A program made the position numbers and the translations under genes. A model generated the notes under the pieces. That model saw only the letters and a program-made list of their open reading frames with translations. It had not been told where the DNA came from and searched no databases. Positions 1 to 56,229 of a DNA stretch of 56,229 bases are shown here, in pieces (positions within the stretch are counted from its first letter, which is position 1; the number at the start of each line of letters is the position of its first letter). The DNA comes from Acidovorax sp. SRB_14 (GTDB taxonomy: Bacteria; Pseudomonadota; Gammaproteobacteria; Burkholderiales; Burkholderiaceae_C). Location of the stretch: contig NZ_MWOK01000020.1 in assembly GCF_012932145.1 (NCBI RefSeq), forward strand, positions 1 to 56,229. Reading direction: 5' to 3'.

Positions 1-1
1 G

Positions 2-751
2 CGCGCACGCGCGGTGCCCGGCGGGGTGGCCCGCCTGGCGCTGGGCCCGGCGCGCGAGAGGCCGCAGGTGTTCACCGGCGCTGGCGTGCCGGTGCTGGTG
101 GTCGGGGACGCCATCGCCTGGACGGCCGTGCTCGGCCTGGCGCTGGCCCAGGCGCCGGGCCACGGCGAGGTCACGGTGCGGACGCCGGGCGAACCCGAGC
201 GCACGCTGGCCTTCGACATCGCTCCGCAGCGCTACGCCGAGCAGCGCCTGACGGTGGCGCCGCGCACGGTGGACCTGTCGCCCGAGGACCAGGCGCGCTA
301 CGAGCGCGAGCGCGACCACCAGGCGCGCGTCATGGCCACGTTCAGCCAGCCGCTGCCCACCCTGCAGGCCATGCAGGTGCCCACGCCGGGGCGGCGCTCG
401 GGCTCGTTCGGGCTGCGCCGCGTGTTCAACGGCCAGGCGCGCAATCCGCACAGCGGCATGGACATTGCCGCGCCCACCGGCACGCCCATCGTGGCGCCGC
501 TGGCCGCGCGGGTGATCGACACGGGCGACTATTTCTTCAACGGCCAGACGGTGTGGCTGGACCACGGCGGCGGTCTGCTGAGCATGGTGTGCCACCTGAG
601 CGCGATCGGCGTGCAGGTGGGCGACGTGCTGCAGGCCGGCCAGCGCCTGGGCGCCGTGGGCGCCACCGGCCGCGTGACCGGGCCGCACCTGCACTGGGGC
701 GTGGTGCTCAACCGCACCATGGTGGACCCGGCGCTGTTCCTGGCGGCCTGA
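2..751 (+). CDS. M23 family metallopeptidase (5' end outside window)
   Basis: Zinc endopeptidase of the LytM/M23 type, expected to cut peptidoglycan cross-links in the periplasm. The frame is open to the first base of the window, so the true start and any signal peptide lie upstream; the first in-window start codon is GTG at 14. Counting from that codon, the C-terminal domain has the zinc motif HSGMD (His146, Asp150), a CHLS motif with His194, and GPHLHWG with His225 and His227. These are the full set of M23 metal and catalytic residues, so the enzyme looks active. The stop is at 749-751, followed by a GC-only hairpin and then the convergent gltS. The N-terminal half resembles the beta-rich region that precedes LytM domains in many proteobacterial exported peptidases. 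Confidence 0.85.
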   Translation, partial: RARAVPGGVARLALGPARERPQVFTGAGVPVLVVGDAIAWTAVLGLALAQAPGHGEVTVRTPGEPERTLAFDIAPQRYAEQRLTVAPRTVDLSPEDQARYERERDHQARVMATFSQPLPTLQAMQVPTPGRRSGSFGLRRVFNGQARNPHSGMDIAAPTGTPIVAPLAARVIDTGDYFFNGQTVWLDHGGGLLSMVCHLSAIGVQVGDVLQAGQRLGAVGATGRVTGPHLHWGVVLNRTMVDPALFLAA

Positions 752-760
752 GCCGGACCG

Positions 761-782
761 GGCGCCGCGCGCCCGCGGCGCC
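761..782. terminator. Perfect hairpin between convergent genes (possible terminator)
   Basis: Inverted repeat GGCGCCGCG / CGCGGCGCC with a 4-nt loop, placed between the stops of the M23 gene and gltS. There is no T-tract on either strand, so it is at best a weak or Rho-assisted terminator, or an mRNA 3'-end stabiliser. Confidence 0.35.
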
Positions 783-1978
783 TACGACAGGTAGTTCATG
801 AAGCCGGTGATGATCACCGCGTTGAAGAAGTCGATGAACAGCGAGCCGACCAGCGGAATCACGAAAAACGCCTTGACCGACGGACCGTGGCTGGTCGTGA
901 AGACCTGCATGTTGGCCATGGCGTTGGGCGTGGCGCCCATGCCGAAGCCGCAGTGCCCCGAGGCCATGACGGCCGCGTCGTAGTCCTTGCCCATGACGCG
1001 GAACGTGACCCAGTAGGCATAGGCGAACATCACCGCCGTCTGCGCCAGCAGGATCACCAGCAGCGGCCCGGCCACGTGCGCCATCTCCCAGAGCTTCATC
1101 GACATCAGCGCCATCGCCAGGAAGAAGGCCAGCGACACATTGCCCACCACCTCGAACTGGCGCATGGGTAGCGGCCATTTGCGCAGGTCGATGGCGTTGC
1201 GCATCAGCGCCGCCACCAGCATCGGGCCCAGGTACGACGGCAGCGTGATGCCCAGGCCCTTGAGCCAGTCCACCAGCAGCGTGCCGACGCCAATGGCCAG
1301 GGTGATGAGGATGGAGGCGTACATCACGGTCTTGTCGGTGGTCTCGCCGGTTTCGGGCGCCGTGGCGATGTGCTCGACCGCGGCAGGGCCCTGGCCCGCC
1401 GGGCCCTGCAGGCGGTAACGCCGCACCAGCAGCGAGCCGAGCGGCCCGCCCACCACGCAGCCGGCGACCAGGCCGTAGGTGGCGGCGGCAATGGCCACGG
1501 GCAGGGCACCGGCCGCGCCGGCCTGCTCCAGCAAGGGGCCGAAGGCCGCCGACGTGCCGACGCCGCCGGTGAGCGAGACCGACCCCGCGGCCACGCCGAT
1601 CAGCGGGTGCAGGCCCAGCGCGCTGGCCAGCGCCGCGCCGAGCGTGTTCTGGATCAGCACCAGGCCGATGGCCGCGAGCAGAAACACCGCCACGGCCACG
1701 CCGCCTTTTTTGAGCAGCTCGAAGCTGGCCGAAAAGCCGATGGTGGTGAAGAACACCATCATCAGGAAGGCGCGCATGTTGTCGTAGAACTCGAAGGTGA
1801 AGCTGCCGCTCTCGTGGCCGACCAGCGCGATCAGCGAAAACAGCAGGCCGCCGATCACGGGGCCGGGAATGAAATAGCGGGTCAGCACGCTGACGTGTTT
1901 TTTGATGAATTCGCCCACCACCAACAGGACGGCGGCAATGCCGACGGTCTGGGCGATATCGAGCTGGAACGTGATCAC
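782..1978 (-). CDS. gltS: Sodium/glutamate symporter GltS
   Basis: Inner-membrane Na+-coupled glutamate carrier of the ESS family; 398 residues, the usual family length. The protein is hydrophobic throughout with about ten to twelve membrane segments. The N-terminal part (GPVIGGLLFSLIAL) and the family-typical glycine-rich re-entrant region (SLTGGVGTSAAFGP), with a second copy nearer the C terminus (ASGHCGFGMGATPNAMANMQ), are visible. The start is GTG at 1976-1978, with AAGGA about 8 nt upstream on the minus strand. It is divergent from the small lipoprotein gene at 2184. A copy of the dispersed two-hairpin element lies about 65 bp upstream of the start, within the likely promoter region. Confidence 0.9.
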   Translation of the reverse strand: MITFQLDIAQTVGIAAVLLVVGEFIKKHVSVLTRYFIPGPVIGGLLFSLIALVGHESGSFTFEFYDNMRAFLMMVFFTTIGFSASFELLKKGGVAVAVFLLAAIGLVLIQNTLGAALASALGLHPLIGVAAGSVSLTGGVGTSAAFGPLLEQAGAAGALPVAIAAATYGLVAGCVVGGPLGSLLVRRYRLQGPAGQGPAAVEHIATAPETGETTDKTVMYASILITLAIGVGTLLVDWLKGLGITLPSYLGPMLVAALMRNAIDLRKWPLPMRQFEVVGNVSLAFFLAMALMSMKLWEMAHVAGPLLVILLAQTAVMFAYAYWVTFRVMGKDYDAAVMASGHCGFGMGATPNAMANMQVFTTSHGPSVKAFFVIPLVGSLFIDFFNAVIITGFMNYLS

Positions 1979-2042
1979 AGAGGGAGTCCTTGGGTACGGG
2001 CCGGTCGCGTTGCGTCCGGAAAGAGGGGGAGTTGTGCTATCG

Positions 2043-2089
2043 AAAAGATAGCTATCGGCACATATGTAACAAGGGTTACATGCCGATTC
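2043..2089 (-). repeat. Dispersed two-hairpin element, copy 1
   Basis: Read on the minus strand it begins GAATCGGC and ends GATAGCTAT, matching the end boxes of the other copies. The internal stem has a different sequence (GTAAC/GTTAC in place of AGCGCTT/AAGCGCT) but still pairs, and the distal GCTATC/GATAGC hairpin is intact. It lies in the gltS/lipoprotein intergenic region. Confidence 0.55.
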
Positions 2090-2183
2090 AAGCCCGCGAA
2101 TTTACCACGCCGCCCCGGGGCGCCCGCGCGGGCGCCCAGGCGGCACAATCGGTGCCTTCTCCACATTGCCCCCGCTCCCCACC

Positions 2184-2369
2184 ATGCGCTCTGCCCTTTT
2201 TGCCTTGCTCGTTTGCGCCCTTTGCAGCGGCTGCGCCGTGGTGGCCGTGGCCGATGCGGCGGTGACGGTGGTGGCAACGACCGTGAAGGTCGGCGCCGCC
2301 GTGGTGGGCACGGCGGTGGACGTGGGCGCGGCGGGCGTGCGCGCCTTGGCGGGCAGCGGCGACGAATGA
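2184..2369 (+). CDS. Small predicted lipoprotein
   Basis: A 61-residue protein of unknown function. The ATG at 2184 is chosen over an in-frame TTG 18 bp upstream because it places an ideal lipoprotein signal at the N terminus: Arg2, a hydrophobic stretch, then a lipobox LCSGC with the modifiable Cys near residue 16. The mature part is only about 45 residues, made almost wholly of Ala, Val, Gly and Thr, followed by an acidic end. Such Ala/Val-rich mini-lipoproteins occur in beta- and gammaproteobacteria without assigned roles. It converges with the DUF2242 lipoprotein gene, whose stop is 4 bp away, so their transcripts may overlap. Confidence 0.7.
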   Translation: MRSALFALLVCALCSGCAVVAVADAAVTVVATTVKVGAAVVGTAVDVGAAGVRALAGSGDE

Positions 2370-2373
2370 GCGC

Positions 2374-2973
2374 TCAGTCGGGCAGCTGCGCCGCGTCGGT
2401 CGCGAGATACCCCTTGACCAGGTCGAAGAAGCTTTCATAGAAGCTGCCCGACGCGATGGTCTCGCTGCCCACCTTGACCAGCGACTCGCCCCCACCCGAC
2501 ATGAAGGGCAGCGAGACCGAACCGACGCCGCCGACGCCCAGGCTGGCGGAGTTGTTGCTCTTCTTGAGCGTGTAGCTCTCTTGCAGCGCGGTGACAAAGC
2601 CCAGGCTGATCTTGCCGTCGGCGCTGTCGGGCACGCAGACCACGCGGATCACCATCTGCAGGTGCGACTCGGCCGCGGGCTGGAAGTTTTTCTGGCCCTC
2701 CACCAGTTCGGCCTTGGCGGTGCCGACGATGTAGCCCTGGCTGAGCAGGGCGCGCCGCGCGGCCTCGCAGGTCTGCGCCGGGGTGGCGTCGAACAGGCGC
2801 GAATAGGTGGTGCCGGAGCCGAAGTCTTCTTGCGGCGCAAAGCGCTTGGCCTCCGTGCCGCAGCCCGCGAGCAGGGCCGACAGGCAGGCCGCGCCCGCCC
2901 AGGCGGCGCGCCGCAGCCGCCGCGGCCCTGCGGCTGGAACGGGGGCGCACTCGCGCGTGTGGGACAGACTCAA
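2374..2973 (-). CDS. DUF2242-family lipoprotein
   Basis: A 199-residue predicted outer-membrane or periplasmic lipoprotein of the DUF2242 family, function unknown. The start proposed is TTG at 2971-2973. It has a full AAGGAG Shine-Dalgarno 9 nt upstream and gives a short charged N region, a hydrophobic segment and the lipobox LLAGC. The frame stays open about 160 bp further upstream, but that stretch contains a copy of the dispersed two-hairpin element and is probably not translated. The mature domain contains two conserved-looking Cys (TCEAARRA and VVCVPD) that may pair, and a Gly/Ser-rich segment near residues 155-175. It is separated by about 185 bp from the membrane protein gene upstream. 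Confidence 0.75.
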   Translation of the reverse strand: MSLSHTRECAPVPAAGPRRLRRAAWAGAACLSALLAGCGTEAKRFAPQEDFGSGTTYSRLFDATPAQTCEAARRALLSQGYIVGTAKAELVEGQKNFQPAAESHLQMVIRVVCVPDSADGKISLGFVTALQESYTLKKSNNSASLGVGGVGSVSLPFMSGGGESLVKVGSETIASGSFYESFFDLVKGYLATDAAQLPD

Positions 2974-3085
2974 AACCTGGCACTCCTTGGGGCGTGTTCT
3001 TGCGGGCGACCGGGCCGCGGGGCGCGCGGGGGCAAGCGCCTGGCGGCCGGTTCCGGTGATTTTAAAAGGCCACCGTGCACTTCGC

Positions 3086-3132
3086 TTTTCATAGCTGCTT
3101 GCGCTTGCCCTGCAAGCGTTTGCGGCCGATTT
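3086..3132 (-). repeat. Dispersed two-hairpin element, copy 2
   Basis: Read on the minus strand it starts AAATCGGCC, has the internal inverted repeat ACGCTTG / CAAGCGC and ends AGCTATGAAAA. It sits between the DUF2242 gene and the next minus-strand gene. Confidence 0.75.
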
Positions 3133-3158
3133 CACTGAAACTCAATCCACCACACGCC

Positions 3159-3764
3159 TCAGCGCCCGACCAATGCGCCATACGCCTTGCGCGTGGCCGG
3201 CGACACCGCGGCGAGCAGCTGGTCGTGCGAGGTCTGGTGGCGCGCGAGCATGCGCGCCGACGCCACCGTCTTCGACTTGCAGAACCAGTGGCAGCTGTGC
3301 TGCATCAGGAACAGCTCGGCCGACATCGTGAAGGCCTTGTCGCGCAGGCTGCGACCGGCCTCGTTGCGCGCGGCCGCCTCGATGCCCTGCGCATGGATCT
3401 GCAGCGCCTGGCGCAGGTCGAACGTGGCCGCGGGCAGCAGCCGGTCGGCATAGGGCAGCGCGATCGGCAGCTTGCTCACGCGCGTCTCCTCTGCATCGAC
3501 GCGGGCGAAGTCCGCGGCGAAACGCTTGAACTGCTCGCACAGCGCCACCTCGGTGCCGGCCAGCAGGTTCCAGACCTGCTCGCGGCGCCCGGCATCGCTC
3601 TCGCCCAGCGCGCGCAGGTAGCCCTGGGTCAGGTTCTCCATGAGCTTCTCGATCTGGAACTGCGCCAGGTGGCTGCCCAGCAGCGCAATGCGCCGCGCCT
3701 GGTAGCGCGACTTGAGCAGGTGGGCGCCGAAGGCGATCAGCGCCGCCAGGATCAGGACGTCCAT
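3159..3764 (-). CDS. Conserved hypothetical protein with N-terminal membrane anchor
   Basis: A 201-residue protein I do not recognise by name. It begins with one hydrophobic segment (residues 2-16, VLILAALIAFGAHLL), followed by a soluble, helix-rich, charged domain of about 180 residues, which suggests an inner-membrane-anchored cytoplasmic or periplasmic domain. A small cluster of aromatic residues and two Cys (HSCHWFCKSK) lies near residue 160. The start ATG is 7 nt past the ddh stop, so the two are almost certainly co-transcribed and perhaps translationally coupled; that is the only clue to function. Confidence 0.7.
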   Translation of the reverse strand: MDVLILAALIAFGAHLLKSRYQARRIALLGSHLAQFQIEKLMENLTQGYLRALGESDAGRREQVWNLLAGTEVALCEQFKRFAADFARVDAEETRVSKLPIALPYADRLLPAATFDLRQALQIHAQGIEAAARNEAGRSLRDKAFTMSAELFLMQHSCHWFCKSKTVASARMLARHQTSHDQLLAAVSPATRKAYGALVGR

Positions 3765-3771
3765 GGGCCTT

Positions 3772-4758
3772 CTACAGCAGCTCTGCGCGCAGCTGCTCGG
3801 CGCTCTTGGGCGAGAGCAGGCCGGGCGGCACGTCGAACACGGTCTTGGCGCCGTGCTGGCCCATCTGCGCCATGCGGTGCACGGCGCGCGCATAGGCCAC
3901 GAGCACGCTGGCCGTGAACTCGGGGTTGCTGCCCAGCGTGAGGCCGTACTCGATCACCTGCGTGGCCTCGGCCGTGGTGTTGCCGCTGCGGATCACGAAG
4001 CCGCCATGGGGCATCGCGCCGTGGTCGCGCTGCAGGACCTCGGCGCTGATGAAGTGCACGCTGGTGTCGTACTCGTCGAAGTAGTGCGGCATGGTGACGA
4101 TGGCCTCGCGCACGGCGGCCGCGTCGGCGCCGTCCTGCAGCACGACGAAGCATTCGCGCGTGTGCTTCTGGCGCGTGGACAGCTGGGGGCGCGTGCCGCT
4201 GCGCACCTGCTCGACGGCCGCGGGCACGGGCAGCGTGTACTGCACGCCGCCGGCCACGCCGGGCACGCGGCGGATGGCGTCGGAGTGGCCCTGGCTCAGG
4301 CCCTTGCCCCAGAAGGTGTAGGTGGCGCCGTCGGGCAGCAGGGCCTCGCCCATCACGCGGTTGATCGAGAACATGCCCGGGTCCCAGCCGGCCGAGATCA
4401 GCGCAGTCTTGCGGTTGGCCAGCGCCGGCGCGTTGACGGCAGCGAAGTGCTCGGGAATGCGCGCATGGGTGTCGAAGCTGTCCACGGTGTGGAACAGCGC
4501 GGCCAACTCGGGGCCCTGGCGCGGCAGGTCTTCCTTGGAGCCGCCGCACAGGATCAGTACGTCGATGGCGTCCTGGTGCTGCGCCAGCGCGTCCATCGGG
4601 AACACCGGCGCGCCCGCGTGCAGCGGCGTGAGCTGCGCGGGCGCGCGGCGCGTGAAGATGCCCGCGAGGGCCATGTCGGGGTTGCGGGCAATGCTGGCTT
4701 CAACGCCGCGGCCCAGGTTGCCATAGCCGGCGATGCCGATGCGGATGGTGTCGCTCAT
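3772..4758 (-). CDS. ddh: meso-diaminopimelate D-dehydrogenase
   Basis: NADP-dependent enzyme that reductively aminates tetrahydrodipicolinate directly to meso-diaminopimelate, a one-step branch of lysine and peptidoglycan-precursor synthesis that bypasses the succinylase steps. At 328 residues it matches the family length of about 320-330. An N-terminal Rossmann motif GYGNLGRG (residues 10-17) and family-typical segments such as SAGWDPGMFSINR, WGKGLSQGHSDA and GGFVIRSGNT are present. The ATG at 4758 has AGGAC about 8 nt upstream; a longer open frame further upstream merely shadows the EamA gene. It lies in a minus-strand cluster EamA-ddh-hypothetical. The family is patchily distributed and often transferred, so this copy may coexist with a dap pathway elsewhere. 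Confidence 0.88.
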   Translation of the reverse strand: MSDTIRIGIAGYGNLGRGVEASIARNPDMALAGIFTRRAPAQLTPLHAGAPVFPMDALAQHQDAIDVLILCGGSKEDLPRQGPELAALFHTVDSFDTHARIPEHFAAVNAPALANRKTALISAGWDPGMFSINRVMGEALLPDGATYTFWGKGLSQGHSDAIRRVPGVAGGVQYTLPVPAAVEQVRSGTRPQLSTRQKHTRECFVVLQDGADAAAVREAIVTMPHYFDEYDTSVHFISAEVLQRDHGAMPHGGFVIRSGNTTAEATQVIEYGLTLGSNPEFTASVLVAYARAVHRMAQMGQHGAKTVFDVPPGLLSPKSAEQLRAELL

Positions 4759-4805
4759 AGTGTCGTCCTGTGGTGCTGAAAGAAAAAACAAGAAATGTGC
4801 CCGAT

Positions 4806-5699
4806 TCAGGCGGGGGAACGGGCGCGGCGCTCGGGCGCCAGCTGGCGCGCGCCGTCGAGCACGAGCACGCCGACGGCGGCAAACACCAGGCCATAGGTGG
4901 GCCACTGGCCCGGTGCCACGCTCTCGCCCAGCAGCAGTGCGACCAGCACCAGCAGCACGGGCTCGACGTAGGAGAGCAGGCCGAACAGCCCCATCGGCAG
5001 CCAGCGGCTCGCGGCCATGTACAGCGCGAGCGCCACGGCGCTCACGGCGCCGAGCAGCGGCAGCAGCGCGAGCAGCACCGGGTGCCCGGACACCAGCGGC
5101 AGGCTCGACGGCGCGCGCAGCATGAACCACAGCGCCGCGGGCACCAGCAGTGCCATGTCGAGCCAGTGGCCGCCCAGGTGGTCCGAGCCCAGGCGCCGGC
5201 GCAGCACGAAATAGACGGGGTAGCCGAGCGCGACGACCCCGGTCTCCCACGACATGCCGCCGGCGCGCACCAGCTCGTGCGCCACGCCCGCGGCGGCCAG
5301 CGCCGTGGCCAGCTTGTGCGCGGCCGACAGGCGCTCGCCAAAGCACACGCGCCCGGTCAGCACCATCACCAGCGGCAGCAGGAAGTAGCCCAGCGACACC
5401 GGCAGCGCGCGCCCGTGCAGCGGCGCCCACATGAACAGCCACAGCTGCACGCCCAGCATGGCGGAGCTGGCCAGCAGCAGCAGCGCCGTGCGCGGCGCCT
5501 GGCGCGCGCGCAGCCACAGCGCCCAGACGTTCCTGCCGTCGCCGCGCCAGAGCAGGAAGGCGGTGGTGAAGGGCAGCGTGAGCAGCACGCGCCAGCCAAA
5601 GATCTGCTCGCCATCGAGCGGCGCCAGCAGCGGCGAGAGGTAGTAGATGGCGCCAAACAGGACCGAAGCCAGCACGGACGCAACGATGCCCTTGATCAC
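4806..5699 (-). CDS. EamA/RarD-like drug-metabolite transporter
   Basis: Inner-membrane permease of the drug/metabolite transporter superfamily, with about ten membrane helices in 297 residues and two EamA repeats. The N-terminal KGIVASVLASVLFGAIYYLS and the following LLAPLDGEQIFGWR segment are typical of RarD-like members. The substrate is unknown; small amino-acid-like solutes are common in this family. GTG at 5699 is chosen because it begins right at the first helix; an in-frame TTG 60 bp upstream is possible. It is 47 bp upstream of ddh on the same strand, so the two may be co-transcribed and could serve amino-acid homeostasis, which is inference. Confidence 0.82.
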   Translation of the reverse strand: MIKGIVASVLASVLFGAIYYLSPLLAPLDGEQIFGWRVLLTLPFTTAFLLWRGDGRNVWALWLRARQAPRTALLLLASSAMLGVQLWLFMWAPLHGRALPVSLGYFLLPLVMVLTGRVCFGERLSAAHKLATALAAAGVAHELVRAGGMSWETGVVALGYPVYFVLRRRLGSDHLGGHWLDMALLVPAALWFMLRAPSSLPLVSGHPVLLALLPLLGAVSAVALALYMAASRWLPMGLFGLLSYVEPVLLVLVALLLGESVAPGQWPTYGLVFAAVGVLVLDGARQLAPERRARSPA

Positions 5700-5823
5700 A
5701 GAGAACTGGCTTTCAGCAAAGCGGTGGAAAAGAAAGGGCGCGGCGGGCCCCGGCGGCAACCCGCCATTGTCGGTGATGCGCGCGCGCCCGCCGCGCTGGC
5801 GCGTGGCTTTTCCGCCGCTCTGC

Positions 5824-5930
5824 GGTTATGCCCGCCGAATGTGCAGCACCGTGTGGATAAGCGCGTGCACAAGCCCCGCACACCGCGCCGGCACTGGGTT
5901 TGCGCGGCCTGCCTTAAAAGGAGGCAACCA
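5824..5930 (+). repeat. DnaA-box pair element, copy 1
   Basis: GGTTAT at 5824-5829 and a perfect DnaA-box-like TGTGGATAA at 5852-5860, with the starts exactly 28 bp apart, followed by ACAAGCC, a GCGCCGGCACTGGG segment and CCTTAAAAGG. The same order and the 28-bp spacing recur at 6122, 18621 and 18756. It lies in the 578-bp gap between the EamA and MFS genes, in which I see no gene. Confidence 0.65.
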
Positions 5931-5983
5931 CCCATCCCTGCGCGGCAGCGCGGTGATCGAGAAAATGGCGCAGCGCAAGAATG

Positions 5984-6036
5984 CTATTAATTAAATAGCA
6001 TACAGCGCTGACTGTGCAAGGGCTGGAGCGCTATTT
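5984..6036 (-). repeat. Dispersed two-hairpin element, copy 3
   Basis: On the minus strand it reads AAATAGCGC ... AGCGCTG, ending in the AGCTAT-like box (TGCTAT). The distal hairpin is ATGCTATT/AATAGCAT (5981-6001). It lies between the two DnaA-box elements of this intergenic region. Confidence 0.6.
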
Positions 6037-6121
6037 CATTGAAATAACCTGAAACCCCCGCGCCGGCAGGCTGCGGCGCTTTGTGGCAGCACGGTGACAG
6101 CGCCAACAACCTAGGGTTTGT

Positions 6122-6224
6122 ACTTATACCCAGCCGCTGTGGGCTGTTCTGTGGAAAACCTTCGGTACAATCCGCCAAACCCGCGCCGGCATTGGGCTGC
6201 AACGCGGTGCCCAATTTTTTGGCA
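6122..6224 (+). repeat. DnaA-box pair element, copy 2 (divergent)
   Basis: ACTTAT at 6122 and TGTGGAAAA at 6150, again 28 bp apart, then GCGCCGGCATTGGG starting 33 bp after the box, the same offset as in copy 1. It also contains GGTACAATCC, a plausible -10 (TACAAT at 6165-6170) for the MFS gene downstream. Confidence 0.5.
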
Positions 6225-6277
6225 TGGCTGCAGGTATAGTCCACGGCCCGCCTCCGGGCGCCGGACCCCTCCCTGTT

Positions 6278-7534
6278 GTGACCTCTCTCGCCGCCGCCCC
6301 CGCCAGCGTCTACCGCCACGCCGGCTTCGTCGCCTTTTTGATCGCCCGCCTGGTGGCCGTGTTCGCCACGCAGGTGCAGGCCGTGGTCGTGGCCTGGCAG
6401 GTCTACGACACCACGCACGATCCGCTCGCGCTGGCCTATGTGGGGCTGGCGCAGTTCATTCCGATGCTGTGCCTGCTGCTGCCGGCCGGCGACCTGATCG
6501 ACCGCTTCGACCGCAAGCGCATCCTGGCCGCCAGCTGGAGCGTGGGCGCGCTGTGCAGCGGCCTGCTGTGGTGGCTGTCGGCCGAGGCCACCGCCGGCGT
6601 GACCGGCATCTATGCGGTGCTGGTGCTGTATGGCTGCACGCGCGCGTTCTCGGGGCCGGCGCTGCAAAGCCTGCTGCCGCAGATCGTGCCGCGCGCGCAG
6701 CTGGCGCCGGCGATTGCCGCCAACAGCATGCTGATGCGCGCGGCCAGCATTGGCGGGCCGTTCCTGGGCGGCGTGCTGTATGCGCTGGGCGGCGGCCGGC
6801 TCACCTATGCGCTGTGCCTGGTCTGCTTTGCGCTGGGCGCGCTGCTGCTGGCGCGCGTGGCGGTGGCGCACGCCGGGCCGCTCGCGCCCACGCAGGGCAG
6901 CATGTGGCAGCGCTTTGGCGCGGGCCTGGTGTTCATGCGCTCGCGGCCGATCATTCTGGGCACCATCTCGCTCGACCTGTTCGCCGTGCTGCTGGGCGGC
7001 GTGGTCGCGCTGCTGCCGATCTACGCGAGCGAGGTGCTGCACGTCGGCCCGGCGGGCCTGGGCGCGCTGCGCAGCGCCATCGCGGTGGGCGAAGTGGGCG
7101 CGGGCCTGTACCTGAGCCTGCGCCCGTTCAACCGCCATGTCGGCCGCACCATGTTCATCGCAGTGGCCATTTTTGGCGCGGCCAACCTGGTGTTCGCGCT
7201 GTCGACGCTGTTCTGGCTGTCGTTTGCGGCGCTGCTGGTGGCCGGCGCGGCCGACATGGTGAGCGTCTACATCCGCGGCGCGCTGGTGCAGTTCTCCACG
7301 CCCGACGCGATGCGCGGGCGCGTCAACGCGGTCAACATGTTGTTCATCGGCTCGTCCAACGAGCTCGGCGAGTTCCGCGCCGGCACCAGCGCCGCCTGGC
7401 TAGGCGCCGTGCCCGCGGCCGTGGTCGGCGGGCTGTGCACACTCGCCGTGGTCGGCGGCTGGGCGCTGCTGTTCAAGTCGCTGCGCACCGTGGACCAATT
7501 CGAGCAGGCGGCCGACGCGCCCGCGCGCAGCTGA
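6278..7534 (+). CDS. MFS transporter (EntS-like)
   Basis: Major facilitator superfamily exporter of about 418 residues with twelve predicted helices. The segment after helix 2 has the MFS motif-A-like DLIDRFDRKRIL, and the overall pattern resembles EntS-type and other DHA3-type exporters; the substrate is unknown. GTG at 6278 is preferred because an in-frame ATG at 6224 precedes a TATAGT box (6235-6240) that could be a -10 element and would add a Pro/Gly-rich tail unlike MFS N termini; the ATG cannot be excluded. The TGA stop overlaps the ATG of truC by one base (TGATG), so the two are probably translationally coupled. Confidence 0.83.
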   Translation: MTSLAAAPASVYRHAGFVAFLIARLVAVFATQVQAVVVAWQVYDTTHDPLALAYVGLAQFIPMLCLLLPAGDLIDRFDRKRILAASWSVGALCSGLLWWLSAEATAGVTGIYAVLVLYGCTRAFSGPALQSLLPQIVPRAQLAPAIAANSMLMRAASIGGPFLGGVLYALGGGRLTYALCLVCFALGALLLARVAVAHAGPLAPTQGSMWQRFGAGLVFMRSRPIILGTISLDLFAVLLGGVVALLPIYASEVLHVGPAGLGALRSAIAVGEVGAGLYLSLRPFNRHVGRTMFIAVAIFGAANLVFALSTLFWLSFAALLVAGAADMVSVYIRGALVQFSTPDAMRGRVNAVNMLFIGSSNELGEFRAGTSAAWLGAVPAAVVGGLCTLAVVGGWALLFKSLRTVDQFEQAADAPARS

Positions 7535-8307
7535 TGGCCCCGCCGCTGCACATTCTCTGGCGCGACGAGCACCTCGTCGCGCTCTACAAACCCGCCGGCT
7601 GGCTGGTGCACCGCACCGGGCTCGACGCGGGCGAGACGCGCTTTGTCGTGCAGACCCTGCGCGACCAGCTGGGCCAGCGCGTGTACCCGGTGCACCGGCT
7701 CGACAAGGGCACCTGCGGCGTGCTGGTGATGGCGCTGCACAGCGAGGCTGCGCGCGCGCTGGCGCAGGCGTTCGAGCAGCAGCGCACGCACAAGCGCTAT
7801 GTGGCGCTGGTGCGCGGCTGGCTGCCCGATGCCGCCGAGGTCGACCACGCGCTGCAGCCCGACGACGCCCCGCAGGGCGCGCCGGCGCAGGACGCGCACA
7901 CGCGCTTTCGCTGCCTGGCGCGGCTGGAGCTGGCCGAGGCGTTCGACGCACGCCACGCCAGCACGCGCGCCTCGCTGGTCGAAGCCGTGCCGAGCACCGG
8001 CCGGCGCCATCAGATCCGCCGCCACCTCAAGCACCTGGCGCATCCGATCCTGGGCGACGCCACACACGGCAAGGGCCCGCTCAACCGCTGGTGGGCCGAG
8101 CGTCTGGGCCGGACGCGGCTGTGGCTGCACGCCCAGGCGATCACGGTGCCGCACCCCATGACGGGGCGTGACCTGGAGCTGGTGTGCGACTGGGCCGCGC
8201 TGCAGGCGAGCGTGCCCGATGCGGCCGACTGGCTGCGCCTGCAGCAGCGGTTTGCGTGGCGCCGCGTGGACGCGGAACCGGCGCCCGCCGCCCTGCCCGG
8301 CGCCTAG
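7534..8307 (+). CDS. truC: tRNA pseudouridine synthase TruC-like
   Basis: RluA/RsuA-fold pseudouridine synthase of 257 residues, the size of TruC, which modifies U65 of certain tRNAs. The catalytic motif HRLDKGTCGVLV contains the essential Asp, and the conserved downstream pieces KRYVALVRGW, GRRHQIRRHLKHLAHPILGD and the C-terminal LWLHAQAI are all present. The TruC assignment follows length and the LHILWRDEHLVALYKPAGWLVH-type N terminus (residues 4 onward); another RluA subfamily is the alternative. The ATG overlaps the MFS stop by one base. It converges with the DHH gene, whose stop is 2 bp away. Confidence 0.85.
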   Translation: MAPPLHILWRDEHLVALYKPAGWLVHRTGLDAGETRFVVQTLRDQLGQRVYPVHRLDKGTCGVLVMALHSEAARALAQAFEQQRTHKRYVALVRGWLPDAAEVDHALQPDDAPQGAPAQDAHTRFRCLARLELAEAFDARHASTRASLVEAVPSTGRRHQIRRHLKHLAHPILGDATHGKGPLNRWWAERLGRTRLWLHAQAITVPHPMTGRDLELVCDWAALQASVPDAADWLRLQQRFAWRRVDAEPAPAALPGA

Positions 8308-8309
8308 GC

Positions 8310-9239
8310 TCAGGCGGCGCGCGCGGGCACGGCGTTGAACGTGCCGCTGAGCAGCTCTGGCAGGCGCGCTGTGCCCATCTTGAAGCCGCAGGCCTGGGCG
8401 TGACCGCCGCCGCCCATGCTCTCGGCCAGGGCGATGCAGTCGAAGTTGCGCTGCGAGCGCAGGCCGGCCTTCACTCCGCCGCTGCCGGCGCTCCACATCA
8501 GCGCAAACGTGCCGGTCTGGGCCGACAGCAGGTCGCCCACGAGGCTGTGGAACATGCCGGGGGCATTGACCATCAGGCCCGCGACGCCGTTGAACACCAG
8601 CGGCTGCGCGCCCTCGGCGATGTCGGCCGCGAGCTTGCGGTATTTCTCGTCCATGGCGGCGCCGCGCGCCATGAAGGCGTCGAGCTGCGCCGGGCTGTAG
8701 GCGGCGATCTCCTGCCAGCGCGCGAACTCTTGCGGCTCCATGTCGAGCGCCGACAGGAAGCCCGCGCTTTCGGCGAACTCCCACTTCCAGATGTCGCGGT
8801 CTTCGATGTACTTGAGCAGGGCCGGCATCGGCTGCTCGGGGTGGAAGAATTCCCACGCCAGGCGCGCGCCCGACTTGGTCATGTCGAAGTGCACCACGCC
8901 GCAACGGCAGGCAAAGCCCGTGAGCTTTTCGGCCGCGCTCTTGTGGTGGTCGAGCATGACGAGCTTGGCGGCGCGCTCTTCGATGCCGCGCAGGAGGTCG
9001 GCCGGGAACGAGAAGTCGAGGATGTAGACCGCGCGGCCCTCAAGCGCCGGCAGGTCGGCCAGCGCCTGGATTTCACCGTGGTCCAGCGCCAGGTACTGGG
9101 CGCTGTCGCCGTAATAGAGCCAGGCGGCGAGCGCCGCGCCAAACCCATCGGGGCAGCGGCGGCCGTGGTAGATGACCAGCGGCTGGGGATCGTTTTGGCT
9201 GGGGCCGACCGGCAGTCGCAGAGAAAAAAGAGGTTTCAT
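8310..9239 (-). CDS. DHH-family phosphoesterase
   Basis: Metal-dependent phosphoesterase of the DHH superfamily, 309 residues. An N-terminal CPDGF motif stands where other members have D-x-D; the signature LDHH follows a hydrophobic strand, and a C-terminal DHHA1-type motif GGGGHAQACGF is present. Relatives act on short oligonucleotides, cyclic dinucleotides or similar substrates; nothing here fixes the substrate. The start is ATG at 9237-9239, where the protein begins MKPLFSLRLP; upstream in-frame codons extend a basic low-complexity stretch and are less likely. It diverges from the small protein gene at 9385. Confidence 0.8.
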   Translation of the reverse strand: MKPLFSLRLPVGPSQNDPQPLVIYHGRRCPDGFGAALAAWLYYGDSAQYLALDHGEIQALADLPALEGRAVYILDFSFPADLLRGIEERAAKLVMLDHHKSAAEKLTGFACRCGVVHFDMTKSGARLAWEFFHPEQPMPALLKYIEDRDIWKWEFAESAGFLSALDMEPQEFARWQEIAAYSPAQLDAFMARGAAMDEKYRKLAADIAEGAQPLVFNGVAGLMVNAPGMFHSLVGDLLSAQTGTFALMWSAGSGGVKAGLRSQRNFDCIALAESMGGGGHAQACGFKMGTARLPELLSGTFNAVPARAA

Positions 9240-9384
9240 GGACCCAATTGTCACCGCGGCGGCAACGCACACCGCGCATAGGGGATGTGGTCTGACAGAC
9301 AGGGTCGCGCCACGCGCGCCCAATGGGACTTTGCCGCGCCACGGCGTGCGCATGCGATCGCCCATTTGTTTTGAAGGAGCAGAC

Positions 9385-9609
9385 ATGAGCCAACGAGCCA
9401 CCATCACCGGCCCCGTGACCTACACCCCCGGCGACGGCGCGCCGCTGACGATCCCGCTCGGGCCGGTGGACCTCGATTTCGCCCCCGACAGCGTCACGCT
9501 GAGCTGGACCGCAGACAACCAGGCCGCGGGCCTGACGGCGATCCCGCGCGACGAGTTCGACCGCTTCGTGCGCGAGGGCAGCATCCGCCTGTCCGCACAG
9601 GCCGCCTGA
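9385..9609 (+). CDS. Small conserved-type hypothetical protein
   Basis: A 74-residue protein with no recognised domain. ATG 9385 has an excellent GAAGGAG 5-10 nt upstream, which argues for real translation. The predicted structure is mostly beta, with alternating Thr/Val and hydrophobic residues, ending in a helix rich in charged residues (DEFDRFVREGSIRL). It has no signal peptide or membrane segment. It is followed 84 bp later by another small gene on the same strand. Confidence 0.6.
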   Translation: MSQRATITGPVTYTPGDGAPLTIPLGPVDLDFAPDSVTLSWTADNQAAGLTAIPRDEFDRFVREGSIRLSAQAA

Positions 9610-9693
9610 GAGCCCCCGCCAGCCCAGGCGGAGGGTGCTTGTGCCGTACCATTGGCACATGAGGTCCCATCCCGAGACCGACACGGAGGACGT

Positions 9694-9840
9694 ATGGCCA
9701 AAGGACAGATGCACAACAACAAGATGGCGAAAAAGCCCAAGAAAGACACCTCGCCGCCCAAGGAAGGCGGCTCGGTGTCCGACCGGCCCACGCCGCCCGT
9801 CACCGCCGTGGCGCCGCGCGGCAAGCTGAAGAACAAGTAA
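9694..9840 (+). CDS. Small basic hypothetical protein
   Basis: A 48-residue, strongly basic, Lys- and Pro-rich, probably unstructured protein beginning MAKGQMHNNKMAKKPKK. An ATG with GGAGGA 6-11 nt upstream and a strong intrinsic terminator 22 bp after the stop frame it as a compact, properly delimited gene. The basic N terminus could bind nucleic acid, but no family is recognised. Confidence 0.6.
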   Translation: MAKGQMHNNKMAKKPKKDTSPPKEGGSVSDRPTPPVTAVAPRGKLKNK

Positions 9841-9861
9841 GGCCCTGCGCCGGCCTGAAAC

Positions 9862-9903
9862 AAAGCACCCGGTGCTGCTATGCGGCGGCACCGGGTGCTT
9901 TTT
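9862..9903. terminator. Bidirectional intrinsic terminator
   Basis: Perfect 11-bp stem GCACCCGGTGC / GCACCGGGTGC (9865-9875, 9888-9898) with a 12-nt loop, preceded by AAA and followed by T5. It lies between the small basic protein gene and the convergent rbgA, so it can stop transcription from the left well and from the right more weakly. Confidence 0.85.
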
Positions 9904-9933
9904 CGTGGGCGTTCGCCACAACGCGGTGGCGGT

Positions 9934-10872
9934 TCAGCGCTGGCTGCGCTGGGGCTTGGCCTTGCGCGCTTCCTTGCGCGCCGCGCGCTCGGCCTCCTGC
10001 ACCGCGGCGACCGCGCTCCAGGCCTCGAACTCGGCCGGCACCTCCAGCGTGATGCGGCCCAGGATCGCGCTGCGGAAGTCGGTCAGAACGATCTCGGCCG
10101 TCTTCTGCAGGTTGACGCGCCCGCCGCCCTGCATGGCGCCGCGCTTCTTGCCGATGGCTTCGAGCAGCTCTTCGTCGTGCATCTGCGCCACCGCGTCGCT
10201 GGCCAGGCCGAGCCTGTAGCGCGCCTCCAGGAGCGGCGCGTAGTGCTGCTGCAGGCGGCGCAGCAGCTCCAGCGCCACCAGTTCCTCGTCGTAGGCATTG
10301 CGGCCGACGGCGCCGCTGGCGGCCAGGTGGTAGCCGCTTTGCTCGACGGTGATGCGCGGCCAGAGCATGCCGGGCGTATCCCACAGGTAGAAGTCGTCGG
10401 CCAGCACGATGCGCTGCTCGAGCTTGGTGATGCCGGCCTCGTCGCCGGTCTTGGCCTGGCGCTTGTCGCTGAGCGTGTTGATCAGCGTCGACTTGCCGAC
10501 GTTGGGCACGCCGCAGATCAGCACGCGCATCGGCTTGGCCATGCCGCCGCGGTTCGGCGCGAGCTGGTGGCAGCCGTCGATGAGCTTGCGCGCGGGCGCG
10601 GCATCCTGCGCGTCGAGCGCCACGGCGCGCGTGTCCGGCCGGGCGTTGTACCAGTCGAGCCACAGCGTGGTGCGCTCGGGGTCGGCCACGTCCTGCTTGT
10701 TGAGCACCTTGAGCGTGGGTTTGTGGCCCGTGAGCTCGGACAGCAGCGGGTTGGCGCTCGAGCCGGGCAGGCGCGCGTCCAGCACTTCGATCACCACGTC
10801 GATGTCTTTCACGCGCTCGGCAATGGCCTTGCGCGTCAGGTGCATGTGACCGGGAAACCACTGGATGGCCAT
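9934..10872 (-). CDS. ylqF: Ribosome biogenesis GTPase RbgA/YlqF
   Basis: Circularly permuted GTPase of 312 residues that acts in late assembly of the large ribosomal subunit. It starts with the family signature IQWFPGHM, has G4 (LNKQD) before G1 (GVPNVGKSTLIN) and G3 (DTPG), the order that defines permuted GTPases, and a helical C-terminal domain ending in a Lys/Arg-rich tail. The start is ATG at 10870-10872, directly before the AIQWFPGHM block; the open frame continues upstream but without similarity. It converges with the 9694 gene across a terminator and is divergent from the small membrane protein at 10955. Confidence 0.9.
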   Translation of the reverse strand: MAIQWFPGHMHLTRKAIAERVKDIDVVIEVLDARLPGSSANPLLSELTGHKPTLKVLNKQDVADPERTTLWLDWYNARPDTRAVALDAQDAAPARKLIDGCHQLAPNRGGMAKPMRVLICGVPNVGKSTLINTLSDKRQAKTGDEAGITKLEQRIVLADDFYLWDTPGMLWPRITVEQSGYHLAASGAVGRNAYDEELVALELLRRLQQHYAPLLEARYRLGLASDAVAQMHDEELLEAIGKKRGAMQGGGRVNLQKTAEIVLTDFRSAILGRITLEVPAEFEAWSAVAAVQEAERAARKEARKAKPQRSQR

Positions 10873-10954
10873 GGGGAGATCTTTCGCTTTTTCGGGGGGT
10901 CGGGGGGTGCCAAGGATAATCGCGCTCCCATCCCCGTGCCCTTGAACCTCTGCC

Positions 10955-11209
10955 ATGCCCCTGCCCAAGCCCCCTGCCCGACGCCCCCGCAACAAGGAAG
11001 ACAACGAACTGTTGATCAAGGGCATGACCTGCGCGCTGATCGGCGCCGTCGTGCTGCTGGCGCCCTATGTCGCCAAATCGGCCAGCGTGCAGGACCTCAT
11101 GCGCCAGGCCTACTTGGTCGGCTGGTTTGCGCTCATCCTGGGCTGCGCGTTTCTGGGGCGCTACGGCCTGCGGCGCCTCGCGGCCCACCGGTCGGCGCGC
11201 CCGCGCTGA
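10955..11209 (+). CDS. Small two-helix membrane protein
   Basis: An 84-residue hypothetical inner-membrane protein. The basic, Pro-rich N terminus (PKPPARRPRNK) is followed by two hydrophobic helices (about residues 24-41 and 53-68, the second GWFALILGCAFLG) and a basic C terminus, predicting both ends in the cytoplasm. A GATAAT at 10915-10920 is a credible -10 element 35 bp upstream. It converges with the FUSC gene. No family is recognised. Confidence 0.6.
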   Translation: MPLPKPPARRPRNKEDNELLIKGMTCALIGAVVLLAPYVAKSASVQDLMRQAYLVGWFALILGCAFLGRYGLRRLAAHRSARPR

Positions 11210-11248
11210 GCGCCGGCCCGGTCGGCGGCTGACCGCAGATTTCAAGCC

Positions 11249-11298
11249 AAATCGGCCTCCAGCGCTGATGCAGAAAGCGTCTACAACTATGTTTTTTG
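11249..11298 (+). repeat. Dispersed two-hairpin element, copy 4
   Basis: Starts AAATCGGCCTCCAGCGCT and continues with AAAGCGTCTACAACTATG. It overlaps the last codons and stop of the minus-strand FUSC gene (stop at 11287-11289), so the element supplies the 3' end of that gene. Confidence 0.75.
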
Positions 11299-13551
11299 AT
11301 TCTCCACCACCGGCGCTTCCGCGTCGACCGCGCCTGCCACGGGCAGGTCGGGCACGGTGGCCACGAGCGAGGCCAGCACCTGGTCGGCATCGGCACGCAT
11401 CAGGGCGGCCAGCTCCGTGGCCAGCCGCAGGCGGCGCAGCAGCCAGGCACTGAGGTCGCTCTCATACGGACTGGGCAGCGGCTCGGGCCCGGGCGACGCC
11501 CCGGCCTCGGGCGCGTCGGCGGGGGCCTTGCCCAGCAGCAGGGTGCCGATGCGCTCGGCCGCCTGCTCCAGCGGCGCCTGCACCTGTTCGGCCTGCAGCA
11601 GGCCACGGCGCAGCAGCAGCAGGGTCTTGACGGCCGTGAGCTGCGCCAGCAGCTGGTAGCCGCGCGCCTGCAGGTGCTCGAGCGCCGCCAGCGGCGGGCG
11701 CACGGCGCGCGGCTCGGCCAGCGAGCGCTGCGTGGCCTGCACCAGCGCCGAGAGGCTGTCGTAGGCCTCGCGCCGCGCCAGGCGCCAGGCCAGCTCGGGC
11801 GCGTTGTCCACCGCCTGCAGCTGGCCCAGGCCCAGCGACACGCGCGCATGCTGGGCCTGTGCGGCCAGCGTGCGCGCCACCAGCGCGGGCAGCTGCGTGC
11901 GCTCCCACGACGGCAGCACATAGGAAAAGGCCCAGGCGATGCCGGTGCCGATCAGCGTGTCGGCCACGCGCTCGAGCAGCGCAAACGCGGTGCTGCCCCC
12001 GTTGTTGAGCATGTGCGCCTGCAACAGGCCCAGCGTGGTCGCAGCCACTGCCGTGACCAGGTAGCGGCGCACCGCAAAGCCATGGGCCACGCCCTGCGCC
12101 AGCGTGATCCAGATGACCAGCGCCAGCGGCGGCAGGTGGGCCGACAGCAGGCCCAGCGCCAGCACGCAGCCCAGCAAGGTGCCCGCCACCCGGCTGTTGC
12201 GCCGCTCCAGCGTCTGCGCCAGGCTGCCGCGCAGCACCACCACGATCGTCACCAGCATCCAATAAGGATGTGTGCCCCAGGGCAGCAGCTGCGCCACGGC
12301 GTAGCCGGCCGCAATCGCCAGCGCGGCGCGCATGGCGTGGCGCAGCGCCGGCGCCTCCCAGCGCCACAGGCCGGCGAACGGCCGCCACGACCAGGTGGTC
12401 GGGCTGACAAACATCTGCCAGTTGGCGCGCACGACCGCCAGATCGGGCTCGGCCTCGCCGCGCGCCAGCGCGATCAGGCTCAGCACCTCGTCGTTGATGT
12501 GGCCGATGCGCGCGGCCAGGCCGCGCGCCAGCAGCGAGGGCGTGAAACCCGCACCTTCGGTCTCGTGGGGCAGCGCGGCGCCGACCAGCCGCGGGCGCAG
12601 GCTCGGGAACGGCGTAGGCCGGCGGCCCAGCAGCAAGGCATCGGCCAGCCGGGCTACCTCGGCGGTCAGGGCCTGCAGCACGGCGCGCTGGCCCGCCAGG
12701 GCCGACGCCTGGCCCGGCTGGGCGCGCACGGCGTCCAGGTCCAGCTCGCAGGCCAGCAGGTGGTCGCGCATTTCGAGCACCTGCACCAGCATGCCGACCA
12801 GGCGCTGGCGGCGCGGCGTGTTCGGCGACTCGAGCACGACGTCGCGCGCCGCCTGCAGCTGCTCGGCCAGGGCGGCATGCTGGCGCAGCAGCTGGCCCGT
12901 GAGCGGCGCCGGCGCGCTGCCGGGCCGGATCGGGGCGAACTGGCGCGCCTGCACGCGCAGCAGCGCGGCGACAGACAGCAAGGCGTCGGCCAGCAGCTGC
13001 ACGCGGTAGCGCGCGTTGAACAGCCGGTTGATCAGCAGCGCATACGGCAGGTAGAGCACCGCGCCGAGGCCGAAATACAGCGTGGTCGACAGCGCCGCCG
13101 CCAGGGCGTCGCCCCCCTGGTGGACCGGCACGGCCATGGCGAACACCGTGGCCAGCATGATCGCGATGGCGACCGGCGCGCCGCGTTTGCCCCAGGCCAT
13201 GCCCAGAAAGACCAGGAAGGTGGCCGGCACCAGCAGCAGGCCCAGCGCCAGCGGGGAGGCGTACAGCAGCTGCACCGCAAAGAACAGCGGCATGCTCAGC
13301 AGCGGGGCCGGGAGCATCTGCCAGAACTTGCCGCGCTGCGGTGCCACGTTGTCGGGCGGAATCGCCACGATCACGCCCACGGTGGCCGTCGCTGCCGCGA
13401 GCGCGCCCAGCCACAGGTGCACCGCGGTCGAGATCAGCAGCAGGCCCAGGGCCCCGGCCAGGCCGTTGAGCACGTAATGGCTCAGGGCCACGCGCCGCAT
13501 CGCACGGATGCGTGCCGCCATGCGCAGGCGCAGTGCGGTGCGGGTGCTCAT
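11287..13551 (-). CDS. FUSC family (YccS/AaeB-like) inner-membrane protein
   Basis: A large membrane protein of 754 residues with the aromatic-acid exporter/FUSC arrangement: an N-terminal block of about five to six helices (residues 20-190), a cytoplasmic helical region of about 200 residues, a second helix block containing WMLVTIVVVLRGSLAQTLERR (central pore-like FUSC motif) and a long soluble C-terminal tail. Relatives export hydroxylated aromatic acids or have unknown substrates. ATG at 13551 lies 31 nt downstream of the gshA stop, so it probably shares the gshA transcript. The stop codon lies inside a dispersed element. Confidence 0.85.
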   Translation of the reverse strand: MSTRTALRLRMAARIRAMRRVALSHYVLNGLAGALGLLLISTAVHLWLGALAAATATVGVIVAIPPDNVAPQRGKFWQMLPAPLLSMPLFFAVQLLYASPLALGLLLVPATFLVFLGMAWGKRGAPVAIAIMLATVFAMAVPVHQGGDALAAALSTTLYFGLGAVLYLPYALLINRLFNARYRVQLLADALLSVAALLRVQARQFAPIRPGSAPAPLTGQLLRQHAALAEQLQAARDVVLESPNTPRRQRLVGMLVQVLEMRDHLLACELDLDAVRAQPGQASALAGQRAVLQALTAEVARLADALLLGRRPTPFPSLRPRLVGAALPHETEGAGFTPSLLARGLAARIGHINDEVLSLIALARGEAEPDLAVVRANWQMFVSPTTWSWRPFAGLWRWEAPALRHAMRAALAIAAGYAVAQLLPWGTHPYWMLVTIVVVLRGSLAQTLERRNSRVAGTLLGCVLALGLLSAHLPPLALVIWITLAQGVAHGFAVRRYLVTAVAATTLGLLQAHMLNNGGSTAFALLERVADTLIGTGIAWAFSYVLPSWERTQLPALVARTLAAQAQHARVSLGLGQLQAVDNAPELAWRLARREAYDSLSALVQATQRSLAEPRAVRPPLAALEHLQARGYQLLAQLTAVKTLLLLRRGLLQAEQVQAPLEQAAERIGTLLLGKAPADAPEAGASPGPEPLPSPYESDLSAWLLRRLRLATELAALMRADADQVLASLVATVPDLPVAGAVDAEAPVVENQKT

Positions 13552-13582
13552 GGCCGAATGCGCCGGTGCCCGCGGCGGCCGA

Positions 13583-15106
13583 TCAGCCCAGGCCCTGGGC
13601 GGCCATGTAGTGCTGGCGCCACTCTTCGAACGGCAGCGTGTCGCCATCCTCGATGGCCTTCTGGGCCGCCAGCGACTGCTCGGCCAGCGCGGCGTGGTGC
13701 GCCTGCTGCTCTGCGCTCCAGGGCAGGGCCAGCAGCGCGTCGCGCGCGCGCTCGGACTGGCCCAGCGCAAAGCCCGTGAAGCTGTTGCCGTGGGCGCGGG
13801 CCATCTGCGCGAGCACGCGCGCCGAGGGCGTTTGCGCCGGCTGCGCCAGCAGCGCGCACGCGCTGGCCAGGGCGGCTCTGTAGTCGCCGCTGGCGTGCGT
13901 GGCGTCGAGCGCTGCGGCCAGCGGCACGCATTCGCCCAGCACCTGCGCGGCCCAGTCGACCAGCGGCACGCTCTGCCCGTTGCGCAGCAGGCGCAGGCCG
14001 GGCTCGCGCCCGCGCGCGGCCGTGAGGTGCTGGTTGTGCTGGAGTTCGGTGATCTCGGCCGGCGTGTCGGGCGGGCTGTCGGACAGCAGGCAGTGCAGCA
14101 GGAACACGTCGAGCAGGCGCATGGTCTCGGCCGTGATGCCCACGGACACGAACGGGTCGAGGTCCATCAGGCGCACCTCGACATATTCGACGCCGCGCTC
14201 GCGCAGCGCGTGCAGCGGGCGCTCGCCGGGCTGGATCACGCGCTTGGGGCGGATCGTGCCGTAGAACTCGTTCTCGATCTGCAGCAGGCTGGTGCCCAGC
14301 TGGTTGTAGTCGCCGCCGGGGTTGCGGATGCCGACGGCCTCGTAGGCCGGATAGGGCTGCGTGAGCGCCTCGTGCAGCGAATCGGCGTAGCCCTGCAGGC
14401 CGTTGTAGCTCACGGCCAGCGTGGCCTGCGCGTCGCTCTGGTAGCCCAGGCGCCCCATGCGCAGCGACGTCGCATGCGGCAGGTACAGCGCCTGGTCGCT
14501 CAGGCGCTGCAGCGCGTGCGGGCGGCCCTGGGCAAAGCACGGGCACAGCGCGGGCGAGGCGCCGAACAGGTACAGCAGCACGAAGGCATGCCGGCGGAAG
14601 TTGCGGATCAGCGCGAAATACTGCTCGCTGTCCACGCCCGGCATGGACCAGTTGTAGTGGATGCCGCAGATGGTCTGCATGCGCCGGCCGTAGCGGTGGC
14701 CCAGTCCCATGCGGTAGACGCTCTTGGCGCGGCCGACGTTGGAGCTGCCGTAGCGCGCCAGCGGAATGGTCTCGTCGGTGGGCAGGCGGCACGGCATGCT
14801 CGACGCCCACAGCATCTCGTCGCCCTGCTCGCGCAGCGCGCGCAGCGCGAACTGGTGCACTTGCGTGAGCTCGTCCAGGCAGTCCTGCACGCCCCGGTGG
14901 GCGCCGGTGATCAGCTCGATCTGCGACTCGCTGTAGTCGGTGGTGATGTTCGGGTGCGTCAGCGCCGAGCCCAGCGCCGCGGGGTGCGGCGTCAGGGCCA
15001 GATCGCCGGTGGGCAGCACGCGCAGACCCTCTTTTTCGATGCCGCGGCGGATGCCCCCCAGGCGTTCGGGGGGCTGCGCGTCGATTCTTTGCTGCAAAGT
15101 GCTCAT
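13583..15106 (-). CDS. gshA: Glutamate--cysteine ligase
   Basis: ATP-dependent ligase for the first, rate-limiting step of glutathione synthesis, cytoplasmic. The 507 residues match the proteobacterial GshA type. Visible markers include GIEKEGLRV near the N terminus, the SESQIELIT segment, MLWASSMPCRLP, GIHYNWSMP and the PYPAYE-IRNPGGDYNQL region. It begins at an ATG with no other good start nearby. It is upstream of the FUSC gene in the same direction. In this window the formaldehyde pathway frmA-fghA also depends on glutathione. Confidence 0.93.
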   Translation of the reverse strand: MSTLQQRIDAQPPERLGGIRRGIEKEGLRVLPTGDLALTPHPAALGSALTHPNITTDYSESQIELITGAHRGVQDCLDELTQVHQFALRALREQGDEMLWASSMPCRLPTDETIPLARYGSSNVGRAKSVYRMGLGHRYGRRMQTICGIHYNWSMPGVDSEQYFALIRNFRRHAFVLLYLFGASPALCPCFAQGRPHALQRLSDQALYLPHATSLRMGRLGYQSDAQATLAVSYNGLQGYADSLHEALTQPYPAYEAVGIRNPGGDYNQLGTSLLQIENEFYGTIRPKRVIQPGERPLHALRERGVEYVEVRLMDLDPFVSVGITAETMRLLDVFLLHCLLSDSPPDTPAEITELQHNQHLTAARGREPGLRLLRNGQSVPLVDWAAQVLGECVPLAAALDATHASGDYRAALASACALLAQPAQTPSARVLAQMARAHGNSFTGFALGQSERARDALLALPWSAEQQAHHAALAEQSLAAQKAIEDGDTLPFEEWRQHYMAAQGLG

Positions 15107-15258
15107 GTGTCGTTGCCGATCTTTTTGGATCGGCCGGAACTTAGCACGGCCAGCGCGGGCCTGCTTGGCGCTGACTCAAGGGCTGCGCGGATGGCGGAAA
15201 ACCCGCAGCGGGCCAGCACAGCACCGGTAAAGTGTGCTGCACAGGCCCGGTGCGCGGC

Positions 15259-16167
15259 TCAGCCGCGGGCCGCCAGCGCCTTCTGCACCTCGGCGCTGCC
15301 CTGCGCGGCGCCGCTGGCGGGCACCTGCTCGCCGGCGCGCGCCGTGACCTCGGCCAGGCGCGCGGCGAGCTGCTCGGGCACATCGGCGCCCAAGCCCAGA
15401 TGGATGCCCTGCGTGAGCGTGATGTGCGCGGCCTCGAACGAGCCGGCGCCCGCGCACAGGACGGTGCGCGTGGGCGCGCTCTCGTGCGCCAGCACCAGCA
15501 TGGCGGGCACCACGGCCTCGGGCTGCAGGGCGTCGAGCACCTCTTGCGGCATCAGGCCCTCGGTCATGCGCGTGGCCGCCGTGGGCGCCAGGGCGTTGAC
15601 GCGGATGTTGTGCTTGCCGCCCTCGATCGCCAGCGTCTGCATCAGCCCCACCTGCGCCAGCTTGGCCGCCCCATAGTTGGCCTGGCCGAAGTTGCCGTAG
15701 AGGCCGGTGGACGAGGTCGTCATGACGATGCGGCCGTACTGCTGCGCCACCATGTGCGGCCACACGGCCTTGCAGCAGTGGGCCGCGCCCATCAGGTGCA
15801 CGTCAACCACCAGGCGGAAGTCGGCCATGTCCATCTTGGCGAACGATTTGTCGCGCAGGATGCCGGCGTTGTTGACCAGCACATCGACCCGGCCCCAGGC
15901 ATCGACGGCCTGCTGCACCATGGCCTGCACGGCGGCAAAGTCGGTCACCGACGCGCCATTGGCCAGCGCCTCGCCGCCGGCGGCGCGGATTTCGTCCACC
16001 ACCGCCTGCGCCGCGCTCGCCGAGCCCCCCTCGCCATGCACGCTGCCGCCGAGGTCGTTGACCAGCACCCTGGCGCCGCGTGCCGCCAATGCCAGCGCAT
16101 GCTGGCGGCCCAGGCCGCCGCCGGCGCCCGTCACGATGGCCACACGGCCCTTGAAATCGATGTCCAT
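15259..16167 (-). CDS. SDR family oxidoreductase
   Basis: NAD(P)-dependent short-chain dehydrogenase of 302 residues. It has the cofactor motif TGAGGGLG (residues 13-20), NNAG at 99-102, and the catalytic Ser152/Tyr165/Lys169 in a YGAAK context. The DFKGRVAIVTGAGGGLGR N terminus, the insert VNDLGGSVHGEGGSASAA and extended C terminus resemble the 3-hydroxyacyl-CoA dehydrogenase domain of peroxisomal multifunctional enzyme type 2, so an acyl-CoA or steroid-like substrate is plausible. The start is ATG at 16165-16167. It diverges from the NUDIX gene across about 140 bp with no obvious operator. Confidence 0.85.
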   Translation of the reverse strand: MDIDFKGRVAIVTGAGGGLGRQHALALAARGARVLVNDLGGSVHGEGGSASAAQAVVDEIRAAGGEALANGASVTDFAAVQAMVQQAVDAWGRVDVLVNNAGILRDKSFAKMDMADFRLVVDVHLMGAAHCCKAVWPHMVAQQYGRIVMTTSSTGLYGNFGQANYGAAKLAQVGLMQTLAIEGGKHNIRVNALAPTAATRMTEGLMPQEVLDALQPEAVVPAMLVLAHESAPTRTVLCAGAGSFEAAHITLTQGIHLGLGADVPEQLAARLAEVTARAGEQVPASGAAQGSAEVQKALAARG

Positions 16168-16306
16168 ACCGCAGTCGCTCCCTGATTCTGTGAATGTGGA
16201 AAATGGGCGCCACCGCTTGCGGCTGCGCCCCGCGCCGCACTCTACGCCACCCCCCAGCGCCCACCAGTCCACCGCGTGACTGCCGGCGCCGCCGAAAGCC
16301 CATGCC

Positions 16307-17191
16307 ATGCAGCCCGCTGCCCACGCCGCCCCCGAAACGCCCCGCGCCTCCGCCACGGTGGTCTTGCTGCGCGACACGCCGGAGCAGATGCAGGTGCTGC
16401 TGCTGCGCCGCCATGCCAAGGCCTCGAACATGGCGGGCGTCTATGTGTTCCCCGGCGGCAAGCTCGACGCCGCGGACGCGCAACTCGATGCCGCCACCTG
16501 CCTGGACCAGGCGCCTAGCGCGCTGCAGGCCGGCCTGAACGAGCCGGGCACCGACGCGCCCACCGCGGCCGGCCTCTACGTGGCGGCGCTGCGCGAGGCG
16601 CTCGAGGAATGCGGCCTGCTGCTGGCCGAGCCGGCCGGCGCGCCGCAGCGCGTCGATGCGCTGCGCGCCCGCGCGCTGCTGCAGGCCGGGCTGCCGTTCG
16701 CCGCGGTGCTGGCCACGCTGGGGCTGCGCCTGCAGACGCGCCAGCTCGCGCCGTGGTCGCGCTGGATCACGCCGCTGGCGCCGTCGATGGCCTCGCGGCG
16801 CTTTGACACGCGCTTTTTCGTGGCCCAGGCGCCGGCCGACCAGACCGCCCTGCACGACAACGCGGAAACCACCGACAGCGTGTGGCTTGCGCCGCGCACG
16901 GCGCTGGAGCAGTACCGCGACGGCCGCATCGACCTGGCGCCGCCGCAGATCATGAGCCTGGCGCACCTGGCACGCCACGCGAACGTGCGCAGCGTGCTCG
17001 ATGCCGCGCGCCGCCAGCGCCCGCCCACCATCCTGCCCGAGGCGTTCGACCGCGATGGCCTGCGCGTGATTTGCTACCCCGGCGACGCGCGCCACACGGT
17101 GCCCGAGCGCGCGCTGCCCGGCCCGACGCGGCTGTGCCTGCGCGAGCGCCGCTTCGTGCCGGAGGACGGGTTCGACGCGCTGTTCGACTGA
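16307..17191 (+). CDS. NUDIX hydrolase
   Basis: A 294-residue pyrophosphohydrolase. The Nudix box is split: PGGKLDAAD is separated from REALEECGLLLAE by about 40 extra residues, an insertion like that in NUDT19/NUDT7-type enzymes, many of which act on CoA or acyl-CoA. The catalytic RExxEExG residues are intact. It diverges from the SDR that resembles acyl-CoA-processing dehydrogenases, which fits a CoA-related role but does not prove it. It converges with the aminotransferase gene, 15 bp away. Confidence 0.85.
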   Translation: MQPAAHAAPETPRASATVVLLRDTPEQMQVLLLRRHAKASNMAGVYVFPGGKLDAADAQLDAATCLDQAPSALQAGLNEPGTDAPTAAGLYVAALREALEECGLLLAEPAGAPQRVDALRARALLQAGLPFAAVLATLGLRLQTRQLAPWSRWITPLAPSMASRRFDTRFFVAQAPADQTALHDNAETTDSVWLAPRTALEQYRDGRIDLAPPQIMSLAHLARHANVRSVLDAARRQRPPTILPEAFDRDGLRVICYPGDARHTVPERALPGPTRLCLRERRFVPEDGFDALFD

Positions 17192-17206
17192 GCGGCCTGC
17201 GCACAC

Positions 17207-18154
17207 TCAGGCGCCGGCGGCCACCGCGTCCGGCACATCCACCGCAGGCACCGAATCGACCGCCAGGCTGTAGCGCGGGTCGCGATGCCAGTCCCAATAG
17301 GTCTGCCCGAGCTGGCGCGTGATCGGGCCCGGGGCGCCGCTGCCCACCGGCACGCCATCGACGCGCGTGACCGGCAGCACGCCGCCAGCCGAGCTGGTCA
17401 CGAACACCTCGCGCGCGCCGCGCAGCTCGCCGGCCGGCAGCGCGCGCAGCTGCAGCGGCAGGCCCCGCGCCTGCGCGATCTCGATCACGGTGCGCCGCGT
17501 GATGCCTTCGAGCACGCCGTCCAGCGGCGTGACCAGCACGCCCTGCGCGTTCACGCAGAACAGGTTGAAGCCCGGGCCTTCGACGACGTTGCCCGCGCTG
17601 TCGGTCAGCACCACCGTGTCGCCGCCCGCGTCCAGCGCGCCCAGCAGGCCCATGGTGAGGTCGTTCCAGTGGTAGTTCTTGGCGCGCGGGTCCACGCTGG
17701 TGGCCGGAATGCGCTGCACGCGGCTGACGACGAGGTTCAGGCCCTTCTCGCGCTGCTCGGCGTTGGCGATCCACACATAGGGCACGGCGAACGCACAGAA
17801 CTGGTTGACCGCCAGGCGCGGGTCGCGCGAGCCCCAGGGCGGCTGGCCGCGCGTGGTGACCATTTCCACATAGGCGCTTTGCAGGCCCGACAGGCGCACG
17901 CACTGCGCGAGCACCGAGGTGATCTGCGCCGGCGCCAGGCCCGGGTCGAGGCGAAAGCGCGCGCAGCTACGGGCAAAGCGCTCGAGGTGGGCGTCGAGGC
18001 GGAAGAAGCTGCCGTCCCACACCGTCACCACGTCGTAGGCGGCGTCCGAGCGCAGGAAGCCCCAGTCGGTGATCGGAATGGCGGCCTCGCCGATGGGCAC
18101 ATACTGGCCGCGCACAAAGGCGGCGCCTTGGGAATAATCGCGTAAGGTGGTCAT
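17207..18154 (-). CDS. Class IV PLP aminotransferase (D-amino-acid / branched-chain type)
   Basis: A fold-type IV pyridoxal-phosphate enzyme of 315 residues. The catalytic Lys159 is in RAKNYHWND and the cofactor-orienting Glu192 in NVVEGPGFNLF; the phosphate-binding GITRR motif follows. The N-terminal IPITDWGFLRSDAAYDV segment is typical of the D-amino-acid transaminase/(R)-amine transaminase side of the family rather than canonical IlvE. The exact substrate cannot be read from sequence. ATG at 18154 (MTTLRDY) is preferred; another in-frame ATG lies 9 bp upstream. An element copy lies in its upstream region. Confidence 0.82.
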   Translation of the reverse strand: MTTLRDYSQGAAFVRGQYVPIGEAAIPITDWGFLRSDAAYDVVTVWDGSFFRLDAHLERFARSCARFRLDPGLAPAQITSVLAQCVRLSGLQSAYVEMVTTRGQPPWGSRDPRLAVNQFCAFAVPYVWIANAEQREKGLNLVVSRVQRIPATSVDPRAKNYHWNDLTMGLLGALDAGGDTVVLTDSAGNVVEGPGFNLFCVNAQGVLVTPLDGVLEGITRRTVIEIAQARGLPLQLRALPAGELRGAREVFVTSSAGGVLPVTRVDGVPVGSGAPGPITRQLGQTYWDWHRDPRYSLAVDSVPAVDVPDAVAAGA

Positions 18155-18234
18155 GCCGCGCATTCTGGCCAAGGCGCAGCGGTCCGCCAAGGGTGCTGCC
18201 CCTGCTCCACGCGCTGCGCGCTGCCCCTGAGCTA

Positions 18235-18288
18235 CTATACTTTTGATAGCTTTAGACGCATACACAGCAAGCGATAGAGACATTTTTT
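18235..18288 (-). repeat. Dispersed two-hairpin element, copy 5
   Basis: On the minus strand it contains CTCTATCGCTTGCTG, then AGCTATCAAAAGTATAG, which includes the 3' box and a distal CTAT/ATAG hairpin. It lies between the divergent aminotransferase and DUF427 genes. Confidence 0.6.
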
Positions 18289-18326
18289 GCACAAATGCGG
18301 CCCCCGGCTGCCCAAGGAGTCCCCCC

Positions 18327-18608
18327 ATGAAAGCCACCTGGAATGGCGTGGTCGTTGCCGAGAGCGACGACACCGTGCTGGTCGAAGGCAACCACTACTT
18401 CCCCGAGAGCGCGCTGCGGCACGAATACTTCACCTTCAGCAACCACAAGACCATGTGCCCCTGGAAGGGCCAGGCCACCTACCTGTCGCTGCTGATCAAC
18501 GGCGAACTCAACCCCGAAGCCGCCTGGACCTATGCCGACCCCAAGCCCGAGGCCGACATGGTGCGCGGCCGCGTGGCGTTCTGGAAAGGCGTGCAGGTCA
18601 CCGAGTGA
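18327..18608 (+). CDS. DUF427 domain protein
   Basis: A 93-residue protein of the DUF427 family, function unknown, forming a small beta-rich tunnel-like fold in known structures. Family signatures are visible: WNGVVVAESDDT at the N terminus, EGNHYFP, CPWKGQATY and the AAWTYADPKPEA segment. ATG 18327 has AAGGAG about 9 nt upstream. It is a single gene followed by a tandem repeat region. Confidence 0.88.
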   Translation: MKATWNGVVVAESDDTVLVEGNHYFPESALRHEYFTFSNHKTMCPWKGQATYLSLLINGELNPEAAWTYADPKPEADMVRGRVAFWKGVQVTE

Positions 18609-18620
18609 CCCACAGCCTGT

Positions 18621-18735
18621 GGTTATCCCTGGCGGCGCTGGACAATCTTGTGGACAAGTTTTGGCAAGCCCTGTATGGCACGCGCAAGTGACTGATGCAT
18701 AAGGACATTCACTGCATTGCCTGTTTTTAAGGCAA
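18621..18735 (+). repeat. DnaA-box pair element, copy 3
   Basis: GGTTATCCC at 18621 and TGTGGACAA at 18649 (28 bp apart; one mismatch to a DnaA box), then CAAGCC, TGTATGGCA, CAAGTG and GCCTGTTTTTAAG. Aligned with copy 4 it is roughly 75% identical by eye over about 113 bp. It begins 12 bp after the DUF427 stop. Confidence 0.75.
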
Positions 18736-18755
18736 TCCGCTGGTCCCTATGCCCC

Positions 18756-18870
18756 GGTTATCCCGGCCGGCACTGGACAATCATGTGGATAACTGCGGAC
18801 AAGCCTTGTATGGCATCGCCAAGTGCTTGATTTGCAAGGCATTGCGCTGCATCGCCTGTTTTTTAAGCAG
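18756..18870 (+). repeat. DnaA-box pair element, copy 4
   Basis: GGTTATCCC at 18756 and a perfect TGTGGATAA at 18784-18792. GTTATCC and GGATAAC form inverted arms. The rest (ACAAGCC, TGTATGGCA, CAAGTG, GCCTGTTTTTTAAG) repeats copy 3 with a period of 135 bp. It lies in the 357-bp gap between DUF427 and DUF938, which holds no gene. Confidence 0.75.
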
Positions 18871-18903
18871 CCACAGCCCGCCGCGGAGCGCGCATCCGAC
18901 GCT

Positions 18904-18952
18904 CTTTTATTGATAGCTTTCAGCGCTTTCCCCGTCTGCGTTACAGCCACTT
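18904..18952 (-). repeat. Dispersed two-hairpin element, copy 6 (degenerate)
   Basis: On the plus strand TTTTATTGATAGCTTTCAGC continues into GCTTTCCCCGTCTGCG, matching the reverse of the consensus at the AGCTAT end and the first internal arm. The GGCC end is decayed. It lies immediately upstream of the DUF938 gene. Confidence 0.45.
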
Positions 18953-18965
18953 TTCCTCTATTTTC

Positions 18966-19625
18966 ATGTCCCTGCCCCAGCACAGCCCTGCCGCCGAGCG
19001 CAACCGCGCGCCCATCCTGGCGCACCTGCAAGCCCTGCTGCCGGCCAGCGGCCGGGCCCTCGAAGTGGCCAGCGGCACCGGTCAGCACGTGGCCTGGTTC
19101 GCCGCCCACCTGCCGCAATGGACCTGGCAGCCCAGCGATGCGCAAGACGACGCGTTCGCCTCCATCACCGCCTGGTGCGCGCACGCCGGCGCACACAACG
19201 TGCTCGCGCCCGTGCTGCTGGACGTGCGGGCGCCGCGCTGGCCCAGCGCCAAGCCGGCCTTTGCCGAGCCGTTCGACCTGATGTACTGCGCCAACATGCT
19301 GCACATCGCGCCCTGGGACTGCTGCGCCGGCCTGATGCAGGGCGCCGCGCGCCACCTCGCGCCGCACGGCCGGCTCGTGACCTATGGGCCCTACCTCGAA
19401 GACGGCGTGCCCACCGCGCCCGGCAACCTGGCGTTCGACGCCAACCTGCGCGAGCGCGACCCGGCCTGGGGCATCCGCCGCCTGGAGGATGTGGCGCGCG
19501 AAGCCGCCCACGCCGGCCTGCGCCTGGCCGCGCGCCACGCCCTGCCCGCCAACAACCTGCTGCTGGTGTTCGAGCGCCAATCGGTGCCCCACCCTTCCGG
19601 CCCACCGCAGGTGGCGTTGGGCTGA
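18966..19625 (+). CDS. DUF938 SAM-dependent methyltransferase-like protein
   Basis: A 219-residue class I methyltransferase-fold protein of the DUF938 family; the substrate is unknown. Motif I is visible as ALEVASGTGQHVAWFA and is followed by the acidic region QPSDAQ. The family-typical CANMLHIAPW and VTYGPY segments are present, as is the C-terminal ANNLLLVF strand. It is a single plus-strand gene with a degenerate palindromic element in its promoter region. Confidence 0.83.
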   Translation: MSLPQHSPAAERNRAPILAHLQALLPASGRALEVASGTGQHVAWFAAHLPQWTWQPSDAQDDAFASITAWCAHAGAHNVLAPVLLDVRAPRWPSAKPAFAEPFDLMYCANMLHIAPWDCCAGLMQGAARHLAPHGRLVTYGPYLEDGVPTAPGNLAFDANLRERDPAWGIRRLEDVAREAAHAGLRLAARHALPANNLLLVFERQSVPHPSGPPQVALG

Positions 19626-19802
19626 AGCCAGCGGGGGGTTCGGCTCGGCGCCGTCGGCCCTGCACGAAGCCTGTCGCCTCCCAGACGGGGCATGGCGTGC
19701 GGCAAAGCTTGAAAGCGTCCCGCGGCCCTCCAAGTGGAGGAGGCCTGGCGCGGTTGCCTCGCGCAAGCGCCGCAGCCGCGCGGGGCGAAAGGACTTTGCC
19801 GC

Positions 19803-20264
19803 ATGGCCACCAAGCACACCGCAGCCATCCACGTTCTCAAATCCAAGCTCGGCCTGTCCGATGGCGACTACCGCGCGCTGCTGGCCCAATTGACCGGCCA
19901 GACCAGCAGCAAGGACATGACGGAGCGCCAGCGGCGCGCCGTGCGCGACCACATGCAGCAGCTGGCCGAGCGCGGGGGCATGGTGCAGCCCACGGTGCGC
20001 CAGCCCGACGCGCGCGCCCGCTTCGACCCGTTCCAGGCCGCCGCCAGCCCCCAGGAGCGCATGGTCTGGGCGCTGTGGCACCAACTCGGGCGCGAGGGTG
20101 TGGTGCGCAACCCCAGCGCGCAGGCGCTCGACGCCTGGGTCCAGCGCACGGTGCACGTGCGCGCGCTGCGTTTTGCCAACGGTGCGCAGCTCAACACGCT
20201 GATCGAGGCGCTGAAAGCCTGGAACGAGCGCGGGCACACCCACGGAGGCGGGCACGGACGCTGA
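19803..20264 (+). CDS. GemA-like (DUF1018, phage Mu gp16-type) protein
   Basis: A 153-residue protein whose N-terminal half (AIHVLKSKLGLSDGDYRALL ... LTGQTSSKDMTERQRRAV) has the DUF1018 pattern of phage Mu GemA, a modulator of host transcription and supercoiling. ATG 19803 follows GAAAGGAC. The C-terminal half has two helices containing MVWALWHQLGREG and NTLIEALKAWNERG, as in the longer bacterial members. No other phage gene (integrase, portal, transposase, tail) is adjacent, so this is either a domesticated relic or a host regulator. It is followed after 196 bp by the ferredoxin gene. Confidence 0.75.
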   Translation: MATKHTAAIHVLKSKLGLSDGDYRALLAQLTGQTSSKDMTERQRRAVRDHMQQLAERGGMVQPTVRQPDARARFDPFQAAASPQERMVWALWHQLGREGVVRNPSAQALDAWVQRTVHVRALRFANGAQLNTLIEALKAWNERGHTHGGGHGR

Positions 20265-20460
20265 AATGTCTGACCGCATGAACCGGGTCCCGCAGTTCGC
20301 TGCCATGTGCAGGCCGACGCCGATCCGGGTGCAGTGCGCCGCTTGCGGCATGGACCGCCTGCCCCACCTCCATAATTCCGTTTCGCTGCAGCAAGCGCTG
20401 ACCCGGTGGTGGGCATGCCTTGGCATCCCCGCGCGCTTCAGCCCTCTCCCTTTGAATCCC

Positions 20461-20766
20461 ATGACCGCATCCCATCTGTCCCCTCTGAGCATCCCGTTCT
20501 TCACCGCCCGCACCGAAACCGGCGCGCAGTGCGACGCCTGGCCCGACCAGCCGCTGCTGGTGTCGCTGGAACAAGGCGGCCTCGACTGGCCCAGTTCATG
20601 CCGCAACGGCACCTGCCGCACCTGCATCGGCCAGCTGGTCGAGGGCCGCGTGCGCTACGAGATCGAATGGCCGGGCCTGTCGCCCGAAGAGCGCGCAGGC
20701 GGCTGCGTGCTGCCCTGCATGGCCTACCCGGAGACCGACGTGGTGCTCGAAAAGGCCACTGGCTGA
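20461..20766 (+). CDS. [2Fe-2S] ferredoxin-like protein
   Basis: A 101-residue plant-type ferredoxin. The four cluster ligands are Cys47, Cys52, Cys55 (CRNGTCRTC) and Cys86, in the correct C-x4-C-x2-C-xn-C spacing, with an extra Cys82. It probably passes electrons in the cytoplasm; the partner is not evident nearby. The ATG at 20461 starts right before the domain. An open frame extends upstream to 20266 but is compositionally unlike a ferredoxin leader. Confidence 0.85.
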   Translation: MTASHLSPLSIPFFTARTETGAQCDAWPDQPLLVSLEQGGLDWPSSCRNGTCRTCIGQLVEGRVRYEIEWPGLSPEERAGGCVLPCMAYPETDVVLEKATG

Positions 20767-21034
20767 GGGCGTGCCCGCGCTGCCCCAGGGACCGCGGCGC
20801 CATGCCGCGCCGGCCGCCTTGGCCCCATCGCGCATAAGCCCCGCCGGGCTGCACTAAAATCCCCCCTTTTTGCGGACCGGCGTGCCCAGCACGGACCGGC
20901 CCAACGTGCGGCAGCGCCGCATCGCATGTTCTTTGGGGCGTTGCCAAGCGGGTTGCCGCTGCAGCCAACGCCCGCACCGGGGAACCTGCGTTGTACGCTG
21001 CGCACCCCCTGCGGCCCCCCCGACGAAAGCCTCC

Positions 21035-22156
21035 ATGACACCCCCCCAACCTCCCGCACCCATCTCGCCGGTGCAAGACATCGTGGCCGAAATGCGCGCC
21101 GGGCGCATGGTCATCCTCGTGGACGAGGAAGACCGCGAAAACGAAGGCGACTTGGTGCTGGCCGCCGACCATGTCACGCCCGAGGCCATCAACTTCATGG
21201 CGCGCTTTGGCCGCGGCCTGGTCTGCCTGACGCTCACACGCGAGCGCTGCGAGTTCCTGAAGCTCCCGCCCATGGCCGCGCGCAACGGCACCGTCTACAG
21301 CACCGCATTCACCGTCTCGATCGAGGCCGCCGAGGGCGTGACCACCGGCATCTCGGCCGCCGACCGCGCGCGCACCATCCAGGTGGCGGTGGCCGCGGGC
21401 AGCCGGGCCAGCGACCTGGTGCAGCCCGGCCACATCTTTCCGCTGCAGGCGGTCGATGGCGGCGTGCTCATGCGCGCCGGCCACACCGAGGCAGGCTGCG
21501 ACCTGGCCGCGCTGGCCGGCTGCAGCCCCGCCGCCGTGATATGCGAGATCATGAAAGACGATGGCACCATGGCGCGCCTGCCCGACCTGCAGGTGTTCGC
21601 CGCCGAGCACGGCATCAAGATCGGCACCATCGCCGACCTGATCGAGCACCGCAGCCGCACCGAATCGCTGGTCGAGAAGGTGGGCCAGCGCACGCTGCAG
21701 ACCGCCTACGGCGAGTTCACCGCCCATGCCTTCCGCGACGAGCCCAGCCAGGCCGTGCACCTTGCGCTCGTCAAGGGCCAGTGGCAGCCCGACCAGGCCG
21801 TGCCGGTGCGCGTGCACGAGCCGCTGTCGGTGCTCGATGCGCTGGAAGTGCAGCGCTCCACGCACTCGTGGGGCCTGGACACCAGCCTGCAGTACATCGC
21901 CGCGCAGGGCCATGGCGTGGCCGTGCTGCTCAATTGCGGCGAAAGTGCCGAACAGCTTCTGGCGCAGTTCGAGGGCAAGGCCCGCGCGGCCCAGGCGCCC
22001 GAGCGTGGCCGCATGGACCTGCGCACCTACGGCGTGGGCGCGCAAATCCTGCGCGAATGCGGCGTGCAAAAAATGCAGCTCATGGGCCAACCCCGCCGCA
22101 TGCCCAGCATGGCGGGCTACGGACTCGAAATTACCGGTTACATCCCCAAGGAATAA
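21035..22156 (+). CDS. ribB: 3,4-dihydroxy-2-butanone-4-phosphate synthase with degenerate RibA-like domain (RibBX)
   Basis: A 373-residue riboflavin-pathway enzyme. Residues 1-205 are a complete RibB domain, with the acidic motif [10 protein letters not shown] (30-39) and [10 protein letters not shown], making 3,4-dihydroxy-2-butanone-4-phosphate from ribulose 5-phosphate. Residues 210-373 look like GTP cyclohydrolase II, but the region that should hold the three zinc-binding Cys reads [16 protein letters not shown] and has none, so GTP cyclohydrolase activity is not expected. This matches the RibBX architecture known in Proteobacteria. ATG 21035 follows a leader of about 170 nt after a TAAAAT box. 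ribH follows 4 bp later. Confidence 0.9.
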
Positions 22157-22160
22157 ACAC

Positions 22161-22625
22161 ATGTTTGGCGCAGACAAAGGAACAGCGGACAGGCTCGATG
22201 GCAGCAAGCTGCACATCGGCATCGTCCAGGCCCGCTTCAACGAAGGCATCACCAACGCACTGGCCAGTGCCTGCCGCAGCGAGCTGCTGGCATTGGGCGT
22301 GCCCGAGGCGCAGATCACCCACGTGCTGGTGCCGGGCGCGCTCGAAGTGCCCGTGGCGCTGCAGGCCCTGGCCGAGCGCGACCAGTACGACGCGCTGATC
22401 GCGCTGGGCTGCATCATCCGCGGCGAGACCTACCACTTCGAACTGGTGGCCAACGAATCGGGCGCGGGCGTGACGCGCATCGCGCTCGACTACCAGGTGC
22501 CGGTGGCCAACGCCATCATCACCACCGAAAACCTCGAACAGGCCATCGCCCGCCAGACCGACAAGGGGCGCGATGCGGCCCGCGTCGCCGTCGAAATGGC
22601 CAACCTGCTGGAGGACGTGGCGTGA
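22161..22625 (+). CDS. ribH: 6,7-dimethyl-8-ribityllumazine synthase
   Basis: A 154-residue lumazine synthase that condenses 5-amino-6-ribitylaminouracil with the dihydroxybutanone phosphate produced by the gene just upstream. It assembles into pentamers or icosahedral shells in known relatives. Markers are [18 protein letters not shown], the catalytic-loop [12 protein letters not shown] and the C-terminal [14 protein letters not shown]. It is 4 bp after ribB and overlaps the nusB start by 4 bp (GTGA), giving a coupled ribBX-ribH-nusB unit. Confidence 0.94.
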
Positions 22626-23203
22626 GCGACAGCACTTCCCCCCCGCCGGCCAAGGCGTCCCCCCAGCGCACCGGCCTGACCAGCACCGGGGCGCGCAAGG
22701 CGGCGTCCAAGTCCAACCGCAGCCGCGCGCGCGAATTCGTGCTGCAGGCGCTCTACCAGCACCTGGTGGGCCGCAACAGCGCCGAGGCCATCGACGCGTT
22801 CACGCGCGACCTCTCGGGCTTCCACAAGGCCGACGCAGCGCACTACAACGCCGTGCTGCACGGCTGCATCAACACGGCCGCCGACCTTGATGCGCTCATC
22901 ACGCCGGTGCTGGACCGCAAGATGGCCGAGATCTCGCCCATCGAGCACGCCGCCATGTGGATCGGCGTGTTCGAGTTCCAGCACTGCCTGGACGTGCCCT
23001 GGCGCGTGGTGCTCAACGAATGCATTGAGCTGGCCAAGGAGTTTGGCGGCACCGACGGCCACAAATACGTGAACGCCGTGCTCGGCGGCCTGGCGCCCCA
23101 GCTACGCGCCGCCGAAGTGGCGGCCGACAAGGGCCGGCCCGCGCCGCCCCCCCCGGGCGCCGCTGCGCCGCAGGCCGCTGCGCCGGACGCGCCGCAAGCC
23201 TGA
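22622..23203 (+). CDS. nusB: Transcription antitermination factor NusB
   Basis: RNA-binding protein that, with NusE/S10, nucleates antitermination complexes on rRNA operons. The core (residues 33-160) has the all-helical NusB pattern: [13 protein letters not shown], then [28 protein letters not shown] and [12 protein letters not shown]. It is flanked by extra low-complexity tails: a Ser/Lys-rich N terminus of about 30 residues and an Ala/Pro-rich C terminus of about 30, both unusual compared with the 140-residue family core. The GTG start overlaps the ribH stop. The ribH-nusB neighbourhood is common in bacteria. Confidence 0.92.
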
Positions 23204-23284
23204 GCACTGCGGCGACGCGTGCCGCCTGCCCTTTCGCCCATTCCTGTGACCCCTCCGCGCCCTGCGCGGCCAAGGCCTGTTCCC

Positions 23285-24469
23285 ATGAAGATTTCCCGCC
23301 GCGCCGAGCGCATCGAACCGTTTTACGTGATGGAAGTGGCCAAGGCCGCTCAGAGCCTGGCGCGCGAGGTGGCCGGCAGCAGCGAGCCGATGGTCTTCCT
23401 GAACATCGGCGAGCCCGACTTCACCGCGCCGCCGCTGGTGCAGGAGGCCGCCACGCGCGCGGTGCACAGCGGCGCCACGCAGTACACGCAGTCGCTGGGG
23501 CTCGACGCGCTGCGCGAACGCATCAGCGGCTGGTACGCGCAGCGCTTCGGCGTCCACGTGCCGGCGCGGCGCATCGTCGTCACGGCCGGTGCCTCGGCCG
23601 CGCTGCAGCTGGCCTGCCTGGCACTGATCGACGCCGGCGACGAGGTGCTGATGCCCGACCCGAGCTACCCCTGCAACCGCCATTTCGTCAGCGCCGCCGA
23701 GGGCACGGCCGTGCTGCTCCCGACCACGGCGGACGAGCGCTACCAGCTCAGCGCCGACAAGGTGCGCGCCGCCTGGAACGACAAGACCCGGGGCGTGCTG
23801 CTGGCGTCGCCCTCCAACCCCACGGGCACATCGATCGCGCCCGATGAGCTGCGCAGCATCCACAACGTGGTGCAGGAGCGCGGCGGCGTGACGATGATCG
23901 ACGAGATCTACCTGGGCCTGTCGTACGACGATGCCTTCGGCCAGACTGCGCTGGCCATCGACGAGAACATCATCAGCATCAACAGCTTCAGCAAGTACTT
24001 CAACATGACTGGCTGGCGCCTGGGCTGGATGGTGGTGCCCGAGGTGCTGGTGCCCGTGGTCGAACGCCTGGCGCAGAACCTTTTCATCTGCGCCAGCACC
24101 ATCTCGCAGCACGCCGCGCTGGCCTGCTTCGAGCCCGAAAGCATTGCCGAATACGAGCGCCGCCGCGCCGAGTTCAAGGCCCGGCGCGACTACTTCATCC
24201 CCGAGCTGCAGGCGCTGGGCCTGGCGGTGCCGGTGCTGCCCGACGGCGCGTTCTACGCCTGGGCCGACTGCACGCGCGCCGCCGAAAAGCTCGGCGTGCA
24301 GGGAAGCTGGGATTTTGCCTACGCGCTCATGCGCCGCGCGCACCTGGCGGTCACGCCGGGGCGTGACTTTGGCAGCTTCGAGCCTGGGCGTTTCGTGCGC
24401 TTTTCCACGGCCAACTCGATGGCGCAGTTGCAGGAATCGGTGGCGCGACTGCGCAGGCTGCTGGGCTGA
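23285..24469 (+). CDS. Class I/II PLP-dependent aminotransferase
   Basis: A fold-type I aminotransferase of 394 residues. The Schiff-base Lys237 is in NSFSKYFNMTGWRLG; SPSNPTGT and DEIYLGLSY supply the cofactor-contacting Asn and Asp/Tyr, and the C-terminal FVRFSTANS supplies the carboxylate-binding Arg. It is closest in appearance to AspC/AlaA-type enzymes that act on alanine, aspartate or aromatic amino acids; the substrate is not determined. The start ATG at 23285 is chosen over a GTG 66 bp upstream. It lies between nusB and ybgC, all on the same strand, and ybgC begins 7 bp after its stop. Confidence 0.87.
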   Translation: MKISRRAERIEPFYVMEVAKAAQSLAREVAGSSEPMVFLNIGEPDFTAPPLVQEAATRAVHSGATQYTQSLGLDALRERISGWYAQRFGVHVPARRIVVTAGASAALQLACLALIDAGDEVLMPDPSYPCNRHFVSAAEGTAVLLPTTADERYQLSADKVRAAWNDKTRGVLLASPSNPTGTSIAPDELRSIHNVVQERGGVTMIDEIYLGLSYDDAFGQTALAIDENIISINSFSKYFNMTGWRLGWMVVPEVLVPVVERLAQNLFICASTISQHAALACFEPESIAEYERRRAEFKARRDYFIPELQALGLAVPVLPDGAFYAWADCTRAAEKLGVQGSWDFAYALMRRAHLAVTPGRDFGSFEPGRFVRFSTANSMAQLQESVARLRRLLG

Positions 24470-24476
24470 GGAACCC

Positions 24477-24893
24477 ATGCCGTTCATCTGGCCCGTCCGC
24501 ATTTACTGGGAAGACACCGATGCCGGGGGCATCGTGTTCTATGCCAACTACCTCAAGTTCTTCGAGCGCGCGCGCACCGAGTGGCTGCGCTCGCTCGGGC
24601 TCGAACAAAGCCGGCTGCGCGAGCACAGCGGCGGCATGTTCGTCGTCACCGAAGCGCGCGTGCGATACCTGCGCCCGGCGCGCCTCGACGATGAACTCCT
24701 TGTTACCGCCCAGCTGCAGGAAGCAGGCCGCGCATCGCTGACAATCAGGCAGCAGGCGCTATTGAAGAATGAGTGCCACAGCGGCCCAGCGCCCACACTC
24801 GTCAGCGAAGGCACCATCCGCATCGGCTGGGTGGACGCCGCCAGCCTGCGCCCCGCACGCATCCCGAACTCCCTCCTGGAACAACTCTCATGA
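24477..24893 (+). CDS. ybgC: Acyl-CoA thioesterase YbgC (tol-pal system-associated)
   Basis: A 138-residue hot-dog-fold thioesterase. It has the conserved active-site Asp15 in WEDTDAGGIVFYANYLKFFE, followed by RARTEWLRSLG, the standard 4HBT signature. In other bacteria YbgC is encoded at the head of the tol-pal operon and hydrolyses short-chain acyl-CoAs near the membrane. Its stop overlaps the tolQ start (ATGA), so the two are translationally coupled. Confidence 0.92.
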   Translation: MPFIWPVRIYWEDTDAGGIVFYANYLKFFERARTEWLRSLGLEQSRLREHSGGMFVVTEARVRYLRPARLDDELLVTAQLQEAGRASLTIRQQALLKNECHSGPAPTLVSEGTIRIGWVDAASLRPARIPNSLLEQLS

Positions 24894-25594
24894 ATTCCCA
24901 AGACATGTCGATCCTGTCGCTGATGCTGAACGCCAGCTGGGTCGTGCAATTCGTCATGCTGCTGCTGCTGGGCGTGTCCGTCGCCAGCTGGGCCGCGATC
25001 TTCCGCAAGCTGTTCGCGCTCAAGCGCGTGAACTCGCTCAACGAAGACTTCGAGCGCGACTTCTGGTCGGGCACCAGCCTCAACGACCTCTACGCCAGCG
25101 CCGCGCAGAACGCCAAGAACGCCGGCCCCATGGAACGCATCTTCGCCAGCGGCATGCGCGAATACCAGAAGCTGCGCGAGCGCCGCATCATCGACCCCGG
25201 CACCCTGCTCGACGGCGCGCGCCGCGCCATGCGCGCGAGCTTCCAGCGCGAGCTGGACGTGATCGAGTCGAGCCTGTCGTTCCTGGCGTCGGTGGGCTCG
25301 GTCTCGCCCTACGTGGGCCTGTTTGGCACCATCTGGGGGATCATGCACGCGTTCACGGGCTTTGCCGGCATGGAGCAGGTCACGCTGGCCACCGTGGCGC
25401 CCGGCATTGCCGAGGCGCTGGTGGCGACCGCCATCGGCCTGTTCGCCGCCATTCCGGCGGTGATTGCCTACAACCGCTTTGCCCACGACATCGACCGCGT
25501 GGCCAACCAGCAGGAGACCTTCATCGAGGAGTTCTCCAACATCCTGCAGCGCAATCTGGGCGCGCAGCCCACCGCCTCGGCCTCGGGCCACTGA
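24890..25594 (+). CDS. tolQ: Tol-Pal system protein TolQ
   Basis: A 234-residue inner-membrane proton-channel subunit, homologous to ExbB and MotA. Three membrane helices are evident: about residues 17-39, 137-158 (VSPYVGLFGTIWGIMHAF) and 168-192. The cytoplasmic domain between helices 1 and 2 contains FERDFWSGTSLNDLY. With TolR it converts proton-motive force to TolA movement for outer-membrane constriction during division. The ATG overlaps the ybgC stop by 4 bp; tolR follows after 13 bp with a GGAGGAG ribosome site. Confidence 0.94.
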   Translation: MNSQDMSILSLMLNASWVVQFVMLLLLGVSVASWAAIFRKLFALKRVNSLNEDFERDFWSGTSLNDLYASAAQNAKNAGPMERIFASGMREYQKLRERRIIDPGTLLDGARRAMRASFQRELDVIESSLSFLASVGSVSPYVGLFGTIWGIMHAFTGFAGMEQVTLATVAPGIAEALVATAIGLFAAIPAVIAYNRFAHDIDRVANQQETFIEEFSNILQRNLGAQPTASASGH

Positions 25595-25607
25595 AGGAGG
25601 AGCCTCT

Positions 25608-26030
25608 ATGCCCGCCATGGCATCCCGCGGCCGCGGCCGCCGCACCATCAACGAGATCAACATGGTGCCCTTCATCGACGTGATGCTGGTGCTGCTGATC
25701 ATCTTCATGGTGACCGCGCCCATGCTCACGCCCAGCGCCATCAACGTGCCCTCGGTCGGCAAAGGCAGCAAGCCGCCCAAGACTTTTGGCCAGGTGATCG
25801 TGCAGCAGGACGGTAGTGTGCAGCTCAAGACCGACGGCAGCGAGCGCCCGCTGACGCTGCAGGCGCTGGGCGAGGCCGCCCGCACCTGGCAGGCCGGGCA
25901 ACCCGACGACACGGCCATCCTGATCACGGCCGACAAGGGCGTCAGCTACGAAACCGTGGTCAAGGCCATGGACGCGCTGCAGCGCGCCGGCGTGCAGCGC
26001 GTCGGCCTGTCCGTGCGCCAGGGCGGCTGA
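25608..26030 (+). CDS. tolR: Tol-Pal system protein TolR
   Basis: A 140-residue inner-membrane protein of the ExbD/TolR family. A short cytoplasmic N terminus (RGRGRRTINEIN) precedes a single helix with the essential channel Asp24 in NMVPFIDVMLVLLIIFMV, then a periplasmic domain ending AGVQRVGLSVRQGG. ATG 25608 lies 7 nt after GGAGGAG. It pairs with TolQ upstream. Confidence 0.94.
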   Translation: MPAMASRGRGRRTINEINMVPFIDVMLVLLIIFMVTAPMLTPSAINVPSVGKGSKPPKTFGQVIVQQDGSVQLKTDGSERPLTLQALGEAARTWQAGQPDDTAILITADKGVSYETVVKAMDALQRAGVQRVGLSVRQGG

Positions 26031-26060
26031 GTCCACGCACGCACCGGCCCCCCTGAACCC

Positions 26061-27062
26061 ATGCAATTTCACGACGATAGAGACCAGTTTGCCCCGCCCC
26101 GCCCGCCCGCGCGCCTGCGTGCCGTGGTGCTGGCGGTGCTGGTGCATGCGATGCTGATCGGCGCACTGACCTGGGGCGTAAACTGGAAGAGCGAGAGCGA
26201 CCAGCCTGCGGTGGAAGCCCAGTTGTGGTCTGCCGTGCCCCAGCAGGCGGCACCGCGCGCCGCCGAGCCCCCGGCGCCCACACCGCAGCCGCCCGAGCCT
26301 GTCCAGCCCGCGCCCCCCCCCCCTCCGCCGCCACCTCCTCCGGAACCGCGCCAGGCCGAGCCCGACACGCGCGCGGCCGACATCGCCGTCGAGCGCGAGA
26401 AAAAGCGCCTCGAAAAGGAAAAGAAAGAGCGCCAGCAGCAGCTCGAACGCGACAAGCGCGAGAAAGAGCGCAAGGAAGAAGAGCGCCGCGACCGCCTGGA
26501 GCAGGAGAAAAAAGAGCGCCTGCAAAAGGAAAAGATCGAGCAGCTGAAGGCCGAAAAAGCCGAGAAGGCCGAGCGCGAGAAGGAACGGCTGGAGAAGCTG
26601 GAAAAGCAAAAGCAGGCCGCCGAGGACAAGAAGCGCCAGGCGCAGGAAGACCAGCGCAAGCAGGAGGCCCTCGAAAAGGCCAGCGCCAAGGCCGCCGAAG
26701 CCCGCCGGCAGGAAAACATCCGCCGCATGCAGGGCCTCGCCGGTGCCACGGGCGGCGACACCGCTACCGGCAGCGCCAAGCAGGACTCCGGCCCCTCGGG
26801 CAGCTATGGCGGCAGGGTCGCGGCCAAGGTCAAGCCCAACATCGTCTACCCCGATGCGGTGAGCGGCAACCCGCGCGCCGTGGTGCAGGTGCGCGCCGCG
26901 CCCGACGGCACCATCGTCGGCACCAGGCTCGTGCAGTCGAGCGGCAACAAGGCCTGGGACGACGCCGTGCTGCGCGCCCTCGACAAAACCGAAACCCTGC
27001 CACGCGACGTGGACGGGCGCGTGCCCTCGGCGCTCGAAATCGGCTTCCGTCCCAAGGACTGA
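26061..27062 (+). CDS. tolA: Tol-Pal system protein TolA
   Basis: A 333-residue protein linking the inner-membrane TolQR motor to the outer membrane. Residues 1-13 are cytoplasmic and 14-37 form a single anchor helix. A Pro-rich stretch (about 68-97) includes a run of prolines encoded by C-rich DNA at 26314-26340. Residues 105-225 form a long Lys/Glu/Arg-rich single helix, and 248-333 the globular TolA/TonB-like C-terminal domain (KVKPNIVYPDAVSGNP, then WDDAVLRAL). tolB and pal, which usually follow, are absent: the next gene is trhP. A GC-rich hairpin (27067-27092) follows the stop but lacks a T-tract. Confidence 0.93.
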   Translation: MQFHDDRDQFAPPRPPARLRAVVLAVLVHAMLIGALTWGVNWKSESDQPAVEAQLWSAVPQQAAPRAAEPPAPTPQPPEPVQPAPPPPPPPPPPEPRQAEPDTRAADIAVEREKKRLEKEKKERQQQLERDKREKERKEEERRDRLEQEKKERLQKEKIEQLKAEKAEKAEREKERLEKLEKQKQAAEDKKRQAQEDQRKQEALEKASAKAAEARRQENIRRMQGLAGATGGDTATGSAKQDSGPSGSYGGRVAAKVKPNIVYPDAVSGNPRAVVQVRAAPDGTIVGTRLVQSSGNKAWDDAVLRALDKTETLPRDVDGRVPSALEIGFRPKD

Positions 27063-27153
27063 CCAGGCCCCGGGCGCCGCAAGGGGCCCGGGATCTGCCG
27101 TTTTGCTGAGCCAGCGCAGAACGCCGGCCTCGCTGCCGTCCGACAATCGCGCG

Positions 27154-28551
27154 ATGACCCCCAAAAGCCCCGAACTGCTGCTGCCTGCCGGCTCGCTGGA
27201 GCGCATGCGCGCCGCCTACGACTACGGCGCCGACGCTGTCTATGCCGGCCAGCCGCGCTACAGCCTGCGTGCGCGCAACAACGAATTCCGCGTCGAACAG
27301 ATCGCGCAGGGCATCGCGGAAGCCCATGCGCGCGGCAAGAAATTCTTCCTCACCAGCAACCTGCTGCCGCACAACGACAAAGTACGCACTTACCTGCGCG
27401 ACATCGAGCCCATCATCGCCATGGGCCCGGACGCGCTGATCATGGCCGACCCCGGCCTGATCATGCTGGTGCGCGAGAAGTGGCCGCAGGTGCCCATCCA
27501 CCTCTCGGTGCAGGCCAACACCGTGAACTTCATGGCGGTGAAGTTCTGGCAGACGGTGGGCGTGCAGCGCGTCATCCTCTCGCGCGAGCTGAGCCTCGAC
27601 GAGATCGCGAAGGTCCGCCAGGAATGCCCCGACATGGAACTCGAGGTGTTCGTGCACGGCGCGCTGTGCATCGCCTATTCGGGCCGCTGCCTGCTCTCGG
27701 GCTATTTCAACCGGCGCGACAGCAACCAGGGCACCTGCACCAACGCCTGCCGCTGGAGCTACGCCACGCAGGAAGCCGCCGTGGACCCCACCACCGGCGA
27801 AGCCATGGCCCAGCGCATGGAAGGCGACTTCGATTTCGCCCAGGCCCAGGAAGACGACCACGCCGCCTTTGCCGCCTGCGGTGGCGGCGCGCGCCACCCG
27901 CGGGCCGACCAGGTCTACCTGCTCGAAGAGAAGGAGCGGCCGGGCCAGCTGATGCCCATCATGGAAGACGAGCACGGCACCTACATCCTGAACAGCAAGG
28001 ACCTGCGCGCGGTCGAGCATGTGCAGCGGCTGGTCGATATCGGCGTCGATTCGCTCAAGATCGAAGGCCGCACCAAGAGCCAGTACTACGTCTCTCGCAC
28101 GGCGCAGGTCTACCGCCGGGCCATCGACGATGCCGTGGCCGGCCGCCCGTTCAACCCCGAACTCCTCACCGAGCTCGAGGGCCTGGCCAACCGCGGCTAC
28201 ACCAGCGGCTTTCTCGAGCGCCGTCCCGCCCACGCGTACCAGAACTACGAAAGCGGCAGCTCGCAGATGCGGCGCAGCCAGTTTGTCGGCGAGGTCAAGG
28301 CGCTGCAGGACGGCTGGGCCGAGGTCGAGACCAAGAACCGCTTTGCGGTGGGGGACCTGATCGAGATCGTGCACCCGAGCGGCAACCGCACCATACGCCT
28401 GGAAACCATGCAGGGGCTCGATGGCCAGGCCCTGCAGGCCGCGGCCGGCAGCCCGCTGCGCGTGCGCATTCCCCTGGCCGACGCGGTGGACGGGGCGCTG
28501 CTGGCGCGCGTGCTCGAGTCCGACAAAAATTCAGACCAAATCGGCCCCTAG
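27154..28551 (+). CDS. trhP: Peptidase U32-family tRNA 5-hydroxyuridine synthase TrhP (YegQ)
   Basis: A 465-residue U32-family protein. E. coli YegQ/TrhP hydroxylates U34 of some tRNAs using prephenate and an iron-sulfur cluster. The four Cys expected for that cluster are present (Cys172, Cys179, Cys195, Cys199 in LCIAYSGRC and GTCTNAC). The N terminus PELLLPAGSLERMRAAYDYG is typical. GACAAT at 27142-27147 lies only 6 nt before ATG 27154, so a leaderless or near-leaderless transcript is possible. The last residues (DQIGP) and the TAG stop are encoded by a dispersed element, followed by a strong terminator. Confidence 0.9.
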   Translation: MTPKSPELLLPAGSLERMRAAYDYGADAVYAGQPRYSLRARNNEFRVEQIAQGIAEAHARGKKFFLTSNLLPHNDKVRTYLRDIEPIIAMGPDALIMADPGLIMLVREKWPQVPIHLSVQANTVNFMAVKFWQTVGVQRVILSRELSLDEIAKVRQECPDMELEVFVHGALCIAYSGRCLLSGYFNRRDSNQGTCTNACRWSYATQEAAVDPTTGEAMAQRMEGDFDFAQAQEDDHAAFAACGGGARHPRADQVYLLEEKERPGQLMPIMEDEHGTYILNSKDLRAVEHVQRLVDIGVDSLKIEGRTKSQYYVSRTAQVYRRAIDDAVAGRPFNPELLTELEGLANRGYTSGFLERRPAHAYQNYESGSSQMRRSQFVGEVKALQDGWAEVETKNRFAVGDLIEIVHPSGNRTIRLETMQGLDGQALQAAAGSPLRVRIPLADAVDGALLARVLESDKNSDQIGP

Positions 28552-28590
28552 CGCTTACCCAGCAAGCGCTGATAGCTACTGAAATCATAG
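28538..28590 (+). repeat. Dispersed two-hairpin element, copy 7
   Basis: AAATCGGCCCCTAGCGCTT, loop, then AAGCGCTGATAGCTACTG. Inverted repeat AGCGCTT / AAGCGCT is perfect. It contains the trhP stop codon (TAG at 28549-28551) and runs straight into the intrinsic terminator. Confidence 0.85.
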
Positions 28591-28591
28591 T

Positions 28592-28626
28592 AAAAAAGCC
28601 CGGCGCTCTTGCGAGCGCCGGGCTTT
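28592..28626. terminator. Bidirectional intrinsic terminator
   Basis: Perfect 12-bp stem AGCCCGGCGCTC / GAGCGCCGGGCT with a TTGC loop, preceded by A6 and followed by TTT. It serves the convergent genes trhP (plus) and acnB (minus). Confidence 0.92.
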
Positions 28627-28648
28627 CAGCCGCAGGGGGCGTGGGCCG

Positions 28649-31234
28649 TCAGGCGGCCACGCCGTCCGCCACGTCCTTGTACTCCGCGATCTGGTCGAAG
28701 TTCAGGTACTGGTAGATCTGGCCGCTGCTTTGCTTGATCACGCCCATGTCGGCCAGGTACTCGGCCTGGCTCGGGATGCGGCCGAGCTTGGAGCAGATGG
28801 CGGCCAGTTCGGCCGAGCCCAGGTAGACGTTGGTGTTCTTGCCCAGGCGGTTGGGGAAGTTGCGCGTGCTGGTCGACATCACGGTCGCGCCTTCCTTGAC
28901 CTGCGCCTGGTTGCCCATGCACAGCGAGCAACCGGGCATTTCCATGCGCGCGCCGGCAGCGCCGAAGACGCCGTAATGGCCTTCCTCGGTGAGCTGCTGC
29001 GCGTCCATCTTGGTGGGCGGCGCCATCCACAGCTTGACCGGAATGTCCTTCTTGCCTTCGAGCAGCTTGGACGCGGCACGGAAGTGGCCGATGTTGGTCA
29101 TGCACGAGCCGATGAACACTTCGTCGATCGCAGCGCCGGCCACGTCGGACAGCGTCTTGGCGTCGTCGGGGTCGTTGGGGCAGCAGACGATGGGCTCGGT
29201 GATCTCGGCCAGGTCGATCTCGATCACGGCGGCGTATTCGGCGTCGGCGTCGGGCTCCAGCAGCTGCGGGTTGGCCAGCCAGGCTTCCATGGCCTGGATG
29301 CGGCGGCCGATGGTGCGCGCGTCTTCGTAGCCCTGGGCGATCATGTTCTTGAGCAGCACGATGTTCGACTGCAGGTACTCAATGACCGGCGCCTTGTTCA
29401 GGCGCACCGTGCACCCGGCGGCCGAGCGCTCGGCCGACGCGTCGGACAGCTCGAATGCCTGCTCGACCTTCATGTCCGGCAGGCCTTCGATTTCGAGGAT
29501 GCGGCCCGAGAAGATGTTCTTTTTGCCCTGCTTTTCCACCGTCAGCAGACCGGCCTTGATGGCGTAGAGCGGGATCGCGTGCACCAGGTCGCGCAGCGTG
29601 ACGCCGGGCTGCATCTGGCCCTTGAAGCGCACCAGCACCGACTCGGGCATGTCCAGTGGCATCACGCCCGTGGCCGCGGCAAAGGCCACCAGGCCCGAAC
29701 CGGCCGGGAAGCTGATGCCCACGGGGAAGCGCGTGTGGCTGTCGCCGCCCGTGCCCACGGTGTCGGGCAGCAGCATGCGGTTGAGCCAGCTGTGGATGAT
29801 GCCGTCGCCGGGCTTGAGCGAGATGCCGCCGCGCGTGCTGATGAAGTCGGGCAACTCGTGGTGCATCTTCACGTCCACAGGCTTGGGGTAGGCCGCGGTG
29901 TGGCAGAAGGACTGCATCACCAGGTCGGCGCTGAAGCCCAGGCAGGCGAGGTCCTTGAGCTCGTCGCGCGTCATCGGGCCGGTAGTGTCCTGCGAGCCAA
30001 CCGAGGTCATGCGCGGCTCGCAGTAGGTGCCGGGCAGCACGCCCTGGCCTTCTGGCAGGCCGCAGGCGCGGCCGACCATTTTTTGCGCCAGCGTGAAGCC
30101 CTTGCCGGTGGCGGCGGGTACTTGCGGCAGGCGGAACAGCGTCGACGGCTCCAGGCCCAGCGCCTCGCGCGCCTTGGTCGTCAAGCCGCGGCCGATGATC
30201 AGCGGAATGCGGCCGCCGGCACGCACTTCGTCGAACAGCACCTCGCTCTTGACCTCGAACTCGGCAATCACCTGGCCGTCCTTGAGTGCCTTGCCGGCGT
30301 AGGGCAGCAGCTCGATGGTGTCGCCCATGTGCATCTGGCTCACGTCCAGCTCGATCGGCAGCGCGCCGGCGTCTTCCATGGTGTTGTAGAAGATCGGGGC
30401 GATCTTGCTGCCCAGGCAGACGCCGCCAAAGCGCTTGTTGGGCACGAACGGAATGTCTTCGCCCGTGAACCACAGCACGCTGTTGGTGGCCGACTTGCGG
30501 CTCGAGCCCGTGCCGACCACGTCGCCGACGTAGGCCACGAGGTGGCCCTTGGCGCGCAGGTCTTCGATGAACTGGACCGGACCGCGCTTGCCGTCTTCCT
30601 CGGGCGTGATGCCGTCGCGCTTGTTCTTGAGCATGGCGAGCGCATGCAGCGGAATGTCGGGGCGGCTCCAGGCGTCGGGCGCGGGAGAGAGGTCGTCGGT
30701 ATTGGTCTCGCCGGTGACCTTGAGCACCGTGAGCTTGATGCTCTGCGGCACTTCGGGGCGGCTGGTGAACCACTCGCCATCGGCCCAGCTTTGCAGCACG
30801 GCCTGCGCGAAGGTGTTGCCCTTGTCGGCCTTTTCCTTGACGTCGTGGAACTGGTCGAACATCAGCAGCGTCTTCTTGAGCGCTTCAGCGGCGACGGAGG
30901 CGACCGCGGCGTCGTCGAGCAGATCGATCAGCGGCGTCAGGTTGTAGCCGCCCAGCATGGTGCCCAGCAGCTCGGTGGCCTTCTCGCGGCCGATCAGCGT
31001 GCAGTTTTCGGTTCCGTGCGCCACGGCAGCCAGGTAGCTGGCCTTGACCTTGGCGGCATCGTCCACACCGGCGGGCACGCGGTGCGTGATCAGGTCGAGC
31101 AGCACCGCTTCCTCGCCCGCGGGCGGGCTCTTGAGCAGCTCGATCAGCGCGCCAGTCTGCTTGGCGGTCAAGGGCAGCGGCGGGATGCCCAGCGCTGCGC
31201 GCTCGGCCACGTGTTCACGGTAGGCTTGCAACAT
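28649..31234 (-). CDS. acnB: Bifunctional aconitate hydratase 2 / 2-methylisocitrate dehydratase
   Basis: An 861-residue AcnB-type aconitase interconverting citrate and isocitrate in the TCA cycle; it often also handles 2-methylisocitrate. The N-terminal HEAT-like domain ([20 protein letters not shown]), the swivelling domain and the catalytic domain are all present in AcnB order. The [4Fe-4S] cluster Cys appear in GSCMTNIG and CSLCMGNQ. It is the last gene of the leftward mdh-citE-like-hypothetical-acnB series and is 65 bp downstream of the unknown exported protein gene. Confidence 0.95.
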
Positions 31235-31299
31235 GTAGTTTTTTCTCCGGTTACTTCTGGTTCATCAATGGGGGCCGGTGCAACCCGGCAGGGACGCCG

Positions 31300-31899
31300 T
31301 CACTTGGCAGGCGGCGCTTCCAGCACGCTGGGCGGGGGGTTTTTCTTGATGGCCTCGGCCACCACCACCTGGGCGGGGCTCATGCATTCATCGGCCAGGC
31401 GCTGGCCACGTTTCTGGTCCATCAACATGGACTTGTTGGCAATCTGCAGCCAGACGGCGCCGCCCTTGGCGTCTTCGAGCCGCACCGTGCCGGTGGTCGT
31501 GGCGACCGGCACCATGTGGTACTTGAAGCCCTTGCCGCCCACATGGAAGTGGCCCGGTGCTTGGGGATCGGCGTCGATCTGCACACTGGCGCCCAACTCG
31601 CACGGGATATGGCCCACGTGCACGCGTTCGGCAATGGCCAGCTCCGCCGGGGTCAGCGCGGCCTCGGCCGCCATGAGGCCGGTGGCCACCTGGCTGGTGG
31701 CGCTTTTGAGCTGCGTGCGGCTGCTGGTGGGCTGGGCCTTGGCGACCACGGCCTTGCTTTCTTTCTTGGCTTTGGCGGTGGGCTTGGCCGTGGCCTTTGC
31801 CGCGGGCTTGGAGGCAGGGGCGGCGGCAGGCGCCGGCGTCTGGGCCGTGGCAAGGCTGGACACCAGGGCCATCAGGGCAGATGCGAACAGGGTTTTCAT
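31300..31899 (-). CDS. Exported hypothetical protein with Ala/Lys/Pro-rich linker
   Basis: A 199-residue protein I cannot assign to a family. It has a clear Sec signal peptide (MKTLFASALMALVSSLATAQ, cut after about residue 19). Residues 20-60 are a low-complexity Ala/Lys/Pro linker with histone-like composition. A probable globular domain spans about 65-185 and contains two Cys (HIPCELG, DECMSPA) that could form a disulfide. The segment HVGGKGFKYHMVPVATTTGTVRLED suggests a beta-sheet domain. It lies inside the TCA operon, 26 bp after the citE-like stop and 65 bp before acnB, which is odd for a periplasmic protein. Confidence 0.75.
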   Translation of the reverse strand: MKTLFASALMALVSSLATAQTPAPAAAPASKPAAKATAKPTAKAKKESKAVVAKAQPTSSRTQLKSATSQVATGLMAAEAALTPAELAIAERVHVGHIPCELGASVQIDADPQAPGHFHVGGKGFKYHMVPVATTTGTVRLEDAKGGAVWLQIANKSMLMDQKRGQRLADECMSPAQVVVAEAIKKNPPPSVLEAPPAK

Positions 31900-31925
31900 A
31901 GGGGCTCCAGCAAAGCGGAAAAGGG

Positions 31926-32915
31926 TCAGAAAGGGGACGGAGAAAACCAGTGTTGTACCGCAGGTGGCAACGGCCGTCCCGTCTGGTGGGCGCGCTCGAG
32001 CACCTGCCAGAAGTAGCGGTAGCTGGCGCGGTCGTGCAAAGCGCCCTCAAAACTGATGGGAGCCCAATCGGCGGCTGCGCCAGTAGCTATGAGTTTGGAA
32101 GCGTTGTCGATTTCGTCCTGCGCCGGCGCCAGGGCTTTGAGGATGGGACGGATCTGCGCGGGGTGGATGCTCCACATGCGCGTGTAGCCCAATTCGCCCG
32201 CGGCGCGGCCGGCGGCGGCCTGCAGCGCGGCCAGGTCGCTGAACTCGGTGACCACGCAATGCGAGGGCACTTTGCCATGCGCATGGCAGGCGCTGGCGAT
32301 CTCGAGCTTGGCGCGCACCACCAGCGGGTGCGCAAACTGCCCGGCCGAGGTCATAGCAGAGGCCGGAATGGCACCGCCATGGGCCGAGACAAAATCCATC
32401 AGCCCAAAGCTCAGGCTTTGCACACGCGGGTGCGCGGCGATCTCAAAGGCGCGGTGCACGGCCGCAGGCGACTCGATCAGCACATGCAGTGGCAGGTGCC
32501 CGGCCGACGCGCGTTGCAACGCCTTTTCGGCCAACAGCACGTCGTCCACGGACTCGACCTTGGGCAGCATGATGTGGCACAGCCGGTGGCCGGCTTCGCC
32601 GGCGATGGTGTCGATGTCGTTGGCAAAGGCCGGGTGGTCCACAGGGTGCACGCGGGCCGCGACGCGCGCGCCGGGCGCCGCGCCCTGGGCCAGTGCCGCC
32701 ACCAGCGCCGCGTGCGCGGCCTCGCCGCCCACGGGCGCGCCGTCCTCGCAGTCGAGCGTGACGTCAAAGACGCAGGCGCCAAACTCCGCAGCCATCTCGG
32801 CCTGCAATTGCAGGCTTTTGCGCATCCGCGCTTCAACGCCGCTGTAGTGGTCGCACACGGGCAGAAAGCCCGACTGCGCCTGCGCGCCCAGGAGGATGTC
32901 GCGGGGATGGGTCAT
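31926..32915 (-). CDS. CoA ester lyase of the HpcH/HpaI (CitE-like) family
   Basis: A 329-residue TIM-barrel aldolase/lyase. The acidic metal site ([14 protein letters not shown]), the [11 protein letters not shown] arginine segment, IMLPKVES and [11 protein letters not shown] are family hallmarks. Homologues cleave malyl-CoA, citramalyl-CoA or related esters; the exact substrate is not determined. No citD or citF genes are nearby, so it is not a citrate lyase subunit. ATG 32915 lies 88 bp after the mdh stop, and the gene belongs to the same leftward series as mdh and acnB. A role joining acetyl-CoA and dicarboxylate pools is plausible but inferred. Confidence 0.85.
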
Positions 32916-33003
32916 GGATAAAAAGGCACTGGCGGAGCGGAAATGGGAAGGCGGGTACCGGAGCCCCCCGGTGCGTTGGCGCACGCGGGGCCCCGGGCCC
33001 GGT

Positions 33004-33990
33004 TCAGAGCAGGTGCTTGACGCCGTCTTGCTCGCCCTGCAGCTCGGCCAGGGTGGTGTTGATGCGCTCTTGCGAGAAGGCGTCGATGTCCAGGCCCTCG
33101 ACGACCTTGTACTCACCGTTTTCGCAGGTCACGGGAAAGCCGAACATGGTGTCCTTCGGAATGCCGTACTGGCCGTCCGACGGAATGCCCATGGTGACCC
33201 ATTTGCCGTTGGTGCCCAGCGCCCAGTCGCGCATGTGGTCGATGGCGGCGTTGGCAGCCGAGGCGGCCGACGACAGGCCACGCGCCTCGATGATGGCGGC
33301 TCCGCGCTTGCCGACCGTAGGCAGGAACACGTTGGCGTTCCATTCCTGATCGTTGACCATCTGGGCGACGCTTTCGCCGTTGATGGTGGCGAAGCGGTAG
33401 TCGGCGTACATCGTGGGCGAGTGGTTGCCCCAGACGGTCAGCTTCTCGATGTCGGCCACGGCCTTGCCGGTCTTGGCTGCGATCTGGCTGGCGGCGCGGT
33501 TGTGGTCCAGGCGCAGCATGGCGGTGAAGTTCTTGCGCGGCAGGTCGGGGGCCGACTTCATGGCGATGTAGGCATTGGTGTTGGCGGGGTTGCCGACCAC
33601 CAGCACCTTGACGTTGCGGCTGGCCACGGCGTTCAGGGCCTTGCCCTGCGCCGTGAAGATGGCGCCGTTGACGGCGAGCAGCTCGGCACGCTCCATGCCC
33701 GGGCCGCGCGGGCGCGATCCGACCAGCAGCGCATAGTCGGCATCCTTGAACGCGGTCATGGGGTCGCTGTGGGCGGTCATCTCCACCAGCAGCGGGAAGG
33801 CGCAGTCGTCGAGTTCCATCATCACGCCCTTGAGCGCTTTTTGCGGGCCCTCGGCGGGCACTTCGAGCAGTTGCAGAATGACGGGCTGGTCCTTGCCCAG
33901 CATTTCGCCGGAGGCGATGCGAAACAGCAGGGCATAGCCGATTTGGCCAGCGGCGCCGGTGACGGCCACCCGGACGGGCTTCTTGGTCAT
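33004..33990 (-). CDS. mdh: Malate dehydrogenase
   Basis: NAD-dependent malate/oxaloacetate interconversion in the TCA cycle. At 328 residues it is of the cytosolic-like type common in betaproteobacteria, not the shorter E. coli type. Rossmann motif TGAAGQIG (11-18), the substrate-binding [16 protein letters not shown] and the catalytic His in [12 protein letters not shown] are visible. The gene is the first of the leftward TCA series. A sigma-70-like promoter (TTGACG/TAAAAT) and an adjoining palindrome lie upstream. Confidence 0.95.
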
Positions 33991-34085
33991 GTGGAAACTC
34001 CAGAGGTGAAGGGAAACAGGTAGGGGAGCGGCGGAGACCACCTGCGCCTGTGACCAGCAACACGTGCCCCGCAAACTGCGGCCGG

Positions 34086-34115
34086 ATTTTAGCGCCGATT
34101 TCCGCACCGCGTCAA
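34086..34115 (-). promoter_or_regulatory. Putative sigma-70 promoter of mdh
   Basis: On the minus strand TTGACG (34115-34110) and TAAAAT (34091-34086) with an 18-bp spacer. The GTCTTAT palindrome abuts the upstream side of the -35 box, so a bound regulator could affect this promoter. Confidence 0.6.
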
Positions 34116-34116
34116 T

Positions 34117-34144
34117 TTGTCTTATGTCTTATATAAGATATGAT
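34117..34144 (+). promoter_or_regulatory. Putative sigma-70 promoter of gntR
   Basis: TTGTCT (34117-34122) and TATGAT (34139-34144) with a 16-bp spacer. The spacer is almost filled by the palindrome TCTTATATAAGA, a layout typical of autorepression. It also shows that the in-frame ATG at 34140 cannot be the start codon of this transcript. Confidence 0.6.
34119..34139. promoter_or_regulatory. Candidate GntR operator
   Basis: GTCTTAT (34119-34125), GTCTTAT (34126-34132) and ATAAGAT (34133-34139): two direct half-sites and one inverted, including the perfect palindrome TCTTATATAAGA at 34127-34138. The AT-rich site stands out from the GC-rich surroundings and lies between the divergent mdh and gntR promoters. 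I infer that the neighbouring GntR protein binds it. Confidence 0.65.
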
Positions 34145-34202
34145 GTGCGCCGTGCCGGACAGCCGAACCAGGCTCCGGCGCACCCACGCACCCACCGCGC
34201 CC

Positions 34203-34994
34203 ATGTCATCCCTGCCCCTGCCTGCACCAGACGATTCCGCCCCGCCCCCCAGCCCGGCCGGACTGCCCGCGCCTGCGTTCAGCCCGCTGTACCAGCAGAT
34301 CAAGGGATTGATCCTGCAGAGCCTGCAGGCCGGCGAATGGAAGCCCGGCGAAGCCATTCCCAGCGAGATGGATCTGGCGGCACGCTTTCGCGTGAGCCAG
34401 GGCACGGTGCGCAAAGCCATCGACGACCTGGCCGCCGAAAACCTGGTCGTGCGCCGCCAGGGCAAGGGCACCTTTGTCGCCACGCACGCCGAGCGCCAGG
34501 TGCAGTACCGCTTCCTGAAGCTGCTGCCCGATACCGGCGACGCCGGCGTGGAGGGCCCGGCAGAGCGCCACATTCTCGAATGCCGGCGCGTTCGCGCTGG
34601 TGCCGAGATCGCGCGCACGCTGGGCCTTCGCCCCGGCGACTCGGTGGTGCAGGCGCGCCGCGTGCTGTCGTTCGTCGGCGTCCCCACCATCCTCGAAGAC
34701 ATTTGGCTGCCCGGCCAGGCCTTTAAGGGTCTGACGGCCGCGCAGATGGCCAGCTACCCAGGCCCGACCTACGCCATGCTGGAGCTCGATTTTGGCGTGC
34801 GCATGGTGCGCGCCGAAGAAAAGATCCGCGCCGTGCTGCCCGATGCCGCCCAGGCCGCGCTGCTGCAAGTCACCCCGTCAACGCCCCTGTTGAGCGTGGA
34901 AAGAGTTGCTTACACGTACAACGATGTTCCCATGGAGTTACGCCGCGGCCTCTACCGCACCGACACCCACCACTACCACAACGAATTGAGCTGA
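34203..34994 (+). CDS. GntR family transcriptional regulator (HutC/UTRA type)
   Basis: A 263-residue regulator. A Pro-rich leader of about 30 residues is followed by a winged helix (about residues 30-100, PLYQQIKGLILQSLQAGEW, then IPSEMDLAARFRVSQGTVRKAID) and a C-terminal UTRA ligand domain (about 105-260), as in HutC-type members that bind small metabolites. ATG 34203 is chosen because an upstream in-frame ATG at 34140 overlaps the probable -10 box. It is divergent from mdh and directly upstream of sdhCDAB-sdhE-gltA. Position suggests it regulates TCA genes; a related dicarboxylate, citrate or methylcitrate could be the effector, which is inference. Confidence 0.85.
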   Translation: MSSLPLPAPDDSAPPPSPAGLPAPAFSPLYQQIKGLILQSLQAGEWKPGEAIPSEMDLAARFRVSQGTVRKAIDDLAAENLVVRRQGKGTFVATHAERQVQYRFLKLLPDTGDAGVEGPAERHILECRRVRAGAEIARTLGLRPGDSVVQARRVLSFVGVPTILEDIWLPGQAFKGLTAAQMASYPGPTYAMLELDFGVRMVRAEEKIRAVLPDAAQAALLQVTPSTPLLSVERVAYTYNDVPMELRRGLYRTDTHHYHNELS

Positions 34995-35043
34995 CGGCAC
35001 CGGCGCCCCACGCTGGCCGAAGCCCCAAAAAGTCGAGAATGGC

Positions 35044-35081
35044 GAGTCGACACGACTCCTCTTGCTGCATTGCAATAGAAT
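35044..35081 (+). promoter_or_regulatory. sdh promoter region with perfect inverted repeat
   Basis: GAGTCG-ACA-CGACTC (35044-35058) is a perfect 15-bp palindrome. A TAGAAT -10-like box lies at 35076-35081, so the right arm occupies the -35 position, and no good -35 hexamer is present. This is the layout of an activator-dependent or directly repressed promoter. Its sequence differs from the gntR operator. Confidence 0.5.
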
Positions 35082-35138
35082 TTTGCCTTTCCCCGGCGCA
35101 CGAATTACCAAGCAGTTACATCCACGAAAGCACTTGAC

Positions 35139-35573
35139 ATGACCGAGCTAGCTAAAAAGCGGCCTGAATTCCGCAACATCAACGCCTTCAAAGACCTGAC
35201 CACCTACCGCATGACACCGGCAGCCTGGGTGTCGATCCTGCACCGCGCCAGCGGCGCGGTCTTGTTCCTGCTGCTGCCTTTCATCCTTTGGATGTTCGAC
35301 ACCTCGGTGTCCTCCGAGATCTCGTACGGCCGCTTCACCGCCGCCTTCAGCGCAGGCCTGGGGTTCGTTCCGGGCTGGCTGCTCAAGCTCGTCGCGCTGG
35401 CCCTGGTCTGGGGCTATCTGCACCACCTCATTGCCGGCATGCGCCACCTGTGGATGGATGTCAGCCACGACGCCGTCAACAAGCAATTTGGCAAGACATC
35501 GGCCCTGTTCACGCTGGTGGTCAGCATTGCGCTGACGCTGGTGCTGGGCGCCAAGCTGTTCGGCCTGTACTGA
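35139..35573 (+). CDS. sdhC: Succinate dehydrogenase cytochrome b556 subunit
   Basis: A 144-residue membrane anchor subunit of complex II, with three helices and the motif HRASG in the first, near the quinone site. The family signature HHLIAGMRHLWMD carries the heme-ligand His. ATG 35139 begins MTELAKKRPEFRNIN, a typical SdhC leader. It heads the sdhCDAB operon. Confidence 0.94.
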   Translation: MTELAKKRPEFRNINAFKDLTTYRMTPAAWVSILHRASGAVLFLLLPFILWMFDTSVSSEISYGRFTAAFSAGLGFVPGWLLKLVALALVWGYLHHLIAGMRHLWMDVSHDAVNKQFGKTSALFTLVVSIALTLVLGAKLFGLY

Positions 35574-35635
35574 TCCACCCGGCGGCGCCCGACCGCACGG
35601 CAGGCGCTCCACGATTGACTGAGAGGAAATCCACT

Positions 35636-36001
35636 ATGTCCGACAACTACGGATACAAACGCACCGTCGTAGGTGCCCACTATGGCCTGCGCGACTGGTT
35701 GAGCCAGCGCGTGACCGCCGCACTGATGGTGCTGTTCACGCTGGCGCTGCTGGCCCAGCTGATCTTCTCCAAGGGCCCGGTGGGCTACGACCTCTGGGCC
35801 GGCATCTTCGCCAGCCAATGGATGAAGTTCCTTACCTTCATCGTCCTCATCGCACTGGCCTGGCACGCCTGGGTGGGCATGCGCAACATCTGGATGGATT
35901 ACATCAAGCCCGTCGGCCTGCGCCTGGCGCTGCAGGTCTTCACGCTTGCCTGGCTCGTCGGCTGCACCGCCTGGGGCTTCCAAGTCCTGTGGCGCATGTG
36001 A
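35636..36001 (+). CDS. sdhD: Succinate dehydrogenase hydrophobic anchor subunit
   Basis: A 121-residue second membrane anchor with three helices. The HAWVGMRNIWMDYIKP segment is the SdhD signature that contributes to heme and quinone binding. ATG 35636 follows GAGAGGAAA. It is 62 bp after sdhC and 36 bp before sdhA. Confidence 0.93.
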   Translation: MSDNYGYKRTVVGAHYGLRDWLSQRVTAALMVLFTLALLAQLIFSKGPVGYDLWAGIFASQWMKFLTFIVLIALAWHAWVGMRNIWMDYIKPVGLRLALQVFTLAWLVGCTAWGFQVLWRM

Positions 36002-36037
36002 TCCCCACGCCCCAATCCGCGATCAAAGGCTAAATCA

Positions 36038-37843
36038 ATGAGCTACACCAACGCCAACATCACCAAGCGCAAGTTCGACGTCGTCATCATCGGCGCCGGC
36101 GGCTCCGGCATGCGCGCCGCCCTGGAACTGTCCCGCGCGGGCCTCAACGTGGCCTCGCTGTCCAAGGTTTTCCCCACCCGCTCGCACACCGTGGCAGCGC
36201 AAGGCGGCGTGAGCGCCTCCTTGGGCAACATGTCCGAGGACAACTGGCACTACCACTTCTACGACACCATCAAGGGCGGCGACTGGCTCAGCGACCAGGA
36301 TGCCGTCGAGTTCATGTGCCGTGAAGCCCCCAAGGTCGTGTACGAACTCGAGCACTTCGGCATGCCGTTCGACCGCAACCCCGACGGCACCATCTACCAG
36401 CGCCCGTTTGGCGGCCACACCGCCAACTACGGTGAAAAAGCCGTGCAGCGCGCCTGCGCCGCGGCCGACCGCACCGGCCACGCCATGCTGCACACGCTGT
36501 ACCAGCAAAACGTCAAGGCCAAGACCAATTTCTTCGTTGAATGGATGGCGCTCGATCTGATCCGCGACCAGGACGGCGACGTGGTTGGCGTGACCGCGCT
36601 GGAGATGGAAACCGGCGAGCTGTACATCCTCGAAGCCAAGACCGTGCTGCTGGCCACCGGCGGTGCAGGCCGCATATTCGCGGCGTCCACCAACGCCTTC
36701 ATCAACACCGGCGACGGCCTGGGCATGGCGGCGCGCGCCGGCATTCCGCTGCAGGACATGGAGTTCTGGCAGTTCCACCCGACCGGCGTGGCCGGCGCGG
36801 GCGTGCTGCTGACCGAAGGCTGCCGCGGCGAAGGCGCGATTCTTCTGAACAGCAATGGCGAGCGCTTCATGGAGCGCTACGCCCCCACGCTGAAGGACCT
36901 GGCGCCGCGCGACTTCGTCTCGCGTTCGATGGACCAGGAGATCAAGGAAGGCCGCGGCTGCGGCCCGAACAAGGACTACGTGCTGCTCAAGCTCGACCAC
37001 CTGGGCGCGGAGACCATCCACAAGCGCCTGCCCTCGGTGTACGAGATCGGCGTCAATTTCGCCAACGTCGACATCACGCGCGAGCCCATTCCCGTCGTGC
37101 CCACCATCCACTACCAGATGGGTGGCGTGCCCACGAACATCCACGGCCAGGTCGTTGCGCACGACGGCTCGGGCAACGTCATCGTCAACGGCCTCTACGC
37201 CGTGGGCGAATGCTCGGCCGTGAGCGTGCATGGCGCCAACCGCCTGGGCACGAACTCGCTGCTCGACCTGCTGGTGTTCGGCAAGGCGGCAGGCCGCCAC
37301 ATCGTCGAGTTCAACCAGCAGCAGAAAGAGCACAAACCCCTGCCCAAGGACGCGGCCGACCGGACGCTCGAGCGCCTCAACCAACTCGAAAGCTCCACCG
37401 GCGGCATCTACTCGCAGGTGCTGGCAGGCGATATCCGCTCGACCATGCAGCAGCACGCAGGCGTGTTCCGCACCCAGGCCAGCATGGACGAAGGCGTCGA
37501 GAAGATCGCCGCACTGCGCGAGCGCGTGGGCGGTGTCACGCTGCAGGACAAGTCCAAGGTGTTCAACACCGCGCGCATCGAGGCGCTGGAAGTGGACAAC
37601 CTGATCGAAGTGGCGCAGGCCACCATGGTGTCGGCAGCGGCTCGCAAGGAATGCCGCGGTGCGCACACCGTGTACGACTACGAGCACCCGGCCGACCACC
37701 CCACGGCGCCGCTGGGCCGCGACGATGTCAACTGGCTCAAGCACACGCTGTGGCACAGCGCCAGCAACACCCTGACCTACAAACCGGTGAACCTCCAGCC
37801 CCTGACGGTGGCCAGCGTGCCCCCGAAGGTCCGCACGTTCTAA
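36038..37843 (+). CDS. sdhA: Succinate dehydrogenase flavoprotein subunit
   Basis: The 601-residue catalytic subunit oxidising succinate to fumarate. It has the FAD-binding GAGGSGMR (19-26), the covalent-flavin His50 in [10 protein letters not shown], the active-site region [15 protein letters not shown], and the substrate Arg region near [15 protein letters not shown]. Full length with no anomalies. It is the third gene of the operon. Confidence 0.96.
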
Positions 37844-37869
37844 CCAGGTCGCCCCACGAGAGAAGAACC

Positions 37870-38574
37870 ATGCAAAAACGCACATTCCAAATCTACCGCT
37901 ACGACCCGGACAAGGACACCAAGCCCTACATGCAGACCATCGAGATCGAACTCGATGGCCACGAGCGCATGCTGCTCGATGCCCTGATCAAGCTCAAGGA
38001 GCAAGACCCGGCGCTGTCGTTCCGCCGCTCCTGCCGCGAAGGCGTTTGCGGCTCGGACGCCATGAACATCAATGGCAAGAACGGCCTGGCCTGCCTGACC
38101 AACATGAACACGCTCCAGGGCACCATCGTGTTGAAACCCCTGCCCGGCCTGCCCGTGATCCGCGACCTGATCGTGGACATGACGCAGTTCTTCAAGCAGT
38201 ACAACTCGATCAAGCCCTACCTGATCAATGATGAACTGCCGCCCGAAAAAGAGCGCCTGCAGTCGCCCGAGGAGCGCGAAGAGCTGGACGGCCTGTACGA
38301 GTGCATCCTGTGCGCGAGCTGCTCCACGAGCTGCCCGAGCTTCTGGTGGAACCCCGACAAGTTCGTCGGACCGGCGGGCCTGCTGCAGGCCTACCGCTTC
38401 ATCGCGGACAGCCGTGACGAAGCCACGGCCGAGCGTCTGGACAACCTCGAGGACCCTTACCGCCTGTTCCGTTGCCACACCATCATGAACTGCGTCGATG
38501 TGTGCCCCAAGGGCCTCAACCCCACGCGGGCGATCGGCAAGATCAAGGAACTGATGGTGCGCCGCGCCATCTGA
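37870..38574 (+). CDS. sdhB: Succinate dehydrogenase iron-sulfur subunit
   Basis: A 234-residue electron-transfer subunit. The [2Fe-2S] Cys are in [18 protein letters not shown] and the following LAC, the [4Fe-4S] Cys in [13 protein letters not shown] and the [3Fe-4S] Cys in [17 protein letters not shown] 37870 is 26 bp after sdhA; sdhE follows 9 bp after the stop. Confidence 0.96.
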
Positions 38575-38583
38575 GCCCGGGCC

Positions 38584-38904
38584 ATGGATGACACCTCCAT
38601 CCCCAGCGCAGCGGCGGCTTCGCCGCTGCTGGATCAGCGCGAACTGAGCAAGCTGCACTGGCGCTGCCGGCGCGGCCTGCTGGAGAACGACCTGTTCATT
38701 GAACAGTTTTTCACCCGCTTCGAACCCCAGTTGACGCAGCGCCATGCCCACGGCCTTCTGGCCTTGATGGACCTGGCCGACAACGACCTGCTGGACCTGT
38801 TGCTGTGCCGGCGCGAGCCCGAAGGCGCGCTGGACGCGCCGGAGGTGCACGAAGTGCTCGGCATGCTGCGCCAAGGTGGCCGCACCAGCGCACAGCCGCA
38901 CTGA
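38584..38904 (+). CDS. sdhE: FAD assembly factor SdhE
   Basis: A 106-residue member of the SdhE/SDHAF2 family needed for covalent attachment of FAD to SdhA. The conserved RGxxE element appears as [11 protein letters not shown], followed by helices containing [17 protein letters not shown]. It has an N-terminal extension of about 20 residues compared with E. coli SdhE. Its placement between sdhB and gltA is typical for betaproteobacteria. Confidence 0.9.
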
Positions 38905-38950
38905 CACAGGCAGTCCTACACCAACCATTGGCAACCCAAGGAAAGTAACA

Positions 38951-40252
38951 ATGAAGCTAGCTGACAACAAAGCCACCCTGTCGTTCAGTAACGGCAGCCC
39001 CAACGTGGACCTGCCGGTCTACCAAGGCAACATTGGCCCGGACGTCATTGATATCCGCAAGCTGTATGGACAGACGGGCATGTTCACCTACGACCCGGGC
39101 TTCCTGTCGACAGCTTCGTGCCAGTCGGCCATCACCTACATCGATGGCGACAAGGGCGAGCTGCTGTACCGCGGCTACCCCATCGAGCAGCTGGCCACGC
39201 ACTGCGACTACCTCGACACCTGCTACCTGCTGCTCAAGGGGGAGCTGCCCGACGCAGCCGCTCGCACCGACTTCCACAAGCTGGTGCTGGACCACACCAT
39301 GGTCAACGAGCAACTGCAGTTCTTCCTGCGCGGTTTCCGCCGCGATGCCCACCCTATGGCCGTGCTCACGGGTCTGGTCGGCGCGCTGTCGGCCTTCTAC
39401 CACGACAGCACCGACATCAATAACCCCGAGCACCGCGAGATCTCGGCGATCCGCCTGATCGCCAAGATGCCGACGCTGGTGGCCATGGCCTACAAGTACG
39501 GCAAGGGCCAGCCGTACATGTACCCGCGCAACGAGCTCTCGTACGCCGGCAACTTCCTGCGCATGATGTTCGGCACGCCGTGCGAAGACTACGTCGTCAA
39601 CCCGGTGCTCGAGCGCGCCCTCGACCGCATCTTCATCCTGCACGCCGACCACGAGCAAAACGCGTCCACCTCCACGGTGCGCCTGTGCGGCTCCTCGGGC
39701 ACCAACCCGTTTGCCGCCATCGCAGCCGGCGTGGCCTGCCTCTGGGGCCCCGCCCACGGCGGCGCCAACGAAGCCTGCCTGAACATGCTCGAAGACATCC
39801 AGCGCCAGGGTGGCGTGGCCAAGGTGGGCGAGTTCATGGAGAAGGTCAAGGACAAGAACTCGGGCGTCAAGCTCATGGGCTTTGGCCACCGCGTCTACAA
39901 GAACTACGATCCGCGCGCCAAGCTCATGCAGGAAACCTGCAATGAAGTGCTGGCCGAGCTGGGCCTGGAGAACGACCCGCTGTTCAAACTGGCCAAGCAG
40001 GTCGAGAAGATCGCCCTCGAAGACGACTACTTCGTCTCGCGCAAGCTCTACCCGAACGTCGACTTCTACTCGGGCATCGTGCAGCGCGCCATGGGCATTC
40101 CGGTGAACCTGTTCACCGGCATCTTCGCGCTGGCCCGCACCGTGGGCTGGATCGCCCAGCTCAACGAAATGATCAGCGACCCCGAGTACAAGATCGGGCG
40201 CCCACGCCAGCTCTACACCGGTCCGGTCCGCCGCGACGTAAAGGGCATCTGA
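38951..40252 (+). CDS. gltA: Citrate synthase
   Basis: A 433-residue hexameric-type (type II) citrate synthase that commits acetyl-CoA to the TCA cycle. The active-site regions [25 protein letters not shown] and [14 protein letters not shown] contain the catalytic His residues, and a catalytic Asp lies in NVDFYSG. It is the last gene of the rightward TCA series and is closed by a strong terminator. Confidence 0.96.
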
Positions 40253-40278
40253 CCGACCCGCTCCGCCTGGCACCCCAC

Positions 40279-40307
40279 AAAGCCCGCAGCCGCCTGCGGG
40301 CTTTTTT
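40279..40307 (+). terminator. Intrinsic terminator of the sdh-gltA operon
   Basis: AAAGCCCGCAG / CTGCGGGCTTT, a perfect 11-bp stem with a 4-nt loop followed by T6. The minus-strand GlxA-type gene ends at the last T of the tract, so its stop codon abuts the terminator. Confidence 0.93.
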
Positions 40308-41329
40308 CATGGGCGATCCTTGCGCGCCTGCCCGCCAAAGCGCTCACGGTACGCCTGCGGCGTGATGCCCAGGCGGCGCACGAACAGGTGGCGCAGCGCC
40401 TGCTCGGACCCCAGGCCCACGCGCGCAGCCACGGTCTTGAGCGGCAGGCCGCCCTGCGCTTCGAGCAGCTGCTTGGCGCCTTCGAGCCGCGCCGCCTCGA
40501 CGAAGGCCGAAGGGCTCTGCCCGGTCTCCTGCTGGAACACGCGGCGAAAGTGCCGCTCGCTCATCGCCGCCTGCGCCGCCATCTGAGCCAGGCCCAAAGG
40601 TTCGGCCAGGTGGGCCAGCACCCATTGCTGCACCGCCTGCACGCCGCGGTGGCCGGTGGTCTGCGTGGCCAGCGGCACGCTGAACTGCGACTGCCCGCCC
40701 GGGCGCTTGAGGTACATGACCAGATCGCGCGCCACCTCCAGCGCCAGTGCGTGACCGAAGTCTTCTTCCACCACGGCCAGCGCCAGGTCGATGCCGGCCG
40801 TCACGCCGGCCGATGTCCACAAATGGCCGTCGCGCACATAGATCGCGTCGGCGTCCACCGCAATGCGCGGATAGCGCTGCTGCAGCGCGGCGGCCACGCT
40901 CCAGTGTGTGGCCGCACGCCGGCCGTCGAGAAGACCCGCGGCGGCCAGGAAGAAGCTGCCCGAGCACAGCGCGATCATGCGCGGCACGTGCGGCGCCACG
41001 CGCGCGGCCCAGTCCACCAGTTCAGGCGAAGCGGCCAGCACCTGTTCGATGTTGCGCGAGCCCACCAGCACCACCGTGCAGCCGGCGCTGCCCTCCTCTT
41101 CGAGCTCGGCCAGCGTGTGCGTGGCGTCCAGCGCCATCAGGGTGTCGGACGGCACGGCGCCGCGCCGGGCCGCCACCACGCGCACCGCATAACCGTCGGG
41201 CCGGCCGTGCTGACGCAGGTGGACATTCGCGTAGTCGAACACCGACATCGGTCCCACGGCTTCGAGCGCCTTGAATCCAGGGTAAACGACGAGATCGACG
41301 CGGTGGGCGTGGGCGTGGTGGTGGTCCAT
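40307..41329 (-). CDS. GlxA family transcriptional regulator (DJ-1/PfpI + AraC)
   Basis: A 340-residue regulator with an N-terminal DJ-1/PfpI-like domain (about residues 10-195), with the nucleophile-elbow Cys in IALCSGSFFLAAAGLLDG, and a C-terminal AraC double helix-turn-helix (about 225-330, MSERHFRRVFQQETGQSPSAFVE). Relatives control catabolism of amines, amino acids or quaternary ammonium compounds. The N terminus is His-rich (MDHHHAHAH). It is divergent from frmA with about 300 bp between, in which I see only a possible TACAGT -10 (41527-41532). A link to formaldehyde or one-carbon metabolism is possible but unproven. Confidence 0.87.
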   Translation of the reverse strand: MDHHHAHAHRVDLVVYPGFKALEAVGPMSVFDYANVHLRQHGRPDGYAVRVVAARRGAVPSDTLMALDATHTLAELEEEGSAGCTVVLVGSRNIEQVLAASPELVDWAARVAPHVPRMIALCSGSFFLAAAGLLDGRRAATHWSVAAALQQRYPRIAVDADAIYVRDGHLWTSAGVTAGIDLALAVVEEDFGHALALEVARDLVMYLKRPGGQSQFSVPLATQTTGHRGVQAVQQWVLAHLAEPLGLAQMAAQAAMSERHFRRVFQQETGQSPSAFVEAARLEGAKQLLEAQGGLPLKTVAARVGLGSEQALRHLFVRRLGITPQAYRERFGGQARKDRP

Positions 41330-41466
41330 GAAGGGGCTTGCAGGCAAAAGACAGAAGAAACAACGCAGGTTCTGGAGGCGCACTGCGCTAGCAGGGCGTA
41401 CCCGCAACCGAGCGGCCAAACTGGCCGAGCCCCTGGCGCCATGGCCGGGCGTGCGTTTTTCGATGA

Positions 41467-42738
<1,272 letters not shown>

Positions 42739-42781
42739 AAAGATGAGCGCACAGCGCAATCCCCATCAGGGTTTGCGCATC

Positions 42782-42829
42782 AAAACAGCTGCTAACGCCC
42801 TGGATACCAGCGTTAGCAGCTCTTTTTTT
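42782..42829 (+). terminator. Strong hairpin with T7 between frmA and fghA (variant dispersed element)
   Basis: Perfect 12-bp stem AGCTGCTAACGC (42787-42798) / GCGTTAGCAGCT (42810-42821), 11-nt loop, then CT7. This is a textbook terminator, 11 nt before the fghA start. Reversed, it resembles the dispersed two-hairpin element (ACGCT, TATCCAG, GCGTTAGCAGCT), so it may be a copy recruited as terminator or attenuator. Confidence 0.8.
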
Positions 42830-42840
42830 AGGAGTTAACC

Positions 42841-43704
42841 ATGTCCCCCGTTTCCCTGGAACTGACCAAAGCCCACGCCTGCTTTGGCGGCGCGCAGCGC
42901 TTCTACCAGCATGCTTCACGCGAGATTGGCCTGCCGATGAAGTTCTCGGTCTACCTGCCGCCCCAGGCGCTGCAGGGCGCCACGGTGCCGGCGCTGGTCT
43001 ACCTGGCCGGGCTGACCTGCAACGAAGAAACGTTCATGACCAAGGCCGGCGCCCAGCGCCTGGCGGCCGGGCTAGGCCTGGCGCTGGTTGCGCCCGACAC
43101 CAGCCCGCGCGGCGCGGGCGTGCCGGGCGAAGCCGACAGCTGGGACTTCGGCGTCGGCGCAGGCTTCTACCTCGATGCCACGCAAGCCCCCTGGCAGCCG
43201 CACTGGCGCATGGAGAGCTACCTCACGCGCGAGCTGCTGCCGCTGCTGGGCCAGCAGTTGCCAATCGACCTGGAGCGCGTGGGCATTTTCGGCCACTCCA
43301 TGGGCGGCCACGGCGCGCTCACGCTGGCGCTGCGCCACCCGGGCCTGTTCAAGAGCCTGTCGGCGTTCGCCCCCATCGCCACGCCCACGCAGTGCCCCTG
43401 GGGCCGCAAGGCCTTCGCCGGCTACTTAGGGGAAGACGAGGCCCAGTGGCGCAACCACGACGCCAGCGCGCTGATGGCCGCGCAGCCCACTGCGCCCTAC
43501 CCCGGCGGCATCCTGATCGACCAGGGCCTGGCCGACAAATTCCTGACCGACAAGCAGCTGTTGCCCGAAGCCTTCGAGGCCGCCTGCGCGCGCGTCCGGC
43601 AGCCGCTGACGCTGCGCCGCCAGGCCGGCTACGACCACGGCTACTACTTCATCCAGAGCTTCATCGACGACCACCTGCGCCACCACGCTGCGGCGCTGGG
43701 CTGA
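42841..43704 (+). CDS. fghA: S-formylglutathione hydrolase
   Basis: A 287-residue serine esterase of the esterase D family that releases formate and glutathione, the second step after FrmA. The nucleophile Ser is in GHSMGGHGALTLAL, the catalytic His in YDHGYYFIQSFIDDH, and the N-terminal oxyanion region in LVYLAGLTCNEETFM. ATG 42841 follows TAGGAG. It is probably expressed with frmA by read-through of the intervening hairpin, or from its own promoter. Confidence 0.94.
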   Translation: MSPVSLELTKAHACFGGAQRFYQHASREIGLPMKFSVYLPPQALQGATVPALVYLAGLTCNEETFMTKAGAQRLAAGLGLALVAPDTSPRGAGVPGEADSWDFGVGAGFYLDATQAPWQPHWRMESYLTRELLPLLGQQLPIDLERVGIFGHSMGGHGALTLALRHPGLFKSLSAFAPIATPTQCPWGRKAFAGYLGEDEAQWRNHDASALMAAQPTAPYPGGILIDQGLADKFLTDKQLLPEAFEAACARVRQPLTLRRQAGYDHGYYFIQSFIDDHLRHHAAALG

Positions 43705-43760
43705 CCGGCGGCTGCGGGGCTTAATCCCCGCCTAAGCAACGCGCCCTAGAATCGCGCTCC

Positions 43761-45485
43761 ATGCCCGAATTCCTGCAGCGCTGGCAACAGCCACCCGCCA
43801 GCCTTCGCCGCCGCTCGGCGGCCGCTTCCGCCGTGCCAGCACGGCGCCCGCTCCATCCGGCCGCGCTGGTGCTGCTGGTCAGCCTCTGGCTTGCCACAGC
43901 CTGCAACCTGCCGCTGTGGCGCGCGGTCGCAGCGCTGCCCGGACACAGCGGCCTGCGCGGTCTGGGCTTTGCCCTGGCTTTCGCAGCCATCGTGCTGGCC
44001 GGCAATCTCGCCCTGCTCAGCCTGCTGGCCTGGGGCCGCGTGCTCAAACCGGTGCTGGCAGCGATGCTGCTGGTGGCTGCCCTGGGCGCCTATTTCATGC
44101 TGAGCTACGGCATCGTGATCGACCCCGGCATGCTGATCAACGTGGTGCAAACCGACCCGCGCGAAGCGGGCGACCTGCTCAACTGGCGCCTCGCCGCCAC
44201 CGTGCTGGTGCTGGTCGGGCCGCCGCTGTGGTGGCTGCTGCGCCAGCCCGTGCGCCCGCTCGGGGCCTGGCGCCACCTGCTGCACAACGGCCTGCTGCTG
44301 CTCGCCGCGGCGCTGCTGGCCCTGGGCAGCCTGCTGCTGGTGTTCCAGGACTTTGCCTCGACCATGCGCAACCACACCCAGCTGCGCTACCTGATCAACC
44401 CGCTCAACAGCGTGTACGCGCTCGGCTACGCCGCCGCCACGCCGCTGCGCATGGACACCGGCACGCTGCTGCCGCTGGGCCGCGACGCCAAGCTCGGCGC
44501 CAGTTACGCCACGCAGTCCGCTCCCCCGCTGCTGGTGCTGGTGCTCGGCGAGACGGCGCGCAGCGCCAACTTCGGGCTCAACGGCTACGAACGGGCCACC
44601 ACGCCGCGGCTGTCGGCGCGCACCGACCTGGCCAGCGCGCGCAATGCCTGGTCGTGCGGCACCAGCACGGCCGCATCGGTGCCCTGCATGTTCTCGCACC
44701 TGGGCCGCAGCGGCTTCACGGGCCGCTCGGCCAACTCCGAGAACCTGCTCGACGTGCTGCAGCACGCGGGCCTGGCCGTGCTCTGGGTGGACAACCAGTC
44801 GGGCTGCAAGGGCGTGTGCGACCGCGTGGCGCAGGCCAGCACCACCGGCCTGCAAGACCCGGGCCTGTGCCCCGGCGGCGAGTGCCAGGACCCCGTCCTG
44901 CTCAAGGACCTGGACGCGCGCATCGCAGCCCTTCCGGCCGAACAGCGCGCACGCGGCACCGTGGTGGTGCTGCACCAGATGGGCAGCCACGGACCGGCCT
45001 ACGCCAAGCGCTCGAACGCGGCGCAGAAAAAATTCCTGCCCGAATGCCAGTCCAACGCCCTGCAGGAGTGCAGCCGCGAGCAGGTGGTCAACGCCTACGA
45101 CAACAGCATCGTTGCCACCGACCAGTTCCTCGACGCCACGGTGCAGTGGCTGCAAGCGCGGTCGGCCCATGCGCAGACCGCCCTGGTCTACGTCTCGGAC
45201 CATGGGGAGTCGCTCGGCGAGAACAACCTCTACCTGCACGGCCTGCCCTACGCGGTGGCCCCGGACGTGCAGAAACATGTGCCCTGGATCACCTGGCTCT
45301 CGCCCGGCATGCAGGAGCGCAGCGGCATCGCCACCGCGTGCCTGCAGCGCACGCTGGCCGAGCGCCGCATCTCGCACGACAACTACTTCCATTCCGTGCT
45401 CGGTCTCATGGACGTGCACAGCAGCGTCTACGAACCCGCGCAAGACATCTACGCCGACTGCCGCGGCGCGGCACATCCGCAGTAA
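43761..45485 (+). CDS. eptA: Lipid A phosphoethanolamine transferase (EptA-like)
   Basis: A 574-residue inner-membrane enzyme that adds phosphoethanolamine to lipid A and so reduces surface charge and sensitivity to cationic peptides. About five helices lie in residues 33-200. The periplasmic sulfatase-fold domain carries the metal/catalytic set: Glu264 in LGETARS, the Thr at about 301-303 in SCGTSTAASVPC, HQMGSHGPAY and SDHGESLGE. Multiple Cys (CGGE and KGVC contexts) fit the family's disulfides. TAGAAT at 43747-43752 ends 8 nt before the ATG, suggesting a leaderless mRNA. It appears to be an intrinsic chromosomal copy, as no mobile element adjoins it. Confidence 0.9.
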   Translation: MPEFLQRWQQPPASLRRRSAAASAVPARRPLHPAALVLLVSLWLATACNLPLWRAVAALPGHSGLRGLGFALAFAAIVLAGNLALLSLLAWGRVLKPVLAAMLLVAALGAYFMLSYGIVIDPGMLINVVQTDPREAGDLLNWRLAATVLVLVGPPLWWLLRQPVRPLGAWRHLLHNGLLLLAAALLALGSLLLVFQDFASTMRNHTQLRYLINPLNSVYALGYAAATPLRMDTGTLLPLGRDAKLGASYATQSAPPLLVLVLGETARSANFGLNGYERATTPRLSARTDLASARNAWSCGTSTAASVPCMFSHLGRSGFTGRSANSENLLDVLQHAGLAVLWVDNQSGCKGVCDRVAQASTTGLQDPGLCPGGECQDPVLLKDLDARIAALPAEQRARGTVVVLHQMGSHGPAYAKRSNAAQKKFLPECQSNALQECSREQVVNAYDNSIVATDQFLDATVQWLQARSAHAQTALVYVSDHGESLGENNLYLHGLPYAVAPDVQKHVPWITWLSPGMQERSGIATACLQRTLAERRISHDNYFHSVLGLMDVHSSVYEPAQDIYADCRGAAHPQ

Positions 45486-45500
45486 AAACCGCGCCCCCGG

Positions 45501-45520
45501 CCCGGCGCAGGCGCGCCGGG
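45501..45520 (+). terminator. GC hairpin after eptA (weak terminator candidate)
   Basis: CCCGGCGC / GCGCCGGG with an AGGC loop, 16 bp after the eptA stop; no T-tract follows. Confidence 0.35.
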
Positions 45521-45595
45521 ATTGTCCGCGTGGGGTGCTACAGCATTGCCGATCAGCTACAGTCGGGTGTTAAAGACTTGCCTGAGGTAGTTATC

Positions 45596-46006
45596 GTGCG
45601 CAAACCACCGATCATTCTGTCGTCGCTGGACATGGACCGGATTGAAGCCCTGCTGGCGGCCATCCCGGCCAGTGCCCTGGCCGGCAAGGCCGAACTGCAG
45701 GCCGAACTCGATCGCGCCGATGTGCTGCCCCCCGAACAGGTGCCGCCGACCGTGGTCACCATGAATTCCACCGTCAAGTTCTCCATCGTCGAAACCGGCA
45801 AGGAGTTCTGCCTGACGCTGGTGTACCCCCGCGACATGGACGGCAGCGCCGACCGCATCTCGATCTTCGCCCCCGTGGGCGGCGCGCTGCTCGGCCTGTC
45901 CGTGGGCGACGAGCTGGCCTGGCCCGGCCCCGGCGGCAAGGCCATGACGGTGCGCGTGACCGAAGTCATCTACCAGCCCGAACGCGCGGGCGAGCTGCAC
46001 CGCTGA
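45596..46006 (+). CDS. rnk: Nucleoside diphosphate kinase regulator (Rnk family)
   Basis: A 136-residue protein with a coiled N terminus and a C-terminal GreA/GreB-like FKBP-type domain. Such Rnk proteins bind RNA polymerase but lack the Gre acidic tip. VVTMNSTVKF, TLVYPRDMD and APVGGALLGLSVGDE are characteristic. GTG 45596 follows GAGG at 8 nt spacing and gives the usual N terminus (RKPPIILSSLDMDRIE). The frame is open far upstream only because it shadows eptA. A small membrane protein gene starts 23 bp later. Confidence 0.88.
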   Translation: MRKPPIILSSLDMDRIEALLAAIPASALAGKAELQAELDRADVLPPEQVPPTVVTMNSTVKFSIVETGKEFCLTLVYPRDMDGSADRISIFAPVGGALLGLSVGDELAWPGPGGKAMTVRVTEVIYQPERAGELHR

Positions 46007-46029
46007 ACGCAAGCACCCGAGGCGCCACC

Positions 46030-46962
46030 GTGCCCTGCCCTGCCCCGCACCGCACAGCTGCGCCGGCCGGGCATGACCTTTTGCCTGTTCAGGCGCCTGA
46101 CCCCACCGATTCCCCGCCCGCGCCCGAGGCGCCCCGGCGCAGCGCCTTCCAGCGGCGCAAGGACCGTGCACCCGACTGGTTTGGCGCGTTCCTGGCGGGC
46201 AACAGCCGGGAAAAAACCCGCCTGAGCCGCGACATGGCGACCCTCAAGGGCTCGGTCGTGTGGCTAGTGCGCCAGCGGCGCAAAGGCCACTGGAGCGCGC
46301 ACGAACGCGCCCACCTGCGCGAGGCCATGCGCACTGCCTCCTCCGTGAGCCCCTACCTGCTGATCTGGGTGGTTCCGGGCTCGATGGTGCTGCTGCCGTT
46401 TCTGGCGTGGTTCATGGACCGCCGGCGCCGGGAGCGCACACCGCCCGACGCGCCCGAAAACGGCCTGCGGACCCGCGGTGGCCGCACACGTCACGGAAAA
46501 TTGTCGGCCAGCGCCACCAGCACGCCCGTGCCGACGAGGCCAGCCTGCCAGCGCAGCGCCAGCGTCCACGACGGCACACGGCGCTCCACCTGCTCGTACA
46601 GCTGCCGCCCTGCGACCAGCGACAGCCCGAACGCCAGCAGCATGCCGGCGGCATTCCAGGTCGGGGACTGCGGCCACAGCTGGCCCACCACCGCATTGAC
46701 CACCAGGCACACCGGAAAGTGCACCAGGAACATCGAGTACGACATCTGCCCGAGCCGCTGCAGCGCTGCCATGCCGGGCCAGGCCGGCACCGCCGGGGAG
46801 CGCATCACCCCGACCAGCCCCAGCGCCACGGCCCAGGCCACGGCAATGCGCAGCCGAAAGTCGAGTGCCAGCGCCAGCGCACCCAGCACCGCCATGACCG
46901 CCAGCCACCGGGTGGCGCGGGGCGCGCGCACGGCCCAGAACGCCAGCACGCCCAGGCCATAG
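46030..46962 (+). CDS. LETM1-like small membrane protein with anomalous antisense C-terminal extension
   Basis: Residues 1-145 form a plausible gene. A Pro-rich leader precedes RKDRAPDWFGAFLAGNSREK, a basic helical region and one membrane helix (SPYLLIWVVPGSMVLLPFLA) followed by MDRRRRER, resembling the LETM1-like membrane segment. GTG 46030 has GAGG 7 nt upstream and is 23 bp after rnk. From about residue 155 to the stop at 46960-46962, the frame lies opposite the acyltransferase gene and becomes Ser/Thr/Ala/Arg-rich, as expected of an antisense shadow. I believe the functional protein is about 140-150 residues; the original stop has been lost, or the extension is real and unusual. Confidence 0.5.
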   Translation: MPCPAPHRTAAPAGHDLLPVQAPDPTDSPPAPEAPRRSAFQRRKDRAPDWFGAFLAGNSREKTRLSRDMATLKGSVVWLVRQRRKGHWSAHERAHLREAMRTASSVSPYLLIWVVPGSMVLLPFLAWFMDRRRRERTPPDAPENGLRTRGGRTRHGKLSASATSTPVPTRPACQRSASVHDGTRRSTCSYSCRPATSDSPNASSMPAAFQVGDCGHSWPTTALTTRHTGKCTRNIEYDICPSRCSAAMPGQAGTAGERITPTSPSATAQATAMRSRKSSASASAPSTAMTASHRVARGARTAQNASTPRP

Positions 46963-47606
46963 GAGCCGAAAAAATACACGCCCCACATGTCCAGGCCGCT
47001 GTCGCGGTTGAAGCCCCACAGCGAAGCCGCCGTGGCCAGCACCACCAGGGCCTGCGCCCACCGCACCCTGCGCCGGGGCGCCAGCCCGGGCACGCTGCGC
47101 ACGGCTGCGAACAGCAGGCAGGTCAGCGCGAAGAGCTGGAAGTCGATCGCCACATACCAGGCGCCGGCCGACAAGGCCTCCTCGCCCACGATGTCCTGCA
47201 GCAGCAAGGCATTGGCCAGCAGCTGCGGCAGGCTCGGCTCGCCCGGCACGCTGGCGTCGTCGAGCCAGGGGCGCACCAGCGCGGCGGCCAGCACGGCCAG
47301 CACCAGGGCCGCGGCGTAGGGCACGACCAAGCGCACAAAGCGCCGCGTGACCAGCACAGAGGCGCTGTCGAACCGCGCCACGCCCAGGGGCGCCAGGCTC
47401 GCAGCGGCCAAATAGCCGCCCAGCACCAGGAACACCTGCACGGCCATGCGACCATAGTCGTAAAGCCAGGCCACCGCCCCCGGCCACAGCGGCTGGGCGA
47501 TGTCGGACATGGGTCCGTAAAACGCGAGGTGGTGCCAGACGATGGCGGCACAGGCCAACCCCTTGAACGCATCGATCAAAGGGTTGCGGGAGGCTGAAGG
47601 GTGCAT
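46491..47606 (-). CDS. Acyltransferase family 3 membrane protein
   Basis: A 371-residue inner-membrane acyltransferase of the type that O-acetylates or acylates surface sugars. The N-terminal NPLIDAFKGLACAAIVWHHL contains the catalytic-type His in the WHHL motif of this family. About ten helices follow, and the late motif MSYSMFLVHFPV is conserved. ATG 47606. Upstream lies the AT-rich control region of the proV operon, in which this gene presumably also has its promoter. Confidence 0.87.
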   Translation of the reverse strand: MHPSASRNPLIDAFKGLACAAIVWHHLAFYGPMSDIAQPLWPGAVAWLYDYGRMAVQVFLVLGGYLAAASLAPLGVARFDSASVLVTRRFVRLVVPYAAALVLAVLAAALVRPWLDDASVPGEPSLPQLLANALLLQDIVGEEALSAGAWYVAIDFQLFALTCLLFAAVRSVPGLAPRRRVRWAQALVVLATAASLWGFNRDSGLDMWGVYFFGSYGLGVLAFWAVRAPRATRWLAVMAVLGALALALDFRLRIAVAWAVALGLVGVMRSPAVPAWPGMAALQRLGQMSYSMFLVHFPVCLVVNAVVGQLWPQSPTWNAAGMLLAFGLSLVAGRQLYEQVERRVPSWTLALRWQAGLVGTGVLVALADNFP

Positions 47607-47805
47607 GGGCAGTGGCAGGGGCGGTGCAGCGGCACAAGACCGCAAACCCCAAAAGACCGTGCGGCCGAAGCCGCACAAGCTCCATTAAGTGGCAGACCCG
47701 CGTTTCGGTTGACAAGCTTGCACGTTATTGACAAAAAAACACGTACTTTGGTGCAGCACCTGCTGTGCAACGCGCGCGTATAGCAAATTTTGAAAAACCA
47801 TTTTT

Positions 47806-47834
47806 TTGACTCAAACACCTTAAATTTTTATACT
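47806..47834 (+). promoter_or_regulatory. Sigma-70 promoter of the proVWX-type operon
   Basis: TTGACT (47806-47811) and TATACT (47829-47834) with an ideal 17-bp spacer, inside a markedly AT-rich stretch (about 47700-47850). Transcription would start near 47841. Confidence 0.7.
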
Positions 47835-47840
47835 TTCTGT

Positions 47841-48172
47841 GTGTTTTACAACCTTCAATACAGGTAATCGGCGTTTCCCTTGCGGAAATCGCCCTTCGGG
47901 CCCCGCGCCCACCTCCGGCCGATGCTTCGGCCCTGATGCCCCGGCAGCGTGCAGGCTTTGCCCGCTGTCCGCGTGATTCAAGAGTCCTCTGCCCAGACCT
48001 CTTTTGAAGCGCACGACGGGCACCGCATGGCTTCGCCGCCCTGCAGGTGCCTGCTGGTCACACACCCGTGTCCAATTTTTTTCGTTCCGCGTGCATCCGC
48101 ACCACCGGGCGTGGCCGCCGCATCGGATTTTCCGCTGCAGCGCCGCACCCCCAACCGAGGAGACCTGCCCCC
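47841..48172 (+). other. Long untranslated leader of the proV operon
   Basis: About 330 nt without a credible gene separate the predicted transcription start from the GTG of proV. It contains a perfect GGCCGA-TGCT-TCGGCC hairpin (near 47917-47932) and further GC-rich inverted repeats, but no riboswitch class I can recognise and no T-tract terminator. Confidence 0.4.
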
Positions 48173-49444
48173 GTGGCCAAACAAATCACCATCGAACATG
48201 TGTTCAAGGTTTTCGGCGATGCGCCCCAGGACGCCCTGCAGCTGGTGCGCCAAGGCGTCAGCAAGCAGGACATCCTCGCGCGCACCGGCCAGTCGATCGG
48301 CGTCTTCAACGCGAGCTTCACCATCGCCGCCGGCGAGATCTTTGTCGTCATGGGCCTGTCGGGCTCGGGCAAGTCCACGCTGGTGCGCATGCTCAACCGC
48401 CTGATCGAGCCGACGGCCGGGCGCATCCTGGTCGACGGCACGGACATCAACCAGCTGTCCGACGCGCAGATGCGCGCGCTGCGGCGCAAGGACATCAGCA
48501 TGGTGTTCCAGTCGTTTGCGCTGATGCCGCACCTGACTGTGCTCGACAACACCGCGCTGGGCCTGGAGCTGGCCGGCGTCGGCCGCGCCGAGCGCCACCA
48601 CCAGGCCGCGCAGGCGCTGGCCCAGGTCGGGCTGGAGGGCTGGGGCGCCAGCTACCCCGACGAGCTCTCGGGCGGCATGCAGCAGCGCGTGGGCCTGGCG
48701 CGGGCGCTGGCATCCGACCCGTCGATCCTGCTGATGGACGAAGCGTTCTCGGCGCTCGACCCCATCATCCGCACCGAAATGCAGAGCGAGCTGATGCGCC
48801 TGCAAGAGGTCAAGCGCCGCACCATCGTCTTCATCTCGCACGACCTCGACGAGGCCATGCGCATCGGCGACCACATCGCCATCATGAAAGACGGCCATGT
48901 GGTGCAGGTCGGCACGCCCGACGAGATCTTGCGCAACCCCGCCAACGACTACGTGCGCAGCTTCGTGCGCGGCGTCGATGCCGCCGCGGTGTTCAAGGCA
49001 GCCGACATCGCGCGCAAGGCGTTCACCGTGGTTTCCGAGCGCAGTGACCGCGGCTGCCGCGCCGCGCTGCAGCTGCTCGAAGAGCACGACCGCGACTATG
49101 CCTACGTGGTCAGCCCGCGCCAGCAGTACCTGGGCATGGTCTCGGCCGACTCGCTGCGCGCCGCGCTGCACGGCCATGTCGGCCCGCTGGGCCTGCAGCA
49201 CGCCTACCTGCCCGGCGTGCAGACCATCGCGGCCGACGCGCTGGTCGCCGGGCTGTTTGGCCAGGTCGCGCATGCGCCGCACGCGGTGCCGGTCGTCGAC
49301 GACAGCGGGCGCTTTTGCGGCGCCATCAGCAAGACCACGCTGCTGCGCTTTCTCGACCGCGACACGCCGCCGATCGAGGCCAGCGCCGCCCTCCCTCTCC
49401 TGCCTGCCGCCGTGCCCGAGACCGCCGGCGCCGCGGCCCACTGA
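48173..49444 (+). CDS. proV: Glycine betaine/proline-type ABC transporter ATP-binding protein
   Basis: The 423-residue ATPase of a compatible-solute importer. It has Walker [10 protein letters not shown] (61-69), the Q-loop, signature LSGGMQQR, Walker [14 protein letters not shown] and an H-loop HD. The N-terminal insertion [19 protein letters not shown] before the ATPase core is typical of ProV rather than generic ABC proteins. Residues 280-405 form tandem CBS-type domains that sense ionic strength in relatives. GTG 48173 follows GAGGAG. It is the first gene of proV-proW-proX1 and probably proX2. Confidence 0.92.
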
Positions 49445-49459
49445 CCCGAGAGTTTGAGC

Positions 49460-50731
49460 ATGAACGAATCCCTTGCCACGGTCGACCAGACGGCCCCCGC
49501 CGGCACCGCCACCGCCTTGCCGCCGCCGACCGACACCAACCCCTGGGCCAGCCAGACTGAGATGGCGGCCGAGCCATCGCCGTGGGACGCGAGCGCCCCC
49601 ACGCCGATGGCAGACACGCCCAACGACCCCTGGGCGGCGCTGTCGCCCACCGAGGGCGACGCCGACGCCGGCAGCGACTGGCTGGACGCGCCCGCCGCGG
49701 GCCTGGACGCCATGGGCGCGGCCGATGCGGCCAGTGACGGCTTTGCGCTGCACCAGTTGTGGGACGGCTCGCTGCCCATCGAGTCCTGGATCAACCAGGG
49801 CCTTGACTGGGTGGTGCAGCATTTCCGCCCCTTCTTCCAGACCGTGCGCGGCCCGATCGACAGCACTTTGACCGGTGTCGAGGGGCTGCTGCAGAGCGTG
49901 CCCTCGCTCGCGATGGTTGCGCTGCTGGGCCTGCTGGCCTGGCAGTTCGCCGGCCGGGCGCTGGCCGTCGGCACCGTGGTGTCGCTGCTGCTCGTGGCCA
50001 TGCTGGGCATCTGGTCCGAGGCCATGGTCACGCTGTCGCTGGTGCTCACTTCGCTGGTGTTCTGCCTTGCGATCGGCCTGCCGCTGGGCATTTTCCTGGC
50101 CAGCAGCGACCGCGCCCAGCGCTGGATGCGCCCGCTGCTCGATGCCATGCAGACCACGCCGGCCTTCGTCTACCTGGTGCCCGTGGTGATGCTGTTTGGC
50201 ATTGGCAACGTGCCCGGCGTGATCGTGACCATCGTCTTCGCGCTGCCGCCGCTGGTGCGCCTGACCAACCTGGGCATCCGCCAGGTGCGCCCCGACCTGA
50301 TCGAGGCGGCGCGCGCCTATGGCGCCTCGCCCTGGCAAATGCTGGTGAAGGTGCAGCTGCCGCTGGCCATGCCGTCCATCATGGCTGGCGTGAACCAGGC
50401 GCTGATGCTGTCGCTGTCGATGGTCGTGATCGCCTCGATGATCGCCGTCGGCGGCCTGGGCCAGATGGTGCTGCGCGGCATCGGCCGCCTCGACATGGGG
50501 CTGGCCACCGTCGGCGGCCTGGGCATCGTGCTGCTGGCCATCACGCTCGACCGCATCACGCAGTCGCTGGGCCAGCCGCGCCGCGGCGTGCGCCACTGGT
50601 GGCACACCGGGCCCACGGGCCTGGTGCTGCGCAGCCTGCGCCGGCGCGTGCCGCGCGCGGCCGACGCCTCTGCCGCAGCCTCCAAGGGCCAGCCCGACGC
50701 CGCGGCGCAGCTGGCCTCCCAGCCGCAGTGA
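49460..50731 (+). CDS. proW: Glycine betaine/proline-type ABC transporter permease
   Basis: A 423-residue permease. The first 100 residues are an Asp/Ala/Pro-rich hydrophilic tail like, but longer than, that of E. coli ProW, then a helix pair and the BPD permease core. The ATP-binding-protein contact loop is [25 protein letters not shown] (G-x3-P). Six to seven helices are evident. The C terminus is basic and Ala-rich. It begins 15 bp after proV. Confidence 0.91.
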
Positions 50732-50781
50732 CGCGCTGCAGCGTCCGCCCGTTTTTCCGCAATCGAAAGGAGACCCTCCCG

Positions 50782-51795
50782 ATGAACATTTCCCGCGCGC
50801 TCGCACGCACCATCCTGTCCACCGGCCTGCTCGCCTGGGGGCTGGCCGCCCCGGCCGCCGCCGCCGACCTGCCCGGCAAGGGCATCACCGTGCAGCCGAT
50901 CAAGAGTTCAGTGGCCGAAGAACTGTTCCAGTCGCTGCTGGTGTCCCGCGCGCTTGAAAAGCTCGGCTATACCGTCAAGCCCGCGCAGGAGATCGAGTAC
51001 GCGACCGGCCACCTGTCGCTGGCCAACGGCGACGCGACCTTCCTGGCCAACCACTGGGACCCGCTGCATGTCGCGTTCTTCGAGAACGCCGGCGGCGACG
51101 CCAAGATCTGGCGCAACAGCACCTATGTCAACAACTCGCTGCAGGGCTACCTGATCGACAAGAAGACGGCCGACCAGTACAAGATCACGAACCTCTCGCA
51201 GCTCTCGGACCCGAAGATCGCCGCACTGTTCGACACCAACGGCGACGGCAAGGCCGACCTGACCGGCTGCAACCCCGGCTGGGGCTGCGAACTGGCGATC
51301 GAGCACCACCTCGACGCCTACCAGCTGCGCGGCAGCATCACGCACAATCAAGGCAGCTACGCGGCGCTGATGGCCGACACGATGGCGCGCTACAAGCAGG
51401 GCAAGCCGATCCTCTATTACACCTGGACGCCCTACTGGATCAGCAACGTGCTGCGCCCCGGCAAGGAGGCGGTGTTTCTGCAGGTGCCGTTCTCGGCCCA
51501 GGTGGGCAACCCCTCCAAGACCAGCACCAAGATGGCCGACGGCCGCGACTACGGCTTCATCGTCAACGTGCAGCGCATCGTGGCCAGCAAAGCGTTCACC
51601 GACAAGAACCCCGCCGCCGCCAAGCTGTTCGAGCTGATGAAGCTGCCCGTGGCCGACATCAACGCGCAGAACCAGCGCATGAACAGCGGCGAGAACAAGC
51701 AAAAGGACGTGGAGCGCCACGTGGACGGCTGGATCAAGGCCCACCAGAAGACGTTCGACGGCTGGGTCGCGCAGGCCCTGGCCGCCGCCAAGTAA
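50782..51795 (+). CDS. proX: Glycine betaine-type substrate-binding protein, copy 1
   Basis: A 337-residue periplasmic ligand-binding protein with a Sec signal peptide cut after about residue 27 (before ADLPGKG). The three Trp of the E. coli ProX aromatic cage are represented by NHWDP, NPGWGCE and YYTWTPYW, and the paired Cys that brace the ligand loop are in [10 protein letters not shown]. Glycine betaine or proline betaine is therefore the likely ligand. ATG 50782 follows AAAGGAGA. It is 50 bp after proW. Confidence 0.9.
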
Positions 51796-51801
51796 CAGCC
51801 C

Positions 51802-51849
51802 CATCGGCCCCAGGCGCTCACCGATAGGGCGCCATCAGCTATTTGAAAG
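51802..51849 (+). repeat. Dispersed two-hairpin element, copy 8
   Basis: CATCGGCCCCAGGCGCTCAC ... GGGCGCCATCAGCTATTTGAAA aligns along its whole length with the other copies. Its distal hairpin is extended into the terminator listed next. It lies between the two binding-protein genes. Confidence 0.7.
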
Positions 51850-51868
51850 ATAGCTGATGGCGCCTTTT
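51828..51868 (+). terminator. Intrinsic terminator between proX paralogues
   Basis: Perfect 15-bp stem GGCGCCATCAGCTAT / ATAGCTGATGGCGCC with a 7-nt loop, then TTTT. The stem is built from the 3' half of a dispersed element. It may limit expression of the second proX or require its own promoter. Confidence 0.8.
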
Positions 51869-51920
51869 CGATGCGCCCCGGCGGCCCGTTTCCCTCTCTT
51901 CGCACGCAAAGGAACCCCGC

Positions 51921-52931
51921 ATGATGAACACCCGCCATTTCGCCTCCACCCTGCTCGCCGCCGGCCTGCTGGCCTTGGGCCTGGCAGCGCACGCCGCCGC
52001 CGATCTGCCCGGCAAGGGCGTGAAGGTGCAGCCGCTGCAAAGCGCGCTGACCGAGGAAACCTTCCAGACGCTCCTGGTCAGCCGCGCGCTCGAGAAGCTC
52101 GGCTACGACGTGCAGCCGATCAAGGAAGTCGCCTACCCGACGGCCCACCTGGCCGTGGCCAACGGCGACGCCACCTTCATCGCCAACCACTGGAACCCGC
52201 ACCACTCCGAGTTCTACAAGACCGCCGGCGGCGACGCCAAGCTCTCGCGCCGCGGCGTTTACTCGGCCGGCGCCGCCCAGGGCTACCTGATCGACAAGAA
52301 AACCGCCGACCAGTACAAGATCACCCACCTGAGCCAGCTCACCGACCCGAAGCTGGCCCAACTCTTTGACAGCACCGGCGACGGCAAGGCCGACCTGATC
52401 GGCGCCAGCGCCGGCTGGGGCGGCGAAGCCGTGATCGAGCACCACCTCACCACCTTCAAGCTGCGCGACACCGTGACCTACACGCAGGGCAACTACCCGG
52501 CGCTGATTTCCAATACCGTGGCGCGCTTCAAGGCCGGCAAACCGGTGCTCTACTACGCGTGGACGCCCTACTGGCTGAGCAACGTGCTGCGCCCGGGCAA
52601 GGAAGTCGTCTGGCTCGAAGTGCCTTTCTCGGCCATGCCAGGGCTGCAGGCGGGCACGGACACGCGTCTGCCCAATGGCAAGAACTACGGTTTTCCGCTG
52701 AACAACGAGTACATCGTGGCCAACAAGGCCTTCGTCGAAAAGAACCCGGCCGCCGCCAAGCTGTTCGAAGTCATGGAACTGCCGATTGGCGACATCAGCC
52801 GCCAAAACCGGCGCCTGCGGGACGGCGAGAACCGCCAGCAGGACATCGAGCGCCACACCGACAGCTGGATCAAGGCGCACCAGAAAACCTTTGACGGCTG
52901 GATCGCGCAGGCCATGGCGGCCGCGAAATAA
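51921..52931 (+). CDS. Glycine betaine-type substrate-binding protein, copy 2
   Basis: A 336-residue paralogue of the preceding gene, about 60% identical by eye over the whole mature protein. It has a signal peptide (cut after about residue 26) and the same ADLPGKG mature N terminus. The cage Trp residues are kept ([20 protein letters not shown]) but both loop Cys are replaced (GASAGWGGE), and neighbouring residues differ. It probably feeds the same permease with a different ligand or affinity. A ribosome site (AAGGAA) precedes ATG 51921. Confidence 0.88.
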
Positions 52932-52936
52932 GAGCC

Positions 52937-52985
52937 AAATTGGCCTCTATCGCTTATCCAGCAAGCGCTGACAGCTAGCATTCCA
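52937..52985 (+). repeat. Dispersed two-hairpin element, copy 9
   Basis: AAATTGGCCTCTATCGCTT, ATCCAG, CAAGCGCTGACAGCTAGC; nearly identical in plan to copy 7. It begins 6 bp after the stop of the second proX and is followed by a terminator. The gap 52932-53274 otherwise holds no gene that I can see. Confidence 0.85.
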
Positions 52986-52996
52986 GTAGCACTAAG

Positions 52997-53037
52997 AAAA
53001 GCCACTGAACACGTTCCCGTGTGCCAGTGGCTTTTTT
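52997..53037 (+). terminator. Intrinsic terminator of the pro operon
   Basis: AAAAGCCACTG / CAGTGGCTTTT outer stem with an inner ACACG/CGTGT stem and TTCC loop, followed by a T-run to 53037. Confidence 0.92.
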
Positions 53038-53274
53038 ATGCAGCACAACTGCGGCGCCTGAGTACACCGCTGCATCGCGCTCAAACAGGCGACAAAGAAT
53101 CATTTAAGTGGAAAGACTGCTTGCGGCCACAAGCTGCCGTGGGTGAGAGGCAGCTTTCGGAAACGGAAGCCGCAGACGTCCCGGAAAGCGAGACTCAGCG
53201 CGCATCGCGCCGATAGTCTGGTGCTCGGCAGTGCTCTCACGGTACTCTTCGGAATATCCATTGAGGAGCGAACC

Positions 53275-54501
53275 ATGCACTTGCCGAAGTTCGGACCCAT
53301 CCCTTGGTTGCTCCTCGGTGCTACGCCCGTGGCAGCGCAGATCAATGCCGGAACTCTGCCCCCCACCCCATCGCCTCCGTTCCAGCTCACGAAGGTCGCG
53401 CAGTTCGATCTGCCATGGCGCATTGCCTTCCTGCCGGACGGACGCATGCTGATCACCGAGAAAATCGGCAAGCTCTTCCTCGCGACCCCATCTGGGCAAA
53501 AGCTGGAAGTCACTGGCGTGCCGCCGGTGCTGTACGAAAATCAGAACGGCCTGCTCGGCGTCTACTTGGCCCCGTCCTATTCGAACGATGGGGCGATCTA
53601 CCTGACCTATTCGGAACCCGGGCAGATCCCGGGCACCTCGAGCCTGGCGCTCGCCCGCGCGACGCTCAAGATCGGCACAGGCACCGCCGCGCTGGAGGGC
53701 CTGCAGGTCATCTGGCGCGACCCGATCAAGGGCAAGGGGGGCCAGGTCGGCGCTGCCGTGGCCTTTTCGCCGGACCAGAGGTTTCTCTTCCTCACGGCCG
53801 GCGATCGGCAGCGCTTCACCCCCGCCCAAGACCCGAACCAACCGGCCGGCAAGATTCTGCGACTGACCCTGGACGGCAACCCCGCTCCCGGCAACCCCAT
53901 GGAGGGCAAGACCGGTGCACGGTCGATTGCGGTGATTGATCCGCCAAGAGATACGCAGGCGGCCAAGCGCGCGCCGGTTGTGCGCATCTATCTCTTTGAC
54001 GGCGCCAATCTGACGCCGTCCGAGACATGGACCACGGGGCATCGCACACCCTACGGCCTCGCGTTCGCACCGGATGGCCGCCTTTGGGAACTCGAGCATG
54101 GGCCGCGCGGCGGCGACGAGCTCAACCTGATCGAGCCGGGCAAGAACTATGGTTGGCCGCTTGTCTCCTATGCGGTGAACTACGACGGCGTGCCCATCGC
54201 GAGCCCCGACACGCGCCCCGACCTCGTCAAGCCCGTGATCTACTGGACGCCGGTTTTCGCGCCGGGCAACCTGATGTTCTACAGCGGTGCGATGTTTCCG
54301 ACGTGGAAGGGCTCAGCATTCGCGAGCGGCCTCGTCAGCCGCGCCCTGCACCGGATCGAAGTGCACGGTGCGATCGCGACACCGGCCGAGCACTGGACGG
54401 TCGGCTTTCGCGTGCGCGACGTCGCGCAGGCGCCGAATGGTGCGTTGTGGTTGATCGAGGACGACCGCGAGGGCGGCCTGTATCGGCTCACGCCGAAGTA
54501 A
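53275..54501 (+). CDS. PQQ-dependent sugar dehydrogenase-like protein (GSDH/YliI family)
   Basis: A 408-residue exported six-bladed beta-propeller of the soluble glucose dehydrogenase/aldose sugar dehydrogenase family. A signal peptide ends after PVAAQ (about residue 22). Family segments include FLPDGRMLITEKIGKL, ENQNGLLGVYLAPSY, TAGDR, GHRTPYGLAFAPDGRLWELEHGPRGGDELN and KNYGWPLVSY, where relatives bind PQQ and calcium. ATG 53275 follows TGAGGAG. Base composition and codon choice (TTC/CTC mixed with A/T-ending codons) look slightly less extreme than in the neighbours, and with the nearby IS this could indicate transfer. Confidence 0.87.
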   Translation: MHLPKFGPIPWLLLGATPVAAQINAGTLPPTPSPPFQLTKVAQFDLPWRIAFLPDGRMLITEKIGKLFLATPSGQKLEVTGVPPVLYENQNGLLGVYLAPSYSNDGAIYLTYSEPGQIPGTSSLALARATLKIGTGTAALEGLQVIWRDPIKGKGGQVGAAVAFSPDQRFLFLTAGDRQRFTPAQDPNQPAGKILRLTLDGNPAPGNPMEGKTGARSIAVIDPPRDTQAAKRAPVVRIYLFDGANLTPSETWTTGHRTPYGLAFAPDGRLWELEHGPRGGDELNLIEPGKNYGWPLVSYAVNYDGVPIASPDTRPDLVKPVIYWTPVFAPGNLMFYSGAMFPTWKGSAFASGLVSRALHRIEVHGAIATPAEHWTVGFRVRDVAQAPNGALWLIEDDREGGLYRLTPK

Positions 54502-54635
54502 CCACGTCGAGGTCATTTCGATGCGTGGAGCACCGCCTGCGCTCGGGGTCTGGCGCTGGCACCGCTACCGCCAGCGAAATCGGTACGGCATTTGAGCACC
54601 TCGGCGCCAGCGCCAAGGATGTGTTTGGCGGGCGC

Positions 54636-54761
54636 TTACTGTCCGCCAGTTGCGTTTTTCTTCTTCTTCCCTTGGTCGTAATGCCACTTGATGGCGAAGA
54701 ACATGCACGTGCCGAACACGAGCACCTTGAACGTAAAGAAGACTATAGGGACCCAATCCAT
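54636..54761 (-). CDS. 41-residue single-helix membrane microprotein
   Basis: A short gene on the minus strand: MDWVPIVFFTFKVLVFGTCM, then FFAIKWHYDQGKKKKNATGG and a final Gln. One membrane helix (residues 4-25) is followed by a Lys-rich cytoplasmic tail, obeying the positive-inside rule. AGGAAA lies about 8 nt before the ATG (54759-54761), and the stop is TAA. Similar tiny proteins seem familiar from other Burkholderiales but I cannot name a family. It converges with the sugar dehydrogenase gene and is flanked on its 5' side by the IS element, which may have separated it from its promoter. Confidence 0.6.
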   Translation of the reverse strand: MDWVPIVFFTFKVLVFGTCMFFAIKWHYDQGKKKKNATGGQ

Positions 54762-54844
54762 CTTTGAATATTTCCTGGCTATTGCTTGACACTACCTATC
54801 GTGATCGTAGCAATCCAGGGGGTAGGTAGCCCTGGACATTTTGT

Positions 54845-54860
54845 CTCACTGATCAGTGAG
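54845..54860. repeat. 16-bp perfect palindrome at the IS left junction
   Basis: CTCACTGATCAGTGAG, formed by 12 bp of flanking DNA plus the first four bases (TGAG) of the element. It may mark a palindromic target or be created by the insertion. Confidence 0.5.
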
Positions 54861-54920
54861 CTGGCCCCTTGAATGACAGGACACGGTCTATCGCTTATCT
54901 TTAAAGATAGGAGTAGGACT

Positions 54921-55313
54921 GTGAGTACGACTAGGAATACGGATACCGTTGAAGTGATCATGAGAGACCAGCGTCGCAGGCGCTGGTCCCTTGCAGAGAA
55001 GGCCGCGCTGGTTCGTCGAACCTACGAGCCGGGTATGAGCGTGTCGCTCGTTGCACGCCAGGAAGGTGTCGCTGCCAGCTTGCTGTTCCAGTGGCGCAAG
55101 CTGGAACGACAAGGGGCGCTCACCGCTGTATCGGCCGGCGAGGCAGTGGTGCCTGCATCCGAGCTGGCTGCCGCCCGCGCCGAGATCGCCAAGCTGCAGC
55201 GTGTGCTCGGCAAGAAGACCCTGGAGAACGAGATCCTCAAGGAAGCCGTGGAGTACGCCGCCGAAAAAAAGTGGATTGCGCGCTCACCCTTGCTGGACGG
55301 GGACGGCCTGTGA
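54921..55313 (+). CDS. IS2-group transposase OrfA (helix-turn-helix)
   Basis: A 130-residue DNA-binding OrfA. The HTH region ([20 protein letters not shown], then [21 protein letters not shown]) is followed by a leucine-zipper-like coiled coil ([20 protein letters not shown]) that mediates dimerisation. GTG 54921 follows TAGGAG. A7 at 55264-55270 permits -1 slippage into OrfB to make the OrfAB transposase. Confidence 0.88.
55264..55271 (+). promoter_or_regulatory. A7G slippery site for -1 programmed frameshift
   Basis: Seven A then G. In the OrfA frame it is read GAA AAA AAG TGG, in the -1 frame CGA AAA AAA GTG. The -1 frame leads directly into OrfB. IS2 itself uses A6G. Confidence 0.8.
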
Positions 55314-56200
55314 AGGCCGTCTGCCGTGCGCTGGGGTTGGCGCGCTCAAACATCCATCGCCTGCAAGTTCGACCTCGGGACTGGGTTGACGGTCGAACAC
55401 AGCGAACCGCTGCCGCCAGCGACGCTGCGTTGCTCGCTGAGATCACGGCTCAGATCACAGACCTGCCGACCTACGGCTATCGGCGCGCTTGCGCATTGGT
55501 CAATCGCCAGCGGGTCAGCACCGGCGCTGCGCGCGTGAACGCCAAGCGCGTCTACCGGGTGATGGCGGGCCAGGCTTTGCTGCTGCCGAAGGCGCCGAGG
55601 CGTCGACAGTCCAGCCGACCCCACGAGGGCAAGGTGGCGGTCGACCAAAGCGATGCGCGCTGGTGCTCGGATGGCTTCGAGATCAAATGCGACTCGGGCC
55701 AGACCGTCACTGCAACGTTTACGAAGGACTGCTGCGACCGCGAGATCGTGGCGTATCGGGCGTGGGAAGGCAAAGGGCTACCGGGCGAGCCGGTGCGCGA
55801 GATGCTCATCGAGGCGGTAGAAAAGCGCTTCGGACACGTGGACGCCATTCCCAGCGCGCATGTGCTGGAGTTCCTCTCTGACAACGGCAGTGCCTACATC
55901 GCGGCCGAGACCCGGCAAATTGCCCGGCAGTTGGGGCTGAAGCCGGTCAACACCCCAGTGTGCAGCCCGCAGAGCAACGGCATTGCCGAGAGCTTCGTGA
56001 ACACGTTCAAACGCGACTACGTCAGCCGCATGGACCTCGCCGATGCCAGGACCGTGATGGCGCAAATGCAGGCCGCCTTCGAGCACTTCAACGAGGTGCA
56101 CCCGCACTCGAGCCTGAAGATGAAATCACCCAGGGAGTTCAGGCAGCAGCGCGCTGCCCAGGGACGTCTCGCTCAAGCCGAGACGCTACATTGCGAATAG
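55310..56200 (+). CDS. IS2-group transposase OrfB (DDE integrase)
   Basis: The catalytic half of the transposase, 296 residues from GTG 55310 (which overlaps the orfA stop), or longer when made by frameshift at 55264-55271. It has an HTH_21-like domain ([26 protein letters not shown]) and an rve integrase core with the DDE triad in [16 protein letters not shown] and [14 protein letters not shown]. The integrase core matches the IS2/IS3 pattern through to [14 protein letters not shown]. No internal stop or frameshift is seen. Confidence 0.92.
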
Positions 56201-56229
56201 CCGTGTCCTGAAATACGGGGGCAAGATCA

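What the first reader, a model, noticed from the sequence alone, without database searches (positions are those of the whole stretch)
2043..52985. Dispersed 45-55 bp two-hairpin element in ten copies, only at gene ends and between genes
Copies at 2043, 3086, 5984, 11249, 18235, 18904, 28538, 42782 (variant), 51802 and 52937, in both orientations. Plan: box AAATYGGCC, an inverted repeat typically AGCGCTT...AAGCGCT, box AGCTAT, and often a second small hairpin GCTAT...ATAGC. In divergent copies (2043, 51802) the stem bases differ but still pair, which looks like compensatory change and argues for selection on a folded DNA or RNA. Density is about one per 5.6 kb. It behaves like a REP/MITE-type or 3'-UTR structural element of this lineage; I know of no named function.
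Basis: partly seen in the sequence, partly recalled or inferred. Interest (0 to 1): 0.75.

Follow-up and report, generated by a model that had tools for sequence, protein, structure and literature searches.

The report
Abundant 67-bp palindromic repeat in Comamonadaceae

Summary
All ten copies are found again, and the family is genome-wide: 110 distinct copies in 696 kb, which scales to about 600 in 3.85 Mb. The exact stem motif has 39 places against 0 for its reversed control. The unit is 67 bp with sharp edges. "Only at gene ends" is too strong: 5979 and 18230 lie in divergent gaps. Convergent gaps (25 of 56) and tandem gaps (55 of 211) carry it far more often than divergent ones (5 of 81), and 17 of 110 copies are in frame inside ORFs. 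Better evidence for function: consensus columns stay more identical than flanks between two species when the copy was located in a third, also inside genes. Spanned copies are shared at orthologous sites. One nested clade has lost nearly all copies. No RAYT link, GTAG/CGTC tag or Rfam match was found. The element also forms the start of Pfam DUF1010 in three integron ORFs tested. Best reading: a REP/RPE-like repeat, spread by old insertion and now kept as a dyad DNA site, probably protein-bound at gene ends.

The parts
2032..2088 (-). divergent copy; the stem letters are almost wholly different, the boxes AATCGGC and GATAGCTAT...ATAGC are kept
   Evidence: R1 E 0.004, not in the training set
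3075..3145 (-). copy 13 nt beyond the stop of the ORF 3159-3764(-), tandem gap
   Evidence: R1 61.8 bits (training member); context
5979..6049 (-). copy in a divergent gap (4806-5699 minus / 6278-7534 plus)
   Evidence: R1 60.8 bits (training member); context
11236..11306 (+). copy in a convergent gap, stem partly degenerate
   Evidence: R1 60.9 bits (training member); context
18230..18300 (-). copy in a divergent gap, ends 26 nt before the start of ORF 18327-18608(+); 7 of 22 orthologues carry a copy upstream at a similar distance and in the same orientation
   Evidence: R1 48.5 bits (training member)
18897..18967 (-). copy directly upstream of the start of ORF 18966-19625(+); 9 of 21 orthologues carry one upstream at a similar distance and in the same orientation
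   Evidence: R1 41.9 bits (training member)
28525..28595 (+). best window copy, overlaps the stop of ORF 27154-28551(+), convergent gap; followed by a separate GC-rich hairpin with T run
   Evidence: R1 71.5 bits (training member); sequence; context
42769..42839 (+). variant copy with a long stem followed by a T run, tandem gap
   Evidence: R1 52.1 bits (training member); sequence
51788..51858 (+). GC-rich variant copy over the stop of ORF 50782-51795(+); its second hairpin continues into a terminator-like stem with T run
   Evidence: R1 E 1.2e-5, not in the training set; sequence
52924..52994 (+). copy over the stop of ORF 51921-52931(+), followed by a separate terminator-like hairpin
   Evidence: R1 68.0 bits (training member); sequence

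Best explanation
A REP/RPE-like interspersed palindromic repeat of the Comamonadaceae. Shown here: a discrete 67-bp unit (TTT - AAATCGGCC - AGCGCTT-N7-AAGCGCT - AGCTAT - AATAGC), 110 copies in 696 kb (scaled: about 600 in the genome), no orientation preference, enriched downstream of genes and rare between divergent genes, sometimes in frame inside housekeeping genes, old and shared at orthologous sites, with consensus columns conserved above their surroundings. Inferred: it first spread by insertion, through an unknown and now apparently inactive mover. It is now kept because a lineage-specific DNA-binding protein recognises the dyad (half-sites RGC-N6-CGC on both sides of model column 36) at transcription-unit ends, in the manner of REP/BIME sites that bind gyrase or nucleoid proteins (recalled). 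A folded RNA or cruciform form is possible but not required.
For: 110 copies in 696 kb: 60 tandem, 28 convergent, 5 divergent, 17 inside ORFs; gaps of 60 nt or more with a copy: 55/211 tandem, 25/56 convergent, 5/81 divergent; tandem orientation 29 same, 31 opposite (convergent v divergent p 1e-7). Background composition outside columns 4-70. Constraint test with the copy located in a third species: intergenic consensus columns 236/282 identical, flanks 359/539, loop 53/86 (p 1e-7); in genes 373/443 v 1105/1441 (p 0.0007). One dapE site was labelled intergenic by the caller; moving it gives 217/259 v 293/459 and 392/466 v 1171/1521. In the clade without the repeat 35/48 v 157/220, no difference. 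No gap over 10 nt in any copy that an alignment of congener pairs spans. WaaA has a stretch about 19 aa longer at the copy in 15 of 18 rows and lacks it in the 3 repeat-less species. Clean presence/absence in the C40:194356 gap.
Against: No binding protein was identified or tested. The conserved GCG arm and box AGCTAT fit protein binding, but 60 of 91 full-length copies also fold into the central helix and copies fold more stably than shuffles (mean z -1.3 and -1.7, control 0.0), so an RNA role is open. Conserved columns could also reflect gene conversion between copies. The 36 site comparisons are few and not independent (13 labelled intergenic); single sites vary, for example 12/23 and 16/23. 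The loss-clade test has only 48 cells, all in genes, and its contrast with the other in-gene sites has p 0.066.
Confidence: 0.45

Rival explanations
1. RNA-level 3'-end element: in either orientation the transcribed hairpin stops RNA polymerase or shields the mRNA 3' end.
For: Position after stops (tandem: core closer to the stop in 39 of 60). Folds on both strands. Canonical terminators are rarer in gaps with a copy: tandem 4/55 v 32/156 (p 0.023), convergent 9/25 v 17/31 (p 0.19), pooled p 0.08.
Against: No T tract in the consensus; window copies 28525 and 52924 are followed by their own terminator-like hairpins. Copies also occur upstream of starts and inside genes, 10 along and 7 against the gene. 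Pairing is not kept by clear compensatory change in this genome.
Confidence: 0.25
2. Selfish or relic mobile palindrome (REP/MITE type) with no host role; its distribution is only what selection against insertion tolerates.
For: Extra in-frame residues at copies in waaA, dapE, xseA, purL. Avoidance of divergent gaps. Patchy spread: 39 of 141 genera sampled in the family.
Against: No polymorphic insertion between congener pairs where alignments span a copy. Consensus columns constrained in the third-species test. No linked transposase found; Y1_Tnp presence does not follow the repeat.
Confidence: 0.18
3. DNA-uptake-type sequence kept by molecular drive: competent cells prefer DNA carrying it, so copies are renewed by recombination even inside genes.
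For: Both orientations, intergenic and intragenic, constraint at DNA level inside genes, wholesale loss in one clade. One match in 72,556 plasmid records at E 1e-5 and none in 50,697 phage records at E 0.01, with the caveat that the same query finds only 9 hits of that score among the 110 own copies.
Against: 67 bp is far longer and 0.16 copies per kb sparser than known uptake sequences (recalled). Some copies add length, so they are not only point changes. Natural competence was not examined.
Confidence: 0.08

Closest known systems
REP/BIME elements (GTAG- or CGTC-tagged palindromes; PMC3733652, passages read)
   Same: Many copies of a short palindrome, mostly intergenic, some in frame in ORFs
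   Different: 67 bp, no tetranucleotide tag, no linked RAYT, ancient orthologous copies
Rickettsia palindromic elements, RPE (described in PMC3733652 passages; original papers recalled)
   Same: In-frame palindromic inserts in protein genes as well as other copies
   Different: Unrelated lineage, no sequence compared, mostly intergenic here, extra length only 5 to about 19 aa and none in some hosts
Beta-proteobacterial repeat element, BRE (PMC3110155, abstract and section 14 read)
   Same: Dispersed repeat listed for several Comamonadaceae, mostly intergenic
   Different: BRE is ~90 bp, 69% GC in Bordetella, sometimes in tandem arrays; this one is 67 bp and AT-richer than its surroundings. BRE letters were not available, so no sequence test
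DUF1010 (PF06231) in integron cassettes
   Same: The start of the DUF1010 profile coincides with the in-frame translation of this element; 3 of 3 plasmid ORFs tested contain it
   Different: DUF1010 is filed as a protein family, and its later part lies outside the element
DNA uptake sequences (USS/DUS; recalled)
   Same: DNA-level upkeep in and between genes, loss in a clade
   Different: Length, density, insertion-like origin

Membership tests
REP (GTAG/CGTC tagged) | GTAG or CGTC tetranucleotide at one end | tested here: not met
   GTAG at columns 63-66 in 9 of 91 full-length copies, CGTC at no column in more than 2
REP (GTAG/CGTC tagged) | short palindrome, many intergenic copies | tested here: met
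   but 67 bp rather than the 20-40 of that paper's abstract
REP/RAYT | linked or co-occurring RAYT transposase | tested here: not met
   one Y1_Tnp in the genome, best model score beside it 8.4 bits; G003, G011, G019, G020 have no Y1_Tnp match but 124-125 copies (only G003 is near complete), G002, G005, G008 have 3-4 Y1_Tnp matches but 0-4 copies
MITE | terminal inverted repeats with target-site duplication and recent mobility | tested here: inconclusive
   no polymorphic insertion in spanned alignments; one clean presence/absence gap, no duplication seen by eye
RPE | in-frame insertion in protein genes | tested here: met
   17 of 110 copies inside ORFs; waaA 15 of 18 rows with extra length, 3 without; prmB and SelO show no net insertion
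RPE | sequence relation to Rickettsia elements | not tested
   no sequence compared
BRE | ~90 bp GC-rich sequence of Hot et al. | not testable with these tools
Rfam structured RNA | match to a curated family | tested here: not met
   window: 0 at gathering score; locus of the best copy: nothing at the copy up to E 5
Intrinsic terminator | hairpin followed by T tract | tested here: not met
   consensus has no T tract; single variants such as 42769 do

The most novel reading that the evidence does not exclude
A genome-wide chromosomal DNA site system, unknown so far: several hundred 67-bp dyad sites upheld at DNA level even inside housekeeping genes by a dedicated trans-acting factor of the Comamonadaceae, and collapsing when a clade loses that factor.
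Probability: 0.3. Interest if true: 0.85.

Novelty: new variant of a known kind. Interest (0 to 1): 0.6.

Why it matters
It is a very common non-coding sequence in many genera of a large environmental family, and my searches found no name for it. If it is a maintained protein-bound site, it marks a chromosome-wide system (topology, termination or uptake) with a natural knock-out clade for finding its partner gene. It also suggests that part of a Pfam family (DUF1010) seen in clinical integrons is a DNA repeat rather than a protein, and shows how such a repeat adds peptides to enzymes such as WaaA.

Tried and rejected
Rejected: chance. Rejected as defining link: RAYT. Tried: a replacing repeat family in the repeat-less clade; the most enriched AT-rich 10-mers there were one inverted repeat in one orthologous gap and one stretch of an orthologous gene, and inverted repeats in two loci of that clade were few (3 and 2); only about 96 kb was looked at. 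Tried: literature by sequence string and by names; the listings gave nothing that describes the element except possibly BRE (open-access PMC only; for most listed papers only the title and start of the abstract were seen). Weak: a first constraint test, was biased by ascertainment and was replaced. In-gene comparisons against a simple insertion: xseA extra length is 8-9 aa against five species and 5-6 against five others, none of them repeat-less; SelO shows no net insert; prmB shows no clear length change against the repeat-less species. So not every in-gene copy is a whole insertion. Loss of the waaA insert by horizontal replacement in the repeat-less clade is not excluded (long branch). The combined p ignores relatedness of rows. 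The count of 111 copies held one copy twice, split at a stretch boundary; one search corrects it to 110 (convergent 28, not 29).
Full report
CHECK. The ten copies are in the sequence. A covariance model R1 was built from 22 copies: 15 from the genome-wide stem search (one of them the window copy at 28538) and 7 more from the window. It finds all ten in the window, including the two not used for training, 51788 (E 1.2e-5) and 2032 (E 0.004), and no other non-overlapping place below E 1. In the whole own genome (3,849,216 bases in 63 contigs) the exact stem pattern has 39 places and its reversed control none; 37 of 39 spacers are 7 nt.

EXTENT. I took 696 kb of the own genome (window, C40:1-400000, C29:1-240000) and found 78 matches in the first 456 kb and 45 in the last 240 kb at E 0.01. 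After merging opposite-strand duplicates, adding the copy at 2032 and joining one copy split at a stretch boundary this is 110 distinct copies, 0.16 per kb, which scales to about 600 per genome (inference). Outside model columns 4-70 the composition of 76 intergenic copies falls to background, so the unit is 67 bp with sharp edges. The window copies have 39-56% GC in a window of 68%.

ANATOMY. Consensus: TTT.......AAATCGGCC.C-AGCGCTT-N7-AAGCGCT...-AGCTAT..AAT..(A/G)TAGC. The central hairpin pairs columns 24-32 with 40-48 and, across a 2x2 loop, 19-21 with 51-53; AGCTAT can instead pair with ATAGC downstream. 60 of 91 full-length own copies have the central helix in their minimum-energy fold; mean z is -1.3 on one strand, -1.7 on the other, 0.0 for random segments. 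Conservation is not symmetric: in 51 copies picked only by the outer boxes, C30, G42, C43, G44 are 47-48 of 51, while G29 (34) and G27 (30) in the left arm are less so. Pairing is 251 of 357 cells over the seven inner pairs, against 236 for shuffles. Compensatory change: A1 shows none beyond shuffles; the box-picked set shows 18 of 37 (15.2 expected) in this genome, 35 of 75 (28.5) in congeners, 30 of 53 (21.1) in other genera and 80 of 156 (61.1) for all distinct copies, p 0.0014 without correction for relatedness. So the stem is not simply a base-paired structure with free letters.

PLACE. Of 110 copies 60 are in tandem gaps, 28 in convergent, 5 in divergent gaps and 17 inside ORFs, while 84.7% of the sample is coding. 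Per gap of at least 60 nt: 55 of 211 tandem, 25 of 56 convergent, 5 of 81 divergent (convergent v divergent p 1e-7, tandem v divergent p 8e-5). Orientation in tandem gaps is 29 same, 31 opposite; inside ORFs 10 along and 7 against the gene. The core is nearer to the upstream stop than to the next start in 39 of 60. The window itself has two clearly divergent-gap copies (5979, 18230) and a third at 2032 whose class depends on a doubtful small ORF. Canonical terminators are rarer in tandem gaps with a copy (4 of 55 v 32 of 156, p 0.023), not significantly in convergent gaps (9 of 25 v 17 of 31) or pooled (p 0.08).

INSIDE GENES. NCBIfam names the eight host ORFs that I tested (of 16 copies inside ORFs in the first 456 kb): dapE, prmB, an ABC-F ATPase, purL, xseA, ydiU/selO, yfiH/pgeF, and waaA (this one as best match but below the cut-off). 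The frame is open across each copy. WaaA is about 19 residues longer there in 15 of 18 rows and shorter in G002, G005 and G008; dapE is 5 residues longer than in G002 and G005; xseA is 8-9 residues longer than in five species and 5-6 longer than in five others, all of which carry the repeat elsewhere; purL is 7 residues longer than the solved 1t3t chain at the copy and xseA 14 longer than 8txr. prmB and SelO show no net insertion. Nine of the 16 in-gene copies in the first 456 kb score 33 bits or more; the weakest could be chance or eroded. In the 240 kb of C29 only 1 of 38 copies is inside an ORF.

AGE AND CONSTRAINT. Orthologues of the ORFs at 18327 and 18966 carry a copy at a similar distance upstream and in the same orientation in 7 of 22 and 9 of 21 loci of Acidovorax, Simplicispira, Giesbergeria and relatives. 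Between congener pairs every copy spanned by an alignment is present nearly gap-free in the partner (largest gap 10 nt); unspanned cases were not counted, and of those looked at one region is replaced in G003. In the C40:193661/194439 gap own and eight species carry the copy while in G003 and G022 the two genes overlap. To avoid ascertainment bias I located copies in one species and compared two others at 36 sites: intergenic consensus columns 236/282 identical, other element columns 284/478, loop 53/86, flanks 359/539; in genes 373/443 v flanks 1105/1441 (tests). One site labelled intergenic there lies in dapE; moving it gives 217/259 v 293/459 and 392/466 v 1171/1521. In the repeat-less pair G002/G005 it is 35/48 v 157/220. 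This is the strongest evidence that something upholds the sequence itself, though the sites are few and related.

SPREAD AND LOSS. In the genus 20 of 23 congeners reach 99-125 matches (125 was the cap), G005 has 4, G002 and G008 none; 0 of 16 genomes from other families of the order. G002, G005 and G008 group together next to G001/G010 in the RbgA tree (96/95 for the three, 82/82 with G001/G010), and G002+G005 likewise in an eight-protein tree. The parsimonious reading is a wholesale loss. No replacement repeat was seen in about 96 kb. Closest named relatives of the window by the RbgA protein are Simplicispira, Giesbergeria and Acidovorax; the own record may be left out there.

MOBILITY LINKS. 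One Y1_Tnp gene in the own genome, no convincing copy near it; Y1_Tnp does not track the repeat across the genus. Phages: 0 of 50,697 records at E 0.01; plasmids: 1 of 72,556 at E 1e-5, 12 at E 0.05. The same query gives only 9 hits of a similar score among the 110 own copies, so plasmid depletion is suggestive only.

DUF1010. Six of the 12 plasmid records matched at E 0.05 have the hit in an ORF named DUF1010; the two looked at are integron arrays with resistance cassettes. All three such ORFs tested match PF06231 and contain the element (R1 36.5-49.5 bits), which covers about the first 22 positions of the profile match. In the own genome 57 weak PF06231 matches appear, none above the cut-off; by my comparison of lists at least 25 of 57 coincide with copies of the element. 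A 2024 paper counts a DUF1010 cassette 42 times in blaGES-5 integrons and calls the protein uncharacterized (PMC11616780, two passages). So the start of this Pfam family looks like the translated repeat.

KNOWN OR NEW. Rfam has nothing at the gathering cut-off in the window and nothing at the best copy. BRE (PMC3110155) differs in length, GC and array form, but its letters were not available. REPs as defined in PMC3733652 need a GTAG or CGTC end; GTAG stands at columns 63-66 in 9 of 91 copies and CGTC at no column in more than 2. The paper searches listed no description of it that I recognised; they cover open-access PMC only. I file it as a new variant of the REP/RPE kind in what it looks like, not as a member of either family.

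MECHANISM. Orientation independence, position and constraint inside coding DNA speak for a DNA-level role more than for an RNA; the dyad of conserved GC blocks about column 36 suggests a protein dimer or tetramer. The partner protein, the mover and the function itself are not shown.

Noticed in passing
L246:3901-4218, L246:5106-5396, L247:2955-3200: DUF1010 ORFs in integron arrays of plasmids contain the element in frame; the start of Pfam PF06231 looks like the translated repeat.
   Followed up: partly
window 50782-51795 and 51921-52931: Two adjacent ORFs with similar N-termini (by eye a duplicated pair), each with a copy of the element at its stop codon, as if gene and element were duplicated together.
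   Followed up: no
L016:1030-1895: The only Y1_Tnp (RAYT-like) gene of the genome, of about 250 aa, lies between GGGGTCAGA-type ends unrelated to the element; Y1_Tnp ORFs of similar length (234-268 aa) are listed in 19 of 25 congeners.
   Followed up: partly
congeners: No xseA match in 10 of 26 genomes of the genus at E 1e-20, including four of the 15 best assemblies.
   Followed up: no
L182, L183, L179 near the RbgA region: In the repeat-less species an orthologous gap holds paired TTCATATAGGA boxes, a possible operator.
   Followed up: no
window 42769-42839: This copy looks like an intrinsic terminator (long stem and T7) only a few bases before the next start codon.
   Followed up: no
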